Origin: Apibacter sp. B3706 | Lineage (GTDB): Bacteria > Bacteroidota > Bacteroidia > Flavobacteriales > Weeksellaceae | Assembly: GCF_011082725.1 (NCBI RefSeq) | Contig: NZ_CP049715.1 | Span: 1,116,001 to 1,180,000 of the forward strand | Length of the DNA: 64,000 bases | Reading direction: 5' to 3' | In this document: positions 1 through 64,000 of the stretch, piece by piece | How positions within the stretch are numbered: the first letter of the stretch is position 1 | Layout of the letters: the number at the start of each line of letters is the position of its first letter | Translations under genes and position numbers: made by a program | The notes under the pieces: generated by a model | What the model was told of the DNA's origin: nothing | Databases searched by the model: none | Seen by the model: only the letters and a program-made list of their open reading frames with translations

Positions 1-1983
1 TTCTTATCGTTACAAATTGCAGCAAATCATCCACAAATGACGTATTATCTGTTTTTAGCTTTAGGAATTTTTGGTTTGATTGAACTTATTCACAGCTTTA
101 AAACGAAAACATTAAAATCTTTTGGTATTTCTTCTGGCTTTTTTCTTCTGGCAATTTTACTGGCGTTAGGAATGAATTCTACCCGTTTACTATCAACCTA
201 TGAATATTCAAAGGAAACTACGCGAGGAAAGTCAGAATTAACTATAAGTAAAAATAACGTTTCCTCTAATCAGGGTTTAGATACAGATTATATTACTCAT
301 TGGAGCTATGGCATTTTAGAGACGGCAAATTTATTTGTTCCTAATTTTATGGGAGGTGGTAACAATGAAAAAGGATTTAAAACCTCTAATCTTGAATCAT
401 CTTTACGGGAAAATATTAGATCACAGGAAGAATATACTCATTTTCAACGTGCCTTTAATGGCTCTTATTGGGGAGAGCAACCGGGTACCGTAGGCCCTGC
501 TTATCAAGGTTCTGTAGTCATATTCTTAGCCTTTTTAGCTTTATTTTATTATAAAGGGAGATATAAATGGTGGTTAGTTGCAGCAACCGTTCTAAGTTTC
601 TTTTTAGCTTGGGGTAAAAATTTTGGGATCTTTACTGATTTTATGATTCAGTATTTCCCATTATATAATAAATTTCGAGCTGTTTCTTCCGCTCTCGTGA
701 TTGCTGAGTTTACTATTCCTTTATTAGCTTTATTGGGTACGTATTCATATTTTATGGATGAATCTCTTACCCAAGTTTACAAAACTAAAATTTTATATAT
801 AAGTTGCGTTTTTATATTGGTTATATTATTACTTCTATATGTATTAGGATTACAAATATTTAGCTTTCATACTTCTTTAGAAGGTAATGCTATAAAATCT
901 GAAATATTAGAAGCAATTAGAAAAGATCGTTTTGCCCTTTTCCAATCAGATATTTTACGAACTTTTTTCTTCGTTTTAGTTTGTTCTGTACTTCTTTGGG
1001 CTGCTCAAATTAAGTCCTTTAAATCAAGTTATGCGGTTTTAGCTATTGCCGCATTATCTTTAGTTGATTTATGGGGAGTGGATAAACGTTATTTAAATGA
1101 TGATAATTTTGTGGACAAACAATTTTATAAAAATCCTTTTCCTACTCAAGTAACAGAAAGTCAATTAGAAAAAGCCCAAACCGATCCAACCTTGGCTCGT
1201 ATTGTCAATGCAGCACCTATTAACCAGGCATTAGATATAATTAAACAAAACGATCATGCTCATTACAGAGTATTCAATTTGTTATTAAGTCCATTTAATG
1301 AAACTAATACCTCTTATTTTCATCAATCGATTGGTGGATATCATGGTGCTAAATTAAGGAGATATCAAGATTTAATAGATTTTTATTTATCGGACAGCTT
1401 AAATTTACCTATACTTGATATGCTTAATACTAAGTACATCATCACTGCCGATTCTATAATCAGACCTATTCCTAATCCTAATAATAATGGAAATGCTTGG
1501 TTTGTAAATGAAATTGTTTTTGCCAACAATGCCGATGAGGAATTATTAGGATTGGGAAAGATTGATAACAAAAGAAAAGCAGTCATAAATTCAAAATATA
1601 AAAAAGACCTTACCATAAAATCTTCCTCTGATAGTTTGTCTTCTATAGAATTAAAAGAATATTTACCGAATAATTTAACCTATGTTTCTAATAGTAAAGA
1701 GGAAAAAATAGGAGTTTTTTCGGAAATTTATTATCCACATGGTTGGAAGGCTTCAATCGATGGAAAAGAAGTTCCTATTTATAGAGCCGATTATACGTTA
1801 CGTGCCTTAAAAATACCTGCAGGAAAACATACTATAAATTTTTCCTTTAATCCTCCCGTAATTCAAAAAGGAAAATATATAACTCTGGGCACTTGTCTTC
1901 TTTTTGTAATCATAAGCACTATATTATTGATATATGACTACAAAAAAAGAAGTAAATCCGCTGAGATTTCAAAAGCTTTGTAA
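1..1983 (+). CDS. YfhO-family membrane protein, 5' end outside the window
   Basis: The reading frame is open from base 1: codons before the first ATG (position 37) encode FLSLQIAANHPQ, which runs smoothly into the MTYYLF segment and matches the conserved NHPQ-TYY stretch of YfhO-type proteins, so this is the C-terminal part of a larger multi-pass membrane protein. Many hydrophobic segments are visible, then a soluble stretch and a membrane-proximal domain with HGWKASIDG and a closing transmembrane helix. YfhO-type proteins are implicated in glycosylation of cell-surface polymers. It is followed after three bases by a glycosyltransferase, so the two are probably co-transcribed. The family is fairly sure; the substrate is unknown. 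Confidence 0.8.
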   Translation, partial: FLSLQIAANHPQMTYYLFLALGIFGLIELIHSFKTKTLKSFGISSGFFLLAILLALGMNSTRLLSTYEYSKETTRGKSELTISKNNVSSNQGLDTDYITHWSYGILETANLFVPNFMGGGNNEKGFKTSNLESSLRENIRSQEEYTHFQRAFNGSYWGEQPGTVGPAYQGSVVIFLAFLALFYYKGRYKWWLVAATVLSFFLAWGKNFGIFTDFMIQYFPLYNKFRAVSSALVIAEFTIPLLALLGTYSYFMDESLTQVYKTKILYISCVFILVILLLLYVLGLQIFSFHTSLEGNAIKSEILEAIRKDRFALFQSDILRTFFFVLVCSVLLWAAQIKSFKSSYAVLAIAALSLVDLWGVDKRYLNDDNFVDKQFYKNPFPTQVTESQLEKAQTDPTLARIVNAAPINQALDIIKQNDHAHYRVFNLLLSPFNETNTSYFHQSIGGYHGAKLRRYQDLIDFYLSDSLNLPILDMLNTKYIITADSIIRPIPNPNNNGNAWFVNEIVFANNADEELLGLGKIDNKRKAVINSKYKKDLTIKSSSDSLSSIELKEYLPNNLTYVSNSKEEKIGVFSEIYYPHGWKASIDGKEVPIYRADYTLRALKIPAGKHTINFSFNPPVIQKGKYITLGTCLLFVIISTILLIYDYKKRSKSAEISKAL

Positions 1984-1986
1984 GAC

Positions 1987-3267
1987 ATGTGTAAAAAGGT
2001 TTTGATCATTTCCTATTATTGGCCTCCGGCCGGAGGCCCAGGGGTACAAAGATGGTTAAAATTTACAAAATATCTACCGGAATTCGGTATTGAACCTCAT
2101 GTTTATATTCCCGAAAATCCCTCCTATCCTATTTTAGATCCAAGCTTGGTTGATGAAATAAATCCAAAAATAAAAATTATCAAAAAACCTATATGGGAAC
2201 CGTACCGTTTAGCTGAGAAACTCACCAAGAAAAATAAAGATTTTAAAGCCGGTCAATTTGAAACCTCTATAAAACAAGGCATTTTATCCAGGGTTTCCGT
2301 ATTCATAAGAGGAAATTTTTTTATTCCCGATGCTCGTATGTTTTGGATTAAACCATCGACTAAGTTTCTTGAAAAATATATGAATGAGTACGATATAGAT
2401 ACTTTAGTAACAACCGGACCTCCTCATAGTATGCATTTAATAGGATTAGGATTAAAGCAAATAAAAAAAGACAAAATCAAATGGATCGCCGATTTTAGAG
2501 ATCCTTGGACTCAAATTTCCTATTACTCTCAACTAAAACTAACTAAAAGATCAGATCAAAAACATAAGGAAATGGAAAAAGAAGTTTTTCAAAATGCCGA
2601 TCTGATTCTTTCGACCAGTTATACAGATAAAGAAAATTTTAAAAAATTAGGAGCTAAAAATGTTGAATGTATTACTAATGGTTTTGATTCAGAAGTAAAT
2701 AGAGCAGATGAACCAACTTCTGTATTCACCATTTCATATGTAGGGATGCTCGAGACGCTACGAAATCCCACTAATTTATGGAAAGTATTAGCGGAATTAA
2801 TTTTAGATAATCCAACATTTGCTTCTCAATTCTGTTTAAAATTAGTGGGAAAAATTTCTGATTCTATTATAGAAGAGTTAAATAATTCGGCTTTAAAAAA
2901 TAATTGGGTCAATATAGGCTATTTACCTCATGTTGAATCGATTAAAGAAATGAATAATTCTAATTTATTGCTATTAACCAATTTTAATAATATAAAATCC
3001 AAAGGTATCATTCCGGGTAAATTATTTGAATATTTAGCAACAGGTAAAACCATTTTATCTATAGGACCACAAAATGCTGATGTTGAGAAAATTTTAATTG
3101 AAACTGAATCCGGTAAACATTTTACTTATAACGATCACGATCATCTAAAACAATTCATTTTAACCGAATTTAAAAGTTGGAAAAGCAATACTGCACATGT
3201 TCCCTCAGCAAAAATTTCCAATTTTCACAGAAAATTTCTGACTGAAAAATTAATTAAATATTTATAG
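1987..3267 (+). CDS. Glycosyltransferase, family 4-like (GT-B fold)
   Basis: The protein has 426 residues. The N-terminus (KVLIISYYWPPAGGPGVQR) is the typical start of a GT-B glycosyltransferase with a Gly-rich donor-side loop, and the C-terminal half carries IPGKLFEYLATGKTIL, the usual nucleotide-sugar binding E-motif region. No signal peptide or membrane helix is seen, so it acts in the cytoplasm, probably adding a sugar to a surface polysaccharide or lipid-linked intermediate. It starts three bases after the YfhO-like gene. It is the last gene before the transposable element, and other glycosyltransferases lie on the far side of that element at 27.5-30.4 kb, so an interrupted host polysaccharide cluster is possible. 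Donor and acceptor are unknown. Confidence 0.8.
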   Translation: MCKKVLIISYYWPPAGGPGVQRWLKFTKYLPEFGIEPHVYIPENPSYPILDPSLVDEINPKIKIIKKPIWEPYRLAEKLTKKNKDFKAGQFETSIKQGILSRVSVFIRGNFFIPDARMFWIKPSTKFLEKYMNEYDIDTLVTTGPPHSMHLIGLGLKQIKKDKIKWIADFRDPWTQISYYSQLKLTKRSDQKHKEMEKEVFQNADLILSTSYTDKENFKKLGAKNVECITNGFDSEVNRADEPTSVFTISYVGMLETLRNPTNLWKVLAELILDNPTFASQFCLKLVGKISDSIIEELNNSALKNNWVNIGYLPHVESIKEMNNSNLLLLTNFNNIKSKGIIPGKLFEYLATGKTILSIGPQNADVEKILIETESGKHFTYNDHDHLKQFILTEFKSWKSNTAHVPSAKISNFHRKFLTEKLIKYL

Positions 3268-3962
3268 AAATTATCCCAAATAATAATTACATTTTCTTCA
3301 TTATAAAAATTTGAGAATGAAAAAAATTATTATTGAATACAATACAATTTTTTATAGATTATTATCTAAACAAGTAAAAATAAAATGTACTTAAATCAAT
3401 ATATATAAATATTTATAATAATCTGTAAATTAAAGAATTAAGAATTATAAGCAAACGACTTAACTTTTTTATATTGTACATTATTATTAACTTCTTATCT
3501 TTTTGCATACACTTTCCTCACTATAAATTCATTTCTAACGATATAATCGATTAACTGCTTAAGTTAATCATTTACAACAATTTATAACGAAATAGATTAA
3601 AAAAAATATTCTTTTTTTTATTTCCTAAAAATTCATTCTAAACCTCAGTAAAAAGTTGGGTTTAAAATTGGGTATACAGTTGGGTATACAAAATACAATA
3701 TACTTTATAGCGTTAAACATATATATAATTCTAATTATCGATTAAAAATATAACTTAAAAGCAAAAATAACATACATATATTCCACGAAGAAAAAAATAT
3801 AAATTTATTAATGCATTGACTATCAGCTAATTGAAATAAGACAGGATTTTTGAATGTGTAAGTTATAAGATTAAAAAAATAATTTAATATATTAAGTTAA
3901 AGCATAAAATATTATAAAGATAAGTAGTTAATTTCTAGTAAAGATTCCCCATATATTATTTA
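3268..3962. other. Intergenic region expected to hold the element's left end
   Basis: Nearly 700 bases without a credible gene, very AT-rich. It separates the host glycosyltransferase from the leftmost element gene, so the left end of the Mu-like element and its transposase-binding sites should be here. The only clear structure is a 12-base tandem repeat at 3656-3691. I could not identify a TG start, a target-site duplication, or copies of a long transposase site with confidence. No tRNA or other RNA gene was recognised. Confidence 0.5.
3656..3691 (+). repeat. Three tandem 12-base repeats (TTGGGTATACAN)
   Basis: Three head-to-tail units: TTGGGTTTAAAA, TTGGGTATACAG and TTGGGTATACAA, spaced exactly 12 bases. 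They stand out from the surrounding A/T-only sequence. They could be protein-binding iterons at the left end of the element or a leftover of an older coding sequence (12 bases is four codons). I see no further copy near the right-hand side. Confidence 0.6.
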
Positions 3963-4208
3963 TTAATTATTTAAATTTTTGTCTAAATACTTTTTACAAA
4001 GTGTTTTAAAATCTATCAAATTAGATTTTTTATACTTTTTGATATAATATTCATTATCATATGCGAAATTTTTTAAATAATCAAAATATATCTGTAATAA
4101 TTCCAATATTATATCTTTATTTTTATATAACCAATTAAATTTTTTTTCAGAAATAGTGCCTTTTTTATTTAAATAAGTAATTATTCTTATAAGCGTATTT
4201 TCGTCCAT
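3963..4208 (-). CDS. Small unknown protein beside the repressor
   Basis: An 81-residue, Lys/Tyr-rich, apparently cytoplasmic protein with no family I recognise. It is transcribed leftward, in the same direction as the repressor gene that ends 146 bases upstream of its start, so it may be expressed in the lysogenic state together with the repressor. A GTCTAAATA sequence resembling the repressor half-site falls inside it at 3981-3989, possibly by chance. It could be an immunity, superinfection or accessory product; nothing in the sequence decides this. Confidence 0.5.
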   Translation of the reverse strand: MDENTLIRIITYLNKKGTISEKKFNWLYKNKDIILELLQIYFDYLKNFAYDNEYYIKKYKKSNLIDFKTLCKKYLDKNLNN

Positions 4209-4354
4209 TATTTATAGTAGTGAAAAGTTTTTTTGTTTTTTTGTAAAACTATAAATGTACGAATATACAGGATAAATGAAACGATATTTATATATAGCTG
4301 CCTAAAATTTATCTTTTTAAAATATATATTTTAATATAATTTATTCTTTATAAA

Positions 4355-4741
4355 CTAAGTATTAATTTTTTTTTCCAATTGTTTTATCTCTTGTTTGAGC
4401 TCTTCAATTTCTTCTCTATAAAATTCATTTAGTTCAATTAATATTTTTATTTTTTTTTCGGCTACATTAAGTTTTTTTTGCATCCTTATAGCATCTATAA
4501 GTGCAATGTCAGTTAAATCATCATTACTCTTTAACATTTCGCCGTCACCGGTTAAAAGCCATACAGGATTTATATCTAAACAATTGTCTAATATTTTATT
4601 AAGTACGCCTTCCCCTAAATCAGATTCTCTTTTTAATTGAGTACCTATATACCCGTTAGACAGATTATTTTTTTTCTCAAAAGAACTATTATTAAGTCCT
4701 TTATAATCAATGTATTGCTTGATTCTATGTATAGCTTTCAT
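4355..4741 (-). CDS. Element repressor (CI-like, HTH plus C-terminal coiled coil)
   Basis: A 128-residue protein. Residues 1-70 follow the pattern of Bacteroidota phage repressors: RIKQYI, then FEKKNNLSNGYIG (recognition-helix region), ending in the diagnostic INPVWLLTGDGEML motif. The C-terminal third (IELNEFYREEIEELKQEIKQLEKK) is a heptad-rich coiled coil, probably for oligomerisation. It is the only leftward regulator next to the rightward early operon, the arrangement of Mu c versus ner/A. The 81-base divergent gap contains an inverted repeat that is the likely operator. Repressor role is inferred from motif and position. Confidence 0.85.
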   Translation of the reverse strand: MKAIHRIKQYIDYKGLNNSSFEKKNNLSNGYIGTQLKRESDLGEGVLNKILDNCLDINPVWLLTGDGEMLKSNDDLTDIALIDAIRMQKKLNVAEKKIKILIELNEFYREEIEELKQEIKQLEKKINT

Positions 4742-4759
4742 AATAAATATTAAAATATT

Positions 4760-4784
4760 GTCTAAATATTTTGTTTTATTAGAC
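4760..4784. promoter_or_regulatory. Putative repressor operator (GTCTAA-N13-TTAGAC)
   Basis: Inverted repeat GTCTAA (4760-4765) and TTAGAC (4779-4784) between the divergent repressor and early genes. It overlaps the TTG of the -33 element of the early promoter, so bound repressor would block it. Half-site copies recur at 5073-5078 and 5108-5116. Confidence 0.6.
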
Positions 4785-4801
4785 TATTGTTTATATATTT
4801 G
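4771..4801 (+). promoter_or_regulatory. Early promoter of the element (Bacteroidota -33/-7)
   Basis: TTG at 4771-4773 and TATATTTG at 4794-4801 fit the Bacteroidota primary sigma consensus (-33 TTTG, -7 TAnnTTTG) with a 20-base spacer. Transcription would start about 15-20 bases before the ATG at 4823. The -33 element lies within the GTCTAA inverted repeat. Confidence 0.65.
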
Positions 4802-4822
4802 TAAAAACATGTACACAAATTT

Positions 4823-5059
4823 ATGGAAAGAAGTAAGAATGTTAACAAAAACGCACAAAAAATACAATATGGAGATTTTGTAACCCTATCGGAAATGTTA
4901 GGTTGTACCAGTCAGGCAGCACGTATGAGGTATGAAAGAGGTGATTTAAATGCAAAAGAAGCTCTGGATATTATTATAGAAACTCGAAAAAAAATTATCC
5001 AAGAATACCATTTAAAAAATCCCACGAAAAAAAATTCAACTATTTTAAAAACAAATTAA
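4823..5059 (+). CDS. Small DNA-binding early regulator (Ner-position protein)
   Basis: A 78-residue basic protein with a helix-turn-helix-like centre (FVTLSEMLGCTSQAARMRYERGD). It is the first gene of the rightward early operon, directly after the early promoter and across from the repressor, the position of Mu ner, which limits early transcription. No Ner family identity can be proven by eye. Bacteroidota elements commonly carry a short protein with this AARMR-type motif upstream of the transposase. Confidence 0.6.
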   Translation: MERSKNVNKNAQKIQYGDFVTLSEMLGCTSQAARMRYERGDLNAKEALDIIIETRKKIIQEYHLKNPTKKNSTILKTN

Positions 5060-5072
5060 TGAATCAAAAATA

Positions 5073-5116
5073 GTCTAAGAAAATATGCATCAGTATATTA
5101 AAAACTCGTCTAAATA
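5073..5116. promoter_or_regulatory. Two more repressor-type half-sites before the transposase
   Basis: GTCTAA at 5073-5078 and GTCTAAATA at 5108-5116 repeat the half-site of the operator at 4760-4784. They lie in the short gap between the Ner-position gene and the transposase. They could be secondary operators or part of an internal transposition enhancer as in Mu, where repressor and transposase share sites. Based on sequence matches only. Confidence 0.4.
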
Positions 5117-5155
5117 ACTAACGTAGAATAAGAATACTATTTTTTATCAATACCA

Positions 5156-7156
5156 ATGGAAGTTTATGAATTCTATAATAATAAATGGGGTGTTTTATCC
5201 AATTGGTTATTTGGAAAATCCGGTTTACTCAAACAAAGTACCTATAAACAATTAACACAAAGAAACCATTTAATTCTCTTACGAAAAGGAGGAAATGGAA
5301 GAAAGGCGTTAGTTGAATTTGACAGTATGAGATCCGACATTAAAAAATCGGTATTAGAGTTAGCCGGAGATCCTTATACTATAGGAAAAAAATACACTTT
5401 CTTAGAATGCATAGAAAAAGACGAAAAAGCGGAAAAATTTTTCAATGAATACCTATTGGAAAATGGTCAATCCTTGCCTGAAAACAGAAAAAAAGAATAT
5501 ACCTGCAATGCATCCCTGCTAAATACTATTTCAAAAATTATAAATCATACCCTGATGCGCCGTCGTGTCTTGGGAGGCAATCAAAAAAAAATGTGGGAAA
5601 ATATTGCAGAAATTGTAAAAAATCTCGATAAAAACAAATGGCCGCATTCTTTACCGGAAAATTACCGCCGTTTACGAGAACGATTAAAAGTATATCAAAC
5701 TCATGGATATCAAATTTTAATACATAAAAACTATTGCCATACCCACAGTCAAAAACTAACAGAAAATTCCAAACTCTGGCTGTTAGCCAAATGGAGTAAT
5801 CAAGTCCAAAGAACAGTCTGCATATCACAATTACATCAAGAATATAACCTTTATGCCCTGAGCGAAGGATTAAAAACAGTTGAAGAAAAAACCATATACA
5901 ATTTTATATATGACGAAGAAATAATGCCTTTGTGGTACGGACACAAATTTGGAGAACTTAAATACAAAGAAAAATATAATTACCAACAAAAAACTAAATT
6001 ACCAACACTACGAGATTCACTCTGGTATAGCGACGGAACCAAATTAAACTTCTTTTACCTAACTGAGGAGGGCAAAATGGAAACCATTTCTGTTTATGAA
6101 GTTATGGATGCATACAGCGAGGTTTTGCTTGGATATCATATCAGTAAAGAAGAAAACTATCAAGCCCAATATTCAGCATATCGGATGGCCATACAATTTT
6201 CAGGACATAAACCCTATCAAATAGGTTTTGATAACCAAGGAGGACATAAAAAACTTGAAACGGAGAATTTTTTAAATAAAATAGCCCATTTGTCCATAAA
6301 AACCGAGCCATACAACGGAAAATCCAAAACCATTGAAAATGCATTTTATCGTCTGCAAAATCAACATCTTGCTCGTTATTGGTTCTTTACAGGACAAAAT
6401 ATCCAAGCTAAAAAAGAAATTTCTAAAGCTAATATGGAATTCATCTTAGCTAATAAAAGCAATCTCCCCTCCCTTACCGAAATAAAAGAGATTTATAAAA
6501 AAATACGAGAAGAATGGAATCTTTCTCCCCATCCGTTCAGCGGTAAATCCCGACTTCAAACGTATTTAGACAGCGAAAATGAAAAAGCGCCTAAGATTGA
6601 ATTATGGGACATGGTCAATTTCTTTTGGGTTGAAAGAAAACAGCCTGTAAAATGGTCTTCCTTCGGATTTTCTTTTAAGGAAAAAAAAGTAACCTACGAC
6701 TATTTTGTTTATCGAGAAGATGGTATGCCCGATTTAGATTTTCACGAAAAAGCCGTGAATCAATCATTTTTTGTCAAATATGATCCGGAAGATATGAGCA
6801 TGATTTATTTATATCAGAAAGATCCACAAGGACAATTACGATTTGTAAGAGAAGCCGTTTTAAAAACCGAAATACACCGAGGAAAACAAGAACAAGAACA
6901 ATTCGAAGCAGAATGGATTAAAAAGGTCAAAAAAGAAAATAAGAATAAGCGTATCCAACGAAGAAATGAAATGGATGAGATCCTTAAAAGTTTTAACATG
7001 GATGCGGAATCCTATGGATTGGTTAAACCCAATCTGAAAGGGTTGGAAAATTCCAAAATTGGAAGAAAAAGCAAAAAAGTGATGCATGAAGATGTTGGAA
7101 GTTGGCAGAAAAAAGAAAGTTTACAAACCATAGAAGATATCAGAGAACTTTATTAA
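5156..7156 (+). CDS. muA: Mu-type DDE transposase (MuA family)
   Basis: A 666-residue transposase, close to the 663 residues of MuA. An N-terminal DNA-binding region precedes an RNase H-like core in which the acidic triad is visible: D293 in WYSDGTKL, D359 in IGFDNQGGH and E394 in KTIENAFYRL. These correspond in order and spacing to MuA D269, D336 and E392. A beta-barrel-like region and a Lys-rich tail (residues about 590-630) that could contact MuB or DNA follow. It would cut the element ends and join them to target DNA during integration and replicative transposition. It is directly followed by the MuB-like gene. No frameshift or missing catalytic residue is seen, so it looks active. Confidence 0.93.
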   Translation: MEVYEFYNNKWGVLSNWLFGKSGLLKQSTYKQLTQRNHLILLRKGGNGRKALVEFDSMRSDIKKSVLELAGDPYTIGKKYTFLECIEKDEKAEKFFNEYLLENGQSLPENRKKEYTCNASLLNTISKIINHTLMRRRVLGGNQKKMWENIAEIVKNLDKNKWPHSLPENYRRLRERLKVYQTHGYQILIHKNYCHTHSQKLTENSKLWLLAKWSNQVQRTVCISQLHQEYNLYALSEGLKTVEEKTIYNFIYDEEIMPLWYGHKFGELKYKEKYNYQQKTKLPTLRDSLWYSDGTKLNFFYLTEEGKMETISVYEVMDAYSEVLLGYHISKEENYQAQYSAYRMAIQFSGHKPYQIGFDNQGGHKKLETENFLNKIAHLSIKTEPYNGKSKTIENAFYRLQNQHLARYWFFTGQNIQAKKEISKANMEFILANKSNLPSLTEIKEIYKKIREEWNLSPHPFSGKSRLQTYLDSENEKAPKIELWDMVNFFWVERKQPVKWSSFGFSFKEKKVTYDYFVYREDGMPDLDFHEKAVNQSFFVKYDPEDMSMIYLYQKDPQGQLRFVREAVLKTEIHRGKQEQEQFEAEWIKKVKKENKNKRIQRRNEMDEILKSFNMDAESYGLVKPNLKGLENSKIGRKSKKVMHEDVGSWQKKESLQTIEDIRELY

Positions 7157-7201
7157 AAAACAAAAATGCCCCCCTTAGGGGACTAAAAGCCAAACAAAAA
7201 T

Positions 7202-8056
7202 ATGGATAATGAAGAAAAAATACAAACGGTTCAAAAAATTCAAGACTATGTTAAACAACTGGGAAGTGAAACAGAAGCCGCCAATAACTTGAAACTAAGT
7301 ACGGATCAACTCACTCAGATTCTCAAAGGAGAAAAGCCGGTTATCAAAGACAACGTATGGAAATCTATCAATGCACAACTAAAAATTTACGAAAAAAGTT
7401 GGCAAGTAGTAGAAACAACGAATTTTAAAAATCTTCGTACCCTGTTTCAAGATGCAGTTGACGACTCACAAGTATTTGCCGTAATAAACTTTGCCGGTAG
7501 CGGTAAAACCGAGACAGCAAAGGCATTTGTTGAAAATACACCCAATACCTATCTCTTACAATGCAATGAATATTGGAATCGGAAATACTTTTTAGCTGAA
7601 TTATTAAACGTCTTGGGAAGAGATTCCGGTGGACTGACCGTTGCCGAGATGATGTCTGAAGCAGTACGGATTTTAAAAAAAAATAAAAAGCCCGGTATAA
7701 TCCTGGATGAAGCAGATAAATTAAGCGATCAAGTCCTTTACTTTTTCATATCCCTCTACAATCAATTAGAAGATCATTGCGCCATTATCTTAATGGCAAC
7801 CGATCATCTGGAAAAAAGAATCAAAAGAGGTTTAAAATTAAACAAAAAAGGATATAAAGAAATTTTCAGCCGAATTGGCAGGAGATTTATAGAATTTGGA
7901 GGAATCACGGCATCAGATGTCGCTTCCATTTGCATAGCAAACGGAATAGAAAATAAATGCCGTATTAAAGAAATATGGCAAGATAGTGAAGGAGATTTGC
8001 GCAGAGTGAAAAGAAAAATATATGCCTTAAAAAAAATAAACAAAGAAATTAAATGA
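7202..8056 (+). CDS. muB: MuB-type target-selection AAA ATPase
   Basis: A 284-residue ATPase with a short N-terminal HTH-like segment (about residues 12-60, ETEAANNLKLSTDQLTQIL), Walker A AGSGKT at 98-103 and Walker B LDEADK at 168-173, followed by a sensor-like IILMATDH. This is the MuB layout: DNA-binding N-terminus plus AAA+ domain that coats target DNA, activates the transposase and gives target immunity. It lies 45 bases after the transposase and overlaps the next ATPase gene by four bases, indicating one translationally coupled operon. Confidence 0.9.
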   Translation: MDNEEKIQTVQKIQDYVKQLGSETEAANNLKLSTDQLTQILKGEKPVIKDNVWKSINAQLKIYEKSWQVVETTNFKNLRTLFQDAVDDSQVFAVINFAGSGKTETAKAFVENTPNTYLLQCNEYWNRKYFLAELLNVLGRDSGGLTVAEMMSEAVRILKKNKKPGIILDEADKLSDQVLYFFISLYNQLEDHCAIILMATDHLEKRIKRGLKLNKKGYKEIFSRIGRRFIEFGGITASDVASICIANGIENKCRIKEIWQDSEGDLRRVKRKIYALKKINKEIK

Positions 8057-8667
8057 AACGAGCAATATCCATTCATGAAATTTATACCAAAAAAAGAAAA
8101 GTATTACCATTTGATGGAATATGGGAAGCACATATAGGTAAACCGGAATTAAAAGGCAGTTGGATTATTTGGGGAAATTCAGGAAACGGAAAAACCGGAT
8201 ATGCCATACAATTAGCCAAATATCTCTCAAAGTTTGGCAGAGTGGCTTATAACGGATTAGAAGAAGGAAACAGCGAATCTTTTGCAGAAGCCTGCAAAAG
8301 AAATAATATGGACAAATGCCGAGGAAGATTTGTACTGATTGAAGACAGCATCGAAGAATTAGACCATCGCTTAAACTTGCACAAATCGCCGGATATAATA
8401 TTCATTGACAGTTTACAATATTCAGGAATCAATTATACCTCGTATAAAGAATTGATAAAAAAATACTCAAACAAATTATTTATATGGATTTCACATGCCG
8501 AAGGTCGCAATCCGGAAGGACGAATTGCAAAAAAAGTACGATACGATGCCTTTGTTAAAATTTATGTTGAAGGCTATACAGCAAATGCCGTAAGTAGATA
8601 CGGAGGAAAAGAAAGTTATATAATTTGGCAAGAAGGTGCCGACCAATACAATCTAACCATTAGATGA
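8053..8667 (+). CDS. Second P-loop ATPase (RecA/KaiC-like), coupled to MuB
   Basis: A 204-residue protein with Walker A GNSGNGKT at 41-48 and a hydrophobic Walker B strand (DIIFIDS, 114-120), the order and spacing of a compact RecA-type fold. Its start overlaps the MuB stop (ATGA), so synthesis of the two is coupled. Classical Mu has no such second ATPase at this place. A role in replication, helicase loading or DNA handling during transposition is possible, but the sequence only shows that it binds nucleotide. Confidence 0.75.
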   Translation: MKRAISIHEIYTKKRKVLPFDGIWEAHIGKPELKGSWIIWGNSGNGKTGYAIQLAKYLSKFGRVAYNGLEEGNSESFAEACKRNNMDKCRGRFVLIEDSIEELDHRLNLHKSPDIIFIDSLQYSGINYTSYKELIKKYSNKLFIWISHAEGRNPEGRIAKKVRYDAFVKIYVEGYTANAVSRYGGKESYIIWQEGADQYNLTIR

Positions 8668-8775
8668 AAATCAATCAGTTAGAAAAAAAAGTTAATTGTT
8701 AAACTTTCACTCCATGAATAACAATAAGAATTGAACTCTCAATAACTTGATAAAGCTAACCCGAAATAAACATTT

Positions 8776-8967
8776 ATGACAGTAAAAGAACTAAAAGAAA
8801 AAATCAATGATTTACCTGACGATATGGAAGTCATGCTAGAGCAAACCAAAGAAGAGTTTAAATATGGCCTATTAAACACAATTAAAGTAAATGAAGAATT
8901 ATTTATAGATCCTTTTTTCCGGGTTACCCTGATGAATGATGAATCTATTATTTTATCTGATGAATAA
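8776..8967 (+). CDS. Small acidic early-operon protein, unknown
   Basis: A 63-residue acidic protein beginning MTVKELKEKINDLPDDMEV, a start pattern shared by many short phage proteins of unknown role. It has no membrane segment or Cys motif. It sits between the ATPase pair and a series of short, closely packed early genes, seven bases before the next start, so it belongs to the same transcript. Function cannot be assigned. Confidence 0.6.
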   Translation: MTVKELKEKINDLPDDMEVMLEQTKEEFKYGLLNTIKVNEELFIDPFFRVTLMNDESIILSDE

Positions 8968-8973
8968 ACAACT

Positions 8974-9438
8974 ATGAAACCAACCCATACACAAATTAAT
9001 TTTTGCCGACTTACAAAAACTTCACAAGAAGACTATCAAACCAATCTGTTTGAAACGGGATGCGAATTTGCCGAAAACTTGGGATATACCTGTCCTCAAA
9101 AATATAAAGAAGAATACATACAAATATTACTTTCTCTTCCCCAATATTGGAAGTGGTGGTCAACCCAATGGAATATCCGAACACAAGAAGCATTCGGAGT
9201 AGTCGGAATATCAGAAAATGAAACCCATATAAATTCACTTGAAACAGATGCCCTCAACGAAGCATTTGCCTCGGCGCACAGCTTATCAAGCTACCAACAT
9301 ATTTACCCTAATAATTTAGTAATGAAAGTCTTAAAAGAAAAAATACAAACCCATGAAACCACTACCCTTAAATCAAATACCTCTAAAGGAATGGAGCGAA
9401 ACCGAATTAGAAGATCACGTGTATCGGTTGAGCTGTGA
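8974..9438 (+). CDS. Early-operon protein of unknown function
   Basis: A 154-residue protein. Residues 1-115 have a globular composition with an aromatic-rich centre (QYWKWWSTQW). The last 29 residues lie in the region that also encodes the next gene in another frame (9353-9438) and are Ser/Thr/Arg-rich, which looks like an overprinted tail. No family recognised. Position and tight spacing place it in the element's early operon. Confidence 0.6.
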   Translation: MKPTHTQINFCRLTKTSQEDYQTNLFETGCEFAENLGYTCPQKYKEEYIQILLSLPQYWKWWSTQWNIRTQEAFGVVGISENETHINSLETDALNEAFASAHSLSSYQHIYPNNLVMKVLKEKIQTHETTTLKSNTSKGMERNRIRRSRVSVEL

Positions 9439-9544
9439 ATTAGATAAATATCAAGAAGGAAACATTTTACTTAGAATTTTACTCCGTATGGAAAGAACAC
9501 GAATACTAAAAGAATTAATACGAAGAGACGAAAATAAATGTTAA
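9353..9544 (+). CDS. Short basic/acidic helical protein overlapping the preceding gene
   Basis: A 63-residue mostly helical protein whose first 86 bases overlap the end of the preceding gene in a different frame, and which ends one base before the next gene's start region. It is rich in Glu, Arg and Leu (ELEDHVYRLSCELDKYQ). It is more convincing as a protein than the overlapping tail of its neighbour. No function can be assigned. Confidence 0.5.
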   Translation: MKPLPLNQIPLKEWSETELEDHVYRLSCELDKYQEGNILLRILLRMERTRILKELIRRDENKC

Positions 9545-9545
9545 C

Positions 9546-9812
9546 ATGAAACTATTGGCAAATATTGAAATATTACGAGATCTTTTATCCTATGATACGG
9601 AAGAAAAGAAATTTTTAAACTTAGCAGAGCGCTGTGAAATCCATCGAAACATAGGCAAGATTACAAGATGTCAGCCCCCTTCTTTTCCCCTTTCATTACA
9701 GGAAAAATTATTTACCAAACTTTTGGAAATCAGAAGAACCGAATGGAAACGCCCTACGATGCATTGGGAAGAAAATCATTTCGGCCAAAAAGTGAAAATA
9801 AAAATTAACTAG
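9546..9812 (+). CDS. Small early-operon protein, unknown
   Basis: An 88-residue basic protein with no recognised motif beyond a predicted helical, charged composition. It begins one base after the stop of the preceding gene and precedes the DUF3164-like gene by 34 bases, so it is part of the early operon. Similar short proteins fill this position in Mu-like elements (Mu gp gene block after B), where many are dispensable. Confidence 0.55.
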   Translation: MKLLANIEILRDLLSYDTEEKKFLNLAERCEIHRNIGKITRCQPPSFPLSLQEKLFTKLLEIRRTEWKRPTMHWEENHFGQKVKIKIN

Positions 9813-9846
9813 CTTTTAAAAACTTTAATTTAAAATCAATCATAAC

Positions 9847-10542
9847 ATGTCCATACCAGATCTAAGCACAGTAACCGAAAAAGAGCTTTTAGAAGCTTTA
9901 AAAAAGAAAAAAAAAGAAAAAGAATCGGACCGGATAGCTTATAAAGAGTTAGTTGAAGAAACTATACCGGAAGTCATCCACCATCTTATTAAAACTTCCC
10001 AAGAACTTCGCTCTTCCAAAAAATTTACCTTTTCTGCCTTAAAAAAACTTATTCAATTAAAATATTCCATATACGGAGTAAAAGAAGAACAACAATCCCA
10101 TACTTTTACTACCGCAAACGGCGAATCTGTAACCATCGGCTATCACGTTACCGATAATTGGGATGACACGGTAAACTCAGGAATAGCTAAAATAAATGAA
10201 TACATAAGGTTCCTTGCCAAGAAAGAGGCCGACGCCCATACTATAACCATCATTAATCAACTATTAAAAAAAGATGCCAAAGGAAATTTAAAAAGTTCCC
10301 GTGTGCTTGAATTAATTTCATTAGCCGATAAGTTGGATCACGAAACTTTCACCGATGGAGTTCGTATCATACAACAAGCCTATAAGCCTACCCGTTCCAG
10401 CTTTTTCATAAAAGCTCATTACCTCGATAAATTAGGTCATAAAGTAACCATAGATCTCTCCATCGCCTCCGTGGATTTTCCTAAAGATTTTGACTTAACA
10501 TTTTTACTTCCTGAAAAACATAAACAAGATGAAAACACCTAA
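9847..10542 (+). CDS. DUF3164-like Mu early protein
   Basis: A 231-residue protein. The C-terminal half reads like the DUF3164 family found in the early region of Mu-type phages: LKKDAKGNLKSSRVLELISL, then a helical stretch and RSSFFIKAHY followed by a final strand with TIDLSIASV. A Lys-rich N-terminal segment (KKKKKEKESDR) could contact nucleic acid. The molecular role of the family is unknown. Its stop overlaps the start of the GemA-like gene by 14 bases, so the two are translated together, and this pairing is typical of Mu-like elements. Confidence 0.75.
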   Translation: MSIPDLSTVTEKELLEALKKKKKEKESDRIAYKELVEETIPEVIHHLIKTSQELRSSKKFTFSALKKLIQLKYSIYGVKEEQQSHTFTTANGESVTIGYHVTDNWDDTVNSGIAKINEYIRFLAKKEADAHTITIINQLLKKDAKGNLKSSRVLELISLADKLDHETFTDGVRIIQQAYKPTRSSFFIKAHYLDKLGHKVTIDLSIASVDFPKDFDLTFLLPEKHKQDENT

Positions 10543-10972
10543 AGTACATGACTATCAAATCAAGCAACTTTTCAGTTTATTCTCCGAAGATGTAAAAAAA
10601 GACCCTGCTCTGCGTCAACAGTTGATTTTTCATTTTACTCACGGGAGAGTAAGCAGTACCAAAGATCTTACCGATGAAGAAGCTAACAGGTTAATTGCTG
10701 CTCTCAAAGAAACATATACCCACTGGGGAAAGTTTGATAAAAATAATAAACAGCATTTAACTCTATTGCGTTTATGTTACGATTTAAATTGGACTATTTT
10801 TAATAAAAAACATAACCGTATAGTCGCCGATTTAAATACTCTGGGAAAATTTATAGCAAGTAAAAAATCACCCGTAAGAAAACCTTTATTAGAAATGTCA
10901 GTAAAAGAATGCAGTAAACTAATAACGGCCTTAGAAGGAATACTTAAATTCAAGTATAAAAAAATGGATTGA
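10529..10972 (+). CDS. gemA: GemA/gp16-like regulator (DUF1018)
   Basis: A 147-residue protein with the gp16 (DUF1018) pattern: an N-terminal IKQLFSLFSEDVKKD segment, then a short helix ending GRVSSTKDLTDEEANRLIAAL, the Ser-x-x-x-Leu-Thr helix seen in Mu GemA homologues, and a C-terminal helical extension. In Mu, GemA influences host gene expression and supercoiling early in the cycle. It is the last gene of the early operon, followed by a 213-base regulatory gap. Assignment rests on motif pattern and position. Confidence 0.75.
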   Translation: MKTPKVHDYQIKQLFSLFSEDVKKDPALRQQLIFHFTHGRVSSTKDLTDEEANRLIAALKETYTHWGKFDKNNKQHLTLLRLCYDLNWTIFNKKHNRIVADLNTLGKFIASKKSPVRKPLLEMSVKECSKLITALEGILKFKYKKMD

Positions 10973-11072
10973 AAAATACCGCCGCCACCTGTTGAAAAAT
11001 ATTTCGTTTGTGCATTTTACTTTTAAAAAAAACAGGGTCACCAATGAGCGATAATTGTTGTATAAAAGAATC

Positions 11073-11090
11073 TGTTCAATCGATCGAACA
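11073..11090. promoter_or_regulatory. 18-base palindrome upstream of the putative late activator
   Basis: TGTTCAATCGATCGAACA is symmetric except for one base pair. It lies about 60 bases before the -33 element of the promoter at 11149-11180, a usual distance for an activator or repressor site. No protein can be named for it. Confidence 0.5.
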
Positions 11091-11148
11091 ATAAAATGAT
11101 AAGAGGTTACATCATTCTAACTGCCAAAAAATCACAAATAAATCATTA

Positions 11149-11180
11149 TTTGGATATTTCATACAATAATAATAATTTTG
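11149..11180 (+). promoter_or_regulatory. Promoter of the putative late activator, nearly leaderless
   Basis: TTTG at 11149-11152 and TAATTTTG at 11173-11180 with a 20-base spacer fit the Bacteroidota consensus very well. The -7 element ends only five bases before the ATG at 11186, so the transcript would have almost no leader. Confidence 0.65.
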
Positions 11181-11185
11181 TGTAA

Positions 11186-11380
11186 ATGAGTACCAAAAAC
11201 TTACGAAATAATACAAAATTAAGATACAGAGCCATAAAAGAAGAATACCGTTTACAAGTTAAACGCAATAACGGTATGCCTCTTACTCAGATATACAGAC
11301 AATTTATTTATCCCAAGTTTTTCATATCCAGACAAACCTTATATACGATCATATTTACTCCGGATTCCGATTTAAACTAG
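11186..11380 (+). CDS. Short HTH-like protein at the Mu mor position
   Basis: A 64-residue very basic protein. The central and C-terminal part (PLTQIYRQFIYPKFFISRQTLYTIIF) fits a helix-turn-helix in which SRQTLYTII would be the recognition helix. It follows the GemA-like gene and has its own promoter, the place where Mu carries mor, the activator of the middle promoter. Its stop overlaps the stop of the leftward neighbour by four bases. It may switch on the lysis and tail genes; this is inference from place and composition. Confidence 0.55.
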   Translation: MSTKNLRNNTKLRYRAIKEEYRLQVKRNNGMPLTQIYRQFIYPKFFISRQTLYTIIFTPDSDLN

Positions 11381-11826
11381 CAATTGGATATACTCATCGT
11401 ATAGAATACATGAAGTTCTTGAATACCATCCTCTCTTAGGACAGATTTCCAAGAAGATCTTTTCAAGCTCCCGCAAAAACTTTTCGGTCTCCATTCGTGC
11501 AATTTTTCATGTATTTTTTTTAAATAATTCCAACCTTCCCAAGCATTTGCTTGCACATCCTCAGAATTACTGTTTTGACTTGAAAATTTTAAAGTAGCAA
11601 CCGTTATGTCAAACGTTATAAAACCTTGTTGTTTGTGATGGGAAGTCATTGACTTGCTTTTTCCATTATCTTCGAAAGTAGCTTCTTTAATAGAAATTAA
11701 TGCACAAGGCCAAGATAAAGGGTAAGGGATTTCCTCATAATTTAATTGTCCCCAATCTTCTCCAACATATGAAAATTCCTTAATTTCAGCTATTCTCGCC
11801 TGTAGAGATTCTAAAATTTCGATCAT
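11377..11826 (-). CDS. Tail-terminator/tail-completion-like protein (Mu gp37-like), leftward
   Basis: A 149-residue protein starting MIEILESLQARIAEIKEFSYV, continuing with a PYPLSWPCALISI strand and ending in a strand-rich FYTMSISNC, the pattern of small phage tail-completion proteins that cap the tube (the gp37/gpU-like group) and which usually sit just before the sheath gene. Here it lies 1.6 kb upstream of the sheath and in the opposite direction to every other structural gene. It is intact. A contractile tail needs a terminator even without a head, which fits its retention. Family assignment is moderate. Confidence 0.5.
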   Translation of the reverse strand: MIEILESLQARIAEIKEFSYVGEDWGQLNYEEIPYPLSWPCALISIKEATFEDNGKSKSMTSHHKQQGFITFDITVATLKFSSQNSNSEDVQANAWEGWNYLKKIHEKLHEWRPKSFCGSLKRSSWKSVLREDGIQELHVFYTMSISNC

Positions 11827-12401
11827 TAATTATAAATTTGGTTAATAAATATCTTACATCAACATAAAAAGTATTATTTAACAAACTTTCTCAAATACTT
11901 TTCAGTTGAAAATTTCATCAATAATGAATTGCTTATAAAAACTTATATTCTTAAAAAAGGTTACTCTTTACTAAAATCACTAATTAATAAGAAACCGATA
12001 CATCGCTGAAAAATAATTCGGCTGTAGATCATAATTACCCGCATCTAAGAGTAACCTGTACTATGGTTTTAAACAAATATCTAAGAAAATAAACGCAACT
12101 TGTATTAGTATGTAAAGAAACTTGACACTTCTGTGCAAGTACTTTACAAGATTGTCAAGAAGCTTTACAACTTTCTTTACTTGCAATCTTTTATGATTCA
12201 ATTTTGCCGTATAAAATTTCGAACGATTAAGGATTAGTTACGGTAAAAGAATTATCCGTCATTAAAAAAAATCATTTGAAAGCATACAAAGAAAATAAAC
12301 CAAATAAAAAAATATTGTCTGCTAAGCAAAAGGTTAACCAACGCGTTAAAACGAAATTCACGAATGAATCGCAGGCAGACAGTATTTAATAAAATAGCAA
12401 T
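11827..12401. other. Structured non-coding region between two divergent late genes
   Basis: About 575 bases without a gene. It holds several inverted repeats: 11959-11968 with 12047-12056 (GGTTACTCTT / AAGAGTAACC), 12112-12124 with 12136-12147 (GTAAAG..ACTTG / CAAGTACTTTAC), 12149-12154 with 12184-12189 (AGATTG / CAATCT), and the long repeat at 12311-12386. CTTTAC occurs at 12142, 12163 and 12175. It separates the leftward tail-terminator-like gene from the lysis/tail operon, so it is the natural place for late promoters and activator sites. It may also be the scar of lost head or middle genes. Confidence 0.6.
12311..12386. repeat. Long inverted repeat just upstream of the lysis/tail operon
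   Basis: AATATTGTCTGC (12311-12322) faces GCAGACAGTATT (12375-12386) with one mismatch in 12 and a 52-base spacer. Inside lie the palindromes GGTTAACC (12332-12339) and AACGCGTT (12340-12347). The outer arm shares AATATTGTCT with the repressor operator region at 4754-4763. It ends 15 bases before the amidase ATG, so it could be an operator pair or a leader hairpin controlling the late operon. Confidence 0.6.
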
Positions 12402-12833
12402 ATGAACCTTAAAAAATCTATACGAACCATAAAATATTTGGTTATACACTGTGCCGCGACTCCCGAAGGAAGGAACGATAAGGCCAAAGACATAGATCGT
12501 TGGCATAAAGAAAGAGGATGGGCCGGAATCGGATACAATTACGTCATAGATTTAGATGGTACTGTTGAACCGGGAAGGGATGTAGACAGGATACCTGCCC
12601 AAGTTGCCGGACATAACAAAAATGCCATAGGTATTTGCTATATAGGAGGAGCTGACAAAAACTTGAAAGCTAAAGACACACGAAATCCGGCCCAAAAAAA
12701 AAGTCTGATTGAATTACTTAAAGAATTAAGAAAATTATATCCAACTGCTCAAATACTGGGACATAGAGATTTTGCATCTGCCAATACCACTTGTCCAAGT
12801 TTTGATGCCATAGAAGAATATAAAAATATTTAA
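12402..12833 (+). CDS. N-acetylmuramoyl-L-alanine amidase (endolysin)
   Basis: A 143-residue amidase_2 (T7 lysozyme-type) enzyme that cleaves the bond between MurNAc and L-Ala of peptidoglycan. Zinc ligands are visible: His in YLVIHCAAT, His in ILGHRDF and Cys in TTCPSFD; the catalytic Tyr lies in IGYNYVID. It has no signal peptide, so it needs a holin or other release route, as phage endolysins do. It is followed four bases later by a spanin-like gene, forming a lysis pair that would release particles by bursting the producing cell. Confidence 0.9.
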   Translation: MNLKKSIRTIKYLVIHCAATPEGRNDKAKDIDRWHKERGWAGIGYNYVIDLDGTVEPGRDVDRIPAQVAGHNKNAIGICYIGGADKNLKAKDTRNPAQKKSLIELLKELRKLYPTAQILGHRDFASANTTCPSFDAIEEYKNI

Positions 12834-12837
12834 AGAA

Positions 12838-13350
12838 ATGAAATCGTACAATTATAAGAAGATCGTCTTAAATTTTATTATTCCCGTATTCTTTACTATG
12901 CTTTTGATAAGCTGTAATGAAAATAATAAAATAGCAACCCCTGATCGATTCACAGATAAAAAAATAACTAATAATGAAGTAATCAGAGATTCGATTTTTA
13001 AAATCCAACCCGATACAAGTTCTTTAAAGGCTTTAATTGAATGGAGAAACGGAAAAGCTGTAATTAAAGAAATCATCCAATCAGAATCCGGAAAAAACCA
13101 TTTAAAATTCCCTAAAATCCAAATTAAGGATAATATTCTTACCGTGGATTGTGAAACTCGTGCGCAAGAATTAGTGGCCACTTGGAAAGAACATCACACA
13201 AAAGAATTTAAAACCGAAACCATAACCCATACCGAATTTAAAAATTTATCACGCTGGGAAAGTTTTTGTTTAGGGACAGGTAAAATTGTGACTTTATTAT
13301 TCATAAGTACTTTCATTATCTATCTACTTAGAAAGGGTATTAAGAAATAA
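12838..13350 (+). CDS. Putative unimolecular spanin (lipoprotein with C-terminal TM helix)
   Basis: A 170-residue protein with an N-terminal lipoprotein signal (hydrophobic run ending LLIS-CNENN, lipobox Cys at about residue 23), a charged periplasmic middle, and a C-terminal transmembrane helix (IVTLLFISTFIIYLL, residues about 149-164) ending in a basic tail. Being anchored to the outer membrane at one end and the inner membrane at the other is the defining topology of u-spanins such as phage T1 gp11, which fuse the two membranes in the last step of lysis. It directly follows the amidase. The role is inferred from topology and position; sequence homology is not claimed. Confidence 0.65.
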   Translation: MKSYNYKKIVLNFIIPVFFTMLLISCNENNKIATPDRFTDKKITNNEVIRDSIFKIQPDTSSLKALIEWRNGKAVIKEIIQSESGKNHLKFPKIQIKDNILTVDCETRAQELVATWKEHHTKEFKTETITHTEFKNLSRWESFCLGTGKIVTLLFISTFIIYLLRKGIKK

Positions 13351-13424
13351 AGTGTATAACAAACAATCATAAAAAACAAATAAGATAAATAACATCAATA
13401 ATCAAAAATCAAAATTAACTAATA

Positions 13425-14624
13425 ATGAATTTACCAAAAATAACCATAGACTTTGACAATGGTGTTCTAGGAGCAGTAGCAGCCAATTCGGATGGCGTAT
13501 TCGGATTAGTGGCACATGCAGAAGCTACTGAATTTTTCGAATTGAATAAACCCTACATGGTTAAATCCATGAAACAAGTGGCTCAATTGGGCATAGTATC
13601 GTCAACGAACCAAAATTTATATAAAACCCTTTCTGAATTTTATAAAGAAAGCGGAGAAGGACGTGAATTATGGTTACTGGGTATGCCTAAAAGCACAAAA
13701 ACCTCAAATTGGTTTTCAGTGGACGAAGTTACAGGAAAAGCACCGGTTGAAAAATTATTAGATGCTGCCAATGGTAAGCTTACCGGTATTTTTACTAAAT
13801 GTTCACCGGATGATAATGAGAATTTAACCATCGTAAACGGATTAGATGAGGAGGTGTTACTTACTGCAACCAATGCTCAATCCTTAGCAGAAAGCTACAC
13901 AAAATCTAAGTATGCACCTTTCTTTGTAGTTTTAGAAGGATACGGATTTACCGGTAATGTAATTGAATTACCAAACTTATTCGAATATTCCAACAACCGT
14001 GTATCCATACTTTTAGGTGATACAGAAAAAGGTAAAGGTTCAGCCATCGGTATCGTAGCCGGCAGATTGGCAAAAAATCAAGTACATCAAAATATTGGAA
14101 AAGTTAGAGACGGAGCTTTAAGCAATTTACATGCTTACATTGCAAATGAACCGGCAGAAACTTTTGATGTAGAAGCTTTAAATGAAAAAGGGTTTATCAC
14201 CTTCAGAACTCATGTTGGAAAATCAGGCTATTATTTTACAGACGACCATACAGCCAGCCCGGTGAGTGATGACTATCATTATCTTACTAACAGAAGAGTA
14301 ATTGACAAAGCATACCGAATTACGTATCAAACATTAATCAACTATTTATTGGATGATATCGATTTGGAAATCGACGGAACCATCAACCCTATTTATGCCA
14401 AATGTATAGAAGGAGATCTTGAAAATGCTTTGGTTTCGCTTATGACAAACTACGGTGAATTGTCTTCCAACATTGAAAATAGAGATAATGGAGTTAAAAT
14501 ATTTGTAGACCCGTCTCAAAACGTTGTGGCAACATCCCGAATAAATGTTGTGGCTCGAGTTCGTCCTCACGGATATAACCGATTTGTAGATGTGTTATTA
14601 GGCTTTGATATAACTAAAAAATAA
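13425..14624 (+). CDS. Contractile tail sheath protein (DUF2586-like)
   Basis: A 399-residue protein that opens the tail operon and precedes the tube gene by seven bases, the order of Mu L and M. The N-terminus (MNLPKITIDFDNGVLGAV) and the GYGFTGNVIELPNLFEYSNNRVSILLGD segment fit the short Bacteroidota sheath family DUF2586. The C-terminal part ends in strands with VVATSRINVVARVRPHGY and FVDVLLGFDI, the conserved sheath domain that gives the handshake between rings. It would surround the tube and contract to drive it through a target envelope. Confidence 0.85.
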   Translation: MNLPKITIDFDNGVLGAVAANSDGVFGLVAHAEATEFFELNKPYMVKSMKQVAQLGIVSSTNQNLYKTLSEFYKESGEGRELWLLGMPKSTKTSNWFSVDEVTGKAPVEKLLDAANGKLTGIFTKCSPDDNENLTIVNGLDEEVLLTATNAQSLAESYTKSKYAPFFVVLEGYGFTGNVIELPNLFEYSNNRVSILLGDTEKGKGSAIGIVAGRLAKNQVHQNIGKVRDGALSNLHAYIANEPAETFDVEALNEKGFITFRTHVGKSGYYFTDDHTASPVSDDYHYLTNRRVIDKAYRITYQTLINYLLDDIDLEIDGTINPIYAKCIEGDLENALVSLMTNYGELSSNIENRDNGVKIFVDPSQNVVATSRINVVARVRPHGYNRFVDVLLGFDITKK

Positions 14625-14631
14625 TAAAAAA

Positions 14632-15045
14632 ATGTTTAACAGTAGAGAATATGAATGGGCAGATTTTACTGCTACGTTAGGAGGTAAAGATTTAACTGGA
14701 ATCAGAGGTGTAAAATATACCCGAAAAATAGAAAGAGAAGCCGTATATGGAAAAGGCAGAAATGCACGAGCAATTCAATCCGGAAATGTTTCCATAGAAG
14801 GTGAAATTACATTACTGCAATCAGAATATGAAAGTTTAGTAGCTTCTGCTAAAAACAGAGATATACTTAACCTTTGTTTAGATTTAGTAGGTGCCTATGG
14901 TAACCCAACCAATGGAGATATGTTAATTATGGATCGTATCACCGGTGTACGTTTTACAGAGGCCGGAAAAGAATTTAAACAAGGAGACAAATTCATGGAA
15001 ATTACCCTTCCGTTTATTGCTCTTGATGTAATATCTCAATGCTAA
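14632..15045 (+). CDS. Tail tube protein
   Basis: A 137-residue protein with the beta-rich layout of contractile tail tubes: FTATLGGKDLTGIRGVKYTRKIEREAVYGKGRNARAIQSGN near the start (abbreviated here to its key parts LTGIRGVKYTRK and RNARAIQSGN) and a final strand with ITLPFIALDV. It lies between the sheath and the tail chaperone genes, as M does in Mu. It should stack as hexamer rings to form the inner channel. Confidence 0.85.
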   Translation: MFNSREYEWADFTATLGGKDLTGIRGVKYTRKIEREAVYGKGRNARAIQSGNVSIEGEITLLQSEYESLVASAKNRDILNLCLDLVGAYGNPTNGDMLIMDRITGVRFTEAGKEFKQGDKFMEITLPFIALDVISQC

Positions 15046-15064
15046 TTAGAAATTAAAAAAAATT

Positions 15065-15370
15065 ATGAATACTCAAACTAACCCAATCAGCCAAGAACAA
15101 ATCGAGGCATGGAAAGCTAAACACAAAGAAATTTTTAAATTAATTGTTGAAGATAAAGAGGCCTATCTAAAAAAACCGGACAGGAAAATCTTAGCTGCCG
15201 CAACTGCTGCAAGTTCAACTAATCCTATGAAGTTTAATGAAGTTATTCTTACCAATTGTTGGTTAGGGGGAGATGAAGAAATAAAAACCGATGATTCTTA
15301 CTTTTTAGGTGCTTCCGCTAAATTAAGCGAGCTAATTGAAATAAAACAAGCGGAATTGGAAAAGCTTTAG
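15065..15370 (+). CDS. Tail assembly chaperone, short form (G-like)
   Basis: A 101-residue acidic helical protein between the tube and the tape measure genes. It begins SQEQIEAWKAKHKEIFKLIVED and includes DRKILAAATAASSTNPMKFNEVIL, the conserved core of Bacteroidota tail chaperones. Reading stops at TAG 15368-15370. A -1 shift at 15358-15364 gives the long form annotated separately. In phage lambda and Mu the two forms must be made in a fixed ratio to chaperone the tape measure. Confidence 0.8.
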   Translation: MNTQTNPISQEQIEAWKAKHKEIFKLIVEDKEAYLKKPDRKILAAATAASSTNPMKFNEVILTNCWLGGDEEIKTDDSYFLGASAKLSELIEIKQAELEKL

Positions 15371-15540
15371 CCGCTGCCAAGATCGTCGAGGAAAATGTAG
15401 AATGGATACGTTTGAGCCATGCCATGCTCAGATATTATTTTCATATAGATCCGGATATATTAACAGATAAAGAATGGGCAGAAAGAATGCAAGAGCTTAA
15501 TTATATCCGGATTAAAGAAAATTCAACTAATGCCAATTAA
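15065..15540 (+). CDS. Tail assembly chaperone, frameshifted long form (GT-like)
   Basis: If ribosomes slip back one base on G GAA AAG (15358-15364), reading continues in the -1 frame from GCT 15364 to TAA 15538-15540. That adds 58 residues (ALAAAKIVEENVEW, then RLSHAMLRYYFHIDP and DKEWAERMQELNYIR), giving about 158 residues. The extension has no start codon of its own at its beginning, is protein-like throughout, and ends in TAATG, so the tape measure ATG overlaps its stop. This is the lambda G/GT and Mu gp41 arrangement. Seen directly in the sequence; slippage itself is inferred. Confidence 0.82.
15358..15364 (+). promoter_or_regulatory. Programmed -1 frameshift site G GAA AAG
   Basis: The heptamer GGAAAAG sits four bases before the zero-frame stop and differs by one base from the lambda G-T slippery site GGGAAAG. 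Lys AAG can re-pair with AAA after slipping. Confidence 0.75.
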
Positions 15541-18254
15541 TGTCATACCTAGTGAAAAACTCAAAAGAGATAACCGATAATGTTCTAAAAGCCATACAAA
15601 AAATGGGTATGGGTAACAATTCTGCATCATTTAAAATGCAAGAATTGGTTTATATAAGTACAATAAGTTTACACGCAAGATTAGGCAATTTAGCATCCAA
15701 GACATCTAAAAAGTTAAGTAAAGCAGCGGAAAATTCTAATAGATCAATATCAGAAATTCAAAAATCCGTAACCAATACTTTAGAAAAATTAGAGAATAAT
15801 TCTAAAAAATTAGGTTATACTATTAAAAGTATCAATTCCAATTCTTTAGAAAATGTAGTGGAACTTTCTAATAATTCAGGATCCGGAGCTCAAAATAACG
15901 TTTCCTATAATTTTACTAAAACAACGGAAAGTTCTAATAATTCAGGAATTGAAATTCAGAATTCCGTTATAGGTAATTTATTTAAAGCAACAGAATATTT
16001 TAAAAATTTTGGACCCGTAATTCATAAAATCTTTGCCGATAATTTTATTAAAGCTGCGGATAGTTTTAAAAAAATAGCACCTGTAATTCAAAAAACTTTT
16101 GTTAAAACAGCAGATATTTTTAAAAAATTAGGACCTATAATTTTAAAAACTATTTATAATAAGATAGCTAATTCATCAGGACTTACAAAAAAAATAGCTC
16201 CTTTTATTCTAAAAACTATACTTAAAACAGCCAATAGTTTTAAAAAATTAGGATCTATAATTTATAAATCTGTTTCTAATATAATAGGTAAAACCATTGG
16301 ATTTTCTAAAAGATTTGGATCTGCGCTTCAAAAAACTGTTTCTAATAGTAGATTAGGCAAAACCATTGGATTTTCTAAAAAATTAGGATCCGTGGTTCAA
16401 AAAACCGTTACTAAAGCTGCATCAAAAGTAAAAAATTTTGGTAAAAGAGGCATATCTAAAAAGAGTTCAAATAATCAAAAATCCGGAAAAAATAGTACAA
16501 ACAGTACTTCTGATTCTGAAACAAATGGCAGTGAAAATGAATTAAATTTTAAATTTCCACAAGAAGCATTTGTCGATTTTTTGAATATGGGAATTCAAAA
16601 AGAATTAAGCAAAAAAAAGTTTGAGGTTTTACTTAGTTCAAAGAGTTCTGCTAAAAAAATGATGGATGATATTACAAATCTGTCGAAAAAAGTAAAGATT
16701 TTTGATCAATCCACTCTGGAAAGCAATGCTCAAACACTATTAAAAAGTGGAATGAATGCGGATCAGGTCGTGCCTAATTTGGATGCCATCAGTAACATAT
16801 CCATGGGTGATACTCATGCAATGGATTCTCTTACTTCTTCTTTAGCCCAAGTAATAAATATGGGTACACTTACCGAAGACTCGTTACTGGCTATGGTTGA
16901 GGCAGGTTTCAATCCTCTGAATGAAATTTGCAGGACTACCGGATTAAGCATGGATAAGGTTAATGAAGAAATGATGAATGGTACTATTACTGCCCAAATG
17001 GTTACCAACGCTTTTCAATCAGCGGCCTCAGAAGGGGGACAATTCTTTGGAGTTGCCAATCAATTGTCCAATACGTTGGGAGGTCATTTACAAAGTACTA
17101 CCAATAATTTAAATAATGTATTATTCAGATTATATGAAATCATTGCCCCTATGGTTCATATGTTTTTGGATTTAATTGACGCTGCCTTATTTTTAGCCGA
17201 TACTTTGTTTGATGTTACTGACTTTTTCAGTGAAGTATTGAATAAGTTTTCCATCGGTAAAGGTGCAATAGTAACTCTCAAAGCGATTATAGTGAGTTTA
17301 GCATCTGCATTTATGACATATAAATTTGTTATGGGCTTAGCTGCTGTAGCTCAAGCAATCCTCAATGGAGTTATGATTGCCAATCCAATCGGACTTATTA
17401 TAGCCGGTGTCGTGGGGTTAATAACCTTTATATATCTTTTAATAAACTCTGTGGAAGGTTGGGGTGATGCTTGGGATCATACCATGGAAATGGTCAAATC
17501 ATTATGGGATGCAGGAATTTCATATCTGAAACTTTCGTGGTTGAATTTTAAAGATATACTTTTAACCGGTATAGAACAATTACAAATTGCTTGGTATACG
17601 TTTTCTAAGCTTTGGAATAAAAAATCAGCAGAAGAACATTTAAAACAAATCAGAGAAAATGCTAAAAAACGTAGTGATGAACGTAAGCTATTAATTAACG
17701 ACATGGCTGATAGTATGTTAAATGCTTGGGATCACTTTAAAAAAATTGGAGGAAGTTTATCTTTTAAAACCAGTTCTGATAAAGAGAGTCCGATTATTTT
17801 AGACAATACTACTGAGGTATCTTCTAACAATGCCGGAGCTGAGAGTTTAACAGCAATCAATAAAAATTTTTCGTTACTTACTGACAGTTACAACAAAACC
17901 ACTACGGACAATAGTCTATTTAACGACAAAGGCGGATTATCTTTCATCAGTGATACTTTGGAAAAATATAATCCTAAAAATAAAATTGCACCGCCTAAAA
18001 AATTAACCGATGAAACATCGGCTAATTCTTTAAAAACTGTAAATCCATCGATAAAATCAACAGGAACAGCAACCAATAGCTCTATTGTTACCGGTGGAGA
18101 AAAATCCAGCACAATAAATATTTCCATTAAAGATTTAATCGGAGTATTAAATATTCAAGGTAAAGATTTCAACGAAACAACGGATAAAATGGTTGATCAA
18201 ACTGCAGATGCACTATTACGATTATTAGCCATGGCAAATTATTCAGTAGGATAA
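15540..18254 (+). CDS. Tail tape measure protein
   Basis: A 904-residue protein, the longest structural gene but for the fibre, placed after the chaperones as in all such tails. Residues about 340-530 match the tape-measure N-terminal domain (FPQEAFVDFLNMGIQ, then MGTLTEDSLLAMVEAGFNPL and NTLGGHLQSTTNNLNN). A strongly hydrophobic stretch (about 575-645) with several possible membrane helices follows, then a coiled, Ser/Asn-rich tail. The first 310 residues are unusual, with Lys-rich repeats. Its length sets tail length. The ATG overlaps the long chaperone stop, so it is translationally coupled. Confidence 0.85.
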   Translation: MSYLVKNSKEITDNVLKAIQKMGMGNNSASFKMQELVYISTISLHARLGNLASKTSKKLSKAAENSNRSISEIQKSVTNTLEKLENNSKKLGYTIKSINSNSLENVVELSNNSGSGAQNNVSYNFTKTTESSNNSGIEIQNSVIGNLFKATEYFKNFGPVIHKIFADNFIKAADSFKKIAPVIQKTFVKTADIFKKLGPIILKTIYNKIANSSGLTKKIAPFILKTILKTANSFKKLGSIIYKSVSNIIGKTIGFSKRFGSALQKTVSNSRLGKTIGFSKKLGSVVQKTVTKAASKVKNFGKRGISKKSSNNQKSGKNSTNSTSDSETNGSENELNFKFPQEAFVDFLNMGIQKELSKKKFEVLLSSKSSAKKMMDDITNLSKKVKIFDQSTLESNAQTLLKSGMNADQVVPNLDAISNISMGDTHAMDSLTSSLAQVINMGTLTEDSLLAMVEAGFNPLNEICRTTGLSMDKVNEEMMNGTITAQMVTNAFQSAASEGGQFFGVANQLSNTLGGHLQSTTNNLNNVLFRLYEIIAPMVHMFLDLIDAALFLADTLFDVTDFFSEVLNKFSIGKGAIVTLKAIIVSLASAFMTYKFVMGLAAVAQAILNGVMIANPIGLIIAGVVGLITFIYLLINSVEGWGDAWDHTMEMVKSLWDAGISYLKLSWLNFKDILLTGIEQLQIAWYTFSKLWNKKSAEEHLKQIRENAKKRSDERKLLINDMADSMLNAWDHFKKIGGSLSFKTSSDKESPIILDNTTEVSSNNAGAESLTAINKNFSLLTDSYNKTTTDNSLFNDKGGLSFISDTLEKYNPKNKIAPPKKLTDETSANSLKTVNPSIKSTGTATNSSIVTGGEKSSTINISIKDLIGVLNIQGKDFNETTDKMVDQTADALLRLLAMANYSVG
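15981..16454 (+). repeat. Degenerate cationic amphipathic repeats in the tape measure protein
   Basis: Residues about 148-305 consist of roughly seven variants of a 20-25 residue unit with the core SFKKLGxIIxKT (for example ADSFKKIAPVIQKT, ADIFKKLGPIILKT, ANSFKKLGSIIYKS, GFSKRFGSALQKT, GFSKKLGSVVQKT). Each unit would form a positively charged amphipathic helix. The DNA copies have diverged. Confidence 0.75.
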
Positions 18255-18265
18255 AAAATAAACGT

Positions 18266-18934
18266 ATGAAAATTAATAATAAAAATTTATTATTGGCCGG
18301 TTTATTAGGTTCAAAGGTGGCCAAAAAATTACCACGGTTTGAAGCTCTTGAAAATGAATTAGCTAAACATGTGTTGCCACCAAAACCTTTTTTACCTCTT
18401 AAAAATAAGTCAAGATTTACTTATCAGGAAGTAGATTGGAATGATAAATTCATGGTAATGCCGGAACAAATTCCGGAGGATAAACAATTTTTTCCCGTAA
18501 AAATCAGAAATATCAATGACAGCCAATGGTATTTATTGCCTTATGAACCTATGATTACAATCTCAGGTAAAAATAATATCATCAAGCGAGAAGTAGCTAA
18601 AAAAGGAAATGATAAAAATTTGTTCGGTACTATAAAAGAATATTGGAGTCAAGACGATTACGAAATTACGATAACCGGCGCCTTATATGGAGCTTTAGAA
18701 ACCGGATCTGTTGATGATTGTTATCCTAAAGAAGATTTTAGAGCGCTTAAAGACTTTATTCTCAATCCGCAAGGAATTGAAATTGATTGTCAACCGCTGA
18801 AATTATTAGACATTACCAGAATAGTAGTTGAAGATTTTACATTTCCGTTCACCAAAGGTGAAAATGTACAGGCATATGAAATTAAAGCAGTGAGTGATTC
18901 TACCTACGATTTGTTTAAACTTTTAAATGACTAA
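18266..18934 (+). CDS. DUF6046-like tail/baseplate protein (Mu gp43 position)
   Basis: A 222-residue protein with the pattern of the Bacteroidota phage family DUF6046: YEPMITISGKNNIIKREV, a central KEYWSQDDYEITITGALYG strand block, and a C-terminal end with DITRIVVEDFTF and IKAVSDSTYDLFKLL. Its position between tape measure and hub matches Mu N (gp43), which connects the tail tip to the tape measure. It is 11 bases after the tape measure and six before the hub gene. The biochemical role is inferred from position. Confidence 0.7.
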   Translation: MKINNKNLLLAGLLGSKVAKKLPRFEALENELAKHVLPPKPFLPLKNKSRFTYQEVDWNDKFMVMPEQIPEDKQFFPVKIRNINDSQWYLLPYEPMITISGKNNIIKREVAKKGNDKNLFGTIKEYWSQDDYEITITGALYGALETGSVDDCYPKEDFRALKDFILNPQGIEIDCQPLKLLDITRIVVEDFTFPFTKGENVQAYEIKAVSDSTYDLFKLLND

Positions 18935-18939
18935 AATAT

Positions 18940-19911
18940 ATGTATAAGTTGTCATGGGACATAGAATTCAGCCACGAATCTAAAAAATTTAATTTGCCTG
19001 TAATTGCAGAATGTGAAATAAATAAATCTGTTGATTCTTTAGTAGCCACCGCTGTTATCATCTTGCCTGAATACATAGCCAATCGTCCTTTGAATCTCGA
19101 AAAAAAGATTCCGATAGGTTCTCAAGTAAAAATTAAATTAGGATACGACGATGTTTTAATAAATGAGTTTAGCGGATACGTGCAAAGAATAACCAATGTA
19201 GACAGCTGTTTAAAAATTTTTTGTGAGGATGATATGTATGTATTTAGAAAACCGGTAAAAAATGAGGAATTAAAGCCTACTTCTATTGACAAAATTGCTC
19301 AAACCCTGTTAAATCAAGTTATGCCCGAATATACTTTGAACTGTGACTATGAACTTTACTATGAAAAATTCGTCATCTTTCGAACAACGGCTTATGATGT
19401 ATTGAAAAAATTACAGGAAGAATCCGCAGGAAATATATATTTAGATACCGAAAATAAAGTACTCCATATTCATCCTCCTTATGTTCAAAAAAAAGGCGAA
19501 GTCAAATATTCAATGCAACATAATATAGAAAAAGCCTCTTTAGAATACAAAAAAGCGTCAGACAAAAAAATTCAAATTACTGTTGAAACAACAGATAAAA
19601 ACGGTAAAGTGCTTACCGAGACTTACGGCAATGAAGATGGAGAGAAAAAAACTGTTAAAATATCAAGCATAGCGCTGGCTTCACTTAAAATACGAGCAAA
19701 ATATGAATATACCAAACATGCATACGACGGATACGAAGGTACTTTTGATACCTGGCTTCTGCCCTATGTTGAGCCTAGTTATTCAGCAAAAATAACAGAT
19801 GAAGATTATCCGGATAAAAACAGCAAGTATTACGTAGTAAGCGTTAAAACCAGTTTTAGTTCTTCCGGAGGAAAAAGAACCATTACACCGGGTATACTTT
19901 TATCAGTTTAA
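18940..19911 (+). CDS. Baseplate hub protein (gpD/Mu gp44-like)
   Basis: A 323-residue protein with the fold signature of contractile-tail hubs: an N-terminal barrel region with IPIGSQVKIKLGYDDVLINEFSGYV shown here by its core VKIKLGYDD, and a second region with TTAYDVLKKLQEESAGNIYLD, the conserved Leu-Gln-Glu helix of the late-control D/VgrG family. It should form the trimeric hub that holds the spike under the tube. It precedes the spike gene by three bases, as in Mu P and gp45. Confidence 0.8.
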   Translation: MYKLSWDIEFSHESKKFNLPVIAECEINKSVDSLVATAVIILPEYIANRPLNLEKKIPIGSQVKIKLGYDDVLINEFSGYVQRITNVDSCLKIFCEDDMYVFRKPVKNEELKPTSIDKIAQTLLNQVMPEYTLNCDYELYYEKFVIFRTTAYDVLKKLQEESAGNIYLDTENKVLHIHPPYVQKKGEVKYSMQHNIEKASLEYKKASDKKIQITVETTDKNGKVLTETYGNEDGEKKTVKISSIALASLKIRAKYEYTKHAYDGYEGTFDTWLLPYVEPSYSAKITDEDYPDKNSKYYVVSVKTSFSSSGGKRTITPGILLSV

Positions 19912-19914
19912 ACT

Positions 19915-20418
19915 ATGGAAAAGGGAGAAAAAATAAAACGATTAATAAAACAACTGGTTGGTGCAAATCCTAATTTCCCAATTATAGGGACTGTTACGGA
20001 ATTACAAAAAGAAACCTGTTCATTGGCATTGGATGAAGATTTGATTATTACCGATGTGAGGTTAAAGGTTAGTTATGGTGGTTCGGAAAACTATATGATT
20101 CAGTACCCTAAAATAGGTTCCAGAGTTGTGGCTTTGAGTATCAGCGGCGAGCTTTCTGATTTGATGATAATCAAGGTAGATGAAATTGAAAAAATAGAAA
20201 TCAACCAAAACGGATTGGTCTTGTTGCTGGACAGTACTGATGGAAAAGTTTGTATAAAAAATAACTCTCGCAGTTTAATAGACCTGTTCCAGCTGCTGAC
20301 TGATACTCTCAAGGGATTGAAAGTATTTACATCAACAGGAGCCAGCGGAACTCCTTTACCGGATACTCAAAAAAAATTAATTGATTTTGAAACGGGATTT
20401 AAATCACTTTTAAAATAG
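19915..20418 (+). CDS. Baseplate spike protein (gpV/Mu gp45-like)
   Basis: A 167-residue protein. The N-terminal half has an OB-fold pattern (IIGTVTELQKETCSLAL, then KIGSRVVALSISGELSDLMIIKVDEIEKIE), typical of the central spike that first touches the target membrane. The C-terminal part is too short for a long beta-helix needle, so this is a blunt, compact spike. It lies between the hub and the gp46-like wedge gene, the order in Mu. No enzymatic domain is attached. Confidence 0.7.
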   Translation: MEKGEKIKRLIKQLVGANPNFPIIGTVTELQKETCSLALDEDLIITDVRLKVSYGGSENYMIQYPKIGSRVVALSISGELSDLMIIKVDEIEKIEINQNGLVLLLDSTDGKVCIKNNSRSLIDLFQLLTDTLKGLKVFTSTGASGTPLPDTQKKLIDFETGFKSLLK

Positions 20419-20426
20419 ACGTTAAA

Positions 20427-20636
20427 ATGGCACTAAATAAAGGAAGTTTACAATCAGGCATAAAAAAATTGTTAACTGACATGCATACCAGAGAAGATTC
20501 ATCCATAGAAGAATTTTCAAAGAGATTAAGTGAATTGATAGACAGCTTTGTAAAAACAGCTACTATAAAATATGACGGCGGTTTATCTGCTCCCAACGGA
20601 CCGGTAAACGGAACTTTTAAAGGAAAATTGGAATGA
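20427..20636 (+). CDS. Small conserved tail-module protein, unknown
   Basis: A 69-residue protein with an N-terminal helical part (GSLQSGIKKLLTDM, then FSKRLSELIDSFVKTA) and a short Gly/Pro-rich tail (GGLSAPNGPVNGTF). Similar short proteins with a helix followed by a Gly-rich end sit beside the spike gene in Bacteroidota contractile tails. Its stop overlaps the next gene's start by four bases. It could be a structural accessory of the baseplate; no more can be said. Confidence 0.65.
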   Translation: MALNKGSLQSGIKKLLTDMHTREDSSIEEFSKRLSELIDSFVKTATIKYDGGLSAPNGPVNGTFKGKLE

Positions 20637-20920
20637 GAGACATATTAATTACAAATGAAGGTGAGCTTAAAATTGAGAACGGAGATTTTGTAGTTGAAAA
20701 TTCAACTTTACAACATCAAGCGTTATTACTTTTAGCCAATCCGGGAGAATTCAAAGAAGATCCGATGCTGGGTGTGGGAATTGAAAGTTATATTTTGGAT
20801 TCCTGTATGAACGAATGCGAATTTGAAGCACGTAAGCAATTTATATCGGATGGAATGAAAGTTAAAAATTTGATATTTAAGTCCAAAGATAATATGATTA
20901 TTGATGCAGAATACGGATAA
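20633..20920 (+). CDS. Baseplate wedge protein (gp25/Mu gp46-like)
   Basis: A 95-residue protein with the gp25-like pattern: ILITNEGELKIENGDFVVE, a helix QHQALLLLANPGEFKEDP with the conserved Pro-Gly-Glu region, and GVGIESYILDS. Members of this family are short wedge components that link the sheath to the baseplate; they share a lysozyme-like name but no activity. It overlaps its upstream neighbour and lies in the Mu order before gp47. Confidence 0.75.
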   Translation: MRDILITNEGELKIENGDFVVENSTLQHQALLLLANPGEFKEDPMLGVGIESYILDSCMNECEFEARKQFISDGMKVKNLIFKSKDNMIIDAEYG

Positions 20921-20921
20921 T

Positions 20922-21254
20922 ATGAAAGAATTATTTACAACCTATGTAGGAGAATTTTTAACCATGCTAACAGCCGTTTTTGGAGGGTGGTTTTATAAAA
21001 GAAAGAAAGAGTCCGTTACTAATCATAATTCATCCATAGATCATGGGGCAAGAGCTGTTAATATTTATAAAGAAGCATTGGAAGATCTGGGGATCTGTTA
21101 TGAAAAAAAATATAAAAACATTATAACATTATACGAAAGTCGTGAACAACTTTTACGGAATGAAATAATGGAATTGAAAAATAAGATAAAAATATTGCGA
21201 AAAGAAAATATTTCCTTAAAAAGGAGGATTGAAGACTTGAAAAAACAACAGTAA
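20922..21254 (+). CDS. Membrane-anchored coiled-coil protein inside the baseplate operon
   Basis: A 110-residue protein read from ATG 20922, directly after the preceding stop; a longer start at 20901 would overlap the wedge gene. One transmembrane segment (FLTMLTAVFGGWFY, about residues 12-25) is followed by basic residues and a long Glu/Lys coiled coil to the end. This topology suits an i-spanin-like or holin-associated protein, or a membrane tether for assembly, rather than a particle part. It is unusual between gp46- and gp47-like genes. Role unknown. Confidence 0.6.
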   Translation: MKELFTTYVGEFLTMLTAVFGGWFYKRKKESVTNHNSSIDHGARAVNIYKEALEDLGICYEKKYKNIITLYESREQLLRNEIMELKNKIKILRKENISLKRRIEDLKKQQ

Positions 21255-21255
21255 T

Positions 21256-21567
21256 ATGAAAATAATTATTCGTAATAATCAATCCCTATTGGATGTAGCC
21301 GTCCAATATCGAGGAACAGCTGAAGCCGCCTTTGAGATAGCTCTGGCTAATAATTTAAGCATTACAGAAGATCTGAAAACAGGGCAAGAACTGATCATTC
21401 CCAATACACGATATTATAATAAAATAGTTTCTGAGTATTACGAAGGAAAAGGATTTTTACCCGCTACCTCCATATCCGATGATTTTATAAGCAATTTGGT
21501 AGATCTGGGAATTGGAGAGATGATTATAAATATAAACTTTAAGCCTAAAGCATTAAAAAATAGTTAA
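21256..21567 (+). CDS. LysM-domain tail protein
   Basis: A 103-residue protein whose first half is a LysM domain (NQSLLDVAVQYRGTAEAAFEIALANNLS, key parts LLDVAVQYRG and ANNLSITEDLKTGQELIIPN). LysM binds peptidoglycan or, in tails, links hub and tube (as gp53-like and P2 gpX proteins do). The second half is unrelated to LysM. It starts one base after the coiled-coil gene and ends three bases before the gp47-like gene. Confidence 0.8.
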   Translation: MKIIIRNNQSLLDVAVQYRGTAEAAFEIALANNLSITEDLKTGQELIIPNTRYYNKIVSEYYEGKGFLPATSISDDFISNLVDLGIGEMIININFKPKALKNS

Positions 21568-21570
21568 GAT

Positions 21571-22449
21571 ATGGCAAGGAAACTTAAGGACATAACAGAA
21601 GAAATTTTAAACGAAAAAGGAAAATATCGTGAATTGGATCCGTTGGATTCTACCTCAAAAACCTCAATATGGAGATTATTTGTATATGTAATAGCCTATA
21701 CCATATTTAATTTAGAATTACTGTTTGACCGACATAGAGAAGAAGTAGACAATTTAATTGCCGAATTGAAACCACATACGGCTAAATGGTACAGAAATAA
21801 GGCTCTGGCTTTTCAATATGGATTTGATTTGTATCCGGATTCGGATGTATTTAATAATGAGGGGTATACTGATGATCAGATAGAAGCAAGTAAAGTAGTA
21901 AAATATTCTGCCATAACTGAGGATAGCAACCGAAGCAGACTTATTGTAAAAGTAGCCGGTGAAAAAAATGGTGAACTCGTACCTTTAACGACTGGAGAAG
22001 TAAATTCTTTTACAGCATATATGGAAGAAATTAAAGATGCAGGTGTGCCGTTAACCATCATCAATTATCTGCCTGATTTATTGTATTTAAATATTACAAT
22101 AAAAATTGATCCATTGGTATTGGATGAAAATGGAAACGCCATAGCTCCAATCAATGGAAATATAAGACCGGTAGATACAACAATACGTCAGTATTTACGC
22201 GAATTACCTTTTAATGGTGAATTAATGTTATCAAAATTGGTAGACAAACTGCAGCTGACGCCGGGAGTTAAAGACGTAAATATCTATGAAGCTTCTTCTT
22301 CATGGATCGATCCTCAAACTAAAAATTACGGAAATCCTATTGCTATTACAATGAGTAAAATACCTAATTCAGGATATTTTACTACTATTAAAAACATTGG
22401 GAATAATAAGGTAGAAAATCTAGTTAAAATTGATTATAATGTGGTTTAA
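21571..22449 (+). CDS. Baseplate wedge protein (gpJ/Mu gp47-like)
   Basis: A 292-residue protein beginning ARKLKDITEEILNEKGKY and containing TGEVNSFTAYMEEIKDAGVPLTI, whose core GEVNSFTAYM matches the helix of baseplate J family members that precedes the conserved strand. The later PINGNIRPVDTTIRQYLRELPFNGEL stretch (core IRQYLRELPFNG) is also typical of J-like wedge proteins. It would form, with the gp46- and gp48-like products, the wedges round the hub. Its stop overlaps the next start by eleven bases. Confidence 0.75.
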   Translation: MARKLKDITEEILNEKGKYRELDPLDSTSKTSIWRLFVYVIAYTIFNLELLFDRHREEVDNLIAELKPHTAKWYRNKALAFQYGFDLYPDSDVFNNEGYTDDQIEASKVVKYSAITEDSNRSRLIVKVAGEKNGELVPLTTGEVNSFTAYMEEIKDAGVPLTIINYLPDLLYLNITIKIDPLVLDENGNAIAPINGNIRPVDTTIRQYLRELPFNGELMLSKLVDKLQLTPGVKDVNIYEASSSWIDPQTKNYGNPIAITMSKIPNSGYFTTIKNIGNNKVENLVKIDYNVV

Positions 22450-22927
22450 CATAAATATAAAAAAACTGGCAGTCTTACATTTACCTACGGCACTTAGAAA
22501 AGCTCGAGAAATCAAATTCTTATTTAGTCTGGTAAAGCCGCTATCCCGTATACATTTTGATTGGTTACAAGTAAGAAATGAAAATATATATAAGTTAAAT
22601 CACAATTCACAAGTATGCTACCTGCGCAAGACTCTAAATGATCGATTTGACCCTGCTGAAAGAAGGATAATTATTATGGATTATCAAATATATAAACAAA
22701 ACTATATATACACTCAAGGAGAAAATAAGCCTTTTAAGTTAGGAAATAGCTCTTCAACAGATTGCGGCCCCATGTATTTAAGACCGGCATACGACTATGA
22801 TCTAAGTACCCTAAATTTTATAGTTAAGGTTCCCAATGAGCTGTTAGTCGATAATATATATAAAATAAAAGCACTTATTGAATACTATAAATTAGCTAAT
22901 AAAAAATACAAAATTGAAAAATTATAA
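22439..22927 (+). CDS. Baseplate wedge/tail protein (Mu gp48 position)
   Basis: About 162 residues from ATG 22439; a TTG start at 22430 is possible but less likely. It has no clear motif beyond a mixed alpha/beta composition (LHLPTALRKAREIKF near the start, RRIIIMDYQIYKQ in the middle). It follows the gp47-like gene and precedes the repeat protein, the place of Mu gp48 or P2 gpI, which complete the wedge. Assignment is by position; the gene is clearly real from its tight overlap with its neighbour. Confidence 0.6.
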   Translation: MWFNINIKKLAVLHLPTALRKAREIKFLFSLVKPLSRIHFDWLQVRNENIYKLNHNSQVCYLRKTLNDRFDPAERRIIIMDYQIYKQNYIYTQGENKPFKLGNSSSTDCGPMYLRPAYDYDLSTLNFIVKVPNELLVDNIYKIKALIEYYKLANKKYKIEKL

Positions 22928-22945
22928 ACTTATAAGTTACTAAAA

Positions 22946-23947
22946 ATGGATTACATTATATTTAATCAAACCGGTGGTTTTCCTTTGCAAACAGACACCT
23001 TAGACTTTATGCAACAAATGTACAGACCATTTCTTAACGATATGGGACGTATGGCCGGAAGAAGAGCAATAATTTGCGGATGTGAAGAACATGGCTCTAA
23101 GATAACCAAAGGACTCATTCAAATTGACAATGAGCTGTTTATTTTAGCTGAAGGAACTAAACAACATTCCATCACCATAGTTGAGGAAAAAAAAGAGTAT
23201 GAATTTGAAAATGGCGAAAAAAAAGTAACCATTGTAACACGATATGCATCTTTTGGCACGGGAGCTGTATCTTATTCCTGGAATGAATTTAAAAGAGTAC
23301 CGGATCTTAGCTTGATTCCTGAAGAAATAAAACGTTTAGATTGGAGAATAGACGGAAGAGTACCTTATGACGTTTTTAATCAATACCTAAATGAAAGCAA
23401 AAGTAATCGAGCTCATCTACAAAAACAAATTGATGGACGTGTGACAAATAAAGAATTTGGTGAGTTTTATAACAAAAATAAAGAGGTTCAAGCGTATCTT
23501 CAAGAACAAATTAATGGGCGTGTGACAAATAAAGAATTTGGTGAGTACTACAATAAAAATGAAAAAGTTCAAACCTATCTTCAAAAACAAATAGATGCTC
23601 GAATTACTAATGATAATTTTGCTAAACATTATAAAGAAAATTCGGAAGCTCATAATTTTCTTCAAAAACAAATAGATGCTCGAGTTACTAATGAAAATTT
23701 TGCTAAACATAACAAAGATAATTCAGATGCTCATAAATCATTTCAAGCACAACTTAATGTTAGGTTAACTCATACCGAACATGCAAAATTTTATCATGAA
23801 AATATGGATGCTCATCAATATCTTCAAGCACAAATTGATGGTAGGGTAACTCATACCGAACATGCAAAATTTTATCATGAAAATCTTTCTGCTCATACCT
23901 ATTTACAGCAACAAATTGACAGACTAAATAAAAAAGTTTTTAGATAA
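22946..23947 (+). CDS. Baseplate-to-fibre adaptor with seven 27-residue repeats
   Basis: A 333-residue protein. Residues 1-130 form a unique globular part (YIIFNQTGGFPLQTDTLDFM at the start, abbreviated motif GGFPLQTDTLDFMQ) found at the start of Bacteroidota fibre-adaptor proteins. Residues 134-322 are seven tandem 27-residue repeats with core QIDGRVTNxEFAKxYxENxxAHxYLQ, then a short basic end. The repeats would form a helical or coiled shaft. It is the last gene of the compact baseplate operon and probably links wedge to fibre. Confidence 0.7.
   Translation: MDYIIFNQTGGFPLQTDTLDFMQQMYRPFLNDMGRMAGRRAIICGCEEHGSKITKGLIQIDNELFILAEGTKQHSITIVEEKKEYEFENGEKKVTIVTRYASFGTGAVSYSWNEFKRVPDLSLIPEEIKRLDWRIDGRVPYDVFNQYLNESKSNRAHLQKQIDGRVTNKEFGEFYNKNKEVQAYLQEQINGRVTNKEFGEYYNKNEKVQTYLQKQIDARITNDNFAKHYKENSEAHNFLQKQIDARVTNENFAKHNKDNSDAHKSFQAQLNVRLTHTEHAKFYHENMDAHQYLQAQIDGRVTHTEHAKFYHENLSAHTYLQQQIDRLNKKVFR
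23345..23911 (+). repeat. Seven tandem 81-base (27-residue) repeats
   Basis: Units 2 and 3, 4 and 5, and 6 and 7 are each other's closest relatives (NKEFGE pair, NxNFAKH pair, HTEHAKFYHEN pair); unit 1 is most diverged. The array explains the artefactual leftward open frame over 23417-23710. Confidence 0.85.
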
Positions 23948-24285
23948 ATCAACTGTTTTCTTAAATGCATTTAAAATGAAAACTTATTAGTCGGCCTTCG
24001 ATTATCGAGTTTAAAATAAATTGTCAGATTATTTAAAAATATATTATATATATTTTTTATATATAATCATTATAATTTACAAAAAAACAAATAGTTAATC
24101 TATAAATCTTATCAGTTGGATGAATTTTTAAATGACAAAAAAAGGTACTTTAAAACAATAAGTTAAAAATAAAAAAACCGGACGAGTATCAATTCTCAAA
24201 GTAGATGGTTAAAAATTTTAATTTATCTAACATAGATTCTAATTTTTACCTTTTTTAAAGATAAATAATATTAAAATTTACAAAA
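23948..24285. other. Gap between adaptor and fibre genes, holding a decayed fibre start
   Basis: About 340 AT-rich bases between two genes of an otherwise tightly packed operon. Apart from the gene remnant at 24132-24215 I see no gene, clear promoter or terminator. Confidence 0.6.
24132..24215 (+). pseudogene. Decayed copy of the fibre gene's 5' end
   Basis: ATGACAAAAAAAGGTACTTT at 24132 lines up base for base with the start of the intact fibre gene at 24286, and the match continues through TTAAAACA, TTAAAAAT, GACGA and TCAATTCTC. The copy encodes MTKKGTLKQ and then stops, against MTTKDTLKQWFKNGKK in the intact gene. Similarity fades after about 84 bases. It is a truncated, frameshifted duplicate about 154 bases upstream of the original. 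Confidence 0.8.
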
Positions 24286-27200
24286 ATGACAACAAAAGAT
24301 ACATTAAAACAGTGGTTTAAAAATGGCAAGAAACCTGACGAATCTCAATTCTCGGAATGGTTGGAAAGCTATTGGCATAAGGATGAAAAAATACCAATCG
24401 AAATCATTGAAAATATTAATAATATATTAGCTAATAAATCAGATACTTCTCTAGTCAAAAGCTTGATAAATCAATTGGAGGGAAAAGTTGATAAAGAAGT
24501 TATAATGTCTTTAGAAAAATACATAAAGGAGATCATTGATGATAATCTTAACAAAGCTTCGGATAAGACCTATTCTATAGATAAAATACAACAAATTGTT
24601 GAAATTATTAATAATAAACTTGAAACAAAATCTGATGCCTCTTCCCTAGGTATTTTATTTGAACAACTTGATAATAAGGTTGATAAAAATGTTGTTCAAA
24701 ATTTGACCAATCATTTATATGGTTTAATTGATGACAGTCAAACTTCTGCTTCCGATAAAACGTATTCCATAGACAAGATACAAGAAATTATTAGCAAGTA
24801 TGTTAAAGATGCGGTTATCGATATCAAATATAATGATCAAACCAACAAATTATTGGTTCAATATCAAAACGGAGAATCCCAAGAGCTAATTATAAAGGAT
24901 AATTTTTTATCGGAAATTACTTATGATTCATCCCATAAAGAAATTAAGTTTATTCTTGAAAGCGGAAAAACCTTTACTACAAATATCTCTGATTTACAAG
25001 ACATTTACAGGACGACTGAAAACGGGGGAATTGAAATAGATAATGAAAATCAGATATCAATAAAAAAGGGTGGTATAAACGAATCCATGCTTGACGAGGA
25101 TGTTAAAGATAAAATCAATCATACCGATACGTTACAACAAATTACTGAAAAGGGCAATTCAACCACTAAAGATTTACTTATAAATTCTGCTTCTCTGGGT
25201 GCTGATACCAATGGTAATATCAAATTTGGTACAGATGCTTTAAACAGCAAAAACGAATCGACGCGTAACAACCTGGCTATCGGAAGTCAAGCATTATCGA
25301 AAAATGTTACCTGTCCGGATATCTTAGCAATCGGAAACCATGCATTGAAGGAGTTTGACGGTATGGGTTCTGAATCCGATTGGATCACAAGCATTGGGCA
25401 TAACTCCGCAACAAAATTAAGAAACGGCGCCAACTCTTTATTTGCGGGACACGGTGCCGGACAAAATTTAGAATCTTGTAACTTCGATACATTTATGGGC
25501 GCTTTAACAGGGGCGAATGCTAAAAAATCTGTCAGCAATGTTCTGATTGGACAAGCAGCGGCCTACAACGCTCAACAATTGACAGATGATACTGCTATTG
25601 GTCATCTTGCATTGGGAAAATATAAAGGAGTAGATTATAAATCATCTACAGATAGTAAACCTATGACTTCGGGAGGTAATATTTCAATTGGTAAATATGC
25701 TTCATATAAAACTTTATATGGTCGCGAAAATACATTTATCGGCCACCAATGTGGATACGATTTTTCAAATTACGGTGAATATAACACCTATTTGGGTTCC
25801 GGTATAACCAAAGGTTACAATCAAGTATATGGAAATACCAGTGTTGTTATTGGTGCATATGCAAGTTTGCCGATGAGGTTTGAATTAACTAATAAATTGG
25901 TGATCGATGCCAAAAGACCGGAAGATCCTAAGAGTGATCCTTTAGTGTACGGAGATTTTAAAGAGAAATGGTTTAAAATAAACGGGAAACACAGACTTAA
26001 TTATGAGTATACGCCCAATGCGGATTTAAACCGAGATTTTAAACCAAGCCATATGCTTGTTTCTGATGATGAAGGTAATGTGGGAGTAACTAAATATATA
26101 GATATAGCTAAGGCTACTTATTCACATGAATATGAAATTAATGATTCAGAGTTTTCAAAGATATGTTCTTTTTCTTTTAATCAATTAAACGGCCGGGCAT
26201 TTTTAAATCTTTTATTAGATGGAATTGATGCTAATTTGAATAATAGCATTTCAACGGCATATATACGTTCAAGTGTGATAAATAATTCCAGGGTAGTTAA
26301 AGGTCTTCAAGAAAACAAAACGGAGAATGTCAACTATAAGCTTTATTATAAAAAAGAATTTGAAAAAATAGATGATTATATTTTTCAACCCATAAGCCAA
26401 GATAATGGTACAAATTTTAATTTAATATCTGAAAAATATAAAGATTTATATATTTTAAAGCCAAAAACCGGATATAACAGATATTATATACCGATGGATA
26501 AAATTACAGATTTGGATGATGAAAATCGATATTATACTGCTTCAATGGTTGTAATACCAAATGAACTGGATACCCAAGATACTGTATTTTTCAATACTAT
26601 CATATTAGGTGGAGTAAATGGCAATAATTGGAATCATAGAATTGGATGGAAAGATTTTAAAAAAATCAATAATTCCGATGGTAGTGTTTTTCTATATAGT
26701 ACATTCTTAGTTGAAAGATCTTCCGGAAGACAATTTACAGAATTTAGTTTTGTATGTGAAAATAACTCGACCCAAAATCAGACAAAAATAACTAATTTAA
26801 AGGTTGAAGAGGGAGAAAAGTATACTCCGTATATTGAAACTTTTAATGATTATTCTAATGAATCAAATGGCGTAACTTTCCCTATTAAAGGTTTGCCCGG
26901 TTCTTCCCTTATCTGTATTGATGATAAATATGTTCATGTTGCTTATGCTGATGATAGTAACGGAAATGGATTCTCTATTACGCCAGAAGGTAAAAATTTT
27001 GTAGGAGTATATGTCGATCGTATTTCTGAAACTAATGAAAACCCTAAATTATATACATGGAGCTCAGTTTCAGATCTTCTTGCTTCCAATGAAGATGTCA
27101 TAAATATATCTTGCGGTGAATTCGAAGGTAAAAAGCATTATTTACATGTTGCATATGCCGACAATCATAAAGGAGATGGATTTTCCACTAATAATACTAA

Positions 27201-27393
27201 AAAATTTATAGGACTTCTCTTGGATACAAATGAAGTAAATCAACAATTTTCTCTATTTCTTAAATCTGAAGATGCAGATATGAAAGTTCAAGTCAGCGTT
27301 TTATCTTTGGATGAGAAAATGGGTAAAATAGATTTTATCCAAGATGAAAAAATAGTTTACGATAAATTTTCAGGTGAATTTTCAGTTTTATAA
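24286..27393 (+). CDS. Tail fibre / receptor-binding protein with YadA-like head repeats
   Basis: A 1035-residue protein. Residues 1-30 (TLKQWFKNGKKPDESQFSEW) are the attachment start typical of Bacteroidota fibres. Residues about 50-170 hold two copies of a helical unit (NKASDKTYSIDKIQ and QTSASDKTYSIDKIQ). Residues about 290-520 show many IG-x-x-A repeats (NLAIGSQALS, ILAIGNHALK, NISIGKYASY, NTFIGHQCGY) like trimeric adhesin heads. A linker NKLVIDAKRP/YGDFKEKWFKING follows, then a large C-terminal region with two copies of a YVHVAYAD...GFS module. It should decide target specificity. Terminator directly downstream. Confidence 0.85.
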   Translation: MTTKDTLKQWFKNGKKPDESQFSEWLESYWHKDEKIPIEIIENINNILANKSDTSLVKSLINQLEGKVDKEVIMSLEKYIKEIIDDNLNKASDKTYSIDKIQQIVEIINNKLETKSDASSLGILFEQLDNKVDKNVVQNLTNHLYGLIDDSQTSASDKTYSIDKIQEIISKYVKDAVIDIKYNDQTNKLLVQYQNGESQELIIKDNFLSEITYDSSHKEIKFILESGKTFTTNISDLQDIYRTTENGGIEIDNENQISIKKGGINESMLDEDVKDKINHTDTLQQITEKGNSTTKDLLINSASLGADTNGNIKFGTDALNSKNESTRNNLAIGSQALSKNVTCPDILAIGNHALKEFDGMGSESDWITSIGHNSATKLRNGANSLFAGHGAGQNLESCNFDTFMGALTGANAKKSVSNVLIGQAAAYNAQQLTDDTAIGHLALGKYKGVDYKSSTDSKPMTSGGNISIGKYASYKTLYGRENTFIGHQCGYDFSNYGEYNTYLGSGITKGYNQVYGNTSVVIGAYASLPMRFELTNKLVIDAKRPEDPKSDPLVYGDFKEKWFKINGKHRLNYEYTPNADLNRDFKPSHMLVSDDEGNVGVTKYIDIAKATYSHEYEINDSEFSKICSFSFNQLNGRAFLNLLLDGIDANLNNSISTAYIRSSVINNSRVVKGLQENKTENVNYKLYYKKEFEKIDDYIFQPISQDNGTNFNLISEKYKDLYILKPKTGYNRYYIPMDKITDLDDENRYYTASMVVIPNELDTQDTVFFNTIILGGVNGNNWNHRIGWKDFKKINNSDGSVFLYSTFLVERSSGRQFTEFSFVCENNSTQNQTKITNLKVEEGEKYTPYIETFNDYSNESNGVTFPIKGLPGSSLICIDDKYVHVAYADDSNGNGFSITPEGKNFVGVYVDRISETNENPKLYTWSSVSDLLASNEDVINISCGEFEGKKHYLHVAYADNHKGDGFSTNNTKKFIGLLLDTNEVNQQFSLFLKSEDADMKVQVSVLSLDEKMGKIDFIQDEKIVYDKFSGEFSVL

Positions 27394-27414
27394 TAATTTA
27401 ATATTCTAATTATT

Positions 27415-27445
27415 TAAAAAAAAGCCTCATATAAGAGGCTTTTTT
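27415..27445 (+). terminator. Rho-independent terminator of the tail operon
   Basis: AAAAGCCTC-ATATAA-GAGGCTTTT, a nine-pair stem followed by T residues, 22 bases after the fibre stop. It is nearly symmetric, so it can also end transcription of the convergent glycosyltransferase operon. Confidence 0.88.
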
Positions 27446-27486
27446 GGTTTATATTTATGTGTGTAATTTTATACACAATTTAATTA

Positions 27487-28410
27487 TTATAAAAGGTACA
27501 TTTTAATTTTCGGATTATATAATGTTCTTATATAATATTTAACATAAGTTTTTAAGCGTATTTTATTACCATTATTTTTAATAAATTTCATTATTTCTTT
27601 CATTTTGGTTGCTCCCCCGTAGTTATAGGATTCTAATAAATCTTTATCTAGATCAATGGTAAATTTTTCTTTTTTAACTTTCTTTAAATAAGTATTTATC
27701 CTAATTTTAGCCATGAATCTTTCGTCAAAATCATTTTCGTTATCAAGACTAAAGCATAAACTATCCTTTCTATAAGTAATGCAATATAGAGGAAAATCAT
27801 CAACTGAATAGTTTTTAGATAACTCACCTGCTTTGATAACAAACAAAGCCTCTTCCCCTATTCTTTCTTCATCAAAAATTAAGTTATTTTTTTCGATAAA
27901 ATTTCTGTTAAACATTTTAGCCCATACTTCCCAATTTTTATATATTAATTGATCTTTTGCTTTAATTTTATTATATCGCAACTTTTTGTAATATTTTTTT
28001 CTTGTTTTGAGTAAATATAAATGTCTAATAGATTTCTGTAAAGAATTACTTTCTACACTGGTAGCCAAATAATAAATTATTTCTTCATTACTATCTTTAT
28101 ATTTATCTAGTTCATTTAAAAAATTTGGATTAAAAAAGTCATCGGAATCTGCAAATAATAGCCATTTTCCTTTAGCTTTTTGTAATCCTATATTACGTGC
28201 ATACCCAACTCCTTTACCCTCTTTGGTAAAATATATTTCGACATTTTTTCTATTGTATCCGGGAAAGTTTTTAAAATCCACATAAGAAGAATCACTGTCG
28301 TCATCAATAATTATAATTTGTATATCATCTCTATAAGGAATTGAATTTAAACACCTTTGTAATAATTTAGGTGTATTTTTATGTGGAATAATTATAGAAT
28401 AGGTATACAT
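27487..28410 (-). CDS. Glycosyltransferase family 2
   Basis: A 307-residue GT-A enzyme. The start YSIIIPHKNTPKLLQRCLNS and the IIIIDDDSDS strand bind the nucleotide sugar, and LLFADSDDFF carries the metal-binding DxD. No membrane helix is visible. It is the last gene of a leftward three-gene operon and follows the previous gene by nine bases. It probably adds a sugar to a surface glycan; donor and acceptor are unknown. It lies immediately beyond the fibre terminator, so it is either element cargo or flanking host DNA. Confidence 0.85.
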   Translation of the reverse strand: MYTYSIIIPHKNTPKLLQRCLNSIPYRDDIQIIIIDDDSDSSYVDFKNFPGYNRKNVEIYFTKEGKGVGYARNIGLQKAKGKWLLFADSDDFFNPNFLNELDKYKDSNEEIIYYLATSVESNSLQKSIRHLYLLKTRKKYYKKLRYNKIKAKDQLIYKNWEVWAKMFNRNFIEKNNLIFDEERIGEEALFVIKAGELSKNYSVDDFPLYCITYRKDSLCFSLDNENDFDERFMAKIRINTYLKKVKKEKFTIDLDKDLLESYNYGGATKMKEIMKFIKNNGNKIRLKTYVKYYIRTLYNPKIKMYLL

Positions 28411-28419
28411 TTAGGAACT

Positions 28420-29331
28420 TTATTTAAAAGATTTTTTTAAATAAATTTTTAATCGCTTGGAGTAAGGAATGTCTTTTATATTATTGAAAAGTTCAACGCT
28501 TATATATTCCGGGATTTTATTTTTAGGGGTTGTAAGGTATATTTTCCTTAGTAATTTATTTCTATATTCTTCTGTTTTTTTTAGTAATTGATTTAATTTG
28601 TTATTCTTACAAAAGTCTATTCGATCTTTCAATGCTTCGATAAAAGCGATTTCTTTCTTATATGAAAATTCTTCATAAATTTTATTGGTTATACTATTTG
28701 CCCTTTTAAAATAATAATAAAGAACTTGATCCAATTCACATATTTTATGGGCTTTAAACATAGCTTTAAACCAAACATATTCATCTTCGCATATTTTTAC
28801 ATTTTCAGGAAATCTCAATTCATCCCATAAATATCGTTTGTAAAGCTTATTCCAAATAACTACATAACGAACGGTATCTTTCTTGTAACTAAAATTTTTA
28901 ATAAAATTATATCCATTGTATTCATTGCTTTTATATAAAGAACGGTGATCCTCCTTTATTTCATTGAAATGGGTGAAATTTTGAAAATTACATAAAATGA
29001 GGTCACTATTCGTCTTAATCAATGTATTATACAGTACTTCATAGAAATGTACAGATATAACATCATCAGGGTCTACAAATCCAATGAACTCACCTTTAGC
29101 TATGTCTAAACCTCTATTCCTGGCTATTGAAGTTCCTTTATTTTCCTGATGAATAACAACAATCCTGGAATCTTTTTTTGCATATTCATCACAAATAAAT
29201 CCGCTAGAATCTGTAGATCCATCATTAACTAGAAGTATTTCCAAATCTGAATAGGTTTGATTTATTACAGAATCTATACATCTACTTAAATATTTTTCTA
29301 CATTATAGATGGGAATTATAACTGATATCAT
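28420..29331 (-). CDS. Glycosyltransferase family 2
   Basis: A 303-residue GT-A enzyme with the classical start SVIIPIYNVEKYLSRCIDSV, LLVNDGSTDSSG and the DxD region GFVDPDDVI. It ends with a basic C-terminal helix (KIYLKKSF) that may touch the inner membrane. Its start overlaps the preceding glycosyltransferase stop by four bases, so it is translationally coupled. Members of this type add hexoses or phosphorylated sugars to O-antigen or capsule chains. Exact sugar unknown. Confidence 0.88.
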   Translation of the reverse strand: MISVIIPIYNVEKYLSRCIDSVINQTYSDLEILLVNDGSTDSSGFICDEYAKKDSRIVVIHQENKGTSIARNRGLDIAKGEFIGFVDPDDVISVHFYEVLYNTLIKTNSDLILCNFQNFTHFNEIKEDHRSLYKSNEYNGYNFIKNFSYKKDTVRYVVIWNKLYKRYLWDELRFPENVKICEDEYVWFKAMFKAHKICELDQVLYYYFKRANSITNKIYEEFSYKKEIAFIEALKDRIDFCKNNKLNQLLKKTEEYRNKLLRKIYLTTPKNKIPEYISVELFNNIKDIPYSKRLKIYLKKSFK

Positions 29332-30374
29332 TTATTAGCAGGATTTGTATTAAAAAATAATTGTAATTGATTTTCAAATTCTAATTCTTCATTTAGAACT
29401 TCATTTCTGTACTCATTAAAATCCAATATGGCATGATCATAATTAATCATAGAATATTCTATTTTATCGATAATTTTTGAAAGTTCATTTTTTGCATATT
29501 TAAACTTATATCCCATTGGAATATTCAAATCTTGTTGATATTTTGAAGATCCCCCCATACCTGAAATAATAATACATTTCATTACTGATGATTCTCTTAA
29601 CATTTTGTCTCTTCCGGGATTGTATCCAAAATCTATATATACTTTTGCTTTTTTCATGGTTTCAACCACTTGATCGGTTGTCATATTCTTTATGGCTATC
29701 CATGTATACTTTGAGCTTTTCTTTTGTATGGATTTTAAATCTTTATTATTTTTTTTAGGATTATAGATTATTATATTTTCTTTTTTAACTAAATTTTTAA
29801 TTTGATTACTTTCGGATAAAAAAAGAGGATTTACATAATCGCATACAAAAGATATCTTATTTTCAGGTATGTGATTTTCGATAAGATATATATAGGATCG
29901 GTAAGATTGAGCCCAATGAACTACATCAGGAAGATTTTCAAAATGGTACTCTTGCTCTTCTTGCTGACCTTTAAAATATTTTGAAATATAAAATTTTAAT
30001 CCTCTGTGTCGATTCTTCATACAAATTGAATAGAAATCAACACTCAACCACCAAACGATCTTCTTACTTTTTTTATACTTAAAAATATAATTGGTAAGGG
30101 ATTCCGGAATGATAATAACACTATTGGGATGATCATAAATAGTTTCAATCTCTGATGTATCGTAGATATTATAAACTTGCGGTTTTGGATTTACATTAGA
30201 TTTTTTATGTATATAATACATTTTAGCATCTAATTTAAAAACAGTTCTTAATTTATGACTTAATTGATGTAATGCTTCCGGTCCACCGGTTGAGATATTT
30301 GCAGGACAAATTATATATATTCTTGATGGATAAGTTATTATCATAATGTCTTCTAGCTCTGCAAATGTAATCAA
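29328..30374 (-). CDS. GT-B type glycosyltransferase
   Basis: A 348-residue protein. The part from residue 11 (MIITYPSRIYIICPANISTGGPEALHQ, key STGGPEALHQL) is the typical donor/acceptor loop of a GT-B enzyme, and GYNPGRDKMLRESSVMKCIII has the placement of the C-terminal donor-binding helix with its Glu. The true start may be the internal ATG at 30344 rather than 30374. It is first in the leftward operon and divergent from the VanW-like gene across 65 bases. It resembles rhamnan- or O-chain-type transferases of uncertain specificity. Confidence 0.7.
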   Translation of the reverse strand: MITFAELEDIMIITYPSRIYIICPANISTGGPEALHQLSHKLRTVFKLDAKMYYIHKKSNVNPKPQVYNIYDTSEIETIYDHPNSVIIIPESLTNYIFKYKKSKKIVWWLSVDFYSICMKNRHRGLKFYISKYFKGQQEEQEYHFENLPDVVHWAQSYRSYIYLIENHIPENKISFVCDYVNPLFLSESNQIKNLVKKENIIIYNPKKNNKDLKSIQKKSSKYTWIAIKNMTTDQVVETMKKAKVYIDFGYNPGRDKMLRESSVMKCIIISGMGGSSKYQQDLNIPMGYKFKYAKNELSKIIDKIEYSMINYDHAILDFNEYRNEVLNEELEFENQLQLFFNTNPANK

Positions 30375-30439
30375 TTCTTACATTCTATAGAATTCCGCAG
30401 ATGTTTTTTTATTAAATTTACGTTACTAATTTCTTTACG

Positions 30440-31072
30440 ATGAACATAGTTAAATGTTTAAAAAACTACTTTACATTTACTAATTATGCTAAACATGTAG
30501 AAAAAGATGAAGCAAACTATCCTCATGAAATTCTCTTATCATATAGGATTATGAACCATCCTTTTGTTTCTTTAGAACGGTTAGCTAATCAGATGTTATG
30601 GATACAAAATTCACTTTCTAATGTAGTAATTAAACCCAATCAGGTATTTTCATTTTGGAAAGTTTTAGGTAATCCCGTTCATATGTTACACAATTCTGAT
30701 TCAACATTCTTATACGAAATATACAGCAGTATTATTTACCATCTGGCACTAATAAGTGGATTAGCAATACTTGAGAGACATCCTTCAACGGTAGATCATT
30801 TCACTGAAGATCATAGAATATATCCGTTAGGTGCGGAAGCATCGGTGTTATATAAATCCAGAGATTTAAAAATTAAAAACGGTTATGCTTTTCCTATAAA
30901 ATTTAATTTTCAAATTAAAAATCAAATTTTGAATGGATCTATTTTAAGTTCAGAAAAAATAATACGTAACGAAGTAGTTTTTACCAATAGAGATTTTAAA
31001 AATTTCAAGGAAGTTTTAACTCGAATAAACCGTAGAACTACAGAAGTTTCCTTTTATAAAAAGAAACTATAA
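30440..31072 (+). CDS. VanW-like protein lacking the usual Gly-Gly-Gly-x-Cys-Gln motif
   Basis: A 210-residue protein. VIKPNQVFSFWKVLGNP and LAILERHPSTVDHF, then YPLGAEASVLYKSRDLKIKN, follow the VanW family in order (FSF..VG, ERH.HS, P.G.DA, DL...N). Where most VanW proteins have GGGLCQ, this one has NSDSTFLYE, so if that motif is catalytic the protein is changed. VanW occurs in some vancomycin-resistance clusters, but its reaction is unknown. No signal peptide is obvious. It is divergent from the glycosyltransferases and ends in a strong terminator. Confidence 0.75.
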   Translation: MNIVKCLKNYFTFTNYAKHVEKDEANYPHEILLSYRIMNHPFVSLERLANQMLWIQNSLSNVVIKPNQVFSFWKVLGNPVHMLHNSDSTFLYEIYSSIIYHLALISGLAILERHPSTVDHFTEDHRIYPLGAEASVLYKSRDLKIKNGYAFPIKFNFQIKNQILNGSILSSEKIIRNEVVFTNRDFKNFKEVLTRINRRTTEVSFYKKKL

Positions 31073-31077
31073 AAATA

Positions 31078-31112
31078 TAGCTTCATGTATTCTAACATGA
31101 AGCTACGTTTTT
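31078..31112. terminator. Strong bidirectional terminator after the VanW-like gene
   Basis: TAGCTTCATGT-ATTCTA-ACATGAAGCTA, an eleven-pair perfect stem with T residues on the + side and A residues on the other. It serves the VanW-like gene and the convergent META-domain gene. Confidence 0.88.
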
Positions 31113-31158
31113 AAAAATTTTTATTAACTGTTTAAATTTAAAAACTTTATCTATGAAA

Positions 31159-31749
31159 TCATGAATTAAATCTTTCAAAAACTAAAATTTCTTGTCCATT
31201 ATTATAAAATGATAAAATAGAATCTCCTTCTCTAATTTCATCAATACTTTGCAAAGCATTTAAAAATTGAGATTCATCAAAATCACAAGGCAATTCGGTT
31301 GAAGATAATCTTGATAAATTAAAAATAGTATTTTCCCAAGTATAATAGGCAGTAAATTTGTTACAACCTGTTGTTCCGTAAATTTGTTTCCAAGGTTCAT
31401 CAAATCTCATCAAGGGTAAAGTTTCGTATAAATCAGAAGCATTTTGAGAATTCAATCTAACTAATTTCCATTTCACTACATTCTCATCACCTAGATAAAC
31501 CATTATTTTATCTAGTTTGTCCTTAGGTTTTTTAGTTGTATTAGTTCCTTGATCCTCTACTTTTATAGTAATTACATTATCTGCTTTATCGATTGTACCG
31601 GTACTTATAGTAACTTCATCTACCGATTGATTTATTTGAACTTCGTTATAATCTTTCAATGCTTTTTTTGATGTTCCACAGCTAGTGATTAAAAATAATG
31701 GAAATAACCCTAAGAAAATTAAATGAAAATCTAATAAACTTTTTTTCAT
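31159..31749 (-). CDS. META-domain lipoprotein (HslJ-like)
   Basis: A 196-residue lipoprotein: hydrophobic signal ending LITS-CGTSKK, then a META domain from about residue 88 (WKLVRLN, IYGTTGCNKFTAYYTW, STELPCDFDESQFLNAL). The GCN and C pair are characteristic of META/HslJ proteins, often linked to stress or envelope homeostasis. It is on the outer or inner membrane of the periplasm. It stands alone, with a 306-base gap upstream. The function within this host is not known. Confidence 0.82.
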   Translation of the reverse strand: MKKSLLDFHLIFLGLFPLFLITSCGTSKKALKDYNEVQINQSVDEVTISTGTIDKADNVITIKVEDQGTNTTKKPKDKLDKIMVYLGDENVVKWKLVRLNSQNASDLYETLPLMRFDEPWKQIYGTTGCNKFTAYYTWENTIFNLSRLSSTELPCDFDESQFLNALQSIDEIREGDSILSFYNNGQEILVFERFNS

Positions 31750-32055
31750 AATATTTAAGAATGTATTGTACGATTAATTAACTTTTTGAGCATAATAAAT
31801 ATTAGGTAAAGATATAAAAAACCTGCAATAACAACTATTTTTTTTATATTTTTTTTTCAAACAAAAATAAGATTTAAGTTTCAAAATTAATTTTATTTTA
31901 TTGAATTAATTGAAACAAAATAACTTAAGCTATATATGTGACAAGAATTTTTATTTGAAAGTACTATGAATGAGTAAGGATTGAATACTATCATATTTAT
32001 ATATTTGTAATATTCAAGAAAATAATACAGACTAAAAGTAAATAATTTATTCTTT
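31750..32055. other. Divergent intergenic region with promoter elements
   Basis: About 300 AT-rich bases between two divergent genes. TATATTTG at 32000-32007 is a good -7 element for the rightward DUF2797 gene, although the nearest TTG (31981) is a few bases closer than usual. I see no RNA gene or repeat. Confidence 0.5.
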
Positions 32056-32847
32056 ATGCATCTAACCGGACAACTAACCAAAATGATAACCGAATATAAT
32101 TCTCCTATTCAGTATTATCTAAATTTTAATGATGAAATACTTATTATTAATCAACTATTAGATAAAAAAATCAAAGTACGATTTGATCATTATAAATGTT
32201 TGGGATGTGGTTTGGATAAAGAAATATTTGCCATGGGATATTGTAAGGATTGCTATTTTACTTCTCCCTATGCAGGAGATTGGATCCTAAGACCCGAATT
32301 ATCTAAAGCCCATTTAGGCATGGAAGACAGAGATTTAAGTGTTGAATCTCAAGCTCAACTTCAACCTCACATAGTTTATTTAGCAAACTCCGGTGGAATT
32401 AAGGTTGGTGTCACAAGAAAATCTCAATTACCTTATCGTTGGATCGATCAAGGTGCTGAGTACGCCATAAAATTAGCAGAAACTGAAAATAGATATGAAG
32501 CCGGAGTCATTGAAACCATTCTTAAAAAACACGTTTCAGATAAAACTAATTATAGGAAAATGTTAAGCGAATCAGTACCCTATATAGAATTATCAATTGT
32601 GAAAAATGAGCTTAAAACATTTATACCCGATCAGCTAGAAAATTATATTTTAGAGGATAACAAAATTTTTAATTTTCAATATCCTGTAATCGCATACCCA
32701 CATAAAGTAAATTCGGTAAACCTTAAAAAGGTTTTTGAATTTGAAGGAGTTCTAAAAGGTATTAAAGGTCAATATTTGCTTTTTGATAATAATATGGTGT
32801 TTAATGTTAGAAATCATGAGGGATTCGTTGTCGATTTAATCCTTTGA
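32056..32847 (+). CDS. DUF2797 family protein
   Basis: A 263-residue protein with the DUF2797 layout: a four-Cys zinc-binding set (CLGCGLDKEIFAMGYCKDCYF) near residue 52, and a following nuclease-like region (IVYLANSGGIKVGVTRKSQLPYRWIDQGA) that resembles the GIY-YIG strand pattern with ENRYEAGVIE after it. The family is widely conserved in Bacteroidota and of unknown role; a nucleic-acid-related function is suggested by the zinc cluster and the GIY-YIG-like core. Its end overlaps the convergent sulfatase gene by twelve bases. Confidence 0.82.
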   Translation: MHLTGQLTKMITEYNSPIQYYLNFNDEILIINQLLDKKIKVRFDHYKCLGCGLDKEIFAMGYCKDCYFTSPYAGDWILRPELSKAHLGMEDRDLSVESQAQLQPHIVYLANSGGIKVGVTRKSQLPYRWIDQGAEYAIKLAETENRYEAGVIETILKKHVSDKTNYRKMLSESVPYIELSIVKNELKTFIPDQLENYILEDNKIFNFQYPVIAYPHKVNSVNLKKVFEFEGVLKGIKGQYLLFDNNMVFNVRNHEGFVVDLIL

Positions 32848-34725
32848 TTTTACTAAAGATAATTCATTATCTATCAGTCTGTTATTATATTGTTGAATAT
32901 ACGATTTAATTTTTAATTCAAGGTTTTCTTTAGGATAATTTGAAATTGAATGTTGTAATAAACTGTCTTTTGTATAATCATATACTCGTAAAATCTTTTT
33001 ACCGTCAAAAGCAACATAATACTGATTGATTAAAAATCTATAAATACCTTCATTAAAATTGGCAACAACTCGATCTTTACTTTCAACGGGATTACCAAAA
33101 GAAAAAATTTGTCCTTTATAACCCAGATAATTCAAAACTTCGGGGTAAATATCAATTTGACCCATTAATTTATTTTCTGTCCCCTTTAATTTAGAATTTG
33201 AAGGATCAAATAGTAATATAGGTATTGAATAATTACCTATTTCTGTTAAAAAATATTCAGGTTTCGCTCCTCCTCTACTTGTATGATCGGGAGTTAAAAC
33301 AAAGACAGTGTTAGTATACCATTCTTGTTTTTTGGCATTTTCAAAAAACTTTCTTAAAGCAAAATCGGAATAAGCAATACTTTCGTGAATATCTCTGTTT
33401 CCTTTAGGAAATTTATTTTTATATTGTTCAGGAATGGTATAAGGAGAATGTGAAGAAACGGTAAAAATAGTTGAAAAGAAAGGTTGTTTAAAAGTATTAA
33501 ATTTTTTTTGTGTAAACTGTAAAAATTCTTCATCAAAAATTCCCCATACTCCATCATATCCCCCTTTTTCCGTATATTCATTTTTACCATAATAATTATC
33601 ATAGCCGGAAATACGGGCAAATTCATTGAAATTTTGACTTCCATTAAAGGCCCCGTGAAAAAAAGATGTATTATATCCTTCCTTTTTTAAAACAGCATTA
33701 AATCCATCAATTTGATTAAAGGAATAAGGTGAAGATATATAAGAAACTTCCATAAGACAAGGTATAGATGTAATTACTGATGGTACTGCATCAATTGATT
33801 TTAATCCGTTAGCAAAAGCATTGGTGTAATACCTGCCTTCTGTAAGTAAAGAATCTAAAAACGGTGTTAATTTTCTACCTTCAAATTGTTGATAAATATT
33901 TTCTTTTCCAAAACTTTCCAAAATAATAATTACTAAATTCTTTTTGTTAAAAATTCCTTCCGAATTGATATCTATAACCGGATGATAAATAGTTTTTAAT
34001 TGTTGAGGGGTAAAATAATTCTTCTTTTTTAAATTATCTTTTTTATTAATAGTTTTAAAAATTGTAAAAGTTGTGTTTAATACCACAGCTGTATTTTGGG
34101 GATAATCGGTATAATTAATAGCATCAACTGTTTTAATTGGAGCTCTTTGGATACCTCCTCTTCCCAATAATATAATTAAGCCGATAAATAATAAAAAAAC
34201 TAATGAGCTCACGAAGATACCTTTCCATCCGTTTTCTTTTTCTTGTCTATAAGATATTTCAGGAATAAATTTCCAAAAACAAAACATAGCCACTAAATAT
34301 CCTAAAAACATATACCAATATTGAGCTAGGAATACAGGAATTAGTCTGAGTATGTCACCTTCCATACCGGAAGCGGTAATCAATGCATAGGTACTTCTTT
34401 TATTAGTATATATATAATATTTTATATCAATGAAATTGACTCCTATAAAAAAAGCATTGATAAAAAAAAATAGTATTTTTAAACTTTTTTGATAGGTATG
34501 ATTATACTTGAAGTTGCCCGGAATCGTACTTAATACAATTATGAGTATATTACTTAAAAAAATTGCTGCCAAATCAAATCGTAAGCCTCCTAAAAATTCC
34601 GATAATCCTATGTTTTTGAAAAAATGAAAATTGAACACATAAAAAATTGCTCTACAGAGTTGGTAACAAAAAATTAAGAGCAAAATTCTAAGCAATAACT
34701 GTTTTATGCTTAATTTATAATTCAT
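32836..34725 (-). CDS. LTA synthase-like sulfatase-fold membrane enzyme
   Basis: A 629-residue protein with five transmembrane helices in the first 200 residues and a periplasmic alkaline phosphatase/sulfatase domain from about residue 255: LVIIILESFGKEN (metal Glu), FANGLKSIDAVPSV (nucleophile region, Ser in place of the Thr of LtaS), FHGAFNG and FVLTPDHTS (metal Asp-His). In Gram-negatives such enzymes transfer phosphoglycerol or phosphoethanolamine to envelope glycans or lipids. Bacteroidota typically carry several. The exact donor is unknown. Confidence 0.85.
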   Translation of the reverse strand: MNYKLSIKQLLLRILLLIFCYQLCRAIFYVFNFHFFKNIGLSEFLGGLRFDLAAIFLSNILIIVLSTIPGNFKYNHTYQKSLKILFFFINAFFIGVNFIDIKYYIYTNKRSTYALITASGMEGDILRLIPVFLAQYWYMFLGYLVAMFCFWKFIPEISYRQEKENGWKGIFVSSLVFLLFIGLIILLGRGGIQRAPIKTVDAINYTDYPQNTAVVLNTTFTIFKTINKKDNLKKKNYFTPQQLKTIYHPVIDINSEGIFNKKNLVIIILESFGKENIYQQFEGRKLTPFLDSLLTEGRYYTNAFANGLKSIDAVPSVITSIPCLMEVSYISSPYSFNQIDGFNAVLKKEGYNTSFFHGAFNGSQNFNEFARISGYDNYYGKNEYTEKGGYDGVWGIFDEEFLQFTQKKFNTFKQPFFSTIFTVSSHSPYTIPEQYKNKFPKGNRDIHESIAYSDFALRKFFENAKKQEWYTNTVFVLTPDHTSRGGAKPEYFLTEIGNYSIPILLFDPSNSKLKGTENKLMGQIDIYPEVLNYLGYKGQIFSFGNPVESKDRVVANFNEGIYRFLINQYYVAFDGKKILRVYDYTKDSLLQHSISNYPKENLELKIKSYIQQYNNRLIDNELSLVKSKD

Positions 34726-34890
34726 AATAACAAGTGAATAGTTAGTAAGACAAAATTATATAATTTTTCATCAATTTAAACAATAAAATTTGTATTTTTT
34801 TAATAATTCGATACTGATTCTGAGTATAACATAAAAAATTTGATCTCATTCCATATTTTTTTCCTAGTTTTGTCTTTCTAATTATTAACT

Positions 34891-36255
34891 ATGGCTGAAT
34901 ATAAACTTATATTACCTCCTATGGGAGAAGGTATAATGGAAGCTACTATTACCGGATGGGTTAAGAATGAAGGAGATTATGTAGAAGAGGATGAAACTAT
35001 TGTTGAAATTGCGACAGATAAGGTCGATTCAGATGTCCCTTCCTCCATTTCGGGAAAACTACTAAAAAAGCTTAAAGAAGTAAATGATATTTGCAAAATT
35101 GGAGAAGCTTTTGCTATATTAGAAATAGAAGATACTGATGAAAAATCATCTGCTGTTTCTAAAACTGAAATATCTTTAAATCAGGATGATACTTTAACTA
35201 TCAATACATCTATAAATGTACCTAATATAACATCTGAATTAGAAATACCTTTGGTTTCTAATTCTGAACTACATAATAGTAATGCTTCTAAAAGTACGTA
35301 TTATTCTCCCTTAATTAGATCTATTTGTAAAAAAGAAAATATTTCACAATCGGAATTAGATTTATTACAAGGAACGGGACTAAACGGTAGAATTACAAAA
35401 GAAGATATCCTTTCCTATTTAAAAAGTAGAAATCTTTCCGCTACCATAAAAGTATCACCTATACTGGAACCGGTTCATAATAGCCCTAAATTATCAGAAA
35501 ATACGTCTGAAACCTCTATATTAAATTCTTCTCCTTCCATATCGGATGGTGATGAAATCATAGAAATGGACCGTATGCGTAAGCTTATTTCTAAAAATAT
35601 GCTGCAAAGCAGACAAATTTCGGCTCATGTTACTTCATTTGTTGAAGCAGATGTCACCAATATAGTACTTTGGAGAAATAAAAATAAAGATTCTTTCTTC
35701 AAAAATGAAGGAGTAAAGCTCACTTTTATGCCTATGTTTATTCAGGCAATTGTAAAAGCAATAAAAGATTTTCCTATGATTAATATCTCCGTAGATGGGG
35801 ACACAATTATTAAAAGGAAAAATATTAATATAGGTATAGCAACAGCTGTTCCTAATGGCAATTTAATTGTTCCTGTTATAAAAAATGCAGATCAGTTGAG
35901 TTTATCCGGGCTTGCAAGATCAATAAATGATTTAGCAAATCGTGCAAGAAATAATCAGCTAAAACCGGAAGATACCAATAATGGAACGTATACTTTGAGC
36001 AATATTGGAAGTTTTGGAAACCTTGCAGGAACGCCGATCATCAACCAACCTCAAGTTGCCATTATGGCTGTTGGATCGATTGTTAAAAAACCGGCAGTTA
36101 TTGAAACTCCACAAGGAGACATGATAGGTATACGCCATATGATGATTATCTCACATACCTATGATCACAGGGTCATAGATGGAGCTTTAGGAGGTGCTTT
36201 TGCTAAAAAGGTCTCTGATTATTTAGAAAAATTTGATCCTAATACAAAATTTTAA
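34891..36255 (+). CDS. Dihydrolipoyl acyltransferase (E2 of a 2-oxoacid dehydrogenase)
   Basis: A 454-residue E2: one lipoyl domain (residues 1-78, lipoylated Lys in EIATDKVDSDVP), a Ser-rich linker, a peripheral subunit-binding domain (YSPLIRSICKKENIS to GRITKEDIL, about 135-175) and a catalytic domain ending with HTYDHRVIDGALGG, whose His and Asp are the acyltransferase residues. It transfers an acyl group to CoA in a pyruvate or branched-chain oxoacid dehydrogenase complex. No E1 or E3 gene is adjacent, which is usual for the stand-alone bkd-type E2 of Flavobacteriia. Confidence 0.9.
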   Translation: MAEYKLILPPMGEGIMEATITGWVKNEGDYVEEDETIVEIATDKVDSDVPSSISGKLLKKLKEVNDICKIGEAFAILEIEDTDEKSSAVSKTEISLNQDDTLTINTSINVPNITSELEIPLVSNSELHNSNASKSTYYSPLIRSICKKENISQSELDLLQGTGLNGRITKEDILSYLKSRNLSATIKVSPILEPVHNSPKLSENTSETSILNSSPSISDGDEIIEMDRMRKLISKNMLQSRQISAHVTSFVEADVTNIVLWRNKNKDSFFKNEGVKLTFMPMFIQAIVKAIKDFPMINISVDGDTIIKRKNINIGIATAVPNGNLIVPVIKNADQLSLSGLARSINDLANRARNNQLKPEDTNNGTYTLSNIGSFGNLAGTPIINQPQVAIMAVGSIVKKPAVIETPQGDMIGIRHMMIISHTYDHRVIDGALGGAFAKKVSDYLEKFDPNTKF

Positions 36256-36289
36256 AGTTGAAATATATTTAAAAAATTAATTGTTGCCT

Positions 36290-36721
36290 GTGAACATTCA
36301 TTCAATACAATATTATATACTACTAATTATATTTAGTTGCCTTTTGAGCAGTTGCATTAAGAAACAAACGATAAAAGCTTCTAACCAAACTGATTCTTTA
36401 TCAGTATCTTCTTCAATTAAGGATACTTTACCTAAGAAATTTATCGGTACTTATCAAGGAAGTATTTCATGTGATGATTGTGAATTTGTGGTTCTGACTT
36501 TAGATCAAAGTAATACGTATAAGTTAAAAATTCAACTTTTTACTGATGAAGATTCTAAAGGATCAATTATTTATGAACAAGGTAATTTCAATTGGGATAA
36601 AAAAAATTCAACAATTGCTTTAGATAAGTTTGGTTTTAAATTTAAAGCTTTTGAAAAAAAACTGTACTATCTTGACAATACAGGTCAATACGATACTGAA
36701 GAATATTTACTTAAACAATAA
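36290..36721 (+). CDS. NlpE-like lipoprotein
   Basis: About 143 residues from GTG 36290; a TTG at 36281 is an alternative and no ATG fits. A lipoprotein signal (LLIIFSCLLSS-CIKK) is followed by an NlpE N-terminal domain: FIGTYQGSISCDDCEFVVLTLD, with its CxxC, and KLYYLDNTGQ near the end. NlpE-type proteins sense envelope or copper stress at the outer membrane in E. coli; here only the domain, not the pathway, is supported. It follows the E2 gene by 34 bases. Confidence 0.78.
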   Translation: MNIHSIQYYILLIIFSCLLSSCIKKQTIKASNQTDSLSVSSSIKDTLPKKFIGTYQGSISCDDCEFVVLTLDQSNTYKLKIQLFTDEDSKGSIIYEQGNFNWDKKNSTIALDKFGFKFKAFEKKLYYLDNTGQYDTEEYLLKQ

Positions 36722-36732
36722 ATTATATAATT

Positions 36733-36760
36733 AATCAAGTAAGTTTAATATTACTTGATT
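36733..36760. terminator. Hairpin between two convergent genes
   Basis: AATCAAGTAA-GTTTAATA-TTACTTGATT, a ten-pair stem. It lies between the NlpE-like gene and the leftward secreted-protein gene. The T run is weak, so terminator strength is uncertain. Confidence 0.6.
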
Positions 36761-36803
36761 ATTTCATTCTCAGTAAATTTTGTCGATTTTTTGAAATAAA
36801 TAT

Positions 36804-37376
36804 TTAAAATTCTAAATCATAATTAGAGATAGATAAACTTATTAAAATATTTTTTTCATTAAAGTAAAAAGTAGTATAAACTTTGTCTGATATTACTTTA
36901 TATGTTGGTTGTTTCGTGTTTTTAAATTTTATTAAACGCTTAGCATATATTTTTTCAATGGAACTTAAAGAAGATTGATGTAAGACAATTGAATTTAATT
37001 CCACCGAATTGATTCCTCCGTAATTGAAACTAACCAATGAAATTTTATCATTACTTCCTAATCGCCCGCCACCCTCTGATATTGCACTAATTTGAAAACC
37101 ATTCGTGAAATCCCAAGTATAAATGTTTCCTGAACCTTCGATGGGTTCTGCACCCGTATAAGTAGCTATAGTATTGATTGCCTCTATTTTTTGCGGTAAT
37201 TTAAATCCTTTAGCAGTAAAAAATAATTCTTTAATTTTAGCCGAAGATTTGGGACCTAAAATAAGGCTTTTCTTTTTTAATTTAGTAGTTGTTATCCTAT
37301 TGGTTTTATTTTGTGAAAACAGCTCTCCGCTGTTTAAAATCATTAGTAGAGTGAAAACGAATACAATTTTTTTCAT
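36804..37376 (-). CDS. Secreted protein of unknown function
   Basis: A 190-residue protein with a clear signal peptide (KKIVFVFTLLMILNSGELFSQ, cleavage after about residue 21) and a basic stretch, then a globular part rich in Ser, Asn and Ile (GSGNIYTWDFTNGF, LVSFNYGGINS). No family is recognised. It is probably periplasmic. It stands alone between a convergent hairpin and the J-domain gene. Confidence 0.7.
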   Translation of the reverse strand: MKKIVFVFTLLMILNSGELFSQNKTNRITTTKLKKKSLILGPKSSAKIKELFFTAKGFKLPQKIEAINTIATYTGAEPIEGSGNIYTWDFTNGFQISAISEGGGRLGSNDKISLVSFNYGGINSVELNSIVLHQSSLSSIEKIYAKRLIKFKNTKQPTYKVISDKVYTTFYFNEKNILISLSISNYDLEF

Positions 37377-37479
37377 TATAATTATTTTAGTATCTTACAA
37401 TATATCTAATTTTTTTGGCTTTAAGATTACAATTTCAAACGATAACGTCTGTTTTAGCCTATTGTTTGAATCCATTAAT

Positions 37480-38091
37480 TTATGGAACAAACATTTGTTT
37501 TATTTTATAAGTAAACTTTGAAAAAATAGAGGTAAAAAAATACTTGTTTTCCGTCTGATTAGTAGTGAAACTTATAAGAGCAACAAGACTATAATCATTA
37601 TCGGCTAACTTTAAAAGCTTGATGATGATTTTTTCTTTATCTAAATATGGTAAAAACTTTATACATTTTAAATTTTCAATTATAATCTGCTTACGAACTT
37701 CTTTATCGCTTTTTAAAAGTAAGAAGTTGATATTTTCATCAGACAATAATTTTTCCAACCCTGAATATAACGCATTTTTACTTATTTTATTAATGCCTCT
37801 ATCATAAATGAATTTACTAATATCCTGAAACTTTTTTAAAAAAATATAAGGTGTAATGGGTTGAGAATAAGAAGAAATTTTTTTCCTATACCTTACGTCA
37901 TAATTTTTACGAAATTCTTCATTGGATAAAATATGATATGCTTCGTTAATATCTATAAAAAGCTTTTCATTATCTTTATTATTTAAATTCCTGTCCGGAT
38001 GATATTTAAGAGCTAATCTTCTATAAGATTTTTTAATTTCCTTATGCGATGCAGTCGGATCGACTTCTAATATAGTATAAAAATCTTTCAT
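37480..38091 (-). CDS. J-domain (DnaJ-like) protein
   Basis: A 203-residue protein. Residues 2-65 form a J domain with the invariant HPD (ALKYHPDRNLNN), so it can stimulate Hsp70 ATPase. The remaining 135 residues are Lys/Ile-rich and match no zinc-finger or substrate-binding DnaJ region, so it is a J-domain co-chaperone of a specialised type rather than DnaJ itself. No membrane helix is seen. Client unknown. Confidence 0.85.
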   Translation of the reverse strand: MKDFYTILEVDPTASHKEIKKSYRRLALKYHPDRNLNNKDNEKLFIDINEAYHILSNEEFRKNYDVRYRKKISSYSQPITPYIFLKKFQDISKFIYDRGINKISKNALYSGLEKLLSDENINFLLLKSDKEVRKQIIIENLKCIKFLPYLDKEKIIIKLLKLADNDYSLVALISFTTNQTENKYFFTSIFSKFTYKIKQMFVP

Positions 38092-38183
38092 AATTTTAGG
38101 CTACAACCAGTATTAAAAAGAACATTCGGCACAAATATATGCTATTTAAAACACATTTACACCGATTGATAAACATTTAAAAG

Positions 38184-38211
38184 AAAAAAGACTATTTAAA
38201 ATAGTCTTTTT
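38184..38211 (-). terminator. Terminator after the ribonucleotide reductase operon
   Basis: AAAAAGACTATT-TAA-AATAGTCTTTTT, a symmetric stem with T residues on both strands, about 25 bases after the nrdA stop. Confidence 0.85.
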
Positions 38212-38236
38212 ATATGATGTAAGAAAATTATAATCA

Positions 38237-39886
38237 CTACGATTCACAGCTGCTGCAATTAACCAAATTAACCACAAGCTCTTTGGCCACACTTTGACTT
38301 CTTTGATAATATAAAGTTTTAATACCTAATTTCCAAGCTTCTATTAATAATCGGTTTACCTCTTTTACCGGAAGTTCAGCAGGTATATTTAAATTTAAAG
38401 ACTGGGATTGGTCCACATATTTTTGTCTTATAGAGGCCTGTTGAACAATTTCCAATTGGCTGATCTCTTTAAAAGTTTTGAAAACTTGTTTTTCTTCATA
38501 CGATAAATCTTTTAAATGTTGTACACTACCACCATTTAGCATAATACTTCTCCAAGTGTCTTCATTATTAATATTTTTCTCCGTAAGAAGCATATCCAAA
38601 TACTTATTTTTACGCATGAAATTACCTTTAGAAAGACCCGCTTTGTAGTAATTGGAACTGAACGGCTCTATCCCCGGTGATGTTTGACCTAAAATCGCAG
38701 AAGATGAAGTGGTTGGCGCAATAGCCAATAAAGTAGAATTTCTTCTTCCATAACCTTTTAATAATTCTGGTTCTCCGTAAATTCTGGCTAAATCTTCAGT
38801 TGCTTTATTCGATTTATCCTGCAAATATTTAAAAATCTCAACGGTCTTTTGTTTAGCAACTATTCCTTCAAAAGGAATCATGTTTTTCTGCAAATAAGAA
38901 TGCCATCCTAAAACACCCAAGCCTAGTGCTCTGTGCTTTTTAGCAAATTTATTTGCGGGTGACAAGTAATAATTACCTTCTGTTTTTACAATAAATTCCT
39001 GTAAAACGGCATCCAAAAAGAATACGGCTAATTTTACTGCTTCCGTGTCTTTCCATTCATCATATAATTCCAAATTCATGGATGAAAGACAACATATAAA
39101 AGATTCTTCTTCTGTGGAAGGAAGCATGATTTCAGAACAAAGATTAGAAGCATGAATAACCATTCCTTTATCTTTGTATACCTGTGGTTTATTTTTATTA
39201 ATATTATCGGTAAAGAATATATAGGGTAAACCTTTTTGTTGACGACTTTCTAAAACTTTAGCCCAAATTTTTCTTTTATCAATATCTCCGTCAATCATTT
39301 CCTGCATCCAATAATCAGGAACGCATATACCGAAAAATAAATTTTGAATCGGATTTCCTATATCGCGTATGGATAAAAATTCTTCAATATCGGGATGATC
39401 AATATCCAAATAAGCAGCAAAAGCTCCCCTTCTCACTCCCCCTTGAGATATGGTATCCATGGCGGTGTCAAATAATTTCATGAAACTTACCGCTCCACTA
39501 CTTTTGCCATTATCCGAAACCGCTGATCCTCTTTCTCTTAAAGCTCCAAAATAACCGGAAGTACCTCCGCCAATTTTGGTCTGCATGATTACTTCTCCTA
39601 ATTTATGAGTTATTCCTTCTATACTGTCAGGAATATGAACGTTGAAACATGATATAGGCAATCCTCTTTCTGTTCCCATATTTGCCCATATGGGTGAGCT
39701 TAAACTCATCCAGCCCCTTTCAATCATTTCCTGAAAAGCTTCTTTTAGTTCAGGTTTGTATAATCGTTGAGCGGCAGCGGAAGTAATACGATCAATTGCT
39801 CCTTCAACCGTCTCTCCCTTTAGAAGATACCCCCTATTTAATATTTGTTCACTTTCCGAATTTTTCCACCAAAGTTTTTCGCTCAT
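38237..39886 (-). CDS. nrdA: Class I ribonucleoside-diphosphate reductase, large subunit
   Basis: A 549-residue short NrdA-type subunit without an N-terminal ATP-cone. Active-site residues are seen: Cys in PISCFNV, Asn/Cys/Glu in ASNLCSEI, partner Cys region FICCLSS, the Tyr pair in TLYYQRSQS and the C-terminal redox Cys pair NCSSCES. It reduces ribonucleoside diphosphates to deoxy forms using the radical from NrdB. It is last in the nrdB-small gene-nrdA operon. Lack of the ATP-cone means overall activity is not tuned by dATP in the classical way. Confidence 0.93.
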   Translation of the reverse strand: MSEKLWWKNSESEQILNRGYLLKGETVEGAIDRITSAAAQRLYKPELKEAFQEMIERGWMSLSSPIWANMGTERGLPISCFNVHIPDSIEGITHKLGEVIMQTKIGGGTSGYFGALRERGSAVSDNGKSSGAVSFMKLFDTAMDTISQGGVRRGAFAAYLDIDHPDIEEFLSIRDIGNPIQNLFFGICVPDYWMQEMIDGDIDKRKIWAKVLESRQQKGLPYIFFTDNINKNKPQVYKDKGMVIHASNLCSEIMLPSTEEESFICCLSSMNLELYDEWKDTEAVKLAVFFLDAVLQEFIVKTEGNYYLSPANKFAKKHRALGLGVLGWHSYLQKNMIPFEGIVAKQKTVEIFKYLQDKSNKATEDLARIYGEPELLKGYGRRNSTLLAIAPTTSSSAILGQTSPGIEPFSSNYYKAGLSKGNFMRKNKYLDMLLTEKNINNEDTWRSIMLNGGSVQHLKDLSYEEKQVFKTFKEISQLEIVQQASIRQKYVDQSQSLNLNIPAELPVKEVNRLLIEAWKLGIKTLYYQRSQSVAKELVVNLVNCSSCES

Positions 39887-39894
39887 AATATATA

Positions 39895-40188
39895 TTAATC
39901 TAATCTTTTAACCATTAATTCTAATTTACCTTTTAATCCGGTTTCATTATTTACTGCCATTCTTCTTAAAAAATACCCGTTATCTTTTCCTTCTTCATCA
40001 ATAAAAGGCATTTCATATATTTCAGATAAAGAAAATACTCGAAGATATCCTGAAATTATTTCTATTAACTCCTCCCATATCTCTATATGACGGTCTCTGT
40101 CCTCTAATTTAGTTGCAATTTCTCTTTCGATAGTTGCATTAAAATCAAGATATATAAAATTGGCTTTAACTAAATAAAAATCTCCCAT
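39895..40188 (-). CDS. Small conserved protein between nrdB and nrdA
   Basis: A 97-residue acidic protein (FYLVKANFIYLDFNATIER, IEIWEELIEIISGYLRVFSLSEIYEMPFIDEEGKDNG by parts, core GYLRVFSLSEIYEMPF). Its ATG follows the nrdB stop with no gap, and it ends eight bases before nrdA, so it is translated with both reductase subunits. No known domain is recognised. A regulator, assembly factor or activator of the reductase is the simplest idea; I know of no proof. Confidence 0.75.
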   Translation of the reverse strand: MGDFYLVKANFIYLDFNATIEREIATKLEDRDRHIEIWEELIEIISGYLRVFSLSEIYEMPFIDEEGKDNGYFLRRMAVNNETGLKGKLELMVKRLD

Positions 40189-41163
40189 TTAAAATAAATC
40201 GTTTTCAGTTATACTTTTATCATATTTGGTATATTCGGTAGGTCTTTTCGCAAAAAAGTCGTCCAAACTATTGGCAAATACTTCCTCTTCAAACCATGCC
40301 ATAGGTTTGTATTGCTCAGGTGTAACATTATACAACCGTTCCATTCCTATTTGTTGTAAGCTTTCATCTACCCTGAATTTCATGAAGTTTAGAAGATTTT
40401 CTTTTTCTATTGAGTTTACTTCTCCTTTCTCAAATATCCAATCTAATATTTTACCTTCTATGATGATTGAATTCTTAACGGTATCTTGAATGTGCTTAAT
40501 GGTATCTTCATCAAAAAAGTCGGGATATTCTTCTTTAATTTTATTAACTAAATAGATTCCCGCATTGGCATGAATTTGCTCATCTACCGAAGTCCAACCA
40601 ATGATATTGCTAACATTTTTCATCAGACCTTTAAATCTTGTAAATGATAAGATTATGGCAAATTGACTGAATAAAGATACATTTTCAATAAGAATAGTAA
40701 ACAAAATAAGTGATACTACGTATTTTTTTCGGTCATCGGATTTAGCATATTTTAATGCATTATCTAAGTATTCCACTCTTTCCCTGATAACGGGAATTTC
40801 CAACAACTTTTCGAATTCATTATTATATCCCAAAACCTCCAACAATCTTGAGTAAGCTTCTGAATGTCTAAATTCACATTCCGCAAATGTACTTCCTAAT
40901 CCATTGAACTCCGGCTTTGGAAAATGCTGATATATATTTCCCCAAAAACTTTTTACAGCGACCTCAATTTGGGCAATTGCTAATAAACTGTTTTTGATTG
41001 AATTTCGCTCTCTGTCTTCTAAATGCGAATGAAAATCCTGTATATCGGCAGTAAAATCTACTTCTGAGTGTACCCAATAGGCATGATTGATTGCCTCTGT
41101 AAATTGTAAAATTTCAGGGTATTCAAAAGGCTTGTAATTAATTCTTCTATCAAATATTGACAT
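40189..41163 (-). CDS. nrdB: Class I ribonucleoside-diphosphate reductase, small subunit
   Basis: A 324-residue radical-generating subunit. Metal ligands are visible: Asp in TADIQDF, Glu and His with the radical Tyr in FRHSEAYSRLL (E-x-x-H-x-x-x-Y), Glu in LFTILIENVSLF, and Glu/His in DEQIHANAG. It is the first gene of the operon and has a long AT-rich leader. It supplies the tyrosyl radical to NrdA. All key residues are present, so it should be active. Confidence 0.93.
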   Translation of the reverse strand: MSIFDRRINYKPFEYPEILQFTEAINHAYWVHSEVDFTADIQDFHSHLEDRERNSIKNSLLAIAQIEVAVKSFWGNIYQHFPKPEFNGLGSTFAECEFRHSEAYSRLLEVLGYNNEFEKLLEIPVIRERVEYLDNALKYAKSDDRKKYVVSLILFTILIENVSLFSQFAIILSFTRFKGLMKNVSNIIGWTSVDEQIHANAGIYLVNKIKEEYPDFFDEDTIKHIQDTVKNSIIIEGKILDWIFEKGEVNSIEKENLLNFMKFRVDESLQQIGMERLYNVTPEQYKPMAWFEEEVFANSLDDFFAKRPTEYTKYDKSITENDLF

Positions 41164-41462
41164 AATCCTTAATTTATTTTTCTTTTTTTAATAATTTTTA
41201 CTTTATTTTTAAAAGACAGAAAATTCTTTACAAGAGCCGGTCTCGTGTATAATTTTTAACATATACAAACTCTTATATTCAAATTTTATAATCTTATGAT
41301 TTTTATAATTAACTTTCTTTCAATTAATTAATTCTTTTGTTTTAGGCTCTTACTATGTATTTAAAATTAAAAATATTTAACATATTTGACCCTAGAGAAT
41401 TTCAAAAGATATTAAGAAGTTATAAACACACAATTTTATTTTGAATTGAAAAAACAAGTTTT
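41164..41462 (-). other. Long 5' leader/promoter region of the reductase operon
   Basis: About 300 bases with no gene. On the leftward strand AAGAGCC (41351-41345 read in reverse) can pair with GGCTCTT (41240-41234 read in reverse), the only GC-rich pieces in an A/T desert. I could not match it to a known riboswitch, nor find a confident NrdR box. Confidence 0.45.
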
Positions 41463-42338
41463 TTAATTCCTCGAATCAGTTCCCCATTTTAATTTTTCCC
41501 GAAGATTTTTAAAATAAGAATAATTATTATACTTGACTATTTTTATTTTAAATGGTGCTTTTTTTATGATTATTTCATCGTCTATTCCTACCGTATTATA
41601 TCGTGAATCCAGACACAAGGAATATTTTTCCGATCTACTATGAACTTTCAACCGTATTTCTACATCATCTTTTAAAATTAATGGTCTTACATTTAAATTG
41701 TGCGGACAAATTGGGGTAATAACAACAATATCGGCTTTAGGATAAATGATGGGTCCTCCACAACTTAAAGAATAGCCGGTTGAACCGGTAGGAGTTGATA
41801 TAATTAAACCATCTGCCCAAAAGGTATTCAGAAATATATTATCTACATAGGCATCTATGGTTATCATTGAGGTTGTATCCTTACGCATTACTGCAGCTTC
41901 ATTTATGGCATAAGGCAAGAATTTATGAAAATTACTTTTCACTTCTAATACGGAGCGTTCACTTATAGTGCAATTACCATCTAAAATATGGGGCAATTCC
42001 TTTAAAAATTCATTTTTCTGAAATGTGGCTAAAAATCCTAATCTTCCTGTATTGATTCCCACAATCGGAATATTAGATCCTTTAATATAAGCAACAGTAG
42101 ACAAAATAGTTCCATCACCGCCAAAGGTAAATAATAATTTGGTTTCTTTAGGAAGCCCTTTCTTTTTAGTGAAAGGAATAAAACCGGGATTTTTTAATCC
42201 TAACATTTCTTCTAATTCCTTCACGTAGGATTCATATACATAAATGGTTATACCTTTTTTTTCTAGTTGTTGAAAAAAAGCCGAATAAAGTTCATAATCT
42301 TCTTTGTGAACTACTTTTCCATATACACCTACTATCAT
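41463..42338 (-). CDS. nadK: NAD kinase
   Basis: A 291-residue ATP-NAD kinase making NADP. The conserved GGDG lies in FTFGGDGTILS, followed by NTGRLGFLA, SCGGPIIYP and the NLNVRPLI core. It has the usual length. It is 15 bases downstream of the CBS/ACT gene, a pairing common in Flavobacteriia. Cytoplasmic; essential in most bacteria. Confidence 0.95.
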   Translation of the reverse strand: MIVGVYGKVVHKEDYELYSAFFQQLEKKGITIYVYESYVKELEEMLGLKNPGFIPFTKKKGLPKETKLLFTFGGDGTILSTVAYIKGSNIPIVGINTGRLGFLATFQKNEFLKELPHILDGNCTISERSVLEVKSNFHKFLPYAINEAAVMRKDTTSMITIDAYVDNIFLNTFWADGLIISTPTGSTGYSLSCGGPIIYPKADIVVITPICPHNLNVRPLILKDDVEIRLKVHSRSEKYSLCLDSRYNTVGIDDEIIIKKAPFKIKIVKYNNYSYFKNLREKLKWGTDSRN

Positions 42339-42353
42339 TGAATTATAATTAAT

Positions 42354-43010
42354 TTATACTTCCATAAATTTTTGCAATTGATCAAATCTCTCTTTTAAAA
42401 GTTCTTGCTTGGAATCTTCAAAGTATTTGTTGGAAATTTGATATCCAAATCTCTCGAAAGTATCTCCAATGGAACTTATATTTTCTGCACTAATCTTAAG
42501 TACTATTTGAGTTGAGTCTTCATCGGTATTGACTAATAACATCCCTAATATCCTTCCATTATTGCTTTCTACTATATTTGCTATTTCACTGGTAGAATAT
42601 TTTTTTATAGGAGTCGTAATGATCATATAAACTCCATATTCGGTAGTAAACTGAAAGGAGGCCAATTCATCAATAACTGTTTCTTCTAATACTACTCCTA
42701 AAAATTTTTCTTGGTAAGATAAAATTGGGATTATATTAGTTTCATTTTCGCTAAAAACGCGTAAGGAATCAAAAAGTATAGCACTATCAAGTAGATAGAA
42801 CTGTTCTAAATCTAAAAGATGATCTTTTAATGATTCTGATTTATCTAAATCTCTAATGATATTTAAACCTATATTTCCTTTTACTCTTCCTTTACATATA
42901 ACAGGATAATGGCTAACTCCCAGATCAATCATCAATTGCTCTGCTCTTGCAACGCTGTCATTTTCATAGAGAGTTAATACATCATTTGAAATATAATTGC
43001 TAATTATCAT
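42354..43010 (-). CDS. CBS-pair plus ACT-domain protein (AcuB-like)
   Basis: A 218-residue protein. Two CBS motifs occupy residues 1-120 (ENDSVARAEQLMIDLGVSHYPVI and SYQEKFLGVVLEE), which usually bind adenosine nucleotides. The C-terminal part (YMIITTPIKKYSTSEIANIVESNNGRILGM, core EIANIVESNNGRILG) fits an ACT domain. It is an energy- or metabolite-sensing regulator placed before nadK and likely co-expressed with it. The target is unknown. Confidence 0.85.
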   Translation of the reverse strand: MIISNYISNDVLTLYENDSVARAEQLMIDLGVSHYPVICKGRVKGNIGLNIIRDLDKSESLKDHLLDLEQFYLLDSAILFDSLRVFSENETNIIPILSYQEKFLGVVLEETVIDELASFQFTTEYGVYMIITTPIKKYSTSEIANIVESNNGRILGMLLVNTDEDSTQIVLKISAENISSIGDTFERFGYQISNKYFEDSKQELLKERFDQLQKFMEV

Positions 43011-43061
43011 TATGCTAAGATATAATAAGATTTTTGAGTAACCAAAATTTTAAAATTTTGT

Positions 43062-43397
43062 TCATCTCTTTTTAGTTATTTTTTTAAGCACCTCTGTATA
43101 AGATAGTTTAATAAGATTTTTTATAAAATCATCCGTTAAATTTCCATTCATAAAAACTGTAATCCAATACTTTTTATTCATGTGATATCCGGGTTGTATT
43201 TCCGAATAATTTTCTCTTAACTCCAATGAATATTCTGCCTCACATTTTAAAATTATTTTAAAATCCGGATCATATAGATTAGTTAATGCAAACATCTTAC
43301 CCTTTACTTTGAAAACTAAAGTTTTTTCATCAAAAGGCAAACATTCTTCCACATCTGAAAATTGTAAACAATATTCTCTAAATTCTTCGATATTCAT
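43062..43397 (-). CDS. MmcQ/YjbR family protein
   Basis: A 111-residue protein with the MmcQ/YjbR layout: a start EEFREYCLQFSDVEECLPF, the KTLVFKVKGKMFAL strand pair, FKIILKCEAE and GYHMNKKYWITVFMNG. The family has a CyaY-like fold and is thought to bind DNA, though the role is unproven. It is 51 bases upstream of the CBS/nadK pair on the same strand. Confidence 0.88.
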   Translation of the reverse strand: MNIEEFREYCLQFSDVEECLPFDEKTLVFKVKGKMFALTNLYDPDFKIILKCEAEYSLELRENYSEIQPGYHMNKKYWITVFMNGNLTDDFIKNLIKLSYTEVLKKITKKR

Positions 43398-43503
43398 AGA
43401 TTGATTAGCTTAAATTTTAAAAATTTTAAATTTAAGATAAAAAATTAGATTATAAGATTTCATATTAGTACATTTGAATGAAATGCTATAAATTAGTTAT
43501 CAT

Positions 43504-44748
43504 ATGAAAAAAATATTTTTTATAGTTTATTATATTTTGATAAGTATATCTCTTTATTCACAAAAAACATTTTTAATTAAACATTTTGATTCTGATTTTT
43601 ATGCAAAACAGTGGGCCGGCTTTTATTTATATGATCCTGTGCAAAAAAAGGAAATTTTTAATTATAATGGTAATAAGTATTTTATTCCGGCATCCAATGT
43701 AAAAATTTTTACCTTATATACCGGATTGAAATTAATTTCTGATTCTATACCTTCCCTAAAATATGTTTCCAAAAATGACACGCTTTATATTTGTGGAACA
43801 GGAGATCCAACTCTATTGGAACCCTATTTTAAACAAAATAAAGTAATTAAATTTTTAAAAAATCGAAAAGAAACTATAGCTTTATTTACAAAAAATTTTG
43901 ATGATACTATCTACGGCCCCGGTTGGTCTTGGGAAGATTATAAAGAATATTTTTCACCTGAACGCACTTCTTTTCCTATGTACGGAAATTTAGTAACTAT
44001 TTCTTCACCAACTCAAGCATATCCCTCTTATTTTATAAATGATATACTATTGGACCATAAAGAAATTGTAAGAGATTTAAGAAAAAATAAGTTTCATTAC
44101 TCCGATAATAAAAAAATGGAGATACCCTTTATTACTTCCGATTCGTTAACTAAAATACTACTGGAAAGGGAACTAAATAAATCCGTTTATTTAACCGAAA
44201 AATTTCCTGTTGAAAAACCTTCCTATTTATATAGCATACCCTGCGACAGTTTATACAGGAGAATGATGGTTGTAAGTGATAACTTTTTAGCAGAACAAAT
44301 TCTTCTGATGGGAAGTCTTTCCATTTCAGATAAACTTAACAGTTCCTCTGCAATACATCATATGTTGTCTTCTTATTTAAAAGATTTGCCACAAAAACCC
44401 AGATGGGTTGATGGATCCGGTCTTTCCAGATATAATAATTTTACTCCTAAAGATATGGTTTATGTTTTAACTAAGCTCTATGAAGAAATCCCGTATAAAA
44501 GATTAATTTCTTTATTTCCGGCAGGAGGTGTTAGTGGAACTTTAAAAAATAATTATAAAGGGAATCCGCCGTATATATTTGCAAAAACAGGAGGAATGAA
44601 AGGAATATCAAATCTGAGCGGATATTTAGAGACCAAATCGGGAAAAGTATTGATATTTAGCTTTATGAATAACAATTTCCAAGATTCATCCGGAGAAATA
44701 AAGAAACAGATGGAAGAAGTATTGGTACATGTGAGAGATTTTTATTAA
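43504..44748 (+). CDS. dacB: D-alanyl-D-alanine carboxypeptidase (PBP4/DacB type)
   Basis: A 414-residue penicillin-binding protein with a signal peptide and all active-site motifs: SxxK in PASNVKIFT, SxN in VVSDNFLAEQ and KTG in FAKTGGMKG. It removes the terminal D-Ala of, or cleaves cross-links in, periplasmic peptidoglycan. Compared with classical DacB it is somewhat short, with a reduced insert domain, which is normal in this phylum. Its stop is directly adjacent to the stop of the convergent RCC1 gene. Confidence 0.92.
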   Translation: MKKIFFIVYYILISISLYSQKTFLIKHFDSDFYAKQWAGFYLYDPVQKKEIFNYNGNKYFIPASNVKIFTLYTGLKLISDSIPSLKYVSKNDTLYICGTGDPTLLEPYFKQNKVIKFLKNRKETIALFTKNFDDTIYGPGWSWEDYKEYFSPERTSFPMYGNLVTISSPTQAYPSYFINDILLDHKEIVRDLRKNKFHYSDNKKMEIPFITSDSLTKILLERELNKSVYLTEKFPVEKPSYLYSIPCDSLYRRMMVVSDNFLAEQILLMGSLSISDKLNSSSAIHHMLSSYLKDLPQKPRWVDGSGLSRYNNFTPKDMVYVLTKLYEEIPYKRLISLFPAGGVSGTLKNNYKGNPPYIFAKTGGMKGISNLSGYLETKSGKVLIFSFMNNNFQDSSGEIKKQMEEVLVHVRDFY

Positions 44749-45867
44749 TCAATGTTTTACAGCACATGTGGATATTTGCGTAGGAATATTTCTGCTAAAT
44801 TCAATTCCAAATCCAAGTTCTCCGTAATCATTCCTCCCCCATCCCCATAAGCTCCCATCTTCTTTGATGCCTATACTATGCTCAAAACCGGCGGAAACTG
44901 TTTTCCATTGGGAATGATCCAATAATACGGGGAGATTTTTATTAACTTGGGTTCCGTCTCCTACTTGTCCGCTATTATTCTTTCCCCATCCCCAAAGTGA
45001 ACCGTCTTCTTGTATGCCTAAGGAATGGTATTCTCCTGCAGCAACCATTTTCCATTTAGAATGACCGATACGAACAGGAAAATCCTTATCCCGATTGGAT
45101 TTATCTCCTAATTGGCCAAATTCATTGTATCCCCAAGCCCAAAGGCTACCATCTGCTTGAATTCCTAAAGTATAGTCAAATCCGGACGTAATGTATTTCC
45201 ATTTACTGTAACCAATTCGTACAGGAATTGTAGAATATTTAAATTGGTCAGTCCCTAACTGACCGTCTTCATTATTACCCCATCCCCACAATGTCCCGTC
45301 TTCCTGTATTCCCATACTATAATTAAAACCTGCCGTTATAAACTTCCATCTTGCATTTCCTATTTTAATCGGTTTATTTTTATCGTCGGTGGTGCCATCT
45401 CCTAACTGACCTTCTTCATTGCTTCCCCATGCCCATAAAGAACCGTTTTCTTTTATAGCTAATGAGTGATATTCTCCGGCGGAAACACTTTTCCAATTGG
45501 AATGATCAATTTGAACCGGATAAATTTTAGTAAAATTTGTACCATTACCCAACTGACCGTTTTCATTCAGCCCCCAGCCCCATAAGGAACCATCTGATTT
45601 TATACCTAATGAATGATTGTAACCGGAATACACTAATTTCCATTTTTTGGAAGGATCCACTTCGGCAGGAAGGGATTTGTTTTGGTCGGAGCCGTCTCCT
45701 AATTGGCGTTTATCATTTTTTCCCCAGCCCCATAAGGTGCCATTATTTTGTATACCTAAACTGTAATAATTTTTTACTGAAATTAATTTCCAGCAAGCAT
45801 TAATTTGTCCATTTACATCAATAACATTTATACCTGCAAATGCCAAAACTATACAAATAAATTTCAT
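44749..45867 (-). CDS. Secreted RCC1-repeat beta-propeller
   Basis: A 372-residue protein with a signal peptide (FICIVLAFAGINVIDVNG) and seven repeats of about 49 residues with core WKxxSAGxxHSLGIQEDGSLWGWGxNxxGQLGDGT. Seven such repeats form one closed RCC1 propeller. RCC1 proteins mediate protein or GTPase contacts in eukaryotes; bacterial secreted copies may bind host or envelope proteins. No type 9 secretion C-terminal domain is seen. Repeats are still similar at DNA level, so recombination could vary their number. Confidence 0.88.
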   Translation of the reverse strand: MKFICIVLAFAGINVIDVNGQINACWKLISVKNYYSLGIQNNGTLWGWGKNDKRQLGDGSDQNKSLPAEVDPSKKWKLVYSGYNHSLGIKSDGSLWGWGLNENGQLGNGTNFTKIYPVQIDHSNWKSVSAGEYHSLAIKENGSLWAWGSNEEGQLGDGTTDDKNKPIKIGNARWKFITAGFNYSMGIQEDGTLWGWGNNEDGQLGTDQFKYSTIPVRIGYSKWKYITSGFDYTLGIQADGSLWAWGYNEFGQLGDKSNRDKDFPVRIGHSKWKMVAAGEYHSLGIQEDGSLWGWGKNNSGQVGDGTQVNKNLPVLLDHSQWKTVSAGFEHSIGIKEDGSLWGWGRNDYGELGFGIEFSRNIPTQISTCAVKH

Positions 45868-46007
45868 ACAACTTTTGCTTCCCTTTTTTTAAGCGTACGT
45901 AACGGTAAATATAAATTTCTCAATCAGTAAATGAGATTTACTTATCAAAATAAATTTATATTATAAACAAAAGTTGTATGTTATTTATTGTTATATAAAC
46001 ATTTTTT

Positions 46008-46601
46008 TTATTTTATATCTTTATTTTTTACTGTAAAGTGAGCTTCTAAATCAATTTCTCCTCCTAATAAAGCTGCAGAAGTGGCTTCAGGGTCTTTTTT
46101 TGCCGGTTGATGAAGTAAATAAATATATACTGTTGAAAAAGCTTGATCCTCTATGGTCCAGACCGTATGATGTCCTAACTTTCTGCCTAATGTATCAATA
46201 TTATCATGATCAGCATAAGTAATGCTTAACCCTTTAGAATCAACCTTCTGATAAAATACAAAATGATCATCGGCATCTTCAATAAAAATTTCATCGGTCA
46301 CATCGTGTAAATGATTTTCATGTTGTGAATAAAATTTTATTTCAACATTATACGTTCCTGCGGGTAAGCTAATATCCGTAATCGGTATTTCGGTGCTTCC
46401 TTCCGGTACTTCGTAAACATATTCTCGAATTAAATTTGGGTCTGAACTATTTCTAAATTGCAATATCACCTTTGACATTTCATCGTGATCGTGTTCCGGT
46501 AGGGAATTTAAAATGTCATCTCTGTCATGGGAAGAACAAGAAAAAATAGTAACTAAAAGTAAGGTTAACGGTAACCAATAGATTAAATTTTTTATTTTCA
46601 T
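46008..46601 (-). CDS. His/Asp-rich lipoprotein next to a TonB receptor
   Basis: A 197-residue lipoprotein (signal ending IFS-CSSHDRDD). It contains HDHDE, QHENHLHDV and GRKLGHHTVW, a density of His and acidic residues that suggests metal binding. It lies 17 bases after the TonB receptor gene in the same transcript. It may be a surface or periplasmic partner that passes metal to or from the receptor. The family is unknown to me; the metal is inferred only from composition. Confidence 0.65.
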   Translation of the reverse strand: MKIKNLIYWLPLTLLLVTIFSCSSHDRDDILNSLPEHDHDEMSKVILQFRNSSDPNLIREYVYEVPEGSTEIPITDISLPAGTYNVEIKFYSQHENHLHDVTDEIFIEDADDHFVFYQKVDSKGLSITYADHDNIDTLGRKLGHHTVWTIEDQAFSTVYIYLLHQPAKKDPEATSAALLGGEIDLEAHFTVKNKDIK

Positions 46602-46618
46602 ATATGTATTGTATATTT

Positions 46619-49039
46619 TTAAAAGTTAAATTGTATTTTTAATAAAAAGCTTCTTCCGCTTTCGTCCGTATAATAACGCAACCGATTCATATAATCTCTG
46701 TATGCGGTGTCAAAAATATTTCTTACACCTAATGAAATATTCATCGTGTGTATGGTTGTGATATCGAATGAAAAACCGGTAATAAAATCAAATAGCTGAT
46801 AAGCAGCAGGAGGAGAACTAATATCTAATGTTTCCGAAACCACTGCTCCATTTTTCACTATGTCAATTTCAAAATTATAATTAGGAAAGTGCGTTTGCTT
46901 AAACACCGAAGTGGAAGTAAGTTTTGCAAAATAATTTCTCCATTTTTTATTTTTATATTCTATTGAATTGATCCATTGTAAAGGAGGCATGGAAATTAAG
47001 GACGTTTTATTTTTTATATCTTTTCCTCTCAAATAAGAAAAATTAGTAGAAAATTTCAATGGTCCCAATATTTGATAATCAGCCATTACATCGATACCGT
47101 AAATTTTTGCATTGGTTTGTTTATATTGCCAAACCGGAAATGCTCCTCTAATAGTATATTCTGCACTTACAGGAATAGAGTTTATAAAGTCATTTATATA
47201 ATTATAATAAGCCGTTAATTCAAAAGTTAGCTTATTATCCAATCCAAACCCTTTATAGGTCGTCATGAACTTATTAGACTTCTCATTTTTTAAGTCTAAG
47301 TCTCCCAATTCAATAGCTGCGGCTGAATGATGCAATCCGTCGCTAAATAATTCACTTGGATTAGGTGCTCGACTACTTAATGAATAATTGAATGTAATTT
47401 CATCAAACTTTCCCAACTTTAATTTTAAGCCTAAAGTAGATGCAAAACCGTTATAGGTAAGAATCGGATTTACCAAATAATTGAGACCGGTATCTTTAAG
47501 TATTTTTTTTGAATATTTTTTATCGTAACCCAAAGATACCCATCGGCTTTTTTTATAAAATTTTAAAGCATCTATTTTTTGATGATCAAATCGTATTCCT
47601 CCTTCGATTAGTAATTTTTTACTTATAGTAAAATATTCAATCCAATAGAAGGAATAATTATTTTTTTCATAAAAGGGGATTAATGGACTTACGCCGGTAC
47701 CAGCATTTGGAAAATTTTCTTGATAAGAATAGCCGCTTCCTAATTTTGTTTTAAGTTTAGTATGGGCAATCGATTCGTAATCTAAATTGAGAGTATGTGT
47801 AGTTAAATCCAAATTGAGAGATGCCTTGTCGGCAAGTTCGCTTCTTCTGATATCATATTCTTTCCGATTATTAAATTGATATCCGTACACTAAACTTAAT
47901 TTACCAAAATTAAAATTATAATGAGTATTGAATTTAAATAAATTATGCTGAATTTTCTGTTTGGGCGCATCTATTTTCATCGTAAAATCATCAATAACTA
48001 AGGGTTGTTTATTATTGATGGCATTTAAAAGATTTTCCAGGTTACCTACATGCGCTGCTTTTAAAATACCAGTGTCTGAACCGAAATAACTATAGAATAA
48101 TTCTATGCCGTAATTTCTTTGATTTTTACCTACTTGAATTGAAAAATCATTTTCTTTAAGCCCCGTATTAGACATAATATAATTAGGCGTTGATAGATCT
48201 CCGGATCTTTTATAAGTACCTTGTAAGCGCATAGCCCATCCTTTTTTCCATCCTTTTTCAATTTGAGCTGTAGTATTTGCTCCTTTGCCGTTGGAAACAT
48301 AGGAAGTTATAAGACTTCCCGTAAGAGTATCTTTTGTATATAATTTTTTGGGTTCAACCAATACGATACCCCCGGTAGCATCGCCCGCATATTGTAATGC
48401 TCCCGATCCTTTAATGATTGAAATGGAATTGGCAACATTAAGGTCAATATCCGGAGCATGTTCAACACCCCATTGTTGATCTTCCTGCCTTATGGCATGA
48501 TTAAATATGGGCACTCGGCTGCTATGCAATCCATGAATAATTGGTTTAGCTATATTATTTCCCGTTTTTAATATACTCACTCCCGCAATCGAAGCTAATG
48601 CACTTGCTAAGTTAGTATCCGAAAATTCATTAATTTGATTTTTAGTTAATTTATTTTCTGTTGAAGTTTTAGTTTTTCCTAAAGATTTTCCAACGGTTAC
48701 TATTTGTTGTAATTCTTTTTCTTTACGTTCTAATGAAATATCTTGATTTAAATTATTCTTTACTGTTATTTCTAACGTTTGAGAACTATAGTTAGGATGT
48801 GAAATGATAAGTCGATACATTCCTGGACAAACATTGGAAATTGTATATTCTCCGGATAAATCAGTTATTGTTATGGATTCTTTTCCATTAGTTGCTATGA
48901 GTTGTATAGAACAGTTTTTTATTCCACGAGTGGAATGTAAATCGGTAAGTTTACCTTTAATATGCAAGGTACATTGAGCATACGATTTTATATTCAATAA
49001 AATAAGAAATGTAAAAAAAACGTATATTGTCTTTTTCAT
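46619..49039 (-). CDS. TonB-dependent outer-membrane receptor
   Basis: An 806-residue receptor: signal peptide, carboxypeptidase-like regulatory domain (residues about 23-105, IKGKLTDLHSTRGIKNCSI by parts), plug domain with IIKGSGALQYAGDATGGIVLV, and a 22-strand-type barrel ending in the C-terminal Phe of RSFLLKIQFNF. It imports a substrate by TonB energy. Flanking His-rich genes suggest a metal such as zinc or copper, or a metal complex. The plug segment HGLHSSRVPIFNHAIRQEDQQWGVEHAPDID by parts (HSSRVPIF, QQWGVEHAP) is shared with zinc/copper-type receptors. Confidence 0.88.
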   Translation of the reverse strand: MKKTIYVFFTFLILLNIKSYAQCTLHIKGKLTDLHSTRGIKNCSIQLIATNGKESITITDLSGEYTISNVCPGMYRLIISHPNYSSQTLEITVKNNLNQDISLERKEKELQQIVTVGKSLGKTKTSTENKLTKNQINEFSDTNLASALASIAGVSILKTGNNIAKPIIHGLHSSRVPIFNHAIRQEDQQWGVEHAPDIDLNVANSISIIKGSGALQYAGDATGGIVLVEPKKLYTKDTLTGSLITSYVSNGKGANTTAQIEKGWKKGWAMRLQGTYKRSGDLSTPNYIMSNTGLKENDFSIQVGKNQRNYGIELFYSYFGSDTGILKAAHVGNLENLLNAINNKQPLVIDDFTMKIDAPKQKIQHNLFKFNTHYNFNFGKLSLVYGYQFNNRKEYDIRRSELADKASLNLDLTTHTLNLDYESIAHTKLKTKLGSGYSYQENFPNAGTGVSPLIPFYEKNNYSFYWIEYFTISKKLLIEGGIRFDHQKIDALKFYKKSRWVSLGYDKKYSKKILKDTGLNYLVNPILTYNGFASTLGLKLKLGKFDEITFNYSLSSRAPNPSELFSDGLHHSAAAIELGDLDLKNEKSNKFMTTYKGFGLDNKLTFELTAYYNYINDFINSIPVSAEYTIRGAFPVWQYKQTNAKIYGIDVMADYQILGPLKFSTNFSYLRGKDIKNKTSLISMPPLQWINSIEYKNKKWRNYFAKLTSTSVFKQTHFPNYNFEIDIVKNGAVVSETLDISSPPAAYQLFDFITGFSFDITTIHTMNISLGVRNIFDTAYRDYMNRLRYYTDESGRSFLLKIQFNF

Positions 49040-49155
49040 AAAATAAATAATATAAGGTATGACTTAATTGAAAAAAGTTATATCCTTTAAAAAAGATATA
49101 AATACGGATCTTTTTTTCTAATTTTTATTAAAAAATCCGCATCATATTATTATTT

Positions 49156-49479
49156 TTATGAAAATATGGGAGGTGGCCTGTTGAAATAATTAGATTTATT
49201 TATATTTTTATAAAATATAAAGGTATAAATATCTTCAGGGTGATTAATTATTTCAGAGTGATGATGAAGTATAAATGTTGGGTCTTCCGCTACATCAAAT
49301 AATTGATATTTTCCTAAATGAAAAATAGTATGACATTGTTGGCAATGATCATGACTAATTTTGTTTACTTTATGTTGTTCTAAGTGAATATATTCCTGTA
49401 TAGAAAATATCTTAAATACGAATACTATCGAAAATAAAAGATAGATAATTCGTATTTTATTGGAATGAAGAAATTTCAC
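49156..49479 (-). CDS. Small His/Cys-rich membrane or secreted protein
   Basis: A 107-residue protein with one N-terminal hydrophobic segment (IRIIYLLFSIVFVFKIF) and a soluble part rich in His and Cys (SHDHCQQCHTIFH, ILHHHSEIINH), ending RPPPIFS. It resembles the short Cys/His proteins with a Pro-Pro end found beside TonB receptors in Bacteroidota. It is first in the leftward run with the receptor and the His-rich lipoprotein, so all three probably handle the same metal. Confidence 0.65.
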   Translation of the reverse strand: MKFLHSNKIRIIYLLFSIVFVFKIFSIQEYIHLEQHKVNKISHDHCQQCHTIFHLGKYQLFDVAEDPTFILHHHSEIINHPEDIYTFIFYKNINKSNYFNRPPPIFS

Positions 49480-49521
49480 TTTAGATAGTATAAATTATTT
49501 GGAAGCAAATTTAAATAAAAA

Positions 49522-49550
49522 AAATCTTTCATGAAGTTGAAAGATTTTTT
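49522..49550 (-). terminator. Terminator after galU
   Basis: AATCTTTCA-TGAAGT-TGAAAGATT, a nine-pair stem flanked by A residues on the left and T residues on the right. It lies seven bases beyond the galU stop and works in both directions. Confidence 0.85.
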
Positions 49551-49556
49551 ATTTTA

Positions 49557-50480
49557 TTATTTTTTGCTAACTACAGCTAATTTTTCTTTTTCTGCAATTT
49601 GTTTTTTTTCAAGTTCTTTGCCCAATTCAATAATGTAGTCATGCAAACTATCTTTTATTTGTGGATGTACCAGACCATATTGAATACTAGTTTTCATAAA
49701 ACCGAATTTATCTCCTACATCATAACGGGTACCGCAAAAATTACGAGCAAACACTCTTTGAATTTTATTAAGTGTATCAATTGCGTCTGTTAATTGAATT
49801 TCACCACCTGCTCCGGGAGCTTGATTTTCCAAAATACTAAATATCTCAGGTGTCAATAAATATCTACCGATAATTGCCAGATCACTGGGCGCATCTTCGG
49901 GCTTAGGTTTCTCTACAAAGTTGAGCACATTATACAACCCTTTTTCTATTTCTCTTTCAGGAGCGATAATTCCATATTTTGAAGTTTCTTCATGGGGAAC
50001 TTTCATTACAGCAATGGTAGAAGCATAGGTTTTTTCAAAATCCATAATTAATTGCTTTGTTAGTGGTATTTTATCTTCCATTATATCATCTCCTAACATT
50101 ACCACAAAAGGCTCATTACCTACAAATGCTTTTGCTTGTAATACAGCATGTCCTAATCCTCTAGGATGAGACTGTCTAATAAAATGTAAATTTATATCAG
50201 TCGTTTCTTCAACGAGTTTTAATAATTCCGTTTTATGCTTTTCTCTAAGATTAGCTTCTAATTCAGGATTGGAATCAAAATGATCTTCTATAGGTCGTTT
50301 TCCTTTGCCGGTTACAATTAAGATATCTTCAATACCGGAGTTTATAGCCTCTTCTACTATGAATTGGATAGTAGGTTTATCTACAATAGGAAGCATTTCT
50401 TTAGCCAATGCTTTTGTAGCTGGTAAAAACCTGGTACCTAAGCCAGCAGCCGGAATAACGGCCTTTTTTACTTTTTTCAT
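49557..50480 (-). CDS. galU: UTP-glucose-1-phosphate uridylyltransferase
   Basis: A 307-residue nucleotidyltransferase making UDP-glucose from UTP and glucose 1-phosphate. Motifs: the nucleotide loop [28 protein letters not shown] with its metal Asp, and [12 protein letters not shown]. Length and motifs fit GalU. It supplies UDP-glucose for surface glycans such as those made by the glycosyltransferases in this window. Single-gene transcript with its own terminator. Confidence 0.94.
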
Positions 50481-50642
50481 AATTTTATAAATAACGGTTA
50501 AAAATAGCTAGTTCAATAAAATATATAAATGATTTATTTATGTTTGTTAATTCATATTTTATTTTATACAAATATAGAAAAAATGAACTTCAATTTCTTT
50601 CAATGAACAATATTAAATTAATTATTTAAATAAAAAAACATT

Positions 50643-51824
50643 TTAAAAATTTAATTTTCTCGACGATAAAAATGATACAGAAAATCCTATAAATAAAACA
50701 GTAATCAAGACAATAAGATAGTTAGTAAGATCGAATTTAACCGGAAATGGCATAAAAGGATTTGCCATGACTAATCCGAAATTAGATTGTAACCAGGTCA
50801 AAAAGGTTCCTAACACTAAACCTATAACTACTCCAAACATGGTAATGATAATTCCAATGGTAAAAAATAATTTTTTTAATCCTGAAATGCTATATCCCAG
50901 GGCAATAAGCGATTTGGATTGATATTTCTTATCCAATATTATAATAATAATAGCCCCCGCTAAATTAAATGAGGCAATTATAATTACTAAAATAAATATT
51001 AAATAAATAAACAATTGCTCTACTTTCATCATTTTTAAAAAAGAAGCATCTTGCTCTTGTCTATTTTGAATGATATAGTTCTTTCCCAGTTCGTCTTTTA
51101 ATTGCTTTTGCAAGGATTTTACATTGTTCTTAACTTTTAATTCAATTGAAAAAGCACTATTAGGTGGTAAATTCAAAAGATTGCGTGATAACTGTATGGG
51201 TACAAAAATATAATTTTCATATTGATCATTTAAAGCAAATACCCCCGTCATATGCACCGTTGCTTTTTTAAATGCATCATCCGTATTAGATATCAATTTT
51301 TTTCCCGGCTTAGGCATATATAAAGAAGCGTAATATTCTTTATCAATAGGAACACCCAGACGATAGGCTAAAGCATTACCAAAAGCTGCTTCATTATCGG
51401 AAGATGTGTTAGGAAATTTACCCGCTTGAAAACAAGTATCGATTTTTACAACTTTCAAAAAATTTTCATCCACCCCTTTAAGATATGCTATTTCATCCTT
51501 TTCATAAAACAAAACATATACTTTCTCTTCTATGACTTTCGTAAATGCTTTAACTTCTGAATGAGAAGAAAGAATTTTTTCAACCCTTTCAATATCAGGC
51601 AAGGTTTTACCTGTTGCAGGTAAAATTCTTAGATCGGGATTTACATCACTAAAAAGTTTAATATTAAAACTTTCTAATCCACTAAACACCGAAAGGATAA
51701 CAAACATAGCACAGGTAGCAATCGCTATGGCTGTTAAAGAAGTATACATAATGATACTTACAGCTTGAGTGCTCTTTTTGGATATAAAATACCTAAAGGC
51801 TATGTACCAGGATAGATTTTTCAC
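50643..51824 (-). CDS. FtsX/LolE-type ABC transporter permease
   Basis: A 393-residue permease: one N-terminal transmembrane helix, a large periplasmic domain (about 45-265) and three C-terminal helices with the FtsX domain (FILVIIIASFNLAGAIIIII and LIALGYSISGLKKLFFTIG). This is the LolC/LolE and MacB-like topology, so it probably moves lipoproteins from the inner membrane with an ATPase encoded elsewhere. It starts three bases after rbfA. Confidence 0.85.
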   Translation of the reverse strand: MKNLSWYIAFRYFISKKSTQAVSIIMYTSLTAIAIATCAMFVILSVFSGLESFNIKLFSDVNPDLRILPATGKTLPDIERVEKILSSHSEVKAFTKVIEEKVYVLFYEKDEIAYLKGVDENFLKVVKIDTCFQAGKFPNTSSDNEAAFGNALAYRLGVPIDKEYYASLYMPKPGKKLISNTDDAFKKATVHMTGVFALNDQYENYIFVPIQLSRNLLNLPPNSAFSIELKVKNNVKSLQKQLKDELGKNYIIQNRQEQDASFLKMMKVEQLFIYLIFILVIIIASFNLAGAIIIIILDKKYQSKSLIALGYSISGLKKLFFTIGIIITMFGVVIGLVLGTFLTWLQSNFGLVMANPFMPFPVKFDLTNYLIVLITVLFIGFSVSFLSSRKLNF

Positions 51825-51827
51825 AAA

Positions 51828-52187
51828 TTACAAAATAGGATTTTCATCTTTGCCTTTTAAAGCTTTCTCTATCTTTTCAACTGTATCTAAGGTTACATCA
51901 AGATAAAATATCAATTCGGGAACTTGCCTTACCTGTTTAGCAATTCTATTACCTAAAATTTTTCTAATTTTTGGATTAAGAATTTGTATTTCCTTCATTA
52001 AGGCCTCTCTGTACTCTTGCGGATAAATACTTAAATAGACTTTAGCCACTCCTAAATCTGATGACACTTTTACTTCAGTAACAGATATTAGTATTTTAGA
52101 ATTCATCTCCGCTGATTGTTTCCTAAAAATTTCAGCTAACTCTTTTTGTAATAATTGATTTATTTTCTTTTGTCTATTGCTTTCCAT
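51828..52187 (-). CDS. rbfA: Ribosome-binding factor A
   Basis: A 119-residue protein with the RbfA KH-like pattern: RQKKINQLLQKELAEIFR, then SVTEVKVSSDLGVAKVYLSI and RQVPELIFYLDVTLDTVEKIEKAL, split here into its known cores. It binds the 30S subunit during 16S rRNA maturation. Upstream, on the leftward strand, TAAATTTG at 52205-52198 resembles a -7 element. It is followed by the permease gene, a known flavobacterial pairing. Confidence 0.92.
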   Translation of the reverse strand: MESNRQKKINQLLQKELAEIFRKQSAEMNSKILISVTEVKVSSDLGVAKVYLSIYPQEYREALMKEIQILNPKIRKILGNRIAKQVRQVPELIFYLDVTLDTVEKIEKALKGKDENPIL

Positions 52188-52584
52188 AACTATTTTACAA
52201 ATTTAGATAATTTTAAGTACTGCAAAAATTTTAATTTTATAATCTTATTTCTATTTAATTTTTAAAATTATTTTACTAACACTACGTTATATCTATAATT
52301 TATATTAATTTATAATTAATAATTTCCATTTTATACGTATGAATTTTTATAATATACTATATGTATTTTAGTAATTAATTATCAAAATAAATAAAGTCCT
52401 ATTAAATTAAACGGTAAATTATAATTTATCCGAAAAATTTGAAACATTCAACAAATAAAAATTTCAGACGGATAAACTGTTTTTAACTAATATCTTAACA
52501 ACTCGAAGATTTAATTATAAAATAGTATTATTTTTGCTTATATATATAATAATGTATAATTAATAGATAATAAATAAATTAAAA
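52188..52584. other. AT-rich divergent intergenic region
   Basis: About 400 bases between rbfA and the mechanosensitive channel gene. Apart from a probable -7 element for rbfA near 52198-52205, I see no gene, hairpin or repeat in it. Confidence 0.5.
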
Positions 52585-53454
52585 ATGAATTTGTACCAAG
52601 TAAATCACCAATCAATTTCCAATGAAATAATCAATACCACAGCTATTGAAAAATTGCTAAATAAATTACTTGATTTGGTTTATGATCTGGGAATAAAAAT
52701 TGTTACCTGCTTAGTGGTTTATTACCTGGGAAGGTTTTTAATAAAATGGATTGAAAAATTATTTCATAAATTTTTAGAAAGGAGAAAAATTGATCCTTCT
52801 GTCAAGTCATTTCTGGGAAGTTTATGTAATATTACTCTAACCATTTTGTTGGTTTTGTCCATAATTGGAATTTTAGGAATTCAAACCACCTCCTTTGCTG
52901 CATTAATTGCTTCTGCCGGTTTGGCTATTGGTATGGCAATGAAAGACAATCTTGGAAATTTTGCCGGAGGAGTCATGATTCTTTTTAACAAACCCATAAA
53001 AATTGGAGATCACATCTTAGCTCAAAATCAAGAAGGAGTGGTGCAATCCATTGGTATATTATATACAGTTTTAACCACCGGTGACAATAAAACCATATAT
53101 ATCCCTAACGGACCATTATCCACAGGATCCATACTTAATTTTTCAACGCAACCACAAAGAAGAATAGATATAACCATAGGGGTTGATTATGGAACTTCAC
53201 TTCAAGATGTCAAAGACATTCTTAATGAAATTATCAGATCTAATACCTCCATACTAAAGTCTCCTGAACCTTTCATTGGATTATTAAAATTAAATGACAG
53301 TTCTATTGACTTTGTAATTAGGGTTTGGGTTGAATCATCCAACTATTGGCCTGTTTATTTCTTTCTTAATGAAAACATTTATGAGAAATTTACACATGCC
53401 AAAATTAATATACCATTCCCTCAGCTTACCGTGCATATGGCCAATGATAATTAA
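52585..53454 (+). CDS. MscS-family mechanosensitive channel
   Basis: A 289-residue channel with about three transmembrane helices in the first 120 residues; the pore helix is GLAIGMAMKDNLGNFAGGVMILFNKP (by parts AGLAIGMAMKDN and FAGGVMILFNKPIKIGD), the MscS signature, followed by the beta domain (YTVLTTGDNKTIYIPNG) and the C-terminal cytosolic domain. It opens on membrane tension and releases solutes during osmotic down-shock. It is a single gene with a likely terminator just after it. Confidence 0.92.
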   Translation: MNLYQVNHQSISNEIINTTAIEKLLNKLLDLVYDLGIKIVTCLVVYYLGRFLIKWIEKLFHKFLERRKIDPSVKSFLGSLCNITLTILLVLSIIGILGIQTTSFAALIASAGLAIGMAMKDNLGNFAGGVMILFNKPIKIGDHILAQNQEGVVQSIGILYTVLTTGDNKTIYIPNGPLSTGSILNFSTQPQRRIDITIGVDYGTSLQDVKDILNEIIRSNTSILKSPEPFIGLLKLNDSSIDFVIRVWVESSNYWPVYFFLNENIYEKFTHAKINIPFPQLTVHMANDN

Positions 53455-53455
53455 T

Positions 53456-53473
53456 AGCTAAAACTAGCTTTTT
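53456..53473 (+). terminator. Probable terminator after the MscS gene
   Basis: AGCTA-AAAC-TAGCT followed by five T residues, starting within two bases of the stop. A second possible hairpin, AAACTAG/CTAGTTT, lies at 53461-53486. Confidence 0.6.
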
Positions 53474-53602
53474 AAAAATCTAGTTTCCTTTTAAACTAAC
53501 TTAATTATTTTGAAAAATTTTACGAATGTCTTTAAAAATTTAAGTTAAAAATTTATTCATATTGTTAAAATAACTATATATTTGCACCGTCAAATATTTA
53601 GG

Positions 53603-53629
53603 TCAAATACATTTTGGCCCAGTATTTGA
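53603..53629. promoter_or_regulatory. Putative MarR operator (TCAAATAC-N11-GTATTTGA)
   Basis: An eight-pair perfect inverted repeat with the GC-rich spacer ATTTTGGCCCA, lying between two promoter candidates. A related half-site TCAAATAT occurs at 53590-53597. Confidence 0.5.
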
Positions 53630-53694
53630 TATTGTAAAACACGATTAATAAGCACACTTATTATATGGAAACTTATAAATTTAACAAACAATAA

Positions 53695-53727
53695 TTTGCA
53701 TTTTAGTAAGTATACATATTATATTTG
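53695..53727 (+). promoter_or_regulatory. Promoter of the MarR-efflux operon
   Basis: TTTG at 53695-53698 and TATATTTG at 53720-53727 with a 21-base spacer, 28 bases before the MarR start. It fits the Bacteroidota consensus closely. Confidence 0.68.
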
Positions 53728-53755
53728 CACTTTCAATTTTTGTTAACGAAAAAAT

Positions 53756-54289
53756 ATGCAAACTAATTATAAGGGATTTCTCCTAAATATCACCGATAGC
53801 GACAAAACAGGATTTCTGCTTTGGAAAGTAAATAATCTTTGGCAAAGAGAATTTAAAAAAAACTTTGAACACTTAGATTTGACACATAGCCAATTAGTAT
53901 TGCTTTTATCTATTTTATGGGGAGAAACTAACCAAACTGAAGTAACTCAAAAAAGTCTTTCAGATAAAGCGGGTATTGATCCCATGACTACTTCTACCGT
54001 TTTACGAACTTTACAAAAAAAAGGCTTGATCAAAAGAAAATTTAATAAAAAAGATTCGAGAACTAAACTAATTTCATTAACAGAAGATGGAAAAACAATT
54101 ATTAAAAATGCAACTAAGGTTATAAAAAAATTCAATACATCATTTTTTAGTTCACTAAAAGATCAACAAAACCAATTTCAGCAAAATTTGGTAACTCTTT
54201 TAGATGATGACATCTATGCTGATGAAATTAAACAAACCTGTTGTAAAGAATACGTACTTAATAATAACAATAATTTAGAAAAATCATAA
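53756..54289 (+). CDS. MarR-family transcriptional regulator
   Basis: A 177-residue regulator with a winged helix: HSQLVLLLSILWGE, the recognition helix in SLSDKAGIDPMTTSTVLRTLQKKGLI and the wing KRKFNKKDSRTKLISLTEDGK (by parts). It opens the RND efflux operon, two bases before the adaptor gene, so it almost surely controls that operon and is relieved by a toxic ligand. A C-terminal CC pair (QTCCKEY) could make it redox-sensitive. Cytoplasmic dimer. Confidence 0.9.
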   Translation: MQTNYKGFLLNITDSDKTGFLLWKVNNLWQREFKKNFEHLDLTHSQLVLLLSILWGETNQTEVTQKSLSDKAGIDPMTTSTVLRTLQKKGLIKRKFNKKDSRTKLISLTEDGKTIIKNATKVIKKFNTSFFSSLKDQQNQFQQNLVTLLDDDIYADEIKQTCCKEYVLNNNNNLEKS

Positions 54290-54291
54290 AT

Positions 54292-55440
54292 ATGAAACTC
54301 AGAAAAATACAAATTATAGCTTTGCTATTCACTGCTGCAACATCCACATTGTATGTGTCTTGTGGCGGTGATAAGAAAAATGCAGCAGGTATGGCTGCTA
54401 TGGGCGGGCAAGCCAATCAAGTGCTACCCTATCCGGTAAAAGTAGTTACTTCACAAACTGCTGTTTTGGAAACAGATTATCCGGCAACCATAAAAGGTGA
54501 AGAAGACATTGAAATTCGACCAATGGTTGAAGGATTCATTAAAACAATTAATGTAGACGAAGGTTCTGTAGTTAAAAAAGGACAAGTTTTATTTACATTG
54601 GATGCGCCACAATACAAACAAAATGTATTAAATGCAGAAGCTGCCATTAAAACTGCAAAAGCTCAAGTTGACAATGCAGTTATGGATGTAACAAAAATCA
54701 CCCCTTTGGTTGAAAAAGGAATTGTAAGTAAATATCAATTAGAATCTGCACAATATGCTTTACAGACTAAACGTGCTGCTTTAAATCAAGCACAAACTGC
54801 TTTAGCTATTGCGAACACTAATTTATCTTATACCGTTCTTACCAGTCCGGTTAATGGAATTGTTGGTTCCATACCTTATCGTTTAGGTAGTTTAGTTAAT
54901 AGTACCACTACCTTAACTACTGTGGCGAATACTTCCAATGTATATGTATATTTTTCTTTAAACGAAAAACAATTATTGGATTTCCTTAAAAATACACCGG
55001 GTGCTACTCAAGCAGAAAAAATCAAAAAATCCGAACCGGTGACTTTAATTTTAGCTGACGGTACCGAATACAATGAAAAAGGTAAAATTGAAACTATCAA
55101 CGGTATTGTAAACACTTCTACAGGTTCTGCAAATTTCAGATCTAGTTTTCCTAATCCGCAAGGTATTTTAAGAAGTGGTTCAACCGGATCCATACGAATC
55201 AGTACAACTGTTGAAAATGCTTTGGTTATCCCGCAAAAAGCAACCTTTGAAATTCAAGGTCAAACTTTTGTTTTCGTGGTACAAAAAGATAATAAAGTAA
55301 AACAAGTAACCATCAAAGTTACTCCAACACCGGATGGACAATCCTTTATCGTAAATTCAGGATTAAACGAAAACGATAAAATAGTTGTTAACGGAATCCA
55401 GAATTTAAAAGAGGGAATGGAGATCAAACCTCAACTTTAA
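54292..55440 (+). CDS. RND efflux periplasmic adaptor (AcrA/MexA type)
   Basis: A 382-residue adaptor lipoprotein (signal ending LYVS-CGGDKKN). It shows the barrel-sandwich lipoyl halves (PMVEGFIKTINVDEGSVVKKGQVLF by parts, and SYTVLTSPVNGIVG), a coiled-coil hairpin between them (NAEAAIKTAKAQVDNA, ALNQAQTALAIAN) and the membrane-proximal end (DKIVVNGIQNLKEGM). It bridges the pump and outer-membrane channel. Second gene of the operon. Confidence 0.93.
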   Translation: MKLRKIQIIALLFTAATSTLYVSCGGDKKNAAGMAAMGGQANQVLPYPVKVVTSQTAVLETDYPATIKGEEDIEIRPMVEGFIKTINVDEGSVVKKGQVLFTLDAPQYKQNVLNAEAAIKTAKAQVDNAVMDVTKITPLVEKGIVSKYQLESAQYALQTKRAALNQAQTALAIANTNLSYTVLTSPVNGIVGSIPYRLGSLVNSTTTLTTVANTSNVYVYFSLNEKQLLDFLKNTPGATQAEKIKKSEPVTLILADGTEYNEKGKIETINGIVNTSTGSANFRSSFPNPQGILRSGSTGSIRISTTVENALVIPQKATFEIQGQTFVFVVQKDNKVKQVTIKVTPTPDGQSFIVNSGLNENDKIVVNGIQNLKEGMEIKPQL

Positions 55441-55497
55441 TTTTCTTAACGTAAAAAGAAGTATTATAACTTTAAATAATAAAAAAGAAATAAAACA

Positions 55498-58400
55498 ATG
55501 CTTAAAACATTCATAGAAAGACCCGTTCTTTCCACAGTTATATCCATTATAATTGTGATTCTGGGTATTTTAGGGGTAGTTTCTCTACCGGTTGCCCAAT
55601 ATCCCGAAATTGCTCCGCCGACGGTACAGGTAACTACTAACTATCCGGGAGCAAATGCCGACGTGGTCATGAAAAGTGTTATCATTCCATTGGAAGAACA
55701 AATCAATGGAGTTGAAAACATGACTTATATAACATCGAGTGCAACCAATGACGGTAGTGCTACCATTACTGTTTATTTTAAACAAGATGCGAACCCTGAT
55801 ATTGCTGCCGTTAACGTTCAAAACTTGGCAGCTCGTGCCAACAGTTTACTTCCATCGGAAGTAACCAAAAACGGGGTGATTGTACAAAAAACACAAAGTA
55901 GTAATATCTTGTTTATCGGTTTAGTTAGTAAAAGTAAAAACTACGATCAAAAATTTTTACAAAACTATGCGAACATCAACATATTACCTCAGATAAAAAG
56001 AATCTCCGGAGTGGGTGATGCTCAAGCGAGAGGTGCTAATACTTATTCCATGCGTATATGGTTGAAACCTGACGTAATGGCAACTTACGGTATTACTCCT
56101 GCTGACGTAAATGCTTTATTAGCAGAGCAAAATTTAGAAGCAGCTCCCGGTGCATTAGGTGAAAATAGTGCACAAACATTTACCTATACGTTAAAATACA
56201 CCGGTCGTTTAGTAAGTACTGAACAATTCGGTGATATGGTTTTAAAATCTCTTCCAAATGGAGATGTTTTACGATTAAAAGATATAGCAAGAGTGGAAGT
56301 TGGTTCTGAAAACTATCAAATTACTTCTACCATCGACGGAAATCCATCTGTAATTATCAGTATTGCGCAAACTGCAGGTTCTAATGCACAACAAATTATC
56401 AACGAAGTTGAAAAAGTTTTAGATAATGCAAAAAGTTCTTATCCTCCGGGAGTAGAAACTGTATATATGATGAATGCGAACGATTTCCTTAATGCTTCCA
56501 TTGAAAAAGTTATTCATACCTTATTTGAAGCATTCGTATTAGTATTTATCGTTGTTTTGGTATTCTTACAAGATTTACGATCTACTTTGATTCCTGCCAT
56601 TTCAGTTATCGTGGCTATCGTAGGTACATTCTTCTTCTTGTTAATATTTGGATTTACCATTAATATTTTAACCTTATTCGCATTAATTTTGGCAATTGGT
56701 ATCGTGGTGGATGACGCGATTGTGGTCGTCGAGGCCGTCCATGCTAAATTGGAAGACGGAATGAAAGATGCCAAAAAAGCTTCTTTACATGCGATGGACG
56801 AAATAGCGGGAGCAATTGTAGCTATCACATTGGTAATGTCTGCAGTGTTTATTCCGGTAAGTTTTATTGGTGGAACCTCAGGAGTTTTCTATAAACAATT
56901 CGGGTTAACCTTAGCGGTTTCTATTGTACTTTCTGCGATTAATGCGCTTACGTTGAGTCCTGCATTATGTGCATTATTATTAAAACCTCATGATGACAAA
57001 AAACAAAATTCTGTTGTTAAAAAATTAAAAGACGGATTCAACGGAGCTTTTGAAAGTTTAACCAACAGATATAAAAAAGTTTTAATTTGGACCTCTAAAG
57101 CTAAATGGTCTGCATTTGCAATTATTATTGTTTTCTGCGGAATTTTATATTTTCTTATGAAAACAACTCCTACCGACTTTGTACCTCAAGAAGATAGTGG
57201 ATTTATCATCGGGGATATAAGTCTTCCTCCGGCTTCAACACTTGAGCAGTCAACAGCTATTGCTAAACAAGTATTTGAAGTTGCGAAAGGAATTGAAGGA
57301 GTATCCAATGTTGCTCAAATTAACGGTATGAGCTTTATTAGTGGTGCGGGAGGAAACTACTCCGTAATATTAGTAAAATTAAAACCGTGGAAAGAGCGTC
57401 CTAAAATCCAAATAAACGATGTAGTAAAACAACTGTTCATTAGAACAGCAGGTATACAAGGTGGTAAGATTATCTTCTTCGGAACTCCTACCCTTCAAGG
57501 TTTCGGTATCAGTAACGGATTTGAATTCCAAATTCAAGATAAAACCGGAGGTGATATCCGTAAATTCTCTGAAATCAGCGGTAAGTTCTTAGGAGCGTTA
57601 AATCAACGACCTGAAATCATGTATGCAACTACTTCATTCAACCCGAACTATCCTCAATACCAAATTAATGTAAATGTTGCTAAAGTCAAACAAGCCGGTT
57701 TAGCCGTAACAGACATTTTAGGTGCTTTACAAGGATACATTGGTGGTGTATATGCTTCTAATTACAATGAATTCGGTAAACAATATAAGGTTATGATCCA
57801 GGCAGATCCTAAATACAGAAAAAATGTAGAAGATCTTAATGGAATGTATGTAAGGACCAATAGTGGAGAAATGGCACCAATTGCCGGATTTATTACCTTG
57901 ACTAGAGTGTACGGTCCGCAATCTCTACAAAGATTTAACCTTTACCAATCCATACCTGTAAATGGACAACCCAATGCAGGATATAGTGCCGGTGATGCGG
58001 TTAGAGCTATTGAAGAAGTTGCTAAACAAACGCTTCCTCAAGGATATTCTTTCGAATATTCAGGAATGACCAGAGAGCAAGTGAACAACAGTGGTTCACA
58101 AACTGTTTATATATTCTTATTGTGTTTGATTTTCGTATATTTCTTATTATCAGCTTTATATGAAAGCTACATTTTACCTTTAGCTATTATCATTTCTTTA
58201 CCTATAGGTTTAGCAGGAGCTTTCTTATTCGCTAAATTATTCGGAATTACAAACAATATTTATTTACAGATCAGTTTAATTATGCTTATCGGTTTATTAG
58301 CGAAAAACTCTATTTTGATCGTAGAGTATGCAGTTCAACGTAGAGAGCATGGAATGAGTATCATTGATGCTGCCGTTGAAGGTGCCGTTGCCCGTTTAAG

Positions 58401-58653
58401 ACCTATATTAATGACCTCCTTCGCATTTATTTTCGGATTATTCCCGTTAATGGTAGCAACCGGTGCAGGAGCTGTTGGTAACCGTTCAATCGGTACAGCT
58501 GCTATTGGTGGTATGTTAATTGGTACTGTAATTGGATTAGTAGTTACTCCTATGCTGTTTGCTGTATTCCAATCTTTACAGGAAAAGGCAACGCATAAAC
58601 CTTCCGTGGTTTTAAGAGAACAAAACGATAACGATGATGATGATGATGAATAA
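55498..58653 (+). CDS. RND multidrug efflux pump (AcrB/MexB, HAE1 type)
   Basis: A 1051-residue inner-membrane pump with 12 transmembrane helices and two large periplasmic loops. The proton-relay residues are seen: the Asp pair in GIVVDDAIVVVEAVH and Lys in GLLAKNSILIVEYA. The start FIERPVLSTVISIIIVILG is the standard HAE1 start. It exports hydrophobic drugs or bile-type compounds. It ends in a run of Asp (NDNDDDDDE) encoded by a GAT repeat that may vary in length. Confidence 0.95.
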   Translation: MLKTFIERPVLSTVISIIIVILGILGVVSLPVAQYPEIAPPTVQVTTNYPGANADVVMKSVIIPLEEQINGVENMTYITSSATNDGSATITVYFKQDANPDIAAVNVQNLAARANSLLPSEVTKNGVIVQKTQSSNILFIGLVSKSKNYDQKFLQNYANINILPQIKRISGVGDAQARGANTYSMRIWLKPDVMATYGITPADVNALLAEQNLEAAPGALGENSAQTFTYTLKYTGRLVSTEQFGDMVLKSLPNGDVLRLKDIARVEVGSENYQITSTIDGNPSVIISIAQTAGSNAQQIINEVEKVLDNAKSSYPPGVETVYMMNANDFLNASIEKVIHTLFEAFVLVFIVVLVFLQDLRSTLIPAISVIVAIVGTFFFLLIFGFTINILTLFALILAIGIVVDDAIVVVEAVHAKLEDGMKDAKKASLHAMDEIAGAIVAITLVMSAVFIPVSFIGGTSGVFYKQFGLTLAVSIVLSAINALTLSPALCALLLKPHDDKKQNSVVKKLKDGFNGAFESLTNRYKKVLIWTSKAKWSAFAIIIVFCGILYFLMKTTPTDFVPQEDSGFIIGDISLPPASTLEQSTAIAKQVFEVAKGIEGVSNVAQINGMSFISGAGGNYSVILVKLKPWKERPKIQINDVVKQLFIRTAGIQGGKIIFFGTPTLQGFGISNGFEFQIQDKTGGDIRKFSEISGKFLGALNQRPEIMYATTSFNPNYPQYQINVNVAKVKQAGLAVTDILGALQGYIGGVYASNYNEFGKQYKVMIQADPKYRKNVEDLNGMYVRTNSGEMAPIAGFITLTRVYGPQSLQRFNLYQSIPVNGQPNAGYSAGDAVRAIEEVAKQTLPQGYSFEYSGMTREQVNNSGSQTVYIFLLCLIFVYFLLSALYESYILPLAIIISLPIGLAGAFLFAKLFGITNNIYLQISLIMLIGLLAKNSILIVEYAVQRREHGMSIIDAAVEGAVARLRPILMTSFAFIFGLFPLMVATGAGAVGNRSIGTAAIGGMLIGTVIGLVVTPMLFAVFQSLQEKATHKPSVVLREQNDNDDDDDE

Positions 58654-58678
58654 GTATAACAAAATAAAAGAATTAAGA

Positions 58679-60067
58679 ATGAAAATTCGACCAATTCAAT
58701 ATACAACCTTATTATTAGTTTCCGTAGTACTTAGTTCATGTATTACCGCTAAATATGAGAAACCTCAGATAACCGATAATCAATTGTACAGGGATATGCC
58801 TGTTAAAGATAGTACTACTATTGCAGATATTCCTTGGAGTGATTACTTCAAAGATCCCAATTTGCAAAGCTTGATTAATGAAGGTATTCAAAACAGTTAT
58901 GATTTAAAAATTGCTGTTACGAGAATAAAACAAACTGAAGCTGCGCTTCGTTCTGCCAAACTAGGTTATTTACCTAGTTTGTCTGCAGACGCTTCTTATT
59001 CTAACAGTAAATTAAATACTGTTCAAGGAAACGGAGTTAAAACTCATTCAGAAGTTTTCCAATTGGGAGCATCTGCAAGCTGGGAGCTTGACATTTGGGG
59101 AAAAATTTCCAGTGCCAAAAGATCAGCTTTGGCTTCTTATCTTCAAAGTGATGCGTATAGACGTTTAGTTCAAACTTCTTTAGTGGCAAATATTGCAAAT
59201 AATTATTATTCTCTAATTGCTCAAGATGAACAATTGAAAATAACGCTAAACACCATTAAATTATTAGAAGATAATGTGAAAACTATGGAAGATCTAAAAG
59301 AAGCTAACATAGTAACCGGTGCAGCTGTTGAACAAAGCAGAGCTTTATTATACTCTACTCAAGTGAGTGTTCCTGATTTGGAAAATAATATCAAAGCTTT
59401 GGAAAACAACATCTGTTATTTATTGGGTAGAACTCCCGGACCTATACAAAGATCTTCAATGGCTCGACAAACAGTTCCTAGTCAATTTGACTATGGAGTG
59501 CCTGCTCAACTATTGTCTAAAAGACCTGATGTAATGATGTATGAACTTGCATATCGTGCTGCATTTGAAGATACTAATGTTGCGAAAGCATCTTTATATC
59601 CTTCTTTAACAATTACCGGTAATGCAGGGTATTCTACCTTAAAGAATTTAGATAATTTCTTTGATCACTCCAGTCTTTTTGCAAGTGTGGTAGGAGGTTT
59701 AACACAACCTATTTTTAATCAAGGAAAATTAAGAAGCCAACTGAGAATAAGACAAGCTCAACAAGAAGAAGCCTTGCTTAACTTCAAAAATTCAGTTTTA
59801 AATTCAAGTGTTGAAGTTTCTAATGCTTTATTTGCTTATGAAAAAGCTAAAAGTAAAGACTACGACAGAAGCTTACAGATAAATTCTTTAGTTAAATCTG
59901 TTGATTTTACTAAACAATTATTAATATACAGCGATGCTAATTATACAGAAGTTTTAAATGCTGAAAGAGACTTATTAAATGCAAGATTAAGTCAAGTTAA
60001 TGATAAACTTCAACAATTACAAGCTTCAATTAACCTTTACAAAGCTTTAGGTGGAGGTGTTAACTAA
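58679..60067 (+). CDS. Outer-membrane efflux channel lipoprotein (OprM/NodT type)
   Basis: I take the start as ATG 58679, because the protein then begins MKIRPIQYTTLLLVSVVLSS-CITAKYE, a proper lipoprotein signal; an upstream in-frame ATG (58634) lies inside the pump gene. The 462 residues form two repeats of the TolC-type fold: SYDLKIAVTRIKQTEAALRSAKLGYLPSL (by parts) and SKRPDVMMYELAYRAAFEDTNVAKASLYPSL (by parts). It completes the tripartite pump. It is followed by a strong terminator. Confidence 0.93.
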   Translation: MKIRPIQYTTLLLVSVVLSSCITAKYEKPQITDNQLYRDMPVKDSTTIADIPWSDYFKDPNLQSLINEGIQNSYDLKIAVTRIKQTEAALRSAKLGYLPSLSADASYSNSKLNTVQGNGVKTHSEVFQLGASASWELDIWGKISSAKRSALASYLQSDAYRRLVQTSLVANIANNYYSLIAQDEQLKITLNTIKLLEDNVKTMEDLKEANIVTGAAVEQSRALLYSTQVSVPDLENNIKALENNICYLLGRTPGPIQRSSMARQTVPSQFDYGVPAQLLSKRPDVMMYELAYRAAFEDTNVAKASLYPSLTITGNAGYSTLKNLDNFFDHSSLFASVVGGLTQPIFNQGKLRSQLRIRQAQQEEALLNFKNSVLNSSVEVSNALFAYEKAKSKDYDRSLQINSLVKSVDFTKQLLIYSDANYTEVLNAERDLLNARLSQVNDKLQQLQASINLYKALGGGVN

Positions 60068-60086
60068 ACCAAAGATGTAATGTATT

Positions 60087-60121
60087 AAAAAAGTCGGATT
60101 TTTATAAAATCCGACTTTTTT
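60087..60121. terminator. Strong bidirectional terminator after the efflux operon
   Basis: AAAAAAGTCGGATTTT-TAT-AAAATCCGACTTTTTT, a long stem between the convergent efflux channel and rsgA genes. Confidence 0.92.
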
Positions 60122-60167
60122 ATTTTATGCTGTAAATTACCGGTATGCTAAAATGTGAACACACGTA

Positions 60168-61082
60168 TTATTTTAACTCTTGCATTAACTTTAAATAATG
60201 TGAGTATCTTTTTTCTGATATTCTTCCTTCCTTGACTGCTTCAATAACGGCACATTGCGGTTCATTGATATGTAAGCAATTATTATACTTGCAATAAACC
60301 TTTTCGCGTAAAATTTCGGGAAAATAATCTTGTAATTCTTCTTTATGAATGTCTACTAATTCAAATTCTTTAATACCGGGTATATCAATTATTGCGCCTC
60401 CAAAATCCCATTCATACATTTGCGCAAATGTGGTGGTATGTTTCCCTTTTTCATTATAATTTGATATAGTCGCTACTTTTAAATTTAAATTTTCTTGTAA
60501 AGCATTGATGGTAGAAGATTTTCCACTTCCTGAATGTCCTATAAATACAGAAGTTTTATCTTTTATTTTATTTTTCAACTCTTCTATATGAAGATTGGTC
60601 AATGCAGAAATTCGTAAGGTTGAATATCCTATATTTTGATAAATATTTTCAATCTCTTGCAATTCTTCTAACTCCGTTTCGGATAACAAATCGATTTTAT
60701 TAAACACAATCAAAACAGGAATCTGATAGGCTTCACAAGTAATTAAGCATCGATTTAAAAAACCTAAAGAAGTTTGAGGATGTTTTAGGGTAAAAACTAT
60801 ACAAGCCAAATCTATATTGGATGCTATAATATGTGTTTCTTTAGATAAATTAACCGATTTGCGAATAATATAATTTTTTCGAGGATAAATTTTCGTTATC
60901 CAAGCAATATCATGATCTTCTAATTCGTATTGTATGCGATCTCCTACAGCTAACGGATTGGTATTTCTAATTTTATCTTTTTTAAACTTCCCGCGAATTC
61001 GAGCATCATAAACTTTTCCCGTTGTTATGTCTTTTACCAAATACCAACTTCCTGTAGATTTTAATACGATTGCTTCATTCAT
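60168..61082 (-). CDS. rsgA: Small-subunit biogenesis GTPase RsgA
   Basis: A 304-residue circularly permuted GTPase. An OB-fold N-terminus is followed by G4 (VFNKIDLL), then G1 (GHSGSGKSSTINAL) and G3 (DIPGIKEF), and a C-terminal zinc site with Cys/His spaced as in KVYCKYNNCLHINEPQC. It acts in late 30S ribosome maturation. Normal length, all motifs present. Confidence 0.95.
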   Translation of the reverse strand: MNEAIVLKSTGSWYLVKDITTGKVYDARIRGKFKKDKIRNTNPLAVGDRIQYELEDHDIAWITKIYPRKNYIIRKSVNLSKETHIIASNIDLACIVFTLKHPQTSLGFLNRCLITCEAYQIPVLIVFNKIDLLSETELEELQEIENIYQNIGYSTLRISALTNLHIEELKNKIKDKTSVFIGHSGSGKSSTINALQENLNLKVATISNYNEKGKHTTTFAQMYEWDFGGAIIDIPGIKEFELVDIHKEELQDYFPEILREKVYCKYNNCLHINEPQCAVIEAVKEGRISEKRYSHYLKLMQELK

Positions 61083-61100
61083 AACTCAAAAATATAAAAA

Positions 61101-61127
61101 AAATGCATCCTAAATTGATGCATTTTT
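61101..61127 (-). terminator. Terminator after the DAHP synthase gene
   Basis: AAATGCATC-CTAAATT-GATGCATTT with A/T flanks on both sides, about 22 bases beyond the stop of the leftward gene. Confidence 0.82.
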
Positions 61128-61148
61128 ATTACTATCTAAAACTTATGA

Positions 61149-62225
61149 TTATTCTTCCATAATTTTATTCTGCAATTCAACGGATTCTTTATGAATGGAA
61201 ACTAAAAGATGTTCTAAAAAATCTTCTGATAATCCCATTCTTTCTCCATTGCGAATGGCTAAGTTTTTTAACACATTCCATCGATCGGGTTGAAATATAG
61301 CCACATTATGTTCTTTTTTAAGATTTCCGATCTTTTTTGCAACATCCATTCTGGCAGCTAATAATCCTAACAATTGGTTATCCAACTCATCTATTTCTCC
61401 TCTATATCGGCTTAATTTGGCTGAAAAATCATCCGAATTATCATTCTTTTTTCGCAAAGTAATATCTACCAAAATATCCTTTAAGGCTTCAGGCGTAATT
61501 TGTTGTTTGGCATCACTCCAAGCTTCATCCGGATTATTATGGACTTCAACCATTAATCCGTTATATTCTAAGTTAAAAGCTTGTTGAGCAACTTCTGCAA
61601 TTAAATCTCTTCTTCCTGTTATATGTGACGGATCTCCTAAAATAGGAATATTGGGAAATCGGTCTTTAAGTTCTAAGGCTATCTGCCATTGAGGGTTATT
61701 TCTATATTTTGATTTATTGTGTGAAGAAAAACCTCTATGAATCACCCCTAAATTTTTAATTCCTTGAGCTGCCAATCTTTCCAATGCCCCGATCCATAAA
61801 TCTAAATCAGGATTAACAGGATTTTTAACTAAAACAATTTTATCTGTATCTCGTAAAGATTCTGCTATTTCTTGTATGGTAAAAGGGTTTACAGTTGAAC
61901 GAGCTCCGATCCAAAGGTAATCCACATCAAATTCCAAAGCTAATTTAGCATGAGAAGCATTCGCTACTTCCGTAGCTATAGGCATATTAAATTCATCTTT
62001 TACCCTTTTAAGCCAATTAAGACCTATAGCCCCTACCCCTTCAAAGCTTCCGGGTTTAGTACGAGGTTTCCAAATACCGGCACGAAACACCTGCATATAA
62101 TTCCGATCCATTCGCTCAGCTATTTCCATAACTTGCTTTTCACTTTCTGCACTGCACGGCCCTGCTATTACTAACGGCTTTTCGAATTGTTTAATCCAAT
62201 TCTGGTCTAAATCTTGTAAACTCAT
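61149..62225 (-). CDS. Bifunctional DAHP synthase / chorismate mutase
   Basis: A 358-residue fusion. Residues 1-255 are a type I-beta (KDPG-like) DAHP synthase: PLVIAGPCSAESEKQV, FRAGIWKPRTKPGSFEGVG (by parts) and GDPSHITGRRDL. Residues about 265-355 are an AroQ-type chorismate mutase: FSAKLSRYRGEIDELDNQLLGLLAARM (by parts) and HKESVELQNKIM. The first condenses PEP and erythrose 4-phosphate; the second makes prephenate. The fusion in this order is usual in Bacteroidota and links the first step and the Phe/Tyr branch. Confidence 0.95.
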   Translation of the reverse strand: MSLQDLDQNWIKQFEKPLVIAGPCSAESEKQVMEIAERMDRNYMQVFRAGIWKPRTKPGSFEGVGAIGLNWLKRVKDEFNMPIATEVANASHAKLALEFDVDYLWIGARSTVNPFTIQEIAESLRDTDKIVLVKNPVNPDLDLWIGALERLAAQGIKNLGVIHRGFSSHNKSKYRNNPQWQIALELKDRFPNIPILGDPSHITGRRDLIAEVAQQAFNLEYNGLMVEVHNNPDEAWSDAKQQITPEALKDILVDITLRKKNDNSDDFSAKLSRYRGEIDELDNQLLGLLAARMDVAKKIGNLKKEHNVAIFQPDRWNVLKNLAIRNGERMGLSEDFLEHLLVSIHKESVELQNKIMEE

Positions 62226-62518
62226 AAATATGTTTTCTAAAAGTATGTAAATCTAAAATTTTTTTATTAAATGTCATAAAGTATTTTGCATTTTAAATGA
62301 ATTTTTTATGTTTATATGAGAAGTGTTTTAGTAAAAACTGCAAAAGAGAATGAAATAAAATAATTTGCTTCTTCGTTTTTCTACCATACGAAATATAAGT
62401 TGTACATAATTCATGTTTGATAAGTTTACATGATTGCTAATAAATTTTATTAATTGTAGTTTGCTTCTCAAAAAAATTAGAATTTGTAATTGTATTTTTG
62501 TTAACTATTTAAAAAATT
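62226..62518. other. Divergent intergenic region
   Basis: About 290 AT-rich bases. TATTTTTG at 62493-62500 resembles a -7 element for the rightward EamA gene, but no well-spaced -33 element accompanies it. Nothing else is seen. Confidence 0.45.
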
Positions 62519-63367
62519 ATGAAAGAAATTATAATTAGTATTTTTTTCAATATAGTTGTTTCAATCCTATTAAAACTATATAATAAGAAATCTAAAGGGG
62601 TTTCTTTAGTGATTACGTACAATTATTTATTTTCAGCAATTTTTTGCTATATACTTTTCAAACCCGATCTACCTTCTTTAAATTATTCATCGGCTCCGTG
62701 GCTCATTTATTTTCTAATGAGTATTTTAATGCCTGTAGTTTTTTTATTGATTGCTGAATCTATTAAATATACGGGAATTGCACGAACGGACATAGCGCAA
62801 AGAATGTCTTTACTATTAACAGTGAGTGCTTCTTTTTTATTTTTTAATGAGTCTATCAATTCTCTTAAAACCTTGGGATTATTGATTGGATTTATCTCAA
62901 TACTCTTTATATTTTACGCTAAAAAAGGAGATCAAACTTTTCCTTATACTAAATTGTATCTCCTTATTCTTATATTTTTCGGATTAGGGATTATTAACAT
63001 CTTATATAAATTAATAGCGGTAAATCAAAATTTTTCGTTTACAACTTCCACCTTTTTTATTTTCATTGGTTCTTTTATAGTTGGTTGTATTATTACTTTC
63101 GCACAAAAAATACGGTTTACTTTTAAAGAAATTTTATGGGGAATTGCTTTAGGTATTTTTAATTTCGGAAATGTATATTTTTATTTAAAAGCGCATCAAA
63201 CTTTTAAAGATAATCCATCTCTTGTTTTTGCTTCGATGAATTTAGGAGTAATTGTATTGGGCAGCCTAGTTGGAATATTAGTTTTTAAGGAAAAAATGAA
63301 TAAACTCAATTATTTGGGATTGGTACTTGCGCTAGCAGCCATTACAATAATTTCTTTATCCACTTAA
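62519..63367 (+). CDS. EamA/DMT-family transporter
   Basis: A 282-residue very hydrophobic protein with about ten transmembrane helices in two halves of five, the fold of drug/metabolite transporters of the EamA type (LLIGFISILFIFYAKKG at the end of the first half, NLGVIVLGSLVGILVFKEKM near the end). It may export amino acids or metabolites; substrate unknown. It ends four bases into the convergent gene's stop. Confidence 0.88.
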   Translation: MKEIIISIFFNIVVSILLKLYNKKSKGVSLVITYNYLFSAIFCYILFKPDLPSLNYSSAPWLIYFLMSILMPVVFLLIAESIKYTGIARTDIAQRMSLLLTVSASFLFFNESINSLKTLGLLIGFISILFIFYAKKGDQTFPYTKLYLLILIFFGLGIINILYKLIAVNQNFSFTTSTFFIFIGSFIVGCIITFAQKIRFTFKEILWGIALGIFNFGNVYFYLKAHQTFKDNPSLVFASMNLGVIVLGSLVGILVFKEKMNKLNYLGLVLALAAITIISLST

Positions 63368-64000
63368 CTTGAAAATTTTTCGAAAACTCCCAGTCCGAAT
63401 AATGCAAAATCATATTTCACGGGATCATCGGCATCCAGCATTTTTAAGTTTTTCATGAGAAGGGAAACCGATTTCCAATCATTTTGAGTTCTGGACAACA
63501 AGTTTAAAGATCTTGCCACATTACCGGAATGTACATCCAGTGGACAAACCAATTGGGATGGAGAAATGGAATTCCATAATCCAAAATCAACTTTATTAGG
63601 ATCGTTTCGTACCATCCATCGAAGAAACATATTAATTCTCTTAGCTGATGAATTTTTGGCCGGACTGCTTATATGTTTTTGGGTTCGCTGTAAATGTTCT
63701 ATTTCGAAAAATCGTTTTCTAAATCGTTCTATTACTAAGAAAGTGTCTTCTTCTTCTTTTTCTGCAGAAAAAACTTTTTCAAGTCCTCCGTGATTTTTAT
63801 AAATATTTTGCAGGGATTTGATAAAAAACACTAAATCGTGTGAATTAAAAGTTCTGTGTATACTTCCTTCAATCTTTTTTAAATCTTGTAAAGTATGATT
63901 TAAGATAAAATCATGGGGTGCATGGTCTAAAATATGCATTATTTTTTCTGCATTTTTAATTATAGACTTTCTATTTCCCCAGGCTATAATTGCTGTTAGA
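63364..64000 (-). CDS. TIGR02757 family protein, 5' end outside the window
   Basis: Its frame stays open to base 64000: codons before the internal ATG at 63939 encode LTAIIAWGNRKSIIKNAEKI, the family's typical start region, so the gene runs off the window. The rest shows PHDFILNHT, HGGLEKVF, RINMFLRWMVRNDPNKVDFGLW (by parts) and the C-terminal LVCPLDVHSGNVAR, the helix-hairpin-like region of this uncharacterised family that resembles HhH-GPD DNA glycosylases. Function unproven. Confidence 0.85.
   Translation of the reverse strand, partial: LTAIIAWGNRKSIIKNAEKIMHILDHAPHDFILNHTLQDLKKIEGSIHRTFNSHDLVFFIKSLQNIYKNHGGLEKVFSAEKEEEDTFLVIERFRKRFFEIEHLQRTQKHISSPAKNSSAKRINMFLRWMVRNDPNKVDFGLWNSISPSQLVCPLDVHSGNVARSLNLLSRTQNDWKSVSLLMKNLKMLDADDPVKYDFALFGLGVFEKFSS

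Follow-up and report, generated by a model that had tools for sequence, protein, structure and literature searches.

Is an element that carries a Mu-type transposition module and a full contractile tail, and that is devoid of head genes, a damaged phage or a killing device that has kept the means to move? The question is raised by the window (the whole 64,000-nucleotide stretch analysed here, positions 1116001-1180000 of the genome of the bee-gut bacterium Apibacter, which is complete at 2.30 Mb), in which a Mu-like element of ~24 kb (~3.3-27.44 kb) is flanked by two glycosyltransferase genes. Tailocins are viewed as phage remnants frozen in place (usually at a fixed site and free of mobility genes, although this trait is not strictly defining), and their origin and spread are a standing question. 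We assign a probability of roughly 0.6 to the reading that the window holds a Mu-like element from which the entire head and packaging block has been lost, and that would now be a contractile tailocin carried by a Mu-type transposition module.

Gene content and insertion site

The two glycosyltransferase genes end at 3267 and start at 27487, respectively, and homology to the corresponding host flanks in A. mensalis stops at ~3273 and returns by ~27443-27461, so that the interval originally delimited for the element (3963-27393) begins too late. On contig 9 of A. mensalis both flanks are joined by 349 bp, which makes the site empty there. The left end region (3274-3960) contains three tandem 12-bp repeats (3654-3689) that also occur in the A. 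mensalis element, and the right end (27394-27443) contains a terminator hairpin. At the ends of the window element, inverted repeats and a target duplication (sought at 5 bp) could not be told apart from chance matches in the AT-rich flanks, and the right end of the A. mensalis element is lost at contig breaks. The window element is single-copy in its genome and is known from one strain sequence, its IMG/VR match being 100% identical and probably derived from the same genome.

The early region starts with an HTH repressor gene on the minus strand (4355-4741; phrog_4, E 8.6e-4), which has a homologue in the A. mensalis element. It is followed on the plus strand by a small early gene of a Mu-like family in a Ner-like position (4823-5059; 85% identical in the A. 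mensalis element), a MuA-type DDE transposase (5156-7156; phrog_310, E 1.7e-68), a MuB-type ATPase (7202-8056; phrog_296, E 2.3e-47), a second AAA ATPase (8053-8667; phrog_6891, E 7e-69; 92% identical in A. mensalis), a DUF3164 protein (9847-10542; phrog_846, PF11363), a GemA-like protein (10529-10972; weak PF06252 match, 36-56% to relatives) and a small gene conserved beside the tail terminator gene (11186-11380). The transposase frame is intact, and D293, D359 and E394, which had been picked out from the sequence as its catalytic residues, align with those of related phages; the MuB, repressor, DUF3164, GemA-like, amidase and Rz-like genes are, as first described, all present in intact frames. 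A Pfam DDE_2 search of the same genome gave no match anywhere, was likewise blank on the controls and so carries no information; PADLOC gave no match. By its MuA DDE transposase and MuB the element resembles Mu-like transposable phages, and it departs from the usual condition of tailocins.

The late genes that run rightward (plus strand) comprise an amidase endolysin (12402-12833; phrog_822, E 4e-58), an Rz/spanin-like gene (12838-13350; 47% to the A. mensalis gene in the same place), the tail sheath (13425-14624; phrog_907, PF10758 (DUF2586), E 1.6e-69), the tail tube (14632-15045; phrog_4579), a tail assembly chaperone-like gene (15065-15370; assigned by phrog_19076 and position), a tape measure protein (15540-18254; phrog_9959, PF20155) of 904 aa (its A. 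mensalis counterpart has 627 aa), a baseplate gp43-like protein (18266-18934; phrog_5233), the baseplate hub (18940-19911; phrog_4930, E 1e-66), a spike-like gene in the gp45 position (19915-20418; 79% to A. mensalis), four small baseplate/tail ORFs (20427-21567, of which 20901-21254 resembles a coiled-coil/holin-like gene of relatives), a gp47-like baseplate wedge (21571-22449; phrog_38413), a gp48-like gene (22430-22927), a fibre/adapter protein whose N-terminus is conserved in relatives (22946-23947) and a tail fibre of 1035 aa with an N-terminus common to the fibres of relatives (24286-27393; phrog_6002). Two profile labels were rejected: the 'head' label phrog_9206 on the tube gene (its A. 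mensalis orthologue, 80% identical, adjoins a separate capsid gene) and the 'head'/'virion structural' label phrog_6002 on what is the last fibre. Sheath, tube, tape measure, hub, baseplate and fibre frames are intact, in agreement with the full contractile tail read from the sequence at first, and together with the spike and the terminator (see below) they make up the complete tail that characterizes R-type (contractile) tailocins.

In the comparison with A. mensalis, which also spans time before head loss, tail and transposase genes mostly have dN/dS values of 0.04-0.14 (MuA 0.06), and the repressor, the Rz-like gene and the tape measure reach 0.2-0.3.

The missing head block and the tail terminator

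No head function was recovered among the window proteins by PHROG and Pfam profile searches, as the first-pass annotation had held for portal, terminase and capsid. The rest of the genome has no homologue of a Mu-type terminase (TerL) or capsid that could form a second, co-transposing head block; the two terminases found elsewhere (phrog_2 search) belong to two unrelated siphophage-like prophages. In its lack of head, portal and terminase genes the element agrees with tailocins, and it is without the head and packaging module of a Mu-like phage.

The closest relative, a Mu-like phage of A. mensalis R-53146 (contigs 3 and 16; L040, L037) with an identical order of tail genes (MuA 86% identical, contig 3; sheath 75%, contig 16), has a full head block, which is missing from the window element. 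On contig 16 this block occupies ~8 kb between the small conserved gene and the amidase (0.5 kb in the window), with neck/gpG, Mu_F, Portal_Mu, Gp36 and terminase L and S on the minus strand, and a protease (Peptidase_S78) followed by the capsid on the plus strand. The same order (MuA, MuB, ATPase, leftward terminator-neck-portal-terminase, rightward protease-capsid-amidase-tail) is shared by other Bacteroidota Mu-like phages whose MuA is 36-38% identical to that of the window, namely Hankyphage p00 (BK010646), BKO1-TP4 (PQ571270) and Porphyromonas phage015a (BK068096); all three have complete heads, unlike the window element, and the Porphyromonas phage record annotates the final two genes of the leftward set as tail completion and neck. 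The initial placement of the gap between lysis genes and sheath is therefore wrong for this lineage, and the scar lies upstream of the amidase (11827-12345). Given a full-headed sister phage, the comparison indicates that the head genes of the window element were lost and not ancestrally missing.

Preserved within the scar is the divergent late promoter region (at ~12061-12230, with its best-conserved core at 12167-12223). The scar contains three homology islands, which correspond to the beginning of the terminator gene, the spacer that separates the start codons of TerS and the protease, and the amidase leader. Because these islands persist, the promoter region among them, the alignment points to at least two separate removals, one on each side of a promoter region that was itself retained. 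No coding remnant of any head gene is recognisable in the scar, and the neighbouring genes still align at 73-85%. Clean-looking gene loss can also come from ordinary prophage erosion.

The sole survivor of the leftward head operon is the gene at 11377-11826 (minus strand; DUF1834/Mu gp37-like, phrog_6911). Its AlphaFold2 model (pLDDT 84, from 50 homologues) matched the phage Mu terminator in a Foldseek search of the PDB (9khy, E 6.5e-7), with further matches to lambda gpU, T5 p142, the monocin cap and the collars of diffocin (8v3t) and R-pyocin R2 (6u5j), and the predicted fold identifies it as a tail terminator or collar-type cap. R-pyocin R2 and diffocin, whose collars are folded alike, have other phage ancestors and no transposase, unlike the window element. 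A headless particle requires the terminator cap but can dispense with the neck, the gene for which is absent from the window element. The terminator was selectively kept while the rest of the leftward head operon went. Head or neck genes adjoin the terminator gene in 76 of the 80 viral contigs that carry it, the other four being the window element plus three contigs with back-to-back terminator and sheath genes; in all closely examined headless loci with a recognisable terminator, this gene points away from the rightward late operon, from which a short gap separates it.

Two other readings bear on these observations. According to the first, which we regard as possible though doubtful, the element is a recently defective Mu-like prophage that suffered a chance deletion of the head block, the remainder having not yet decayed and serving no role as a weapon. 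The single copy in a single strain sequence would suit it, as would the accelerated change of the terminator gene on the window branch (25 versus 12 unique changes, chi2 4.6), although this acceleration could reflect freedom from the neck as well as early decay, and apart from the terminator none of the tail structural genes has significantly more changes on that branch. Such a chance event would, however, have had to comprise at least two excisions that spared the promoter region, left no recognisable head-gene remnant and spared precisely the terminator; relatives, too, carry headless elements of independent origin that have been long conserved (see below). According to the second, which we hold to be very improbable, the element is a tail-bearing satellite, the DNA or tails of which are joined to heads that a co-resident helper phage supplies. 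Its retained transposition genes, the two other prophages with terminases in the genome and the fact that terminators normally bind a neck are compatible with this; nevertheless, the gene for the neck protein is gone, both resident prophages are siphophage-like and unrelated to a Mu-type head, and the genome has no Mu-type head genes.

Headless elements across the family

Among 320 genomes of the same bacterial family, 68 have a relative of the sheath gene, and the 77 sheath loci examined divide into 56 with a head block and 21 without (three of the latter, G247, G254 and G257, called by sequence search alone). Nine of the headless loci carry MuA and 12 have no MuA match, as judged from the ~14 kb that precede the sheath and, in part of these loci, from the downstream side as well. 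In two of the nine, G113 and G280, where ORFs were listed singly, there is no space for head genes. Furthermore, 34 of the 56 headed loci and none of the 21 headless ones have a small gene that lies between Rz and sheath.

The maximum-likelihood sheath tree implies at least three origins of headless elements with MuA: the window element, whose sister is the headed phage of A. mensalis; G280, which likewise has a headed phage as its sister; and a seven-species clade with support 100/100. The architecture that recurs is MuA, MuB, tail terminator and a complete tail, with no head, and by these gene contents and tree positions the 'transposable tailocin' appears as a recurring architecture, not a single wreck. 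In the seven-species clade, where all change postdates head loss and the elements are 78-91% identical to each other, dN/dS is 0.04 for MuA, 0.02-0.05 for MuB, 0.02-0.12 for the tube, 0.04-0.09 for the hub, 0.05-0.16 for the sheath and 0.02-0.06 for the lysin, most tail genes falling at about 0.02-0.2 and the tape measure and fibres being looser. The second catalytic region of its MuA is of a variant form, which is no sign of decay after head loss because headed relatives share it. The clade occupies at least five sites (G113, G208 and G228 at one, the other four with all-different flanks), and its ends share inverted repeats where homology stops (TTTTTCCAAATGCC-like on the left, GGCATTTGG-like on the right). 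No clean empty site was found for this clade, the flanks of one insertion being non-adjacent in the other clade genomes, and its apparent mobility follows from the differing flanks and shared ends. From the low dN/dS, the differing flanks and the shared ends, a headless element of this kind has therefore stayed intact and has come to occupy five or more sites.

Eight related headless loci form another clade in which MuA is missing nearby and terminator and sheath stand back to back, which suggests that immobile headless clusters arose separately as well. These clusters, together with the single site shared by G113, G208 and G228 (a sign of vertical inheritance), would be in keeping with a domesticated, immobile tailocin in which the transposase is merely a regulator or a relic; we consider this unlikely for the window element, in view of MuA dN/dS values of 0.04-0.06 and the five or more sites of the seven-species clade. 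The generalization from which the first-pass annotation set out, that tailocins are usually fixed and lack mobility genes, still fits the headless clusters devoid of MuA in this family, and fails for the window element with its intact MuA and MuB, the MuA of its sister phage moreover lying at a different locus. Its proposal of a mobile headless tailocin holds insofar as heads were lost, the terminator was kept and headless relatives retain MuA and MuB under purifying selection; induction, particle production, killing and transposition of the window copy are what we infer from these features.

Proposed working, known systems and meaning

On the assumption that the window element is a tailocin carried by a transposition module, the repressor would keep it silent until induction, upon which MuA, MuB and the second ATPase would replicate or move it within the cell and raise the dosage of the tail genes. 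From the retained divergent late promoter, transcription would then run rightward through the lysis and tail genes and leftward through the tail terminator gene. Contractile tails, capped and free of DNA, would assemble, and lysis by amidase and Rz would release them, with the fibres selecting victim cells and killing following. MuA and MuB may have been retained for the greater gene dosage during induction or for movement within the genome. As the element cannot package itself, its passage between cells would have to rely on vertical descent, on recombination of DNA released at lysis or on transport by other mobile DNA.

Tailocins of Mu ancestry are known, since the R-syringacin of Pseudomonas syringae derives from phage Mu (PMC12090994). 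With such R-type tailocins the window element has in common, by gene content, a Mu-type contractile tail, the lack of a head and the presence of lysis genes, and it differs from them in a transposition module that is intact and conserved. The known Mu-ancestry R-type tailocins are described as chromosomal fixtures and, to our knowledge, have no MuA or MuB. A literature search of open-licence papers found no description of a tailocin with a MuA-type transposase, and what appears to be new is that selection has maintained the transposition module. In terms of gene content, the window element classifies as a tailocin with mobility genes or, equally, as a Mu-like element deprived of the head that defines a phage.

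More broadly, we see even chances that transposable tailocins are a distinct and recurrent class of mobile elements in this family, which drop the head, keep MuA and MuB under selection and spread or amplify killing genes by transposition, immobile tailocins being a possible later stage. One family holds headed Mu-like phages, headless MuA-bearing elements and headless clusters without MuA, with several independent transitions, and the path from phage to weapon is directly testable within it. The possibility is thereby raised of a bacteriocin that is its own mobile element. Moreover, the pattern suggests a rule (loss of the genes to either side of the late promoter, with the tail terminator spared) by which tailocins may be recognised in genomes for which current tools call defective prophages.

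Tail genes and other prophages of the genome

The tape measure of the Mu-like element (window 15540-18254) comprises 904 aa, as compared to 627 aa in the A. mensalis element, a difference that implies a longer tail in the former. The fibre/adapter gene (22946-23947) carries tandem repeats of 81 bp (window 23415-23919). The same genome harbors two siphophage-like prophages (G000:C1 832-872 kb and 990-1028 kb; loci L282-L285), whose fibre cassettes are near-identical to each other.

Left-end repeats, MuA variants and a small gene before the sheath

Near the left end of the element (window 3654-3689), a 12-bp repeat (AGTTGGGTATAC-like) occurs three times in tandem. At a similar position, the A. 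mensalis element (contig L040, ~5890-5930) and headless elements of another genus carry three copies of a 12-bp unit whose sequence differs (e.g. GGATGGACACTT). We consider that all of these repeats, those of the window included, are perhaps transposase or repressor sites. Within the MuA subfamily of L198, L203, L209 and other surveyed loci, ECES/EAES replaces DN at the second acidic residue region, a variant also present in headed relatives (L042, L150). The small gene that separates the Rz-like gene from that of the sheath (A. mensalis contig L037:12582-12842, and relatives) was found in 34 of the 56 headed loci and in none of the 21 headless ones, and may be head-associated.

Headless clusters lacking a transposase

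L045 (G033 contig 14, 2081-19713), from a genome of another family within the same order, is a headless Mu-type tail cluster close to tRNA-Asp, in which repressor and terminator are present and the transposase is absent. A separate clade (L112, L118, L129, L237, L238, L241, L242 and L245) consists of headless clusters without MuA (within ~14 kb upstream of the sheath, in some loci also downstream), in which terminator and sheath lie back to back; these are likely undescribed tailocins.
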